Of a DNA stretch of 32,960 bases, positions 1 through 32,960 are shown piece by piece. Location of the stretch: assembly GCA_903934875.1 (NCBI GenBank), contig CAIZPP010000192.1:1-32960 (forward strand). The letters run 5' to 3'. A model generated the notes under the pieces. That model had not been told where the DNA came from. It was given only the letters and a program-made list of their open reading frames with translations, and did no database searches. How positions within the stretch are numbered: position 1 is the first letter of the stretch; every line of letters begins with the position of its first letter. The position numbers were made by a program, and so were the translations under genes. This DNA is from an uncultured Methylococcaceae bacterium. Lineage in GTDB: Bacteria; Pseudomonadota; Gammaproteobacteria; Methylococcales; Methylococcaceae.

Positions 1-55
1 GCCGCCCTACAACAGCCAACAAACGGCACTGCGTAACAACCGTTTTTAAGACGGT

Positions 56-1060
56 TCACCCTCCCGTCGCGCTCATATGGCGGAATATCACCGGTTTTTC
101 TGCTAATGCAAACTCATGCTTTTCCGGCTTGATTTGCATTGCGCCGACAATGGCGCTTTTCAGTTTGCCCAGATCCGCTGGGTTGGAGCGTAATACCTGT
201 TTCAAATCCACCGAATGCTGGTTGCCTAGGCATAGCAGCAAGCGTCCCTCTGCGGTGAGGCGGACCCGGTTGCAGCTTGCGCAAAAATTGTGGCTGTGCG
301 GGGAAATGAAGCCGACTTTGCTGTCCGAACCGGCGATATGGAAATAACGCGACGGCCCTCCTGTGTTGTCAGCGCTAGGCAGCAGCGTGTAGCGCTGTTG
401 CAGATCGGCCCTGATTTGGTCGCTGGAATAATATTCCTCGGCACGGTTATGCGAATTGACCAAGCCTAAGGGCATTTCCTCAATGAAGCTGATGTCGATG
501 TTCTTGGCGACGGCAAAAGCCACTAGATTGGCTACTTCGTGGTGGTTGCGGTTTTTCAGAATCACCGCATTGAGTTTAATGCGTTGGAATCCGGCCTCCA
601 AGGCGGCATCAATGCCGCGCAAGACCACGTTAAGGTCGCCGACGCGGGTCATATGCCTGAAAAGTCCCTGATCCAGCGTGTCCAAACTGATGTTGATGCG
701 TTTGACTCCGCAGCCCTTCAGTGCTTGCGCCGTGGTTGCCAATTGCGAGCCATTGGTGGATAAGGCCAGTTCCCGTAAATCCGGCAAACGGCCCAATTTG
801 CCCAATAAATCTACAGCGCCTTTGCGGACCAGAGGCTCCCCGCCGGTGATGCGAATCTTGTTGACGCCCAGTTCCACAAACGCCCGGCACACCGTCTCGA
901 TTTCTTCCAAGCTCAAAATCTGCGCCCTAGGCAGGAAAGTCATCTCTTCGCCCATGCAATAAAGGCAGCGGAAGTCGCAACGGTCGGTGATGGAGACACG
1001 GACATAGTTCACTATCCGCCCGAAGCGGTCAACGAGTATGGGGTTGGGGTTGGTGGTCAT
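56..1060 (-). CDS. moaA: GTP 3',8-cyclase MoaA (molybdenum cofactor biosynthesis)
   Basis: Radical SAM enzyme that converts GTP to 3',8-cyclo-GTP, the first step of molybdopterin synthesis. The N-terminal CxxxCxxC cluster motif is at about residues 28-35 (CDFRCLYC), preceded by the family's [16 protein letters not shown] stretch. GGEP follows at about residue 75. A second C-terminal cluster motif ([10 protein letters not shown], then LCLG) and the conserved terminal Gly-Gly (MSATGG) are present, so the gene is full length (334 aa). The frame is open further upstream, but family homology begins at [15 protein letters not shown], so the ATG at 1060 is preferred. The cofactor product would serve molybdoenzymes such as the SoxC protein near 22.3 kb. 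It stands alone here with no other moa gene adjacent. Confidence 0.95.
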
Positions 1061-1183
1061 GTCGATATTTTTGGCCGAAAGCGTTAAGCAGCTTATTCTT
1101 ACATGATTAGACGAACTGTCCAAGTTGAAGTTGCACCATAACTTCTGAGCTTTGGGAGCGAAATTGAGTATGCATCGGGCTTT

Positions 1184-2086
1184 TCAATAGACATTATCAT
1201 AAGCGATGTTAAAAACGCTGCACGCCAAACCGACAAACACCGCCGCGCCAAACCAATGGTTATTCAAAAAGGCTTTGAAACAGTCCGCCTTGGCGCGGTG
1301 GAAAATCAAGCATTGTTGGTAGACAAACAAGCAGGCTCCGGTCAGTAATCCAAGGTAATACGGCAAAGCCAAACCCAGTTGCAGGCCAATCACCGCCAAT
1401 ATCGCCAACATCAGCACTTGCAGGCCGGCGATGATTTGCCGGTCATACTGGCCGAATAGAATAGCCGTGGATTTCACACCGATTTTCAAATCATCGTCGC
1501 GGTCCACCATCGCGTACATGGTGTCGTAGACCAGCGCCCAGATGACGGTCGCCAGAAACAACTCCCAAGCAACAAGGGGAATGGCCCCGGTTTGCGCGGC
1601 GAAGCCCATAGGCACGGCCCAGCCGAAAGCCATGCCCAGATAAGCTTGCGGCAAATGGGTGTAGCGTTTCATGAAGGGATAGGAGGCGGCGAGGAACGCA
1701 CCGGGCACGGATAGCGCAATGGTCAAACCGTTCAACAGGCAGACTAAGCCCAGCGCGAACAGGCAGAGTCCGACGAACAGGGCCAAGGCCGACTTGGGCG
1801 ACACCTGTCCGGCGGCGATGGGCCGTTGCTGAGTCCGCTCCACATGGGGGTCGAAATCGCGGTCGGCATAGTCGTTGATGACGCAGCCCGCGGCCCGCAT
1901 GACCACCACGCCGGACACAATGACGAACAGCACCAGCGGGTCGGGCCTGCCCTGCCCCGCAATCCACAAAGCCCACAGCGCAGGCCACAGTAACAACAGT
2001 ATGCCTATGGGCTTGTCAAAGCGCATCAGCCGCCAATAATGGCCTAGGTGTTCGCGCCACAGTGCGAGGGTTTCGCTATTCATCAT
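1184..2086 (-). CDS. ubiA: 4-hydroxybenzoate polyprenyltransferase UbiA
   Basis: Integral membrane prenyltransferase that attaches the polyprenyl tail to 4-hydroxybenzoate in ubiquinone synthesis. Both Asp-rich substrate/Mg motifs are visible: NDYADRDFD at about residues 75-83, and [13 protein letters not shown] near residue 200. At least seven hydrophobic helices follow the N-terminal [15 protein letters not shown] segment. The 300-aa length from the ATG at 2086 (or 2083) matches the family. The longer open frame reaching 2224 is rejected because its extra residues are translated from the inverted-repeat element at 2099-2348. It lies downstream of ubiC on the same strand, so this is a ubiCA operon split by the repeat. 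Function is well supported; the exact start is slightly uncertain because only a weak Shine-Dalgarno (CGGAAC) is seen. Confidence 0.95.
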
Positions 2087-2098
2087 GCAAAGTTCCGT

Positions 2099-2348
2099 TA
2101 CAGCGTTTTCATCTTTAAAATATATCTTCAATGCCTTCGCCAATGTCGTGAGAGACCTCCAATTTTGGCACAGAACCGCCAATATAAAGGCCAAGCTAGT
2201 GCTCGTTCCCATTGGGAGCGCCAAGCCCCAGCTTGGCGAAGGTATTGATATCTTAATAATGGGTATTCAGTTAACCCTATATTTTAACCGAATATCCCGC
2301 GCTAGCATAGCCACTATCAAGTAACTCTCTGATGTTGAAATCGCTGTA
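2099..2348 (+). repeat. Inverted-repeat element, type A, copy 1 (interrupted)
   Basis: End 1 (TACAGCGTTTTCATCTTTAA) begins at 2099 and end 2 (GATGTTGAAATCGCTGTA) finishes at 2348. Removing the nested insertion at 2129-2247 and one copy of its 7-bp flank leaves about 124 bp, the size of the other type A copies. The central palindrome (GGTATTCAGTTAACC against a degenerate partner ending GAATATCCC) is retained. End 2 lies inside the 3' end of ubiC and supplies its last codons; end 1 stops 12 bp before the ubiA start. Confidence 0.85.
2129..2247. mobile_element. Nested 119-bp palindromic insertion in repeat copy 1
   Basis: The segment starts CAATGCCTTCGCCAA and ends TTGGCGAAGGTATTG, an inverted repeat of 15 bp with one mismatch. 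It is flanked on both sides by ATATCTT (2122-2128 and 2248-2254), which looks like a 7-bp target duplication. Inside is a hairpin-forming stretch (GCCAAGCT..AGCTTGGCG) related to the larger hairpin at 17081-17131. It has no ORF, so it is a small non-autonomous element. Confidence 0.65.
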
Positions 2349-2958
2349 AAACGGAGGGCAGAAAAAACTCGCACACCGATAAAGAGACTTTACCAACTTG
2401 GTATAGCGAGCGCCTGCCCCAGACCGGTGATTCAATAGCGCAAGCCCTACTGATGGAATGCCGCCAATCCGCCGGGCTTGCCCTGGCCACTTCCAGATGG
2501 CTGCGCTGCAAGCCCCGGTAGGCAAACAGCAACTCCCCCAAGGGGCGGTCGCCCAAATGGGCCAAACCGCTGTATACGCCGCGCAGGGTACGCGGGGGTA
2601 TCACCGTGCGCGCCAATACCAGCGGCCTGCCGTGGCAATGCAGCAAGACTTCCCTGACCAAGGCCCGACGGCGCGGCGGCAATTCCAATAAGGCGGCTTC
2701 GTCGGCAAACGGCCTGACCCAGCGCTGCCCCAATAAGCGGACGCCAAACCCCGCCCCGACGGATTTCCGCAGGCGGGCGGTCAATGAACCCGGTTCCTCA
2801 AGCCATGATCTGATGGCTACAGGGGCCGACACTCTGCTGGCACTGGCTGGCCGCCAAACCGGTTGGCGTTGAAATAATTGACTACGACGGTGCAAACCGG
2901 AAGTTCCAATAACGGTTGATAGGCCACGAGGGGTTAGCGGCGAATGATACCGCAGCAA
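2317..2958 (-). CDS. ubiC: Chorismate pyruvate-lyase UbiC
   Basis: Converts chorismate to 4-hydroxybenzoate and pyruvate, the first committed step of ubiquinone synthesis; cytoplasmic. Family landmarks are the REVLL..GRPLVLARTVIP segment (about residues 92-115), LGDRPLGELLF, VWGRRSLY near residue 178, and a C-terminal CEFFLP holding the expected catalytic Glu. The product is about 213 aa, longer than the roughly 165-aa E. coli protein. Part of the excess is N-terminal, and a start further downstream is possible. At the C-terminus, after FLPSVL, the last nine residues (QRFQHQRVT) and the stop are read from the end of the inverted-repeat element. It is followed by ubiA on the same strand. Confidence 0.88.
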   Translation of the reverse strand: MLRYHSPLTPRGLSTVIGTSGLHRRSQLFQRQPVWRPASASRVSAPVAIRSWLEEPGSLTARLRKSVGAGFGVRLLGQRWVRPFADEAALLELPPRRRALVREVLLHCHGRPLVLARTVIPPRTLRGVYSGLAHLGDRPLGELLFAYRGLQRSHLEVARASPADWRHSISRACAIESPVWGRRSLYQVGKVSLSVCEFFLPSVLQRFQHQRVT

Positions 2959-3009
2959 GCATTGTTACGCGAAAAAACTTTATATGAGCCAGGACGATTA
3001 AAAGCGCTG

Positions 3010-3068
3010 CGGGAGTGCAAGGCCTGCCTTGCAAGGCATCAAAAGGCAAGGCAGGTCTTGCACTCCCG
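3010..3068. repeat. Long hairpin, 23-bp arms
   Basis: Arms 3010-3032 and 3046-3068 (CGGGAGTGCAAGGCCTGCC.. and its complement) pair over 23 bp with a single mismatch around a 13-nt loop. No T-tract follows, so it is not a standard terminator. It sits in the divergent ubiC-pncC spacer and may be a small palindromic repeat. Confidence 0.7.
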
Positions 3069-3122
3069 GTATAAATTCAAAGACTGCCCGGTTCGTTTGC
3101 ATCACTTTTCATCGTACCAGCC

Positions 3123-3152
3123 TTGACACAATGACCAGATGGGTGCTATGTA
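3123..3152 (+). promoter_or_regulatory. Candidate sigma-70 promoter for pncC-thpR
   Basis: A perfect TTGACA (3123-3128) is followed after 18 bp by TATGTA (3147-3152), about 70 bp upstream of pncC. The -10 box is weak, so this is a guess from motif spacing. Confidence 0.35.
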
Positions 3153-3221
3153 CAGGCCAGCAAAGGGTTTTGGCACCCATGCGTAACATCAGTGACCAGA
3201 CGCTTATTGGGGAGGTAAATG

Positions 3222-3713
3222 ATGACCGGCGAAGATGAAATGGCTACCTTGGCAAAACAAGCCGGCTCGGTACTTAACCAGCATGGACATAAACTGGTTG
3301 CGGCGGAGTCCTGCACCGGCGGTTGGGTTTGCCAGGCTGTGACCGAGATTGCGGGCAGTTCCGCTTGGTTTGACCGTGGTTTTGTGACCTACACCAACTT
3401 AGCCAAACAAGAATTGCTGGGCGTGCCGGCATCCGTGCTGGACCGATGCGGCGCGGTCAGCGAAGAAACAGTGTGCGCCATGACTGCGGGCGCGTTGCGC
3501 AATAGCCAGGCCGACTGTGCCTTGGCGGTCAGCGGCATCGCCGGACCTTCGGGCGCAACGCCGGGAAAGCCGGTGGGTACAGTATGGTTTGCATGGCAAC
3601 GGCGTGACGGTGGCTGCGTCACATGCAAAAAGCAATTCGACGGGGACCGGCGCTCGGTGCGCGGGCAAGCGGTAGCCGTTGCCCTGCAAGGCATAGTGGA
3701 CCTGTATGGATAA
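3222..3713 (+). CDS. pncC: Nicotinamide-nucleotide amidase PncC (CinA C-terminal domain)
   Basis: Stand-alone CinA C-terminal-type protein that deamidates NMN to nicotinate mononucleotide in pyridine-nucleotide recycling. Diagnostic segments are AAESCTGGWV (about residues 27-36), the GFVTYTNLAKQELLGVP region, GAVSEETVCAM, and SGIAGPSGATPGKPVGTVWFAW, which carries the family's Gly-rich signature. It is about 163 aa, the usual size of the single-domain enzyme. Shine-Dalgarno GGAGG (3211-3215) lies 6 nt before the ATG at 3222; the ATG at 3219 is the alternative. The stop overlaps the start of thpR by 8 nt, so the two are translationally coupled. In many Gammaproteobacteria this gene precedes recA, which is absent here. 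Confidence 0.92.
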   Translation: MTGEDEMATLAKQAGSVLNQHGHKLVAAESCTGGWVCQAVTEIAGSSAWFDRGFVTYTNLAKQELLGVPASVLDRCGAVSEETVCAMTAGALRNSQADCALAVSGIAGPSGATPGKPVGTVWFAWQRRDGGCVTCKKQFDGDRRSVRGQAVAVALQGIVDLYG

Positions 3714-4233
3714 AGCGGCACAACGGCTGTTTTTTGCCCTTTGGCCGGAAGACTCCTGCCGCACAGCATTGGCCGCTGCCATGAGGCATGTGCAAGAGAA
3801 AATACCGGCACGCTGGATCAAGCCTGAAAATCTGCACATTACCCTGGCTTTCCTCGGCAACGTGGATGCAGGACAGCGGGGCAGGCTGGCAAGCCTGGCG
3901 GGGGATATCCAAGCGCAAGCGGGTGAATTCCTGCTCGACCGCATCGAACATTGGCGCAAGCCACAGGTGCTTTGCCTTACGCCAAGCACAGCGGCGCCTA
4001 TGCTGGATCAACTCGCCGCCGACCTGACCATCCGGCTCAAAGATGCGGGTTACCAGCTGGACCAGCGGCCTTTTCGCGCCCATCTGACCCTAGCCCGGAA
4101 GGCGACCAGCCTACCTGAGGGGATAAGGCTGGAGAGACCCATAGTTTGGCAATCCACCGCCTTTGTTTTGGTCGAATCGACCCGCAATGGTCAAGGCTCC
4201 GATTATACCGTGCTAGAGTCATGGCCCTTATAG
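3706..4233 (+). CDS. thpR: RNA 2',3'-cyclic phosphodiesterase ThpR (LigT family)
   Basis: 2H-phosphoesterase family protein that opens 2',3'-cyclic phosphates on RNA ends. The two catalytic HxTx motifs are visible: HITL at about residues 44-47 (ENLHITLAFLG) and HLTL at 126-129 (FRAHLTLARK). The start MDKAAQRLFFALWP matches the family's N-terminal RLFxAL strand. The 175-aa length is normal. It overlaps pncC by 8 nt and is probably co-transcribed with it. Nothing unusual is seen in the catalytic motifs. After its stop there are about 300 bp with no supported gene before the next repeat element. Confidence 0.92.
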   Translation: MDKAAQRLFFALWPEDSCRTALAAAMRHVQEKIPARWIKPENLHITLAFLGNVDAGQRGRLASLAGDIQAQAGEFLLDRIEHWRKPQVLCLTPSTAAPMLDQLAADLTIRLKDAGYQLDQRPFRAHLTLARKATSLPEGIRLERPIVWQSTAFVLVESTRNGQGSDYTVLESWPL

Positions 4234-4529
4234 ACAATACGCTAGAATGGTTTATCATGGATATGGAACGATGCCCCTACGATATTTCCGCACAGCAGAC
4301 AATGGCTTTGTTTTTGCTTAAATACCAACGCTTTTCAAGGGATATTTTTATGTTACCCGCATGTATTCGCTACCTACAGCACTTCATATGTATCCGGGCT
4401 TCTCACAGGTGCAGTGTGTATTAATACAATCGCAAGAAGTAGACCCTATCAGAAACCGCCCTTTGGTTAAGCATTGGTGCGGATGCTGGTTAGGTTTATG
4501 ATAATGTCTAGTCTAGGTTTGTATTTATG
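4234..4529. other. Non-coding spacer after thpR
   Basis: I see no supported gene here. A 55-codon frame from ATG 4257 lacks a Shine-Dalgarno and has no recognisable family features. The last bases (TTTATG before the next element) match the bases preceding the repeat copy at 7661. Confidence 0.5.
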
Positions 4530-4653
4530 TACAGCGTTTTTATCTTCACAAATGAAAATAATAAAGGACACTCAATTAAACCATCCTGTGTGTGAATTAC
4601 TTTGCAAAATGATATAACTCAACAAGTAACTCTTCGATATTAAAAACACTGTA
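4530..4653 (+). repeat. Inverted-repeat element, type B, copy 1
   Basis: Complete 124-bp copy with ends TACAGCGTTTTTATCTTC and CGATATTAAAAACACTGTA, flanked by TA-type ends. Its core contains CTTTGCAAAATGATATAAC and matches the reverse complement of the copy at 21829-21950, not the type A palindromic core. End 2 finishes 21 bp before the start of the receiver gene at 4675, so any promoter or 5' UTR of the following chemosensory operon lies in or next to the element. Confidence 0.85.
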
Positions 4654-4674
4654 AATCATATTGACACAAAACCC

Positions 4675-5043
4675 ATGACGAGCCCAAAAACAGTTTTGAT
4701 TGTAGACGACAGCAGACTCTCTAGGATGATCATTAAAGCTCTAATTTTGGAAATGCATCCCAATTGGATTTTATTGGAAACGACCAATGCGGAACAGACG
4801 ATTGCATTGTTGGATTCGATTGCGCAGCCTGATCTGATCACTTTGGATATTAACATGCCCGGCATGAACGGTTTGTCCCTAGCCGCCATCATCAGAGAAA
4901 CTTGGGATGCGGTTCCTATCGCCGTCATCACGGCCAACGTACAGGAGAGCATCGTAAAAAAATGCGCCGAACTCCAGGTTGGCTTTATTGAAAAACCAAT
5001 TGATGCTAATTCAGTCACAAAAGCACTCAGATTTATGGAATAA
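4675..5043 (+). CDS. CheY-like single-domain response regulator
   Basis: Stand-alone receiver domain of 122 aa. Acidic pocket VDDS at about residues 10-13, phospho-acceptor Asp58 in DLITLDINMPGMNG, a Thr in VITAN near residue 87 and Lys in FIEKPID near residue 105 are all present, so it should be phosphorylatable. No output domain follows. It is the first gene of a plus-strand run (receiver, CheC-like, GGDEF, CheR) and is followed after 4 nt by the CheC-like gene. The natural reading is a CheY-type output protein phosphorylated by the CheA at 9.4-11.3 kb and dephosphorylated by its CheC neighbour. Whether it binds a flagellar motor or another target cannot be told from sequence. Confidence 0.9.
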   Translation: MTSPKTVLIVDDSRLSRMIIKALILEMHPNWILLETTNAEQTIALLDSIAQPDLITLDINMPGMNGLSLAAIIRETWDAVPIAVITANVQESIVKKCAELQVGFIEKPIDANSVTKALRFME

Positions 5044-5047
5044 ATCC

Positions 5048-5659
5048 ATGTTTTTATTGAATGAGTTACAACAAGACAGTCTGTTGGAAATTTTCAACAT
5101 CGGGGTAGGCAAGGCCGCTTCAGCCTTAAGCAAAATGACTTCGGAAGAAATATTACTCAGTGTGCCAACCCTCCAATTCCTGGAGTGGGATGAAGCCAAG
5201 CAACATTTGCCGGGTAACGGAAAAATCATTTGCGGAGTCTCTCAGCGGTTTGATGGTCCATTTACCACCGAGGCCGTCTTAATGTTCCCGGAAGAGAAAT
5301 CCCTTGAATTCATACGTTATATTTTACGTGTGGATTCGCTGCTTGAGCAACTCACCGAAATGGAGCAGGAAGCGCTTTGCGAGATCGGTAACATCATACT
5401 GAACGCCTGCATGGCACCGATAGCTGATATTTTCTCAGCCGAATTTCATGCTACTATGCCGGAATTCAGGATGGGCACTAGTTCGCATGTCTTAAACATG
5501 GATGTGCCGCAGCCAAACCGCGTAATCATGTTGATGTTAGTCCAACTACAAATGGAAAAAAGCAAAATTGATGGCTATCTTGCATTTCTATCCGTTCTGC
5601 CTGATATGCAACGATTTACTGCCAATATAGACCGCTTCATTTCTGAACTGCCAAAATAG
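5048..5659 (+). CDS. CheC-like chemotaxis phosphatase
   Basis: 203-aa protein of the CheC/CheX/FliY phosphatase family, which dephosphorylates CheY-P. The active-site signature [D/S]-x3-E-x2-N-x22-P is met exactly in the first half by D10, E14, N17 and P40. It recurs in the second half with E112, N115 and P138, though the leading acidic/Ser position is a Glu. Two such half-sites are typical of CheC. The start ATG 5048 is chosen over an upstream in-frame ATG at 4979 because the latter would read through the receiver gene in another frame. It lies 4 nt after the receiver stop, so the pair is tightly coupled. No cheD is seen nearby. Confidence 0.85.
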   Translation: MFLLNELQQDSLLEIFNIGVGKAASALSKMTSEEILLSVPTLQFLEWDEAKQHLPGNGKIICGVSQRFDGPFTTEAVLMFPEEKSLEFIRYILRVDSLLEQLTEMEQEALCEIGNIILNACMAPIADIFSAEFHATMPEFRMGTSSHVLNMDVPQPNRVIMLMLVQLQMEKSKIDGYLAFLSVLPDMQRFTANIDRFISELPK

Positions 5660-5682
5660 ACTAGCCTAATGGTGAACTTGGG

Positions 5683-6747
5683 ATGGTGAGCTTAGGTTCA
5701 ATTTTCGACAAGAGTTTTGAAAACCCCGGATTGCACTTACCTGCCTTGGTCGTACGGGAAGCGCAGATGGGACTGATGGTTCTCGATCATGACGGAACAG
5801 TCGTTTTATTCAACGATTGGCTGGCAAAAGCGGCCAGCCTACCCGTGGAATATGCGTTAGGGAATAACTTGCTGCAAGTGTTTCCGGGACTCAAGGGCAG
5901 CCGCTTGCAAAATGCGGTGGAAACCTGTTTGCAAAGGGGTTTCCCAGCCTTGCTCTCACAATCGTTGAATCGATCTCCTTTCCCACTATTTGTCAGCGAG
6001 GAAGAACACAAGAAGGGTGTCCTCATGGAACAATTGATCCATGTGATCCCCCTAGGGGGCGGCGAATCCCAGCGCTACTGCTTAATTCAAATAACTAATG
6101 TCAGCGAGGCGGTAAGGCGTGAAAAAATCCTGCTTGACCAGGCAAAGGAATTAAAACGTAATCTGATTACGGACGGGATGACCGGCGTTTACAGCCGCCG
6201 CTATTGGGAAGAAAAAAGTTTGATCGAATTCCGCAAAGCCAGGCGCGATTGCTCGCCGGTGTCGGTGATGATGCTGGATGTCGATTTGTTCAAAAGTTTC
6301 AATGATGCTTACGGACACCCGGAAGGTGACCGTTGCCTCACCCGCGTCGCCAAAGCCGCCGCAAGCGCATTGAAACGCCCGCTCGATATCCTTGCACGCT
6401 ACGGCGGGGAGGAATTCGTGGCGCTGCTACCCGGAACCAATCTGGAAGGTGCCGCAGTTGTGGCGAAAAGAATTTTACAGTCCGTTGAAAATGCCCATAT
6501 CCCGCATGTAAAATCCAGCGTATCTCCTTATGTCACTGTGAGCATTGGTGTTTCTTGTGGGTTTCCGAGCGAGGGCGAATCCCAGGAAGCCATTTTATCC
6601 GAGGCTGACCAAGCTTTATACGCCGCAAAATATTTAGGCAGGAACCGGATAATTTTGTACAAGGAGAAAGGCTTTTTCACAACCGACAATATAAAAATAG
6701 ACGACTTTTTGCGGGATGATATCTGTGGAATTACCCATATTGTATAA
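5683..6747 (+). CDS. PAS-like plus GGDEF diguanylate cyclase
   Basis: 354-aa cytoplasmic protein. Residues about 20-145 read as a PAS-like sensor (GLMVLDHDGTVVLFNDWLAK), followed by a short coiled linker and a GGDEF domain (about 158-325). The catalytic motif is intact as GGEEF at 241-245, with DxDxFKxFND upstream. An inhibitory I-site RxxD is present (RPLD, 232-235) five residues before GGEEF. It should therefore make c-di-GMP with product feedback. There is no membrane segment and no receiver domain, so its link to the chemosensory genes is by operon position: it follows the CheC-like gene by 23 nt and overlaps cheR by 32 nt. The PAS ligand is unknown. Confidence 0.9.
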   Translation: MVSLGSIFDKSFENPGLHLPALVVREAQMGLMVLDHDGTVVLFNDWLAKAASLPVEYALGNNLLQVFPGLKGSRLQNAVETCLQRGFPALLSQSLNRSPFPLFVSEEEHKKGVLMEQLIHVIPLGGGESQRYCLIQITNVSEAVRREKILLDQAKELKRNLITDGMTGVYSRRYWEEKSLIEFRKARRDCSPVSVMMLDVDLFKSFNDAYGHPEGDRCLTRVAKAAASALKRPLDILARYGGEEFVALLPGTNLEGAAVVAKRILQSVENAHIPHVKSSVSPYVTVSIGVSCGFPSEGESQEAILSEADQALYAAKYLGRNRIILYKEKGFFTTDNIKIDDFLRDDICGITHIV

Positions 6748-7558
6748 ACATGAGTTTGATTTTACAGAGAACGACTTCCGATTAATACGAAAATTAATTT
6801 ACGATCATGCTGGCATTTCTTTGAACGATGCCAAACAGAATCTAGTATATAGCCGACTGAGTCGGCGTCTACGTGCCAACAATCTCAAAAACTTCTCCGA
6901 TTATCTTAAGTTCCTTGCGACAAACCATGCCGAATGGCAGCTTTTTATCAACGCACTCACCACGAACCGCACCGCCTTCTTCCGTGAGCCACACCACTTT
7001 CCAATATTAGCTGAACACATTAGAAAGCTAGGCACGAAGGAAATGATAACGCTCTGGTCTTGCGCCGCATCAACTGGCGAAGAGCCCTATTCCATAGCCA
7101 TGACAATGGTCAAGCTCTTTGGTAGCTACACCCCCCCAGTTCGGATAATTGCCACTGATATTGATACGGAAGTGCTTGAGTCAGCAAAAGCCGGCATTTA
7201 CAGCATAGACAAGGTTGATATGTTTACTCCCAGCCAACTCAAACCATTTTTTCTAAAAGGCAAGGGTAATAATGAAGGCTTAGTCAAAATTCGTAATGAA
7301 TTGAAAAATATGGTCACGTTCCGTCAGTTGAACCTGTTAAGTGAAGAATGGCCGGTAAGGGGGCCTTTTTCGGCGATATTTTGCCGAAATGTGATGATTT
7401 ATTTAGACCAACAGACAAAACTTAAAATTCTAGATCGGTTTGCACCATTATTGACACCCCAAGGTTTGTTGTTTGTCGGCCACTCGGAGAATATTGTTTT
7501 GCTGACAAACCGATTCAAGATGCATAGTAGGACGGTATACCAACTACAGCGTTTTTAA
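6716..7558 (+). CDS. cheR: Chemoreceptor methyltransferase CheR
   Basis: SAM-dependent methyltransferase that methylates glutamates on chemoreceptors. The N-terminal all-alpha domain (LIYDHAGISLNDAKQNLVYSRLSRRLR) is followed by TTNRTAFFREPHHF. The SAM site is LWSCAASTGEEPYSIAM (about residues 112-128), then IIATDIDTEVLESAKAGIYS and FCRNVMIYLD. The 280-aa length is normal. It starts inside the 3' end of the GGDEF gene (GTG 6725 is an alternative start). The last codons Q-R-F-stop are formed by the end of a repeat element (CAGCGTTTTTAA), so the natural C-terminus has been replaced or trimmed. Its probable partner is the receptor at 11.3-13.6 kb, which ends in NWTEF. Confidence 0.95.
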   Translation: MISVELPILYKHEFDFTENDFRLIRKLIYDHAGISLNDAKQNLVYSRLSRRLRANNLKNFSDYLKFLATNHAEWQLFINALTTNRTAFFREPHHFPILAEHIRKLGTKEMITLWSCAASTGEEPYSIAMTMVKLFGSYTPPVRIIATDIDTEVLESAKAGIYSIDKVDMFTPSQLKPFFLKGKGNNEGLVKIRNELKNMVTFRQLNLLSEEWPVRGPFSAIFCRNVMIYLDQQTKLKILDRFAPLLTPQGLLFVGHSENIVLLTNRFKMHSRTVYQLQRF

Positions 7559-7603
7559 TATCGAAGGGTTACTTGTTGAGCTATATCATTTTGCAAAGCA
7601 ATT
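7545..7603 (-). repeat. Inverted-repeat element, type B half-copy (end 2 only)
   Basis: Starts TACAGCGTTTTTAATATCGA at 7545 inside the 3' end of cheR and matches the type B copy at 21829 up to GCAAAGCAATTCACAT near 7603, where similarity stops. End 1 is missing. It faces away from the complete type A copy at 7661-7783, giving two elements with end 2 outward in the cheR-cheB gap. Confidence 0.75.
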
Positions 7604-7610
7604 CACATGG

Positions 7611-7639
7611 TTGGCATACATTTCTGAAAAGAGTATGTG
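7611..7639 (+). promoter_or_regulatory. Promoter-like box pair upstream of cheB
   Basis: TTGGCA (7611-7616), 17 bp, TATGTG (7634-7639). The same block with a perfect TTGACA recurs at 22078-22106, also directly before a type A repeat copy. The -10 box is poor. The conservation across two loci is the main reason to list it. Confidence 0.35.
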
Positions 7640-7660
7640 AAGCATGGGGATATCTTTATG

Positions 7661-7783
7661 TACAGCATTTTCATCTTTAAAATTTACCTAATAAAGGATA
7701 TTCAGATAACGTTTCAATTTAACTGAATATCTTGCCCTTCCATTCCAGCTATCAAGTAACTCTTTGATGTTGAAAATGCTGTA
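7661..7783 (+). repeat. Inverted-repeat element, type A, copy 2
   Basis: Complete 123-bp copy: TACAGCATTTTCATCTTTAA at the left, GATGTTGAAAATGCTGTA at the right. The central palindrome is GGATATTCAGATAAC paired with TTAACTGAATATC. The left and right TIRs share a matching change (GC to GCA..TGC), so the ends remain complementary. The element stops one base before the cheB ATG. Confidence 0.88.
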
Positions 7784-7784
7784 A

Positions 7785-8849
7785 ATGATGAAAATAAAAG
7801 TATTGGTAGTAGATGACTCCGCGTTGATACGCAGCGTCATGAAGGAGATCATTAACAGCCAGCCCGACATGGAAATGGTCGGGGCCGCACCGGACCCTTT
7901 AGTCGCCAGGGATCTTATCAAACAATTGAACCCCGATGTCTTGACCTTGGACGTGGAGATGCCAAAAATGGATGGTCTGGAATTTCTCGAAAAACTAATG
8001 CGCCTTAGGCCAATGCCAGTTCTAATGGTTTCGTCTCTTACCGGGAAAGAATCGGAGGCAACTTTGCGCGCACTGGAATTAGGCGCTGTCGACTTTGTCA
8101 CCAAGCCAAAGCTTGGCATACAAAGTGGCATGTTGGAAGATGGCAATATAATCGCTGATAAAATCCGCTTGGCAGCCAGCGCAAAAATCGAACGCCAAAA
8201 ACTGCAAGCAAGCGATTCTATGCGCTACCTAAGGAATTCGCTGCCTCCGCTACGAAACAAAATAGTTAGTAGCAAAAACCTTATTGCCATTGGCGCATCG
8301 ACGGGCGGCACCAAAGCGATCAAGAACTTTCTGAGCCGCATGCCTAGGGACTGCCCTGGCATACTGATAGCCCAGCATATGCCCGAAGGATTTACCCGCT
8401 CTTTTGCGCAACATCTTTCCAGCACCTGTGAAATTTCAGTGAAAGAAGCTGAAGACGGGGAGCTTATTTTGCCGGGCGCGGCCTATATTGCGCCGGGTGA
8501 CCGCCATCTGTTACTGACCCGAATAGGGAACCATTACCTAACGAGATTGGAGGCCGGCCCTCCTGTCAATCACCACCGCCCTTCTGTGGATGCGCTGTTT
8601 AGCTCTGTTGCCACCCATGCAGGAAGCAACGCCGCAGGAATAATCATGACCGGCATGGGCAAAGATGGGGCATTAGGGCTGCTTGAAATGAAAAATGCCG
8701 GTGCGTTCAATCTTGCCCAAGATGAAGCCAGTTGCACCATCTATGGCATGCCCAAGGAGGCAGTGGCAGTGGGTGCCGTGCATGAAATTGCACCGCTCGA
8801 CGAGTTGGCCTACAAGGTATTGAATTATCTTGCCACCCGGACAGGCTAG
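7785..8849 (+). CDS. cheB: Protein-glutamate methylesterase CheB
   Basis: Two-domain adaptation enzyme that removes methyl groups from, and deamidates, chemoreceptors. The receiver domain has VDDSALIRS, phospho-Asp56 ([12 protein letters not shown]) and Lys in VTKPK. The C-terminal esterase carries the catalytic triad Ser172 (GASTGGT), His198 (AQHMPEGFT) and Asp294 (MTGMGKDGA). At 354 aa it is full length. ATG at 7785 is one base after the end of a type A repeat element, and no clear Shine-Dalgarno lies upstream other than the element's own bases; ATG 7788 is an alternative. It follows cheR on the same strand but is separated from it by 226 bp of repeat sequence. Its stop is only 2 bp from the stop of the convergent cheW. 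Confidence 0.95.
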
Positions 8850-8851
8850 GC

Positions 8852-9376
8852 CTAACCTGATGTTTCATCAACCTGATCCATCAGTTCCATCTCGCTACTG
8901 GTCATTAGCCTGTCGACATTGACCAAGATTATCATGCGCTCACCAATCGAACCCAAGCCAATCAGGTATTCTGGCTTAAGGTTGATACTGCAATTTGGAA
9001 AACTTTGAATTTGTCTGGCCGCAAGCGTTATCACATCAGATACAGAACTGACCACTATACCCACTAGGCGATTATTTATATTAAGTATGATAACGGTAGT
9101 GAGAAGATCATAGGTAGGTATGCCCAGCAGAAATTTTATACGTAAATCGACAATTGGCACAATTAACCCGCGAAGGTTTGATAAGCCCTTGATGAATTCT
9201 GGGGCACCTGGGACCCTAGTAATGTGATCGTATCTACGGATTTCTTGGACCTTTAGTATTTCTACACCATACTCCTCGCTGCCTAACATGAATGTGAGGA
9301 ATTCTTTACCATCGGCACCAACATCATCACCATCGCCAAAATTACTTACTAAATTCTCTTCAGAATGTGGATTCAT
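8852..9376 (-). CDS. cheW: CheW-like coupling protein (cheW1)
   Basis: Single CheW domain of 174 aa with an extra acidic N-terminal stretch of about 22 residues. Family segments are FLTFMLGSEEYGVEILKVQEIRR, the receptor-contact [30 protein letters not shown], and GIVVSSVSDVI. CheW links CheA to receptors. It is the last gene of the minus-strand operon cheW2-mcp-cheA-cheW1. Between cheA and this gene only 3 bp remain after the cheA stop. The cheA tail in that gap is made by a half repeat element that ends right at this start codon, so translational coupling to cheA is likely. Which of the two CheW copies serves which receptor is not evident. Confidence 0.9.
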   Translation of the reverse strand: MNPHSEENLVSNFGDGDDVGADGKEFLTFMLGSEEYGVEILKVQEIRRYDHITRVPGAPEFIKGLSNLRGLIVPIVDLRIKFLLGIPTYDLLTTVIILNINNRLVGIVVSSVSDVITLAARQIQSFPNCSINLKPEYLIGLGSIGERMIILVNVDRLMTSSEMELMDQVDETSG

Positions 9377-9377
9377 A

Positions 9378-9411
9378 TATCAAGTAACTCTTTGATGTTG
9401 TAAACGCTGCA
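9378..9411 (+). repeat. Inverted-repeat element, type A half-copy (end 2 only)
   Basis: TATCAAGTAACTCTTTGATG followed by TTGTAAACGCTGCA, a match to end 2 of type A with small changes (terminal TA to CA). No end 1 or core is present. It sits wholly within the last codons of cheA and abuts the cheW1 start. Confidence 0.75.
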
Positions 9412-11344
9412 ATTCAAATCGTTTATTAATATTTAATAATGAAGGCACATCCAAAATCAAGGAGACATTCCCATCTCCAAGTATAGTAGCCCCCGATATC
9501 CAAGGTATCTTACGGAAATTTGTCTCAATATTTTTTACTACAATCTGCTGTTGACCGAGCAGATTATCGATCAACAAGGCAGCTTTCTTGCCCAAGCCTT
9601 CCACTATAACAACAATTCCATCGACAGGATTTGAGCACCTCGGTTGAATATCTAATAGATCGTGCAAAAAGATCAGAGGAATGTATTCTTCACGTACACG
9701 TATAACCATATCTTTTCCCGTAATATGATGAATTTGCTCAGGTATTGGTTGCAAAGACTCAACAACGGATAATAGCGGTAGTATATATACTTCATCACCT
9801 GCCATTACCAACATACCATCTAATATTGCCAAGGTTAGCGGCAGTGAAATCGTAATGGTAGTTCCCATGCCCAAGGTTGACAGGATATGCACACTACCCC
9901 CCATAGCTGAAATATTGCGCTTGACCACATCCATTCCCACACCACGCCCAGAAATTTTTGTGATTGAGGGCACGGTGGTAAATCCCGGAGTAAAGACAAC
10001 CTCCCATAGTTCTTCATCGCTCATTTCTTCGGAAACTGAAATTCCAAAATCCTTAGCCTTTCGCATAATGCATCCGCGATCAAACCCCGCACCATCATCA
10101 ATGACTTGAATTATGATGTGCCCTCCCTCATGGATAGCGGAAAGTGTGATTGTCCCAGTTTCGCTCTTGTTGTTTGCCAAACGTATACGGGGTTCCTCAA
10201 GCCCATGATCGACACTATTGCGGACGAGATGGGTAATCGGGTCTACAATCCGCTCAATTAACCCTTTATCAAGCTCGGTTGCACCGCCAATGGTAATTAG
10301 CTTGGCCTTTTTACCCAATTTAGCGGCCAACTCCCTGACCATCCTTGGAAAACGCGAAAAAACCAACTCTATAGGCATCATGCGGATAGCCATGACCGAT
10401 TCCTGCAAATCGTGCGTATTTCTAGCCAACGTGGCCAAATGACTCACCAGTTGCCCATGCCGGGCCGATTCCAGCCGCCCAATATGCTGATCTATCATCG
10501 CTTGAGTGATGACCAACTCGCCTACCAAATTCATCAGTTGATCGACTTTTTCCAGATTGACACGGACATAGGTTACATCTTGAATTCCTGCCGTCGATCC
10601 GTTTTGCTTGGGCAGAAAGCATTCAGATGCGCCCTTAGCATTCGACTGAACAGTTTCCTCAGCAATATGAATATCCTCTGGGTTACACAAAAATGCACAT
10701 ATGGCCACCACAGTGTCCAGATTTTCCGTGGTTTCCAATACAAACACTGTTTTTCCATTGGGTAATTTGTCAAATGTCAAACTTCCCTTGAGCTGTAGTT
10801 CCGCAACCAATGCATTTAAGTCGTCTTCGGACATGCAGGGCAATTCCATCCGAAAACAATGGGGTCTTTCGATTTTCGGCAGATTGATCCTAGCCTTTGC
10901 CTGGGCTTCGGGAAAATCCGACTGCCCCCTACTGCCCACATCGTCTGGCTGTTGCAAGGATAGGCTACGCAGCAATGCCAAAACATCCAATGATGCATCA
11001 CTGCCTATTGGCTGCTTTTGGCCATAGCCGTTCAATTGTCTCTTCAGTAGGTCCTTTGCCTGCAGAAATGCACTGACATGAGCCTCCGTTAGCTTCCGGC
11101 TACCCTTGCGTATATCGTCGAGTAAGGACTCCATGATATGTGCAATTTCAACCATGTCGTCCAAACCAAATGTTGCGGCTCCACCTTTGACCGAATGGGC
11201 GGTTCGGAAAATTGCATTACATTCCTCTGGGCTAGCCGAGGAAACATCAACTGCCAAGAGCAGCCCCTCCATCTCGGCCAGAAGTTCCTCAGACTCCTCG
11301 AAGAACACCTCAAAAAACTGGCTGATATCCAAGGAAGAAGCCAT
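9380..11344 (-). CDS. cheA: Chemotaxis histidine kinase CheA
   Basis: 654-aa hybrid-free CheA. The P1 Hpt domain is at about 1-115 with phospho-His50 in RTAHSVKGGAATFG. A middle region with a P2-like segment follows (to about 255). Then come the P3 dimerisation helices (YVRVNLEKVDQLMNLVGELVI..), the P4 ATPase with LVRNSVDHGLE, DDGAGFD and GRGVGMDVV, and the P5 CheW-like domain (about 510-640). The catalytic boxes look intact. The native C-terminus probably ended near NINKRF; the final LQRLQHQRVT and the stop are read from a half repeat element. It starts 3 bp after the receptor stop, inside the operon cheW2-mcp-cheA-cheW1. Expected targets are the CheY-like receiver at 4.7 kb and CheB. Confidence 0.95.
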   Translation of the reverse strand: MASSLDISQFFEVFFEESEELLAEMEGLLLAVDVSSASPEECNAIFRTAHSVKGGAATFGLDDMVEIAHIMESLLDDIRKGSRKLTEAHVSAFLQAKDLLKRQLNGYGQKQPIGSDASLDVLALLRSLSLQQPDDVGSRGQSDFPEAQAKARINLPKIERPHCFRMELPCMSEDDLNALVAELQLKGSLTFDKLPNGKTVFVLETTENLDTVVAICAFLCNPEDIHIAEETVQSNAKGASECFLPKQNGSTAGIQDVTYVRVNLEKVDQLMNLVGELVITQAMIDQHIGRLESARHGQLVSHLATLARNTHDLQESVMAIRMMPIELVFSRFPRMVRELAAKLGKKAKLITIGGATELDKGLIERIVDPITHLVRNSVDHGLEEPRIRLANNKSETGTITLSAIHEGGHIIIQVIDDGAGFDRGCIMRKAKDFGISVSEEMSDEELWEVVFTPGFTTVPSITKISGRGVGMDVVKRNISAMGGSVHILSTLGMGTTITISLPLTLAILDGMLVMAGDEVYILPLLSVVESLQPIPEQIHHITGKDMVIRVREEYIPLIFLHDLLDIQPRCSNPVDGIVVIVEGLGKKAALLIDNLLGQQQIVVKNIETNFRKIPWISGATILGDGNVSLILDVPSLLNINKRFELQRLQHQRVT

Positions 11345-11347
11345 TGC

Positions 11348-13585
11348 CTAAAACTCTGTCCAATTGTCATCCGCCTTGGGCAGAATTTTGGCTGATGCAA
11401 ATGAGCGGGGAGCCATAGGTTTAGGTTTTCCGACCCTTCTTGCCCCCAAGGATCCACGCTCATCAGAAGGCTGGAATGCAACGACCGGCATGTCGCCAAC
11501 CTTGATTAGCCGAAAACTGGACATCAAAGCGGCCAAGCGTTCCGCTTGCTCCTCCAAAGATTCGGAGGCCGCCGCCGCCTGTTCCACCAAAGCCGCATTC
11601 TGCTGGGTCACCTCATCCAACTGGGTGATGACTTGGTTAACCTGCTCGATGCCATTGCTTTGTTCAATTGATGCGGAGGCAATTTCACCCATGATATCGG
11701 CGACCCGCTGCACCGAGGCGACGATTTCATCCATGGTTTGCCCTGCCTCCGCCACCAGTTTTGCGCCATACTTAACCTTGTCCACTGAATTGCCTATCAA
11801 TGCTTTGATATCCTTGGCGGCGGACGCGGAACGTTGCGCCAGATTACGCACCTCACTCGCCACCACAGCGAACCCCCGCCCCTGCTCACCGGCGCGGGCT
11901 GCTTCCACGGCAGCGTTCAAGGCCAAAATATTGGTTTGAAATGCGATACTGTCGATGACACTGATAATGTCGACAATTTTTCGCGAGCTTTCGTCAATGT
12001 CGGTCATCGTTAGGACCACCTGCTGCACCAATTTCCCGCCTTTCATTGCCACATTGGAGGCCATCACAGACATTTGATTAGCCTGCTTGGCATTGCCTGC
12101 GTTCTGCTTTACAGTGGAAGAAAGTTGCTCCATGCTGGTAGCGGTTTCTGCCAAACTTGCGGCTTGCTCTTCGGTGCGCTGCGAAAGGTCAGCATTGCCC
12201 AAGGCAATTTCCCTGGAAACCGTGTTGATGGCATCGGCCGCCTCTTTAATCGTGGTAACGCTATGCGATAGATTATCAACCGTTGTATTGACGTCATCGC
12301 ATAATTTGGCGAAGGTGCCAAAGTATTTCTGATTAATCCGTTCGGTGAGATCTCCTTTAGCCATCGCGCCAAAGACACGGACCACATCTTCAATAGGACC
12401 GTCCACGGCATCCAGCGTATCATTGATACCCTCCAAGAGTTTGCGATAGATACCCTGGGCGCTTTCCTCATCCGCACGTATGTTAATTTGCCCGGTTTTA
12501 GCCGCCCGGATGATAATGCCCATCTGCTCTGTCAAAGTCTCCACTGCATTGATGCACAAATTAAGATTGTCTTTGATGGTATTAAAGTCGCCGGAGTAAT
12601 GGTCAGTGATTTTCACAGGAGTATCGCCTTTGGCAATCTTATCCACATAGTCCGCAGCCATATTCAGCGGGCCGATTACCGCATCAAGTGTATGATTAAA
12701 ACCTTCGATAATCTTCCGGTAATCGCCTTGGTGTTTGCTCGCGTCTGCGCGCGTAGCTAAAGTGCCTTCCATTGCGGAGGCGGAGAGCAAAGTAGCATCA
12801 GCAATCATCGACTTGACATTATCGACGATACTTTTCACCGCCACGGCGAGGCTGGCTTGCCCTTTGCCATTGGTGTCAATGGCAAATGACAGATCGCCGT
12901 CGGCAATTTTGCAGGCAAACTCGACGGCCTCAGACGGTTCGCAGCCTAGTTTGCCAATGATGCTGCGCGTGGTAAACCGACCGAAGAAGCCGATGACAAC
13001 CAATATTAGCGAAGCCATCGTCAGCGCAGCCCAGAGAGCATCACTCGCAAGCTCAGAGGCTTTAGTGGCGTTAATCTGCCCCAGTTCAACCTTGTATTGG
13101 CGGTGTGCATCGAAAGCCTCGTAGATTTTACTAGTGGTTTCCTGTTTGACCAACAGCAAGTCACGCGCTGCCTGGACTTTATCCTGGCCGACAAGGAGGA
13201 ACACCCTCGCATGAAGGACACTGTAGTCTTCCACTGCTTTATGGTCGGTAGCCAACAAATGCCTGTCCTTGTCGTCAGCGACGAAGCTATGCTCATATTG
13301 ATTTAGCCAATCGTCAATTTTTCTCATCGACACTTTAACCGTCTGCTCAATTGCCTCCCTATTTTCCTTGTCGCCATAGCTTATGTATTGCCAGGTTTTG
13401 GTTCGTATATTGGCAAGTTCGTTTACTGCTTGATTCAACAGGATGATACTTGGCAATACCTGTACATGTGAATAATTTGCCAAATTTAAAACCCTATCTA
13501 TCTGATATTGGCTGATGGCAACCAGCCCGATCAATCCGGGTAGGGCTAGCAAAACCAAAATTGTCAATTTAGTACCCACTTTCAT
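11348..13585 (-). CDS. Methyl-accepting chemotaxis protein with CheR-tether-like tail
   Basis: 745-aa chemoreceptor. TM1 is at about 7-27 and a periplasmic four-helix-bundle type ligand domain at about 28-185. TM2 is near 187-207. A long run of HAMP-like units follows (about 210-480; repeats such as [20 protein letters not shown] and [20 protein letters not shown] are clearly homologous to each other). The signalling hairpin tip is [20 protein letters not shown] with [18 protein letters not shown]. The protein ends in NWTEF, which fits the xWxxF pentapeptide that tethers CheR in E. coli Tar and Tsr (NWETF). ATG at 13585 overlaps the cheW2 stop as ATGA. The ligand is unknown. Confidence 0.94.
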
Positions 13586-14070
13586 GTTAATTCTCCAGGA
13601 AAAGCAAACAATGCCATTTCACTAGCGGACAGCAAGCGCTCAATGTCGGTGAGTATGATCATACGGCCATCAAGTGTGCCAACCCCTGCGAAGTATTGAA
13701 CATCCTCATTTGGGCCAAGTTTAGGAGCGGCATGAATATGTTCTGCCGGAAGGGAAATCACGTCTAACACACAGTCCACTACGATGCCGATTTCACGCTC
13801 TAAGATATTCAAGACAATCACCACAGTACACCCGTCATAATTTACCTCTCGCAGATTGAACTTGATGCGAAGATCCACGATGGGCACGATGTTTCCACGC
13901 AGGTTGATAATCCCAATGATAAACGGCGCTGTGTTGGCAATTTTGGTAACCGCCTGGTAGGCTAGAATTTCTTTCACCTTCAAAATATCAATGCCGTACT
14001 CCTCCCCTGCTAGGTTAAATGTCAGGTATTCCGAATTTCCATTCATAAAAGTGGGCGGGTTATTTTGCAT
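13582..14070 (-). CDS. cheW: CheW-like coupling protein (cheW2)
   Basis: 162-aa single CheW domain: [22 protein letters not shown], then [26 protein letters not shown], and [15 protein letters not shown]. It is the first gene of the minus-strand operon and overlaps the receptor gene by 4 nt (ATGA). The start at 14070 is 4 bp from a type B half repeat element whose end 2 faces the gene; ATG 14046 (MNGNSEYL) is a possible later start. Neither has a clear Shine-Dalgarno. Being paired with the receptor gene, it is the likely primary coupler for that receptor. Confidence 0.9.
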
Positions 14071-14074
14071 AGCT

Positions 14075-14150
14075 TACAGCGTTTTTAATATCGAAGAGTT
14101 ACTTGTTGAGTTATATCATTTTGCAAAGCACAGACATACAGGATGGTTTG
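14075..14150 (-). repeat. Inverted-repeat element, type B half-copy (end 2 and part of core)
   Basis: Begins TACAGCGTTTTTAATATCGA and follows the type B copy at 21829 through CATTTTGCAAAGCA and CATACAGGATGGTTTGATT, then loses similarity. End 1 is absent. End 2 is 4 bp from the cheW2 start codon, so it forms the 5' region of the cheW2-mcp-cheA-cheW1 operon. Confidence 0.75.
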
Positions 14151-14160
14151 ATTGGGTCGA

Positions 14161-14280
14161 TTCTGGGTGGACGGGATCATTTGGATGCTAGCCAAAAGGC
14201 ACTGCTTCGTATGCTTTCACGCCAACTCACAAAGAAAAACCATTGGCTTGCCCATGCCAAGCAGGTATAAAATGCCATGA
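14161..14280 (+). pseudogene. Remnant of an FHA-fragment gene (copy of 17.3 kb sequence)
   Basis: Bases 14172-14220 closely match 17302-17350 (GGGATCATTTGGATGCT, then CACTGC..CGT..GCTTTCAC). In frame this reads GIIWMLAKRHCFVCFHA against GIIWMLSKRHCIVRFHS in the fragment at 17.3 kb. Similarity ends abruptly on both sides, with a repeat half-copy just upstream and a short unrelated tail to a TGA at 14280. It appears to be a non-functional duplicate scrap. The remaining bases to 14511 hold no supported gene. Confidence 0.55.
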
Positions 14281-14511
14281 AAAATTCCGCGCAACGATTC
14301 TTAATTCTATCACTCTATGGAAATACTCCGACAACTGCAACAAAATCTCCCTCCGTTTGCTCTGGAAATTCTCCGGCTGAGTATCTACCCAAGCAATGTC
14401 CGGTAAAATACGGCATAGACGGGCCTATGGCACCGAGCTTGGCAGGGCAACTGATCCAACCGTTAGACTACCGAAAACGCAGCGCATAATCCACTGCCAT
14501 TAATCCATTTT

Positions 14512-16302
14512 ATGGATAACCACACACTGATTTTCTGTGGCATGGTCGTAACTTTGACGACGACCTTGGGCATGGTAATCACCCAATTGACGCGCAAGAC
14601 GTATCCGTGCTTTGCCTATTGGACAATTGGTTGGTGTTCACGATCCTTGGGGTTTCTAATTTATACCTTATTGCAGGGCAATCCGGCGACGATGGTCTGG
14701 GCAGGCTGCCTTGATACCATCGGTGTCATCGCCAACAACCGGGGAGTGCTGGTATTCAGGGAGCGGCATCAGACCAGCTACCTGTGGGAAGTCTTGGGCG
14801 TGGTGTTGTGGACAAGCTTGTTTGCATACTTTACTTACTCCCATCAGATCAATAATCGCGTCATGCTGTACAGCATTTACCACAGTGCTTATTACGGGTG
14901 GGGTGTTGTCGCCCTGTTGGCACGGCATCCGCCACACAGGGGGGTCGGCGATGTCTTGTTGGCTGCCAGCCTCGGGGCCTGGGCGATGCTGGACCTGACC
15001 CGAGGCACTTTCTCATGGTTGTATTCTCAACCGCTCACGGATTTTTTACCCTCGCACCCGCTAATACCCATTTATGTGACAACTGCCACGTTGTTGGTCA
15101 TGATGATGGCCCTAAGCGAAATAATGATGAATTCGCAACGCCTTGAACATGATTACCGCCGGGTCCAGCAGGAATTGGAAGAGGATATCATCCGGTACGA
15201 GGAAAACAAACGGGAACTGGAAAGTTACCGCCAGCATCTGGAGGAATTGGTCCACATGCGCACTGCCGAACTGAGCTTGTCCGAATCCAAGTTTCGGGCA
15301 CTGGTAGAGCAGTCGCTAGTCGGCATTTATATCTATCAGGATGACTATTTGCTTTATGCCAACAATGCGCTGTGCCAGATGCTCGGCTACTCTTCGGCAG
15401 ACGATCTCGTCAACCGCGTTCCGATCATTGCGCTAGTGAAACCGCAAGATAGACTTTCAGTGTTGAAGCGTGTCAGCATCATTAAGTCAGGTAACGGCGA
15501 AGGATTGACCTATGAGATCGGCTTGCTGCGGCGGGACGGCAAGGTAGTCGATGCTGAATTGCATAGCCGCAGCATCGATTATCAAGGCAAGCAGGCCACC
15601 ATCGGTGTTGTCATTGACGTGTCGGAGCGCAATCGCGCCACCAATGACTTGCGGGCCTTGGCATCGCGTTTGCTGTCGGTGCGCGAGGAGGAGCGCACTC
15701 GTATCGCCCGCGATATCCACGACGATTTGGGCCAGACCATGGCAGGCCTGAAAATGAAAATGGGCTGGCTAAAAAAGCAGCTGGCTAGCAAAGGATTGAC
15801 CGACCACCTAGAAGATATCCTCGAAATGAAACAACTGATTGACCGAATCATCCAATCGGTTCACGATATTTCATGGGCTCTGCGTCCTGGGATACTTGAC
15901 ACCCTGGGCCTGTCGGCAGCCGTCGAATGGCTGTGCAAGGATTTCCAGCGTCGCGCCGGCATTCGCTGCCACCAGGAATTGTCAGCGCAGCAACCCGACT
16001 TGGACGCGGACCGTGTCACCCATATCTTCCGCATCTGCCAGGAACTACTGACTAATGTCACTCGGCACGCACACGCGAGTAGCGTCGAAGTGAAACTTGG
16101 GCCGGACGGTAATGGAAACTGGCTGCTTGAAGTCAAAGATGATGGCATTGGCATCCAGAACATTGCTCCCGGGTCGCAATCGCTCGGACTGCTGGGCATA
16201 AGCGAGCGTATCCAGCAATTGAGAGGCACTCTCACTATCGACAGCACACCCTCGTTCAAAGGCACCCGAGTGCGGGTGACGGTGCCATGTGGCACAGCCT
16301 AA
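14512..16302 (+). CDS. Membrane sensor histidine kinase, NarL-type (HisKA_3)
   Basis: 596 aa. About six or seven hydrophobic segments span residues 5-200, followed by a coiled coil (205-255), a PAS domain (about 257-375) and a HisKA_3 dimerisation domain. The phospho-acceptor is His403 in RTRIARDIHDDLGQTMAGLK. The HATPase domain has QELLTNVTRHAHA (N box), DDGIG and LGLLGISERI (G boxes), all intact. The 'conventional' H-box with DDLGQ is the NarX/DegS/UhpB type. It is followed after 21 nt by a LuxR-type regulator, its obvious partner. The membrane part resembles uncharacterised sensor regions; the signal cannot be named. The start at 14512 has no strong Shine-Dalgarno. Confidence 0.93.
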   Translation: MDNHTLIFCGMVVTLTTTLGMVITQLTRKTYPCFAYWTIGWCSRSLGFLIYTLLQGNPATMVWAGCLDTIGVIANNRGVLVFRERHQTSYLWEVLGVVLWTSLFAYFTYSHQINNRVMLYSIYHSAYYGWGVVALLARHPPHRGVGDVLLAASLGAWAMLDLTRGTFSWLYSQPLTDFLPSHPLIPIYVTTATLLVMMMALSEIMMNSQRLEHDYRRVQQELEEDIIRYEENKRELESYRQHLEELVHMRTAELSLSESKFRALVEQSLVGIYIYQDDYLLYANNALCQMLGYSSADDLVNRVPIIALVKPQDRLSVLKRVSIIKSGNGEGLTYEIGLLRRDGKVVDAELHSRSIDYQGKQATIGVVIDVSERNRATNDLRALASRLLSVREEERTRIARDIHDDLGQTMAGLKMKMGWLKKQLASKGLTDHLEDILEMKQLIDRIIQSVHDISWALRPGILDTLGLSAAVEWLCKDFQRRAGIRCHQELSAQQPDLDADRVTHIFRICQELLTNVTRHAHASSVEVKLGPDGNGNWLLEVKDDGIGIQNIAPGSQSLGLLGISERIQQLRGTLTIDSTPSFKGTRVRVTVPCGTA

Positions 16303-16323
16303 ATCATTAAGAGTGAACCGGAA

Positions 16324-16956
16324 ATGAAGTTAAAACTAGTCCTAGTCGAAGACCATGGGATCGTACGACAGGGCATACGGCTGATTATCGAATCTGAGGC
16401 AGATATGGAGGTCATCGGCGAGGCATCTTGTGGAAGGGAAGGACTTGCCATTATCGCAGCCCAAAAACCCGACATTGCCATCTTGGACATCAACCTTCCA
16501 GATATAAACGGAATGGATATGCTGCGTGAGATAAGGCTCATCCACCCCGATCTGCCCGTTTTGTTGTTGACTATCCATGCTGAGGAAATTCTCGCCGTAC
16601 GGGCCTTACAGGCAGGGGCAAAAGGCTATTTGTGCAAAGATAGCTCTTCGGACGAACTAGCCAAAGCCCTGCGCAAGCTGGCCAGTGGAGGGGTCTATGT
16701 CAGCACATCGCTGAGCGAAATACTCGCACGAGAAATTGGCGGACAACGTGGAAAACTGCCCCATGAACGGCTATCTGACCGCGAATACCAAGTATTGTGC
16801 CTGTTGGCCTCGGGCAAGTCAGTCGGCCAAATCGCCGAAGCGTTGGATCGTAGCCCCAACACCATCAGCACCCTGCGCAAGCGTATCCTCGACAAAATGG
16901 GCATGAAGAACAATTCCGAACTCGCCTACTATGCCATCAACAACCAACTCGTCTAA
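16324..16956 (+). CDS. NarL/LuxR-type response regulator
   Basis: 210-aa two-domain regulator. The receiver has VEDHGIVRQG, phospho-Asp55 (IAILDINLPDING), LLLTIHAE and Lys in GYLCKDSS. The C-terminal LuxR helix-turn-helix (about 145-205) reads LSDREYQVLCLLASGKSVGQ followed by IAEALDRSPNTISTLRKRIL. A Shine-Dalgarno-like GGA lies shortly before ATG 16324. It forms a two-gene operon with the preceding kinase. In the helix-turn-helix the usual VKTH/VSTH is ISTL, a mild departure. The target genes are unknown; the neighbouring FHA/kinase block is a reasonable guess only. Confidence 0.93.
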   Translation: MKLKLVLVEDHGIVRQGIRLIIESEADMEVIGEASCGREGLAIIAAQKPDIAILDINLPDINGMDMLREIRLIHPDLPVLLLTIHAEEILAVRALQAGAKGYLCKDSSSDELAKALRKLASGGVYVSTSLSEILAREIGGQRGKLPHERLSDREYQVLCLLASGKSVGQIAEALDRSPNTISTLRKRILDKMGMKNNSELAYYAINNQLV

Positions 16957-17080
16957 CTGATGTTACGCTGGAGTGCCAGGGCTTGCCCGGACACTCCAAA
17001 TCGAAGCGCCGCCGGAACAAGGCCATTCGCGGGCGTTTCCAGCGTTAGGCGATATCCAATAAAGAACATCCCATGCAAAA

Positions 17081-17131
17081 GCCAAGCTGGTGCTTGGCGC
17101 TCCCAGAAGGAACGCCAAGCACCAGCTTGGC
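17081..17131. repeat. Perfect 19-bp-arm hairpin repeat
   Basis: GCCAAGCTGGTGCTTGGCG (17081-17099) pairs exactly with its complement at 17113-17131 around a 13-nt loop. Related shorter hairpins occur inside the nested insertion at 2.2 kb and at 31.27-31.37 kb. It lies in the 270-bp spacer after the response regulator, which holds no gene. No T-tract follows. Confidence 0.75.
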
Positions 17132-17269
17132 AAGTTGATTTGCGGAGGGATTGTTCGTGATTTTCGTAGACAATTAATTTCGGTTTTGTTGGATTCATTA
17201 TTGGAAATCACCTAAGCACCCAGCAAATGGCTTGCCTATTTAGGCAAAATCCTAGCCGCCTATTGGCCG

Positions 17270-17521
17270 GTGCCTGCCGCCTTGGGCATAGTCGTTGTGG
17301 TCGGGATCATTTGGATGCTGTCCAAACGGCACTGCATCGTTCGCTTTCACAGCAAATCGCAATGCTTTCTCCTCGTCGATTGCAATTCAGCCAACGGGAC
17401 TTTCATAGCCAACGGCGAACGCCTGCCCAACGGCGGCTCACAATTGCTCAATGCGGGGCAACGCGTTTTCCTGTCCAACCCAGAAAACATGTTCGAAGTC
17501 AATTTCCAGGCACCGCGCTGA
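17270..17521 (+). pseudogene. Truncated membrane-anchored FHA-domain fragment
   Basis: An open frame (from after a TAA at 17213; GTG at 17270 is only a nominal start) encodes a hydrophobic segment (PAALGIVVVVGIIWML) followed by the second half of an FHA domain. The FHA part shows SKRHCIVRFHSKS, then LLVDCNSANGTFIANGERLP and a final strand FEVNF. The phosphothreonine-binding Arg/Ser-x-x-His region is partly kept (SKRH), but the N-terminal FHA strands with the GR motif are missing. No good start codon or Shine-Dalgarno is seen, so I read it as the 3' remnant of a larger gene, though a small expressed protein is possible. Part of it is duplicated at 14172-14220. It precedes a complete FHA gene on the same strand. 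Confidence 0.55.
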
Positions 17522-17678
17522 AATTAAGTACCCACCCGGCATGTTGGGAAATCCTTTTCCTATGTATACTAAGATGAGTTAGTCTAGCCATGAACGGCTT
17601 GATATTTTGGCTATCCACTTAAGGCGGGACCGGAACAAGGTTTAGCCGTTCGCCGACCAACTTTGATGGGGATTGACT

Positions 17679-18269
17679 ATGAGCATGAAACGCTGTGAAA
17701 ACGGGCACTACTTCGACTCCAGCAAATACTCGGCATGTCCTTCATGCGGAATACAAGACTTGGATATCCATGCAACGATGATCCACCATGTCCCGCAACA
17801 TCCGCCCGAAAATACGGAAGGCCAGACGGTGCGGCATGACCAAACATCCCGTGCTGTTGGCGACCCCGGCGTGACTGTGGGCGTGTTTCGCAAGAAGATA
17901 GGCATCGACCCCGTGGTTGGCTGGTTGGTTTGCACCCAGGGGGGTGACAAAGGGCGCGACTTTCGCATCAGGAGCGAACGCAATGCCATAGGCCGCGCTC
18001 CCAATATGGACATCTGCATTAGCGGCGACAACACCATATCCCGCGAAAAGCACGCCTATATCAGCTACAACCCGCGCCGAAATTCATTTCTGCTGACGCC
18101 GGGAGAGAGCCGTGGAATCGTCTACTTGAATGATGAGGAAGTGGCGGCCCCCATGCCGTTAAAACCGTTTGATGTAATTGAACTCGGGCAGACCCAATTG
18201 CTTTTTGTCCCCTTTTGCGGCGAACAATTCCGTTGGGACACGGTTGCCGGTCAAGATTCCGCCGGTTAA
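17679..18269 (+). CDS. Zinc-ribbon/FHA domain protein
   Basis: About 196 aa. A short zinc ribbon is at the N-terminus (CENGHYFDSSKYSACPSCG, four Cys/His ligands), then a flexible linker, then an FHA domain at about 85-180. The phosphothreonine-reading residues are visible: NAIGRAPNMDI, then ISREKHAYISY. FHA domains bind phosphothreonine peptides, so the likely ligand is a protein phosphorylated by the kinase encoded 27 nt downstream. ATG 17679 follows GGGG with reasonable spacing; ATG 17685 is an alternative. No membrane segment. The same N-terminal ribbon type recurs in the downstream kinase. Confidence 0.88.
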   Translation: MSMKRCENGHYFDSSKYSACPSCGIQDLDIHATMIHHVPQHPPENTEGQTVRHDQTSRAVGDPGVTVGVFRKKIGIDPVVGWLVCTQGGDKGRDFRIRSERNAIGRAPNMDICISGDNTISREKHAYISYNPRRNSFLLTPGESRGIVYLNDEEVAAPMPLKPFDVIELGQTQLLFVPFCGEQFRWDTVAGQDSAG

Positions 18270-18296
18270 ATATTGCAATCCGTTTGTCTAAGGGAT

Positions 18297-20831
18297 ATGC
18301 CTCCATCCCCCTACGCCAACCTCTGCCCCGGTTGTTTTGCCGACAAAGGGGGAAGTGCTGTTTGTGCGCACTGCGGCTACGATGAAGGCTTGCCGCGCGG
18401 TGGGTTGGTATTGCCGCACCGCACAGTCCTGAACAAGCAATATCTGATTGGTTGCACTTTGGGCAAACTTGGCGGCTTCGGCATCACCTATCTCGCCTGG
18501 GACATGCACCTGGAAACGCCTGTCGCCATCAAGGAATACCTCCCACGGGAATTGGCGGGGCGGGACAGCAACCACCTCACCATCACCGCCCACTCCAGGG
18601 ATGACAAGGCACTCTTCCTTGAAGGACTCGGACTTTTCTTGAAGGAAGCCCGCACCCTCGCCAAATTCGACCATGAAAACATTGTCCGTGTGCGCAATGT
18701 GCTGGAGGAAAACGGCACTGCCTATCTGGTCATGAATTTTTATGCAGGCACTACCCTTGCAGCCCATCTGGAACAAAAGGGAGGGCGATTGCCGGAGAAA
18801 ATCGCGCTCTCCATCCTATTGCCTGTATTGGATGGATTGCGCGAAGTCCATAGCAAAGGCTTTCTGCATAGGGATATCAAACCGCAGAATATCTACCTTA
18901 CCAGCGCGGGCACACCTATCCTGTTGGATTTCGGTTCGGCCCGAATGCTGATGGGTGAGCGCAGCCGCAGCATGACGGTGCTAATGACCCCTGGATATGC
19001 GCCATTCGAGCAATATCACCGTAAAGGGCAGCAAGGGCCTTGGACGGACATTTATGCCTGCGGTGCCTCGCTTTACCAAATGCTGACGGGGGTGGTCCCT
19101 ATGGAGGCAACCGAGCGGGCAGCGAAAGACACCCTGCAAGCGCCTGACCGGCTGGTGCCTGACATCTCCCCCCCGGTCTCGCAGATGGTCATGCGGGCAA
19201 TGGCGATGAACCGCGAGGCTAGGCCATCCACGGTGGCAGAATTCATGGATGCACTCACCCAAGCCAATCGGAACGCTTCCCCGCCCGTAGAGGGCAACAA
19301 ACCCGAAGAAAAAATCAAGCAACCCGCCGAAAAACCACAGCAGGAAGTTGCACAAGAGACACTGTCCCCTTATTTCAAGGCCGCTCTCGGCAAAAGCAGC
19401 ACTGTGTATTACCTGAATGCATTTTCCAAGTTTGAATTAAACTGGGTAGAATTGCTAAAGCCGTCGTGGAACTCGGCTGGCTTTGTTTTTAACGCTTTTT
19501 GGCTGTTCTATAACAGAATATTTGGATTAGGGCTTGTGTTTTTCATTATTCCCATTCTAACAATGATAATTTACGATAGCACAATAGTTGGGCTATCATG
19601 TTTTTTGGTGTTATCTTTTGTGCTTGGATGTTATGGCAATGCACTGTATTATAATACCCTGTCCCAAAGAATACATGATATTGAAATAAAGTTCCCAGGC
19701 AATCGTTTGGACTCTCTAAAACTAGCACGTTTGGCAACTGCTGGAAAAGCCAGCACTCTTATCCCGTTCATCTATTTCTTAATTTGGTTGGCCGCAATTT
19801 ATTCACATGAACAATTTCGTCTGCTGCTATCAACCAAGCCTGACAAAATTGCAACATTCACCAATGGACCACCATCCAACATTCCGTCCAAGCAAGATCA
19901 GCCATACGCTGAAGAGGATGCCTTAAATGATACTACCTCGCCCGGTCCGCCAACTGATAGCGACCAATACAAAAAAAAGGCCGATGAATTACTTAAAAGT
20001 GCAGACTGGCTGACCTTATTGGAACACTCAAAAAAATGGTGTATTCTGCAAAGGACCAATCCCGATGCATGGTTATATTTTGGCATCGCCAACTTTGAGC
20101 TTACCCAGTTTTCCCTAGCCCAACCCGCTTTTGAAACTTACTTCAGGTTAAAGCCGGAGGATAATGACTATGTTCTTGGGTATTTGGCCAAGACCTATGT
20201 AAAACTAAAAAAGTCGGTGGCTGCAGAACAGGCGTTGTTAAAAGTCATTGCCCTGCGTTCCAAGTTAAACCAGCCAAAAACACCCGATGACGCATTGTTT
20301 TATAATGAGCTTGGAAATATCTATTTCTCCTCAATTGACAAAAAACAATATGCTTTGCAACTGTATAGACAGGCACTTGAAATTGAGCCGAATAGTGAAG
20401 TCTTCAAATCCAATGTGGATGATGCGTTAAGAGTCTCGGCGGGCCAGAACAATGCAGAGCCGTCAATTTCCAAGCTAGACGATAATTTAACTGCACAAAA
20501 TCCCGAACTCAATATAAACTACCACGCTGAAGGCAAACAGAAAGCTTATGCTAGTTTGTCATCGGCGGCGGCGGCAGGAGACATCGAAGCCGTTCAACTA
20601 TTGCTCGGCAAAGGCGCTGACATCAACAAGAGAGAAATGGGTAGCTATCCCTTGATACAAGCAGCCAAGTACAAGCAAAGTGAGATGGTTGCCTTTCTAT
20701 TAAAGAACGGCGCTGACATTAACATGGAAGACAGCAATGGAAACAAGGCCATCATTTACAGCATAGTCAACGGTGATAAAAATACCATGGACCTATTGAC
20801 CAATGCGGGCGCATTCCATAACTCTCGATAA
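18297..20831 (+). CDS. Mosaic Ser/Thr protein kinase with zinc ribbon, membrane, TPR and ankyrin regions
   Basis: 844 aa from ATG 18297. Order of parts: zinc ribbon (CPGCF..CAHCG, 10-26); Hanks-type kinase (about 48-320) with Gly loop LGKLGGFG, Lys79 in VAIKEYL, Glu117, HRDIKPQN (191-198), DFGSAR (211-216) and GYAPFEQY. A Pro/Glu/Lys-rich linker follows, then a DUF2628-like membrane region (about 380-460; FNAFWLFYNR and hydrophobic helices) and another TM near 495. TPR-like repeats (about 575-715) and two or three ankyrin repeats (about 745-840) close the protein. All catalytic residues are present. The second half is visibly more AT-rich than the kinase part, suggesting a fusion. It lies between an FHA gene and a PP2C gene. 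Confidence 0.92.
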   Translation: MPPSPYANLCPGCFADKGGSAVCAHCGYDEGLPRGGLVLPHRTVLNKQYLIGCTLGKLGGFGITYLAWDMHLETPVAIKEYLPRELAGRDSNHLTITAHSRDDKALFLEGLGLFLKEARTLAKFDHENIVRVRNVLEENGTAYLVMNFYAGTTLAAHLEQKGGRLPEKIALSILLPVLDGLREVHSKGFLHRDIKPQNIYLTSAGTPILLDFGSARMLMGERSRSMTVLMTPGYAPFEQYHRKGQQGPWTDIYACGASLYQMLTGVVPMEATERAAKDTLQAPDRLVPDISPPVSQMVMRAMAMNREARPSTVAEFMDALTQANRNASPPVEGNKPEEKIKQPAEKPQQEVAQETLSPYFKAALGKSSTVYYLNAFSKFELNWVELLKPSWNSAGFVFNAFWLFYNRIFGLGLVFFIIPILTMIIYDSTIVGLSCFLVLSFVLGCYGNALYYNTLSQRIHDIEIKFPGNRLDSLKLARLATAGKASTLIPFIYFLIWLAAIYSHEQFRLLLSTKPDKIATFTNGPPSNIPSKQDQPYAEEDALNDTTSPGPPTDSDQYKKKADELLKSADWLTLLEHSKKWCILQRTNPDAWLYFGIANFELTQFSLAQPAFETYFRLKPEDNDYVLGYLAKTYVKLKKSVAAEQALLKVIALRSKLNQPKTPDDALFYNELGNIYFSSIDKKQYALQLYRQALEIEPNSEVFKSNVDDALRVSAGQNNAEPSISKLDDNLTAQNPELNINYHAEGKQKAYASLSSAAAAGDIEAVQLLLGKGADINKREMGSYPLIQAAKYKQSEMVAFLLKNGADINMEDSNGNKAIIYSIVNGDKNTMDLLTNAGAFHNSR

Positions 20832-20844
20832 GTACTCGATAACG

Positions 20845-20965
20845 TACAGCGTTTTCATCTTTAACATAAAACTAAAAAGGGATATTCAGTATGCCTACCA
20901 TTTAAACGTATATCCAGCGCCACCCACTAGCTATCAAGTAACTCTTCAATGTTGAAAACGCTGTA
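20845..20965 (+). repeat. Inverted-repeat element, type A, copy 3
   Basis: Complete 121-bp copy from TACAGCGTTTTCATCTTTAA to TGTTGAAAACGCTGTA with 11-bp perfect terminal arms. The central palindrome is degenerate (GGGATATTCAG against GTATATCC). It begins 14 bp after the kinase stop. Its final A is the first base of the PP2C start codon. Confidence 0.88.
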
Positions 20966-21906
20966 TGTCGGATAGTCTGCGAGTTGGAAACGCCCAAATT
21001 GTCGGGGCAAGAACAGACCAACAGGATGCTTTCGGCTTTTCCGACAAGGATGATGCATACTTCGTCCGTCACGGCGGAGTGCTGGCAGTAATCGCAGATG
21101 GAATGGGGGGTCATGCCTACGGAGGTGAAGCCAGTCGCATTGCGGTAAAGGCATTTTTGCTTGATTATATGGCGAAATCCGAACGCGTTTCCATACCCGA
21201 TGCGCTGTATCAGGCATTTTATGCAGCAAACCATGCAGTTTGCGCATTCGCGGAAGAAGCCGGCGAAGCAGGCAATTGCGGAACCACGTTTGTTGCGGCG
21301 GTGGTCCATCTGGCAAGCCGCTCGTTACATTGGATCAGCACAGGGGATAGCCGCATTTTATTATTTCGCAAGTGCCAGTGGGTTCAAATCACGGCGGATT
21401 CCAATTATGCCAACCGGCTGCTTAACCATCACATCCACGGGGTGGACTTGCCATACCATTGGAAAAATGACATCCATCTTCAGGGCTTGACCAGTTTTTT
21501 AGGGCTACAGGAAATTGAAGAAATCGACCGGTCCCTCTGCGGACTCAGACTCCACCCGCAAGATTGGCTAGTGCTTTGCACCGATGGCATCTATAACACA
21601 CTGGCCGAAAATGAAATTTTGGCATTGCTACATGGCGACCCCAATACCGCTTGTGAAATGATTGTGCAAAAGGTTACTGCAAAAGGACTGGCCCATCAGG
21701 ACAATGCGACGGTGGCAACTATTGCCTGCGATTTCAACCCTGCTCATGATGGACGCGGCAAATGGCGGACAACGCCATTTGTTAAACTAGGATTCGGATT
21801 GTTCCTTATTAGTCTAGTTTTGATTGCTTACAGCGTTTTTAATATCGAAGAGTTACTTGTTTGGTTATATCATTTTGCAAAGCAATTCGCATACAGGATG
21901 GTTTGA
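20965..21906 (+). CDS. PP2C-family Ser/Thr protein phosphatase
   Basis: 313 aa. PP2C motifs in order: GARTDQQDAFG (metal Asp21), VIADGMGGHAYGGEAS (Asp45), NCGTTFVAAVV, STGDSRILLF, LVLCTDGIYNTL and DNATVATI, so the catalytic metal sites appear intact. A single C-terminal membrane helix (LGFGLFLISLVLIA, about 273-288) anchors it, followed by a tail that starts YSVFNIEELL and runs to the stop. The tail is read from a type B repeat element (21829-21950). The start codon is formed at the last base of the upstream type A element and has no clear Shine-Dalgarno. It should reverse the neighbouring kinase's phosphorylation and, unlike many such enzymes, is tethered to the membrane. Confidence 0.9.
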   Translation: MSDSLRVGNAQIVGARTDQQDAFGFSDKDDAYFVRHGGVLAVIADGMGGHAYGGEASRIAVKAFLLDYMAKSERVSIPDALYQAFYAANHAVCAFAEEAGEAGNCGTTFVAAVVHLASRSLHWISTGDSRILLFRKCQWVQITADSNYANRLLNHHIHGVDLPYHWKNDIHLQGLTSFLGLQEIEEIDRSLCGLRLHPQDWLVLCTDGIYNTLAENEILALLHGDPNTACEMIVQKVTAKGLAHQDNATVATIACDFNPAHDGRGKWRTTPFVKLGFGLFLISLVLIAYSVFNIEELLVWLYHFAKQFAYRMV

Positions 21907-21950
21907 TTTCGTGTCCTTTATTATTTTTCTTTGTTAAGAAAAACGCTGTA
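21829..21950 (-). repeat. Inverted-repeat element, type B, copy 2
   Basis: Complete 122-bp copy from TACAGCGTTTTTAATATCGA to TTAAGAAAAACGCTGTA. It is the reverse orientation of the copy at 4530-4653 and matches it along most of its length. End 2 is inside the PP2C gene, giving the last 26 codons and stop; end 1 is in the spacer. Confidence 0.87.
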
Positions 21951-22077
21951 CATAAATGCAAAGCGGGACTCCCCGCGATGTTGTGGCACATAGACAGTTG
22001 CGCCTTGGTCATCGTTCGGCCCAATTGCTAGGGCTAGTAGTTTGCGCTCCACAAGCGGTATGCGTTTAAATAATTAG

Positions 22078-22106
22078 TTGACATACATTTATAAAAAAGG
22101 TATGTA
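22078..22106 (+). promoter_or_regulatory. Candidate promoter upstream of soxCD
   Basis: Perfect TTGACA (22078-22083), 17-bp AT-rich spacer, then TATGTA (22101-22106). The block to 22127 resembles 7611-7660 base for base at many positions (CATACATTT..GTATGT.AAGCATGGG), and both precede a type A repeat. The rest of the spacer 21951-22077 has no gene. Confidence 0.4.
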
Positions 22107-22127
22107 AAGCATGGGAAAATCTTTATC

Positions 22128-22250
22128 TACAGCATTTTGATCTTTAAAATATCCCTAATAAAGGATATTCAGTTAACCATTCAGGTTAACCCAATAGCCT
22201 GCGTTTACATACCAACTATCGAGTAACTATTGGATGTAGAAAATACTGTA
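22128..22250 (+). repeat. Inverted-repeat element, type A, copy 4
   Basis: Complete 123-bp copy: TACAGCATTTTGATCTTTAA at left, GGATGTAGAAAATACTGTA at right. The central palindrome GGATATTCAGTTAACC with GGTTAACCCAATA is strong. The ends have drifted (one mismatch between arms). End 2 is 37 bp before a short leader ORF and 90 bp before soxC. Confidence 0.85.
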
Positions 22251-22287
22251 ATAATTGCGAATAATCAATACACGCCCGGAGAAGAAA

Positions 22288-22359
22288 ATGCACTCTGAAT
22301 TTATAGCCGGATTGATCCATCTACCCATCGAGGAAAAGCTATGCAGCCCACTCCCCTGA
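22288..22359 (+). CDS. Possible 23-aa leader peptide overlapping soxC
   Basis: ATG 22288 is preceded by a good purine-rich Shine-Dalgarno (GGAGAAG). It reads MHSEFIAGLIHLPIEEKLCS plus three residues before a TGA at 22357-22359, overlapping the soxC start by 19 nt in another frame. It could couple translation to soxC. No homology is recognised, so it may be chance. Confidence 0.3.
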   Translation: MHSEFIAGLIHLPIEEKLCSPLP

Positions 22360-23621
22360 CATCCGATTTCCACGAACCCCCGCAACCTGTGGCCGGCGGC
22401 GGACTGCTTGATAGACGCTTGTTTCTGCGGCAAAGCTTGACCTTGGGGACAATGGCTTTCATAGGCCAAGAGGTTGCGGCCTCGGAATTTGACCGTCCGG
22501 CTTGGATGTTGAAACCCGGCAGACCTCTTTCCAATTACGGCCAGCCCTCACCCCATGAAAAGGAGGCCATCCGTTGGATTTCCTCCAATCCGGCACTGCC
22601 TGGGAACGGCATTTCATGGACGCCCCTGCATCAATTGGCCGGGACGGTCACGCCATCAGGTTTGCATTTCGAACGCCACCATAACGGTGTCCCTGAAATA
22701 GAGCCTGACCAGCACCGTTTGCTCATCCACGGATTGGTGAATAATCCGATTTTTTTGGACATGGACAAATTGGCTCGTTACCCTATGCTTTCGCGCTTCT
22801 GTTTTATCGAGTGCGGAGGCAACAGCAATGCCGGCTGGCGCGAAGAACCCACCCAGGCATCGGCAGGCAACCTGCATGGGCTGGTTTCGTGCAGCGAGTG
22901 GACCGGAGTGCCCTTGTCCACCGTCCTGCAAGAGGCGGGAATCCAGCCAACTGCCCGCTGGCTGATTGCCGAGGGAGCGGACGCAGCCGCCATGAACATT
23001 AGCATTCCAATGGACAAAGCCTGGGACGATGCCATTTTGGCCCTTTATCAGAACGGCGAACGCATCCGCCCCGAAAACGGCTATCCGTTAAGATTATTGC
23101 TGCCCGGCTGGGAAGGTGTCACGAATGTCAAATGGCTGCGCCGCCTGGAGGCTGCCGACCAACCCGCGATGGCCCGCAATGAAACGGCCAAATACACGGA
23201 ATTGCAGCCAGACGGCAAGTCACGGCAATTCACCTTCATCATGGAAGCCAAATCGATCATCACCCATCCATCGCCCGGTCACCGCCTGCAAGGCCCGGGC
23301 CTTTACCAAATATCAGGCTTGGCTTGGAGCGGTCGCGGCAAGGTCAAAAAAGTGGAAGTTTCCGCGGACGGTGGCAAAACCTGGGCGGAAGCGGAATTGC
23401 AAGAACCGGTGCTGTCCAAGTCATTCACCCGCTTCCGCATTCCTTGGCATTGGAACGGCGGCAAGACCGTATTGAAAAGCAGGGCTAGCGATGAAACCGG
23501 ATACATGCAGCCCGAACGTGAAAAGCTCATCCTTGAACGGGGGCGCAACGGCTATTTCCACTACAACGCCCAAGTCGCCTGGTGCTTGGATACGGAAGGA
23601 CATCTCAGCCATGTCTACTAA
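22341..23621 (+). CDS. soxC: SoxC-type sulfite/sulfane dehydrogenase molybdopterin subunit
   Basis: 426-aa molybdoenzyme of the sulfite-oxidase fold. A Tat-type signal is visible (DRRLFLRQSLTLGTMAF; twin Arg at 25-26, with AAS near 47), so the protein is exported folded. The molybdenum-ligand Cys158 lies in FCFIECGGNSNAGW. The C-terminal dimerisation domain has VEVSADGGKTWAEAEL and RIPWHWNG. Shine-Dalgarno GAGGAAAAG precedes ATG 22341. Its stop overlaps the start of the cytochrome gene by 11 nt, as in soxCD pairs. No soxXYZAB genes occur in the window, so it could work as a separate sulfite dehydrogenase rather than in a full Sox complex. Cofactor supply would require moaA and other genes. 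Confidence 0.9.
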   Translation: MQPTPLTSDFHEPPQPVAGGGLLDRRLFLRQSLTLGTMAFIGQEVAASEFDRPAWMLKPGRPLSNYGQPSPHEKEAIRWISSNPALPGNGISWTPLHQLAGTVTPSGLHFERHHNGVPEIEPDQHRLLIHGLVNNPIFLDMDKLARYPMLSRFCFIECGGNSNAGWREEPTQASAGNLHGLVSCSEWTGVPLSTVLQEAGIQPTARWLIAEGADAAAMNISIPMDKAWDDAILALYQNGERIRPENGYPLRLLLPGWEGVTNVKWLRRLEAADQPAMARNETAKYTELQPDGKSRQFTFIMEAKSIITHPSPGHRLQGPGLYQISGLAWSGRGKVKKVEVSADGGKTWAEAELQEPVLSKSFTRFRIPWHWNGGKTVLKSRASDETGYMQPEREKLILERGRNGYFHYNAQVAWCLDTEGHLSHVY

Positions 23622-24141
23622 AGCAGCCTGCTTTTTTGTGTTGGTCTGCGCAACCGCCCCGCTGTCCGCGTTTGCTGCAGCCGATGGTCCACGCCTTGGC
23701 AAACCAGCCACCCCAGAAGAAATCGCGGCATGGAACCTGACCGTATTTCCCGATGGCAAGGGGCTTCCGCCGGGACATGGCAGCTCCATAGAAGGCAAGG
23801 CCGTTTATGAACACCATTGCGCAGCCTGCCACGGCAGCAACGGCTTGGGAGGAAGCGCGGAGGAATTAGCCGGTGCCAAACATAGCTTGACCGATGCCCA
23901 TCCTGACAAGACCATCGGAACCTATTGGCCCACGGCCACCACATTGTTCGATTTCGTGCGCCGCTCCATGCCTCCCGCAGCGCCCGGCTCCCTGAGCAAC
24001 GACCAAACCTACGCAGTCTGCGCCTATCTGCTAACCCTCAACGCAATCATCGCTGAGTCCGCCGAAATGAATGCGCTTGCCCTGCCTCAAGTTAAGATGC
24101 CCAACCGGGAAGGCTTCATCCGTATGGACGTTGCAAAATGA
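23611..24141 (+). CDS. soxD: SoxD-like c-type cytochrome subunit
   Basis: 176 aa with a Sec signal peptide (about 1-23, ending SAFAAA). The conserved [20 protein letters not shown] segment is followed by one haem c motif, CAACH at 70-74. Candidate axial Met residues are in RRSMPP and further on. It is the periplasmic electron acceptor for SoxC. The single haem makes it shorter than the two-haem SoxD of Paracoccus and closer to monohaem partner cytochromes. ATG 23611 overlaps the end of soxC and is preceded by GGAAGGA; an upstream open frame in soxC is ignored. The following 200 bp to ftsH hold no supported gene. Confidence 0.87.
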
Positions 24142-24343
24142 TAATATGTGGGCAACCTACTTTATTTGCAAACTGCGCTGGAACCAACCAAAATCAAGCC
24201 GGTCATATCCTCAGTATGCCAGGGAGAAAAATTTAATTGCAAGGAGGAGGGAAAGTTGGAATGTACCATTAGGGCTACAAATCTTGACTGTTTTCCTCGG
24301 GCTTCATGACCGATCTCAATTCCATCTTAGGGAGCCTAATCAA

Positions 24344-26260
24344 GTGAAAGACATGATGAAGAATATTTTACTGTGGGTAGTTGTTGCTGTCGTTTTGATG
24401 ACAGTATTTAATAATTTCGGCAACCGCAAAACCGAAGACACGTCAATGCCCTACTCCCAATTCATCTCTGCGGTGAACGATGGGCAAGTCAAGCAAGTGA
24501 CTATCGACGGCCATGTGATCAAAGGCACTACAGGTTCAGGCGACAAGTTTATGACTTATAGCCCCGGAGACCCCCATTTAGTCGATGACTTATTGAAAAA
24601 CCGCGTGGAAATAAAAGCCCAGCCCCCAGAGCAGCAATCCATGCTGATGCAGATATTTATATCGTGGGCGCCCATGTTGTTGCTGGTTGGCGTATGGATT
24701 TATTTTATGCGCAAATCCCAAGGCGCCGGTGGCGGCGGTGCCATGTCTTTCGGCAAAAGCAAAGCCCGTTTGCTTGAGGAAGACCAAGTGAAAGTCACTT
24801 TCGCCGATGTCGCGGGCGTGGAAGAAGCCAAGGAAGATGTCTCGGAAATGGTCGACTTCCTTAGAGACCCCGGCAAATTTCAGAAACTGGGCGGCAAGAT
24901 TCCCCGTGGTGCCTTGATGGTAGGCCCGCCCGGAACCGGTAAGACTTTGCTGGCCCGTGCGATTGCAGGCGAGGCAAAAGTTCCTTTCTTCACCATATCG
25001 GGATCGGATTTCGTTGAAATGTTCGTAGGCGTGGGCGCATCCAGGGTCCGTGACATGTTCGAGCAGGCCAAGAAACGCTCCCCTTGCATCATATTCATTG
25101 ATGAAATTGACGCAGTGGGTAGGCATCGGGGCGCTGGGCTGGGCGGCGGGCATGACGAGCGCGAGCAGACTCTGAACCAATTGCTGGTCGAAATGGACGG
25201 CTTTGAGGGTAATCAGGGAGTCATCGTCATTGCGGCCACTAACCGGCCTGATGTTCTGGACCCGGCCCTGTTGCGGCCAGGCCGTTTTGACCGGCAAATC
25301 ACCGTGGGCTTGCCTGACGTGCGTGGCAGGGAGCATATATTGAAGGTACACGCCAAACGTCTGCCCTTGGCTGAAGATGTGGAAATCAAATATCTGGCTC
25401 GCGGAACTCCAGGCTTCTCAGGTGCCGACTTGGCCAACTTAGTCAACGAAGCGGCGTTGTTTGCAGCGCGCAAAAACAAGCGCGATGTGCAAATGGAGGA
25501 TTTTGAAAAAGCCAAAGACAAAATCCTGATGGGCGCGGAACGCAAATCTATGGTGATGAGCGAGGACGAAAAGAAACTGACTGCCTACCATGAAGCCGGA
25601 CATGCCATCGTTGGCCGCATAGTCCCCGAGCATGATCCAGTTTACAAGGTTAGCATCATGCCTAGAGGGAGAGCTTTGGGCATCACCATGTTCCTGCCCG
25701 AGCGCGATACCTACAGCGCCAGCAAGCAAAAGCTGGAAAGTATGATTTCAAGCCTATTTGGTGGCCGGTTGGCCGAGGAAATCATTTTCGGCAGGGAAAG
25801 AGTCACCACAGGCGCATCCAATGACATTGAAAGAGCCACAGGCTTGGCCAGAAACATGGTCACCCGCTGGGGGCTTTCAGACCGGCTAGGTCCTTTGGCC
25901 TACAGCGAGGAAGAGGGCGAAGTCTTTTTGGGTCGCTCGGTCACCAAGCACAAATCCGTTTCTGAAGAGACTGCCCATCTGATAGACGAGGAAATTCGCT
26001 CGGTTATCGACAGCAATTATGAGCGGGCCGAGCGGATACTTCGGGAAAACATGGAAAAGCTGCATGTCATGGCGGATGCGCTGATGAAGTATGAAACGAT
26101 TGACCACTTCCAGATTGACGAAATCATGGATGGCAAGATACCCAGCCCTCCGCAAAGCTGGATTGATCCGCCTACTTCTGGCGGCGACAGCCAACCCGGT
26201 GCGACGGTGGCTAAGTCTGAGGAAACACCCAAACTGGGCAAGCCGGTCATTCAGCATTAA
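24344..26260 (+). CDS. ftsH: ATP-dependent zinc metalloprotease FtsH
   Basis: 638-aa membrane AAA+ protease that degrades unneeded membrane and regulatory proteins. TM1 at about 8-23, periplasmic loop, TM2 at about 105-122, Walker A GPPGTGKT (194-201), Walker [10 protein letters not shown], the SRH region [20 protein letters not shown] and the zinc site HEAGH (near 417) are all intact. The start is taken as GTG 24344 because AGGGAG (24329-24334) lies 9 nt before it and the N-terminus [10 protein letters not shown] aligns with the usual NDM.KN form. ATG 24353 would be 18 nt from that site. The large upstream open frame is not coding. A strong terminator follows. Confidence 0.95.
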
Positions 26261-26285
26261 TCAATAGCACCATCAAGTCCACCCC

Positions 26286-26316
26286 AAAACCCCGGCTAAA
26301 GTCGGGGTTTTGTTTT
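26286..26316 (+). terminator. Rho-independent terminator after ftsH
   Basis: AAAACCCCG, short loop GCTAAAGT, CGGGGTTTTGTTTT: a GC-rich stem followed by a T-rich tract, 25 bp after the ftsH stop. Confidence 0.9.
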
Positions 26317-26331
26317 CAGGCCCGGAGGCTG

Positions 26332-26402
26332 TGCCGGCGAAGGAGGCGCATCGTTCGCGATTGATGCGTTTCGTACCTCAGATCAACCTATGGCCCTATG
26401 GC
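26332..26402. repeat. Dispersed repeat, GCGCATCG..ATTGATGCG family
   Basis: GCCGGCGAAGGAGGCGCATC, GTTCGCGATTGATGCG, then CCTATGGCCCTATGG. Related copies are at 31529-31612 and, split in two, at 27663-27855. No coding potential. Confidence 0.6.
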
Positions 26403-26441
26403 TCCCTTGTCTTTACATCAACTTAAAGGCTTTTTAACCGA

Positions 26442-26843
26442 TCAGATCCAATCCCTTTTGATATGTTTAGGTACTCGCTTTGATTGGGAATATGAAACCT
26501 GTATTCGCAAGAGAAGCGAATTCGAAGCTGGGGGATATTTAATCCTAAAAAGTCCAGATGCAAGGCAGTCGTGAATGTGCTCTAAGCTTTCAGTACGGCA
26601 ATGATTGAAGGCAATTATGGATTCATGCTTTACGAAAGGATGATCGCCACTGGTGAGCGGGCAGGTCATTTCGCATCTTGGGAACTGACTTACGACTGGG
26701 GCCAGCAGTGCCTTTGGCTTTCCATTAATTTCCTTTATGTCAAATATTACAACAAAGAGATGGTCGCCGATTGACCCACTGGGAATAAGAATGGTTGTTC
26801 CTGCCGTTATAATCGGCTCCCCAACACAAGTTTTCACTGTCAT
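26442..26843 (-). CDS. Probable toxin partner of the Panacea protein
   Basis: 133 aa, located 11 nt downstream of the Panacea gene on the same strand. It has a compact beta-rich look: TTILIPSG, then DHLFVVIFDI, ALLAPVVS, and a conserved-looking TCPLTSGDHPFVKHESIIAFN block (about 60-80), followed by a helical/strand tail. This pattern (IPSG..DHLFVV..GDHPFVKH) recalls small SH3-like PemK/MazF-type proteins, but I cannot confirm the family. No catalytic residue can be assigned with certainty. Function as a toxin rests on its place next to an antitoxin-type Panacea protein, which is inference. Start ATG 26843 has a weak ribosome site. Confidence 0.6.
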   Translation of the reverse strand: MTVKTCVGEPIITAGTTILIPSGSIGDHLFVVIFDIKEINGKPKALLAPVVSQFPRCEMTCPLTSGDHPFVKHESIIAFNHCRTESLEHIHDCLASGLFRIKYPPASNSLLLRIQVSYSQSKRVPKHIKRDWI

Positions 26844-26854
26844 GCTTTTTAAGC

Positions 26855-27454
26855 TTATTCTGAATGCGCATAAAATGCTAATATTTGCTTAGTTTGCGCT
26901 TCAATAGATTCCTCCTCAAAACCAACGTACTTCAGGATATCCTCAATAGCGATCCACTTCGTACCTTCGCCTTTCTTCCAAGTCCATTCTGGGAAATAGG
27001 CGGTGTTATGCAAATATTTTTCTAATCGCGTTGCCGACCAATGACCATATTTATTCCAAATACCCTCAAGCAACTCTATCTCGGATTCACTGAACCGATC
27101 CAAATCATCTAATGACTGATATTTACAGTTAGATGCCAAGTGCACATATTGATGTCGATGACCCCCATCAACTGTAATTAAATCACCCCAGAAATTTGGC
27201 GGAAAAGAGCGACTTTTACCCTCTATCAAGGCTAGGGTCTCTGACGTTACAGGACCATGTTGTAAAGCTCCCAATCGGTCGCCAAGCATTGGTTCGCCAA
27301 ATTTCTCATACGAGGCTCGCTCAGCTAGGTAAAGCCATTTAATCAGACGCAATTTAGTTACGTTCATCCGGCCTAAAGTTGATTTTTTCATAAAGAAAAA
27401 AACCAACTGGCCGGCCTTTTTTACGTCAAAATGATTAATATTAAGCTGAGACAT
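26855..27454 (-). CDS. Panacea-domain (SocA/DUF4065-like) putative antitoxin
   Basis: 199 aa from ATG 27454 (MSQLNINHFDVKKAGQ). The Panacea signature is clear: VTKLRLIKWLYLAERASYEK, then GDRLGALQHGPVTSETLALI (about residues 32-75), and the SESEIELLEGIWNKYG stretch further on. Panacea domains neutralise diverse toxins in two-gene systems, so the small gene 11 nt downstream is the expected partner. The open frame extends to 27625, but the added residues come from the intron and repeat scraps upstream and are not used. Order here is antitoxin first. Alternative roles of this domain (phage-linked adaptors) cannot be excluded. Confidence 0.8.
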   Translation of the reverse strand: MSQLNINHFDVKKAGQLVFFFMKKSTLGRMNVTKLRLIKWLYLAERASYEKFGEPMLGDRLGALQHGPVTSETLALIEGKSRSFPPNFWGDLITVDGGHRHQYVHLASNCKYQSLDDLDRFSESEIELLEGIWNKYGHWSATRLEKYLHNTAYFPEWTWKKGEGTKWIAIEDILKYVGFEEESIEAQTKQILAFYAHSE

Positions 27455-27520
27455 GATCGGATATTTGTTTTGCGGTGCATCTGTATATTTTAACATGACT
27501 TTTTGGAGCTTGCCTCTTAA

Positions 27521-27589
27521 GGTAGGAGCCTCTGTAGCCAAGAAGCCCCCGCACAGACCTGGACGTGCAGTTTTTCCGCATCCGGTTCC
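27521..27589 (-). mobile_element. Degenerate 3' end of a group II intron (domains V and VI)
   Basis: On the minus strand, AACCGGATGCGG, AAAAA, CTGCACGTCC then GGTCTGTGCGGGGGC resembles domain V, including the two-base CG bulge, followed by a domain VI-like hairpin ending CTACC. No reverse transcriptase frame is present upstream, and several stem pairs are broken, so this is a remnant. Confidence 0.5.
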
Positions 27590-27662
27590 TCGCTTGTACT
27601 CGCTTTCCGCTTTCGCGTCGAGCAAAACTTTTGCTCGAATTGTAATCCCCCCCCATTGGATT

Positions 27663-27855
27663 TGCCGACGAAGGAGGCGTATCAGCCGTTTTGTGTTTCA
27701 AAGGTCTCTCGTTAATCCAGCTTCGTGTTCGGCGAGCGCCGCATTGATAAGGAAATCTAGTTTTCCAGAATTCGAATCGGCTTCCAGTTTTTTATCCCAA
27801 CGTGCTTGGTCGAATTCAACAAACCAATACCTCAGCGCATCCTATGGCCCTATTG
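27663..27855. repeat. Dispersed repeat split by a gene fragment
   Basis: TGCCGACGAAGGAGGCGTATC (first 20 bases; 27663 on) and ACCTCAGCGCATCCTATGGC (27830 on) match the two halves of the repeat at 26332-26402. The intervening bases are instead the coding scrap at 27698-27841. Confidence 0.5.
27698..27841 (-). pseudogene. C-terminal scrap of a small conserved protein
   Basis: Minus-strand frame without a start codon reads YWFVEFDQARWDKKLEADSN, then SGKLDFLINAALAEHEAGLT and RDL before TGA (27698-27700). The pattern (WD..IEAD..GKLD.L...AL.E...G...DL) resembles the C-terminus of small proteins often seen in antitoxin-like loci, but I cannot name it. A TAG lies just upstream in frame. The fragment is embedded within a dispersed repeat. 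Confidence 0.45.
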
Positions 27856-27901
27856 CGCCTTTGTATGCGACTTACCGCGTTACTTAACTGCCCCCTTTGA
27901 T

Positions 27902-28789
27902 TCAGATTGTTTCTTGTTTTATGTTTTCCAACTCACGCCGTAAGTTGGTTTCAAGACGCGGAAACACCAATAGTTCGCCTTTTAATTTGTCAGCAGAATT
28001 TTTAGCATCAAGTAACTTAGGCTCAACCGAATCACTAAGCCATGAATTTACCTTAGTTCTTTGTCCCGGAACATTTCTGGCGGCAGCTCTAACAGTGTCA
28101 ATCCGGTTCATTTGTTCTTGGATTGAATTTGAAAATGACTCAATTTCATTAATTAGTAAAGTACGGGTATTTTCAAACGATTTATAAGCCCCGTAAATTG
28201 AAATAGAGTCAGGACGTACATCTATATCAAGCCCCTCAAGTTTTCTTACCGTGCCATCTGTACCTGTTACATTTATCAGATGATTGACTGTTCCCATTAG
28301 TGCCTTGATTGCAACTCGTTGACGATTTACGCAATCAAGCAAACCTGCCGTGTTTTGTATCGTTTGCAAATGAATATTAAGATTTGAGGCATGTAGATTG
28401 ATGTTATTTGTGAATCGCTCAAATGTTGATGCTGAAACTATCAATTCCATTATGTCAATTTGCAATTGAATTTGACGATGTTCTAATTCATTTTTGTTTT
28501 GAATTGAGGAAAGTTTCTTTCGGTTATCGTCAATATCTGAGAGCAGTTCTGCAATATCGCTTTTATTTAAATTTTCGCCTCCCATTATGTCGGGACGCTC
28601 ATTAGTTTTACTTGTTTCAGTTGGCGGAGATTGGGGGGTATCGTTTTCGTAGATAATTTTTCTTCCTTGTAAAAGAGCGTCAACAACTGATGCGGCGGTA
28701 GATAAAACATATTCAGCTCCCTTTACAATATTTTTTGCAACAGTAATTGCACTACTAACCCATCCACCAATAGACGATAAAATCCCCAT
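27902..28789 (-). CDS. Unrecognised helical protein with amphipathic N-terminus
   Basis: 295 aa with no family that I recognise. Residues 1-45 (MGILSSIGGWVSSAITVAKN and on) are small, hydrophobic and amphipathic, like a membrane-active or membrane-resting helix. A polar linker rich in Ser/Thr/Pro follows, then mostly helical, Asn/Leu/Glu-rich sequence to the end, likely coiled coils. There is no signal peptide and no catalytic motif. It is AT-rich compared with the core genes, suggesting transfer. It sits downstream of another unrecognised gene on the same strand, with a structured palindrome between them. A pore-forming or immunity-type role is conceivable, without direct evidence. Confidence 0.7.
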   Translation of the reverse strand: MGILSSIGGWVSSAITVAKNIVKGAEYVLSTAASVVDALLQGRKIIYENDTPQSPPTETSKTNERPDIMGGENLNKSDIAELLSDIDDNRKKLSSIQNKNELEHRQIQLQIDIMELIVSASTFERFTNNINLHASNLNIHLQTIQNTAGLLDCVNRQRVAIKALMGTVNHLINVTGTDGTVRKLEGLDIDVRPDSISIYGAYKSFENTRTLLINEIESFSNSIQEQMNRIDTVRAAARNVPGQRTKVNSWLSDSVEPKLLDAKNSADKLKGELLVFPRLETNLRRELENIKQETI

Positions 28790-28853
28790 AATCCATACTC
28801 CTAAAATTAACGTTCAAATTATCATTTACTGAAAATACCACTTAGTTCATTAC

Positions 28854-28929
28854 ATAAGCCCAAGCAACCCCATTTGCACGAACGTGGGGCTAAGGCGTGA
28901 CCCCTTTAGCGCAGGGTTATCGGGCTTAT
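28854..28929. repeat. Structured intergenic palindrome
   Basis: ATAAGCCC (28854-28861) pairs exactly with GGGCTTAT (28922-28929); further inside, AACCC pairs with GGGTT and CCCC with GGGG. The outer arm overlaps the stop codon of the upstream gene. Its shape recalls an integron attC site, but the required G-TTRRRY core is not exact. Confidence 0.45.
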
Positions 28930-29327
28930 TCTTCAAGGATAACAAATTCATAGTCATTTGGTAATAGTGATGAATAATCTAAACTTTCCAGTGTAAGACT
29001 TGGTGGGATTGAAAAGCCTAAACTCTGGAAATATTCAGCATGAGAAAGAGGGATATTTTTTCCAGATGAACCATCGTGGCCGCTCCCATCAAGATTGACG
29101 GAATACAATTCCTTGCCACTCCCAGAGGGTTTAGCATAAACATGAGCATGCTTCTGCGTCATTGTGCTCGTGTTGTGAGGATCAACTCTATAAGAACATT
29201 TTGTTCCAGGAATGGTTTTATATGTTAAGTGTTCAAGAGCAAGAGACAACCTTGCCAACTTTTCTTGAGTGGTATCTTCATCTCGGACTAAATCAAACAA
29301 TTTTTTTCGCATTTTGTAGTTTTCCAA
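28926..29327 (-). CDS. Unrecognised small protein with His/Gly-rich core
   Basis: 133 aa. The N-terminal 45 residues are helical and charged. The middle carries TQKHAHVYAKPSGSGKELYS followed by VNLDGSGHDGSSG, and the C-terminal part ends with an acidic tail (YEFVILEE). The HAHVYAK..GKELYSVN.DGSGHDG pattern looks like a conserved small domain, but I cannot assign it a function. ATG 29327 or 29312 (MRKKLFDL) may be used. There is no signal peptide. It is AT-rich and lies in the accessory island upstream of the helical protein gene; the two may be a functional pair, which is inference from orientation only. Confidence 0.65.
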   Translation of the reverse strand: MENYKMRKKLFDLVRDEDTTQEKLARLSLALEHLTYKTIPGTKCSYRVDPHNTSTMTQKHAHVYAKPSGSGKELYSVNLDGSGHDGSSGKNIPLSHAEYFQSLGFSIPPSLTLESLDYSSLLPNDYEFVILEE

Positions 29328-29347
29328 AATCTATGGAGTGGGAATAG

Positions 29348-29736
29348 CCCTTTCTTCAGCTTGCCCAACTTTGTATTCGGCCTTAGAAACGAAGCCTATA
29401 CAGAAAAATCAATAAATCTGACGTTTTCTTTCGCGTCAGCGCTGAAATCTAATCCGTCAAGCCGTAGACTCCCAATTGGGAAACACCGAACCGCCAAGAT
29501 AAAACCCAGCGGCCCGCCTGCTTGCAAGCCAAGCTAATACGGCTAAATTTTACCCAATCCACATCTGGAAATACAACATTTTCTTATGGTAAAAGTTGAT
29601 TTTTCAGGGTTTCGGTAATATTACCCAAAATGGCTGATACAATAGCTTTTGGCACGAAAGTAGCTTAGGTAAAAAACCGTCGCGTAACAGCGGTTGGAAA
29701 AACACGGCAAGCTTGATGTCACAAGAATGCCCAATA
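29348..29736. other. Spacer before the IS1-interrupted repeat
   Basis: No supported gene. It contains a perfect 12-bp palindrome GGTAATATTACC at 29614-29625 and nearby TTTACCC/GGGT motifs, which could be an operator for a lost or unrecognised transcript. Confidence 0.35.
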
Positions 29737-29774
29737 TGCAGCGTTTTCATCTTTAGGTGATGGGTTTAATTGAT

Positions 29775-30260
29775 TTATAATACTTGAAAGCAGTATCTAT
29801 TGATAAACAATCCAATTACCGTATCGTGAAGCACTTCCGACTTTGAAAAGCAGATGGTTTTCCGCACCAGCCGCTTGATGCGGGTGCGCAGCGACAGGTT
29901 TTTGTTCTCTATCTTCTGGGTGTGGCGTTTGCCGACCACATGCTTTTCCTTGGGGATGAACACCGGGTAGCTGCCCCAGTCGTCCGTGTAATAGGTTCGG
30001 ATGTTGAAGGCTTTCAAGTTCGAGATCAGCCGACCGCAGACCTCGTCCTGCCGCCTCCCGAACACGAACGACAGGATGCACCCCGTTGCCGCGTCGATGG
30101 CATACCAGAGCCACCGCTGGTTCTTCTTGTTGCCGACGAAGCTCCATTGCTCGTCCGCTTGGGCATTCATAGGCGGATCAATGAGATGCCTTATTTCAAC
30201 ATCAATGTCGTGGCTACCCACGTAAGGGTTCACGGTGACCACCTCGGCGGACTTTTTTTT
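29775..30260 (-). CDS. insB: IS1 transposase, InsB part (translated by -1 frameshift)
   Basis: About 160 aa joined to InsA by slippage on A8 (30253-30260). It shows the DDE-type features of IS1: DEQWSFVGNKKNQRWLWYAI, TYYTDDWGSYPVFIP, and HVVGKRHTQKIENKNLSLRT with a following IKRL. There is no independent ribosome site, so the active transposase is the InsA-InsB fusion. The frame is intact to its stop close to the left inverted repeat. No disrupting stops or frameshifts are seen apart from the programmed one. Confidence 0.88.
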   Translation of the reverse strand, partial: KKKSAEVVTVNPYVGSHDIDVEIRHLIDPPMNAQADEQWSFVGNKKNQRWLWYAIDAATGCILSFVFGRRQDEVCGRLISNLKAFNIRTYYTDDWGSYPVFIPKEKHVVGKRHTQKIENKNLSLRTRIKRLVRKTICFSKSEVLHDTVIGLFINRYCFQVL

Positions 30261-30505
30261 AGCGTGGCGATGACCGTACCCTTGCCGATGCCCAAGACAC
30301 GGGCGGTGTCGCGGATGCCGCTGCCGTTCATGGCCATGTCCTCGATCTGGTCTTTGACGCCGGGTTCGTAGGCGCGGTAGACATAATCGGTTTTGAAGAT
30401 GCGCCCACAATCCTTGCACTTAAAGCGGGACTGGCCGCTTTGAGTGCCGTAGCGAACCACCGCCGTGCTGTTGCAATACTTGTAGGGAACAAGTTGATAT
30501 GCCAT
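30230..30505 (-). CDS. insA: IS1 InsA protein
   Basis: 91 aa. An N-terminal zinc-finger-like region (CNSTAVVRYGTQSGQSRFKC, then KDCGRIFKTDY) is followed by a helix-turn-helix segment MNGSGIRDTARVLGIGKGTV. InsA alone binds the inverted repeats and represses transposition; with frameshifting it is the DNA-binding half of the transposase. The frame ends SPPRWSP just after the A8 run. The start ATG 30505 is about 70 bp inside the right end of the element, as expected. Confidence 0.9.
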   Translation of the reverse strand: MAYQLVPYKYCNSTAVVRYGTQSGQSRFKCKDCGRIFKTDYVYRAYEPGVKDQIEDMAMNGSGIRDTARVLGIGKGTVIATLKKSPPRWSP

Positions 30506-30688
30506 ATTATTTGTAAAATTGAATAAATTTTGAGATACTGTTGATTATATCAATAAATCAATTAAACCCACCACCCATCTTTAAAATATACCTAAATAAT
30601 GGATATTCAGTTAACCCTTCGCGTTAACTGAATAACCTACCCTTTCATACAAGCTAGCTAGTAACTCTTTGATGTTGAAAACGCTGTG

Positions 30689-31246
30689 CTGCAACCAATC
30701 ACGAGACACATCGCCAAAGACAAGGAAAAATGGATTCAGCAGCGACGGCTTGGTGTTATACAACAAAGGTTTCCCGGATAAATTGACGACTCAGCCGCCG
30801 GCGGATTCGACGACGCACTGGGCGGCTGCCGTGTCCCACTCTGAAGTCGGACCAAGGCGCGGATAAAGATCGGACTCCCCTTCGGCGACGAAGCAAAACT
30901 TCAAGGAACTGCCGACCGACTTCATTTTGTAATCGCCTAGTCGCAGCAGATAAGACTTCACTTCCTCCGTCAGATGCGAGCGGCTGCCAACCACCACAGG
31001 GGGATGTGATGCCTGTGCGCGGGCGAAAATTTGCACAGGGCTTTCCTGTCCGACTGCTTTGTACGCACAGGAACCGGCAGTGGAAAAATAGCAAAGCTCG
31101 GTCACGGGGGCATAAACAACCCCCAAAACCGGGCGATGCTGATGGATCAAAGCGATGTTAACGGTAAATTCGCCGTCCCGTTTGACAAACTCCTTGGTTC
31201 CGTCTAAGGGATCAATCAACCAATACGTTTCCCATCGCCTGCGTTG
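30689..31246 (-). pseudogene. cysQ: cysQ pseudogene, 3'(2'),5'-bisphosphate nucleotidase
   Basis: Reads RRWETYWLIDPLDGTKEFVK at its 5' side, then EFTVNIALIHQHRPVLGVVYAP, SVGSSLKFCFVAEGESDLYP and TSEWDTAAAQCVVESAGG, all typical of CysQ, which hydrolyses PAP and PAPS in sulfate assimilation. It is broken in three ways: the N-terminal third is missing, replaced by palindromic repeats; an in-frame TGA interrupts it at 30791-30793; and homology continues past that stop (VVNLSGKPLLYNTKPSLLNP) to DWLQ, where the repeat element takes over. The metal-binding DPLDGT motif remains, but the first acidic metal ligand region is lost. A start codon at 31219 would give only a partial protein. Confidence 0.85.
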
Positions 31247-31249
31247 CTC

Positions 31250-31737
31250 AAATGGGATTTATGCTCGTTCCCAAGCTACTGCTTGGGAATGCGGTCTTTG
31301 AAACTCCAGCTTCCCGGCAGGATGGCAAGCAGGAGCTTGTAAGGGATGGGTTCCCAAGCTGGAGCTTGGGAACCAGAGGAACATCCGTAAAGGTAAAGGT
31401 GCGCAATGCGCACCCTACATGGCTCAGCAATCGAGTTGGGTGCGGTAACCCGGTTGGATATGCCGAGTCGCGATTGATGGGCTTCGCAAGTTCAGCCTAT
31501 CCGACCCTCACCGGTACGGCATTTCATCGTAGGATGTGCCGAGGAACGAGGCGCATCGTTCGCGTTTGCGGCCATCGCGATTGATGCGCTTCGCAAGCTC
31601 AGCACATCCTACGGCCCTCGCAGACGTACATCCGTAGTACATCCGTAGGGCGGAATAGGCGGTACTCCGCCGTATTCCGCCGCATGTATAGCCATTCGGC
31701 GCAATACGCGAGTACGCTATTGCGCCCTACGGCCCTG
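31250..31737. repeat. Cluster of dispersed palindromic repeats
   Basis: No gene. Visible palindromes are TTCCCAAGC/GCTTGGGAA (31268-31289), GGTTCCCAAGC/GCTTGGGAACC (31349-31374), GTAGGATGTGC/GCACATCCTAC enclosing a GCGCATCG-type repeat (31529-31612), GGCGGAATA/TATTCCGCC (31649-31681) and GGCGCAATA/TATTGCGCC (31698-31726). Several of these types recur elsewhere in the window. They fill the gap between the broken cysQ and the RHS gene, and so lie where the cysQ N-terminus has been lost. Confidence 0.75.
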
Positions 31738-32960
31738 TTAAGGTCGATAATAATGATAAAGCGCACCATAGCTCACGCCAGCGGCTGGGAGCATGGTCGA
31801 GACACAGGCATCTGATTCGCATAGACTATCCTTAAAAGAATAAGCCGCCCAAGTATCATGAACTTTTGATATTGCATCCATTCCGGGAATATTACCATCC
31901 ATTAGCCTGCTGAACCAACCACCCTCAGCGCCTGCTGATTGTAGGCTAGAAGTTTTGTCGATCCATGTTCCAAAGTTGTTTATATCTCGATAGACAAGTA
32001 TACCATTCTCATCCTTTAACCCACCGGCCCCACCTGGCCCAAACGCTTGGGCATTCCAAGGGACGTAGGCATTATAAAGTTCAGTTGATAACGCGGGCGC
32101 AAGTGAAGAGAGCAGCCCAGCACTAAAATCTTTGCCAAAAGCAGCATAAGCTGCTCCACGGGTAATCGCCTCGCCAGTTACTTTTAATGCGATTTGATCC
32201 CAATTAGTCACGCTTCTTTGCAACATGTTTTTAGTCAGATATTCAGGATTAGTAAGTTGCCATTGTGTAGTGTGCCAGGTTGAGAAAGCTCCCGCCACAC
32301 CTCCAAGGACCGCACCTTGCAACGCAGTGTTAAAGTTTCCATTGCTACCAATGAATCCAGCCGCAAAGCCTGACCCCGCACCTACTAAAGCTGCTCCCGC
32401 TGTGGTCAATGTATAAGCCGAGACTTGACCGGCGGCATTGAGTGCCACCGAACTTACCGCCCAACTGCTTCCGCTACCTACTGCACCCGATGCAAAATAG
32501 CCACCAATATACTGGCCTGTAAAATAGGCGACTGCGACGGTGGCAACAATCCTGACTATCGGATTTTGCAGAACTTGGGTAATAGCTTTGGTTATAGATT
32601 TAAATAGGCTGCTAAACCACGAAAACCCACTCGGATCGGTATAAGCCAGCGGATTATTCAGGACATAGCTATAGCGATTGTAGCTCTGAAGATTTCCCGG
32701 CGCTTGAATACTCGAATCAGCACTCAAAAACCTCCCCAACACCGGATCATACACCCGCCCGTTCATGTGGATTAGGCCGACATCGGGCAGTTGTTCGTGG
32801 CCGGTGAAGCCGTGGTTAATGGTGTTTAAACTGCCATACAGCGCGGTGCGGTTACCGAACGGGTCAAACGCATAGCGGGCCAGCACGATAGCGTTGTCGT
32901 CGGTCACTGCGTCGATGCTGCCTAGGTGGTCGGTGTGGAAATAGCGGGTTTGTTTAACGC
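31738..32960 (-). CDS. RHS/YD-repeat protein, C-terminal part (runs off window)
   Basis: Partial: the frame is open to the window edge, where RYFHTDHLGSIDAVTDDN precedes ARYAFDPFGNRTALYG. The RHS core end is clear: GFTGHEQLPDVGLIHMNGRV, YDPVLGRFLSADS, and NRYSYVLNNPLAYTDPSGF. After that a variable C-terminal region of about 290 residues follows, with an Ala/Gly-rich hydrophobic stretch (IVRIVATVAVAYFTGQYIGG and on) and a tail ending YGALYHYYRP. In RHS proteins this region is a polymorphic, often toxic, effector domain; no known toxin motif is recognised. No immunity gene is seen downstream, only palindromic repeats. Confidence 0.85.
   Translation of the reverse strand, partial: VKQTRYFHTDHLGSIDAVTDDNAIVLARYAFDPFGNRTALYGSLNTINHGFTGHEQLPDVGLIHMNGRVYDPVLGRFLSADSSIQAPGNLQSYNRYSYVLNNPLAYTDPSGFSWFSSLFKSITKAITQVLQNPIVRIVATVAVAYFTGQYIGGYFASGAVGSGSSWAVSSVALNAAGQVSAYTLTTAGAALVGAGSGFAAGFIGSNGNFNTALQGAVLGGVAGAFSTWHTTQWQLTNPEYLTKNMLQRSVTNWDQIALKVTGEAITRGAAYAAFGKDFSAGLLSSLAPALSTELYNAYVPWNAQAFGPGGAGGLKDENGILVYRDINNFGTWIDKTSSLQSAGAEGGWFSRLMDGNIPGMDAISKVHDTWAAYSFKDSLCESDACVSTMLPAAGVSYGALYHYYRP

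Follow-up and report, generated by a model that had tools for sequence, protein, structure and literature searches.

A high-copy, probably IS630-derived MITE with outer tips close to gene boundaries in an uncultured Methylococcaceae bacterium

The window (the whole stretch of 32,960 nucleotides analysed here, from an uncultured Methylococcaceae bacterium) harbored ten copies of a conserved tip, termed end 2. This number had been reported in the initial annotation and was confirmed by profile matches. The ten tips corresponded to eight elements: 7545 with 7783 and 21829 with 22250 formed tip pairs, so that four of the ten tips belonged to two elements. The first element (2099..2348, + strand) was an A-type copy with end 1 at 2099 and a profile match at 2252-2348 (profile positions 27-123); another repeat (~2125-2250) split its end 1 from the rest of the arm, and its tip at 2348 lay inside the 3' end of ubiC (Chor_lyase domain). 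The second (4507..4653, +) consisted of a B-type arm (4530-4653, profile match 1-123) and ~23 bases of centre, the flank before the arm resembling the B-side centre. Its tip was located 21 bp before the ATG of a receiver gene (4675), for which the gene caller preferred a later start (4726). Further on, an internally shortened two-tip element of 239 bp (7545..7783, +) displayed an outward-facing end-2 pair, with its left tip inside the 3' end of cheR, which the element terminates with QRF, and its right tip 1 bp before the ATG of cheB. The gene order in congener G028 is cheR, cheD, cheB, and congeners G027, G029 and G030 show a gap of about equal size; cheD was absent at 7545-7783, the place examined, and the element occupied its position.

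Downstream of these, only a remnant tip was left at 9376..9411 (+, profile positions 88-122); it contained the cheA stop codon, and the next gene, encoding a cheW domain, began at its other side. In a B-type half-copy (14075..14157, - strand), the tip preceded the start of a cheW gene by 4 bp. A solo unit of 121 bp (20845..20965, +), both ends of which lay in unique DNA, shared the last A of its tip with the A of the ATG of a PP2C gene. It was followed by a two-tip element of 422 bp (21829..22250, +), again an outward end-2 pair: tip 21829 lay 78 bp past the end of the PP2C stop codon, within the 3' part of the gene, and tip 22250 preceded a small upstream ATG by 37 bp and the start called for a Mo-oxidoreductase gene by 90 bp. 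The last element (30576..30687, +, profile match 12-122) was an A-type arm devoid of end 1, whose tip ended in GTG rather than GTA. The placement of end 2 inside gene 3' ends, as originally described, was found again for ubiC (2348), cheR (7545), cheA (9411) and the PP2C gene (21829); that close to starts held for the receiver gene, cheB, cheW and the overlapped PP2C ATG, and was weaker for 22250. Among the three presumed half-copies, those at 9378 and 14075 stood, and the one at 7545 did not, as this tip and the one at 7783 delimit a single 239-bp element.

The genome to which the window belongs (5.41 Mb) contained 148 exact matches to the end-2 pattern, against none for the reversed pattern. 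Scanning 695,611 bp of pieces from the same genome with a weight matrix retrieved 241 end-2 tips (the first set); the own-genome tip sample covered 17% of the genome. Tips less than 700 bp apart formed 47 outward pairs (- then +) versus seven inward ones in these pieces, the most frequent outward spacing being 450-470 bp (11 pairs). Sister-species loci displayed 11 outward pairs of 430-566 bp and two inward pairs below 700 bp, and outward pairs above 700 bp numbered three in the discovery pieces, two in the held-out pieces and one in G025. A 455-bp consensus was built from 16 full-length copies (11 from the own genome, five from the sister species). In it, a centre of ~210 bp separated a B arm from an A arm, each arm being ~122 bp long. 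End 2 constituted both outward-facing outer tips (~31 bp each), and end 1 was an internal inverted copy of the terminus, ~120 bp inward from the tip. Retrotransposition had been suspected from the fixed 3' ends and varying 5' ends, and was dropped given the outward end-2 pairs and the 455-bp form.

The 241 tips could be divided into 94 located in pairs, 41 solo units (120-127 bp; 35 under a stricter rule), 28 with part of the centre, 60 with a truncated arm, 17 at contig edges and one other. The element was considered non-coding, its coding capacity being judged from its short length alone. Read inward, A tips displayed an in-frame stop after 32 nt and B tips after 14 nt, and genes running into a tip used these short in-frame stops. 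Read outward, tips gave an A-rich leader, and A tips contained an ATG of their own. Three of four window arms folded better than shuffled sequences (z of -3.0, -3.1 and -5.8) and the fourth did not (-0.7). An Rfam search of the window yielded no match at the gathering threshold.

It is well supported that this element is a non-autonomous, internally deleted derivative of family IS630 (a MITE) inserting at TA. Six of the 25 DDE_3 loci scanned across the genus carried an end-2 tip at the 3' end of the IS630-type transposase gene (L315, L320, L326, L331 and L335 in G025; L314 in G028). The stop codon of the L315 gene fell within the tip, and its 317-aa protein belonged to family IS630 (NCBIfam E=7e-52; Pfam DDE_3 E=2e-29). 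Locus L127 represented the left end of an IS, composed of tip, A arm, leader and a start codon 253 bp from the tip, and its first 209 bases displayed a 75% match to the A half of the consensus. The length of the parent IS (~1.2 kb) is only an estimate, as no single contig spans it. A DDE_3 search for an autonomous copy in the own genome gave one IS630/DDE_3 match, with no end-2 tip nearby. Among 38 genomes of the family the tip pattern was restricted to three, all from one seven-genome genus. Both tips displayed TA, by construction of the tip definition, and no target duplication longer than TA was observed at 145 sites. A clean empty site was encountered once, at 14075, where the congeners keep a TA at equal spacing.

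As the initial annotation had proposed, distances from tips to genes were compared with those from intergenic TA sites. Boundaries and start codons were taken from a simple home-made gene caller, and ten of the 328 own tips, having no gene on the side concerned, were left out. Half of the remainder (160/318) lay at most nine bp from a gene boundary. By set, the counts were 119 of 235 tips (first set), 41 of 83 (held-out own set), and 18 of 65 and nine of 23 (two sister sets, in the second of which 30 of 53 tips had been removed as duplicates), against 6.3, 6.4, 5.1 and 4.7% of the respective intergenic TA controls. Start-adjacent tips (positions -1 to 9 bp relative to the start codon) accounted for 64 of the 318, and stop-adjacent ones (0-9 bp from a stop) for 49. 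The start codons concerned were ATG in 63 cases and GTG in one; 65 start-adjacent cases were obtained when the ribosome-site term was removed from the gene caller. In 14 of these cases the final A of the tip doubled as the A of the ATG.

These positions might merely mirror what the genome tolerates: the element would land on random TAs, be lost from genes and from long promoter spacers, and persist in tight operon junctions with an inert tip. Spacers carrying the element had a median length of 53 bp once it was subtracted (n=107), similar to the 45 bp of element-free spacers (n=518) and different from the TA-weighted figure of 245 bp, and 84 of these 107 separated genes of the same direction, both of which agree with such neutral filtering. 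A second MITE of the same genome also resided close to gene 3' ends: of its 111 tips, 23 beside the present element and 15 without a gene were left out, and 21 of the remaining 73 lay at most nine bp from some boundary, mostly a gene 3' end, which counts against the reading of tips as working gene edges. However, that MITE was start-adjacent in one of 73 cases versus 64 of 318 (Fisher p=1.4e-5). Siting at 3' ends is therefore partly general and siting at starts special to the present element. Two other repeats (R3 and R4) were weak controls, being measured from a motif, without a known end. Positions from -1 to 9 bp before a start should moreover be poor ones, and where spacers measured at least 60 bp the element lay closer to the boundary than did the TAs native to them (mean percentile 0.28, n=50, p=2e-5). 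Taken with the unequal behaviour of the two ends of solo units described below, this renders neutral filtering rather unlikely.

Preference exerted at insertion could equally be envisaged, the insertion machinery favouring gene junctions, for instance via transcription, translation or DNA opening, without any motif. Insertions indeed behaved as if junctions, rather than TAs, were equiprobable. In one operon of the own genome an element was present at each of three junctions, the native forms of which in G028 were read as gaps of ~6 and 20 bp and one apparent overlap, and one of the genes now began at the tip's own ATG. The junctions at L039 provided no useful orthologs in congeners. Over 145 sites, the target context was weakly AT-rich (W-N-W-TA-W-N-W) and nothing more, which indicates no boundary motif; a target motif was accordingly discarded as the cause, and this context speaks against target choice as well. 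Since site preference alone would not explain why, in solo units, end 2 lies closer to the boundary than end 1 does, target choice is regarded as improbable.

Alternatively, elements might land anywhere in a spacer and later deletions might remove the DNA up to the next gene. The bare tip at 9376-9411, with almost no spacer where congeners have more, the loss of cheD at 7545-7783 and the truncated arms found on 60 of 241 tips would all be in line with such trimming. Untrimmed full and solo elements were nevertheless also close to boundaries, and at 14075 a TA already lies four nt before the ATG of the orthologous cheW gene in three congeners (G027, G028 and G029). Trimming was consequently given very little weight.

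The initial annotation had stated that end 2 sits at gene boundaries and that end 1 lacks such consistency. Much of this asymmetry comes from the architecture, in which end 2 forms the outer terminus and end 1 is a repeat lying within a larger element. A residual difference was retained in solo units (~122 bp), in which each end is a terminus: end 2 was nearer the boundary in 44 cases and end 1 in 17 (n=63, Wilcoxon p=0.00017). The own solo units displayed 36 versus 14 (n=52, p=0.001), and those without repetitive flanks 30 versus 13 (n=45, p=0.007). The difference was significant in the first set (22 versus 9, p=0.004) and not, taken alone, in the held-out (14 versus 5, p=0.09) and sister (6 versus 3, p=0.30) subsets; the second sister set comprised two solo units only. 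Uncertain units with a centre-like flank end were left out (six, one, four and two in the four sets). Equal genome-wide distances for both ends, which would have contradicted the earlier claim, were not found.

The selection for a signal in end 2 that had been put forward fits this residual asymmetry, with the restriction that the held-out and sister subsets were not significant alone and that its start-adjacent part was not reproduced: end 2 exceeded end 1 by 10 to 1 at starts in the first set, against 5 to 5 in the held-out copies and none for either end in the sister set. End 2 as a start-only signal was rejected on these counts. Stop-adjacent counts for end 2 and end 1 were 8 and 8 (first), 7 and 4 (held-out) and 4 and 1 (sister). 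Preferential loss of end 1 was confirmed in the window and 20 stretches chosen by contig number, where four of 38 matches at edges were dropped. The 34 others consisted of 15 full copies, three lacking both ends and 16 that retained end 2 but lacked end 1, some of which are interrupted by another repeat (e.g. 2252-2348); the reverse was never observed. Among all 257 matches, non-edge copies displayed 94 such losses versus seven of the reverse, a figure biased by the fact that most were fetched by end 2.

Start-adjacent tips also coincided with scarce ribosome-site motifs. A Shine-Dalgarno 4-mer preceded three of the 64 start-adjacent genes, versus 164 of 472 other genes and 15% of shuffles; after joining the flanks, it was present in two of 40 (one of these without a far flank). 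Its loss may cost little, as its use is weak across the genome anyway, a point that tells against the gene-edge reading. The two arms were unevenly distributed: own boundary-adjacent A arms displayed 18 starts and 52 stops, B arms 46 and 36 (p=0.0003), and per element the B arm was directed toward the start in 28 cases versus 13 (p=0.028). By class, the effect was absent from own solo units (p=0.59) and half copies (p=0.54) and present in truncated ones (p=0.04). Arm polarity was missing in the sister species (A arms two starts and 10 stops, B arms six and eight, p=0.22; 4 versus 4 per element), which counts against the gene-edge reading. The B arm may add a promoter, as judged from a motif match (TGATATAAC, 35 nt from the tip). 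The motif TGNTATAA was encountered in 56 of 109 B arms, with no -35. A promoter scan of 4400-8000 returned seven sites versus 6.9 in shuffles, with no outward B-arm promoter among them.

We infer that the boundary pattern is due mainly to selection after insertion. The best reading, based on position and sequence, is that tips are retained as working gene edges, and with moderate confidence we favour an IS630-derived MITE whose insertions, selected afterwards, persist where a tip works as a gene edge. The element would insert at TA, and its insertions would survive at gene junctions because the tip would provide, read inward, an early in-frame stop and, read outward, a start region (an A-rich leader, with an ATG within A tips), so that neighbouring genes would stay expressed. 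It is possible, and proposed here tentatively, that the tip is a mobile terminus functioning as a portable gene edge, which brings along its own stops and translation start region. The element would then have taken the place of the original leader and ribosome site at dozens of host genes (64 tips, from 17% of the genome), with 14 starts built from the insertion-site TA.

Bacterial MITEs are usually viewed as passengers that the host tolerates in its spacers. The high-copy MITE described here occupied the exact place of translation start, mostly with no remaining Shine-Dalgarno site, and the affected operons have element-free versions in sister species. The data suggest that in this lake methane-eating bacterium tips can act as ready-made gene boundaries. 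If a tip does start translation, these loci would represent a naturally occurring set of gene-leader replacements, from which one could learn what bacterial translation start requires and how transposons turn into gene parts.

The earlier statement that no described case is quite like this one was too strong, as ERIC-type, BOX and Correia elements have been described within or next to the ends of genes; no statement that MITEs lie at start codons was found in the literature searched. Correia elements of Neisseria are described as abundant MITEs, mostly located just upstream of genes, with reported outward promoters (PMC10969869). Their promoters were tested, whereas the present element displays a promoter motif alone. 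RUP from Streptococcus pneumoniae is described as a MITE whose movement is attributed to an IS630 transposase and whose target is TA, and the present element likewise has an IS630 link and TA ends; the density of RUP is highest 50-150 bp from genes (PMC3049150), in contrast to the peak at no more than nine bp in the present element. In the same species, 36 coding sequences are reported to end at a stop codon provided by BOX, which at three loci provides a start codon, the latter without known proteins (PMC3049150). It is likewise a mobile repeat at gene stops and starts, but it is modular and tied to another IS. A resemblance by description may also be seen in the enterobacterial ERIC, RU-1 and MITEPlu5 elements, IS630-related MITEs of ~123-127 bp with TA at both ends and hundreds of copies, whose termini are described as resembling IS630-type elements and some copies of which have joined the 3' ends of genes, the native stop being lost (PMC6267812, PMC2759123, PMC2229807). 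Solo-unit size, TA ends, IS630-like termini and 3'-end siting are common to both, while the present element additionally displays a 455-bp two-armed form and start adjacency in 64 of 318 tips.

Tips of the IS630-derived MITE in part coincided with the limits of assembled sequence: 17 of the 241 tips detected by the weight-matrix scan of the own-genome pieces were positioned at a contig edge, many contig ends being concerned, and the repeat may have caused assembly breaks. The sole DDE_3 match of this genome (L111, contig C238, 2236-2571) corresponded to an open frame of 216 aa, and no MITE tip was encountered near it.

Another MITE-like repeat, displaying GCGTAACATCAGT ends, was found in the own-genome pieces, for example near position 6767 of C91_22000 and near position 169 of C89_1. 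This second repeat often adjoined truncated arms of the IS630-derived MITE (23 of its 111 tips).

A congener displayed the gene order cheR, cheD, cheB (locus L262). In the window, the MITE occupied the site between cheR and cheB (7545-7783), at which cheD was absent. The cheR/cheB-matching stretch was likewise absent from contig C74 of the sister species G025, where an A-arm copy of the MITE was matched at the corresponding site (locus L232, 872-1899). At position 4161 of locus L043, comparison with congener G028 indicated that codons of the tip (MLKTLY...) seemingly substitute for the N-terminus of a gene.
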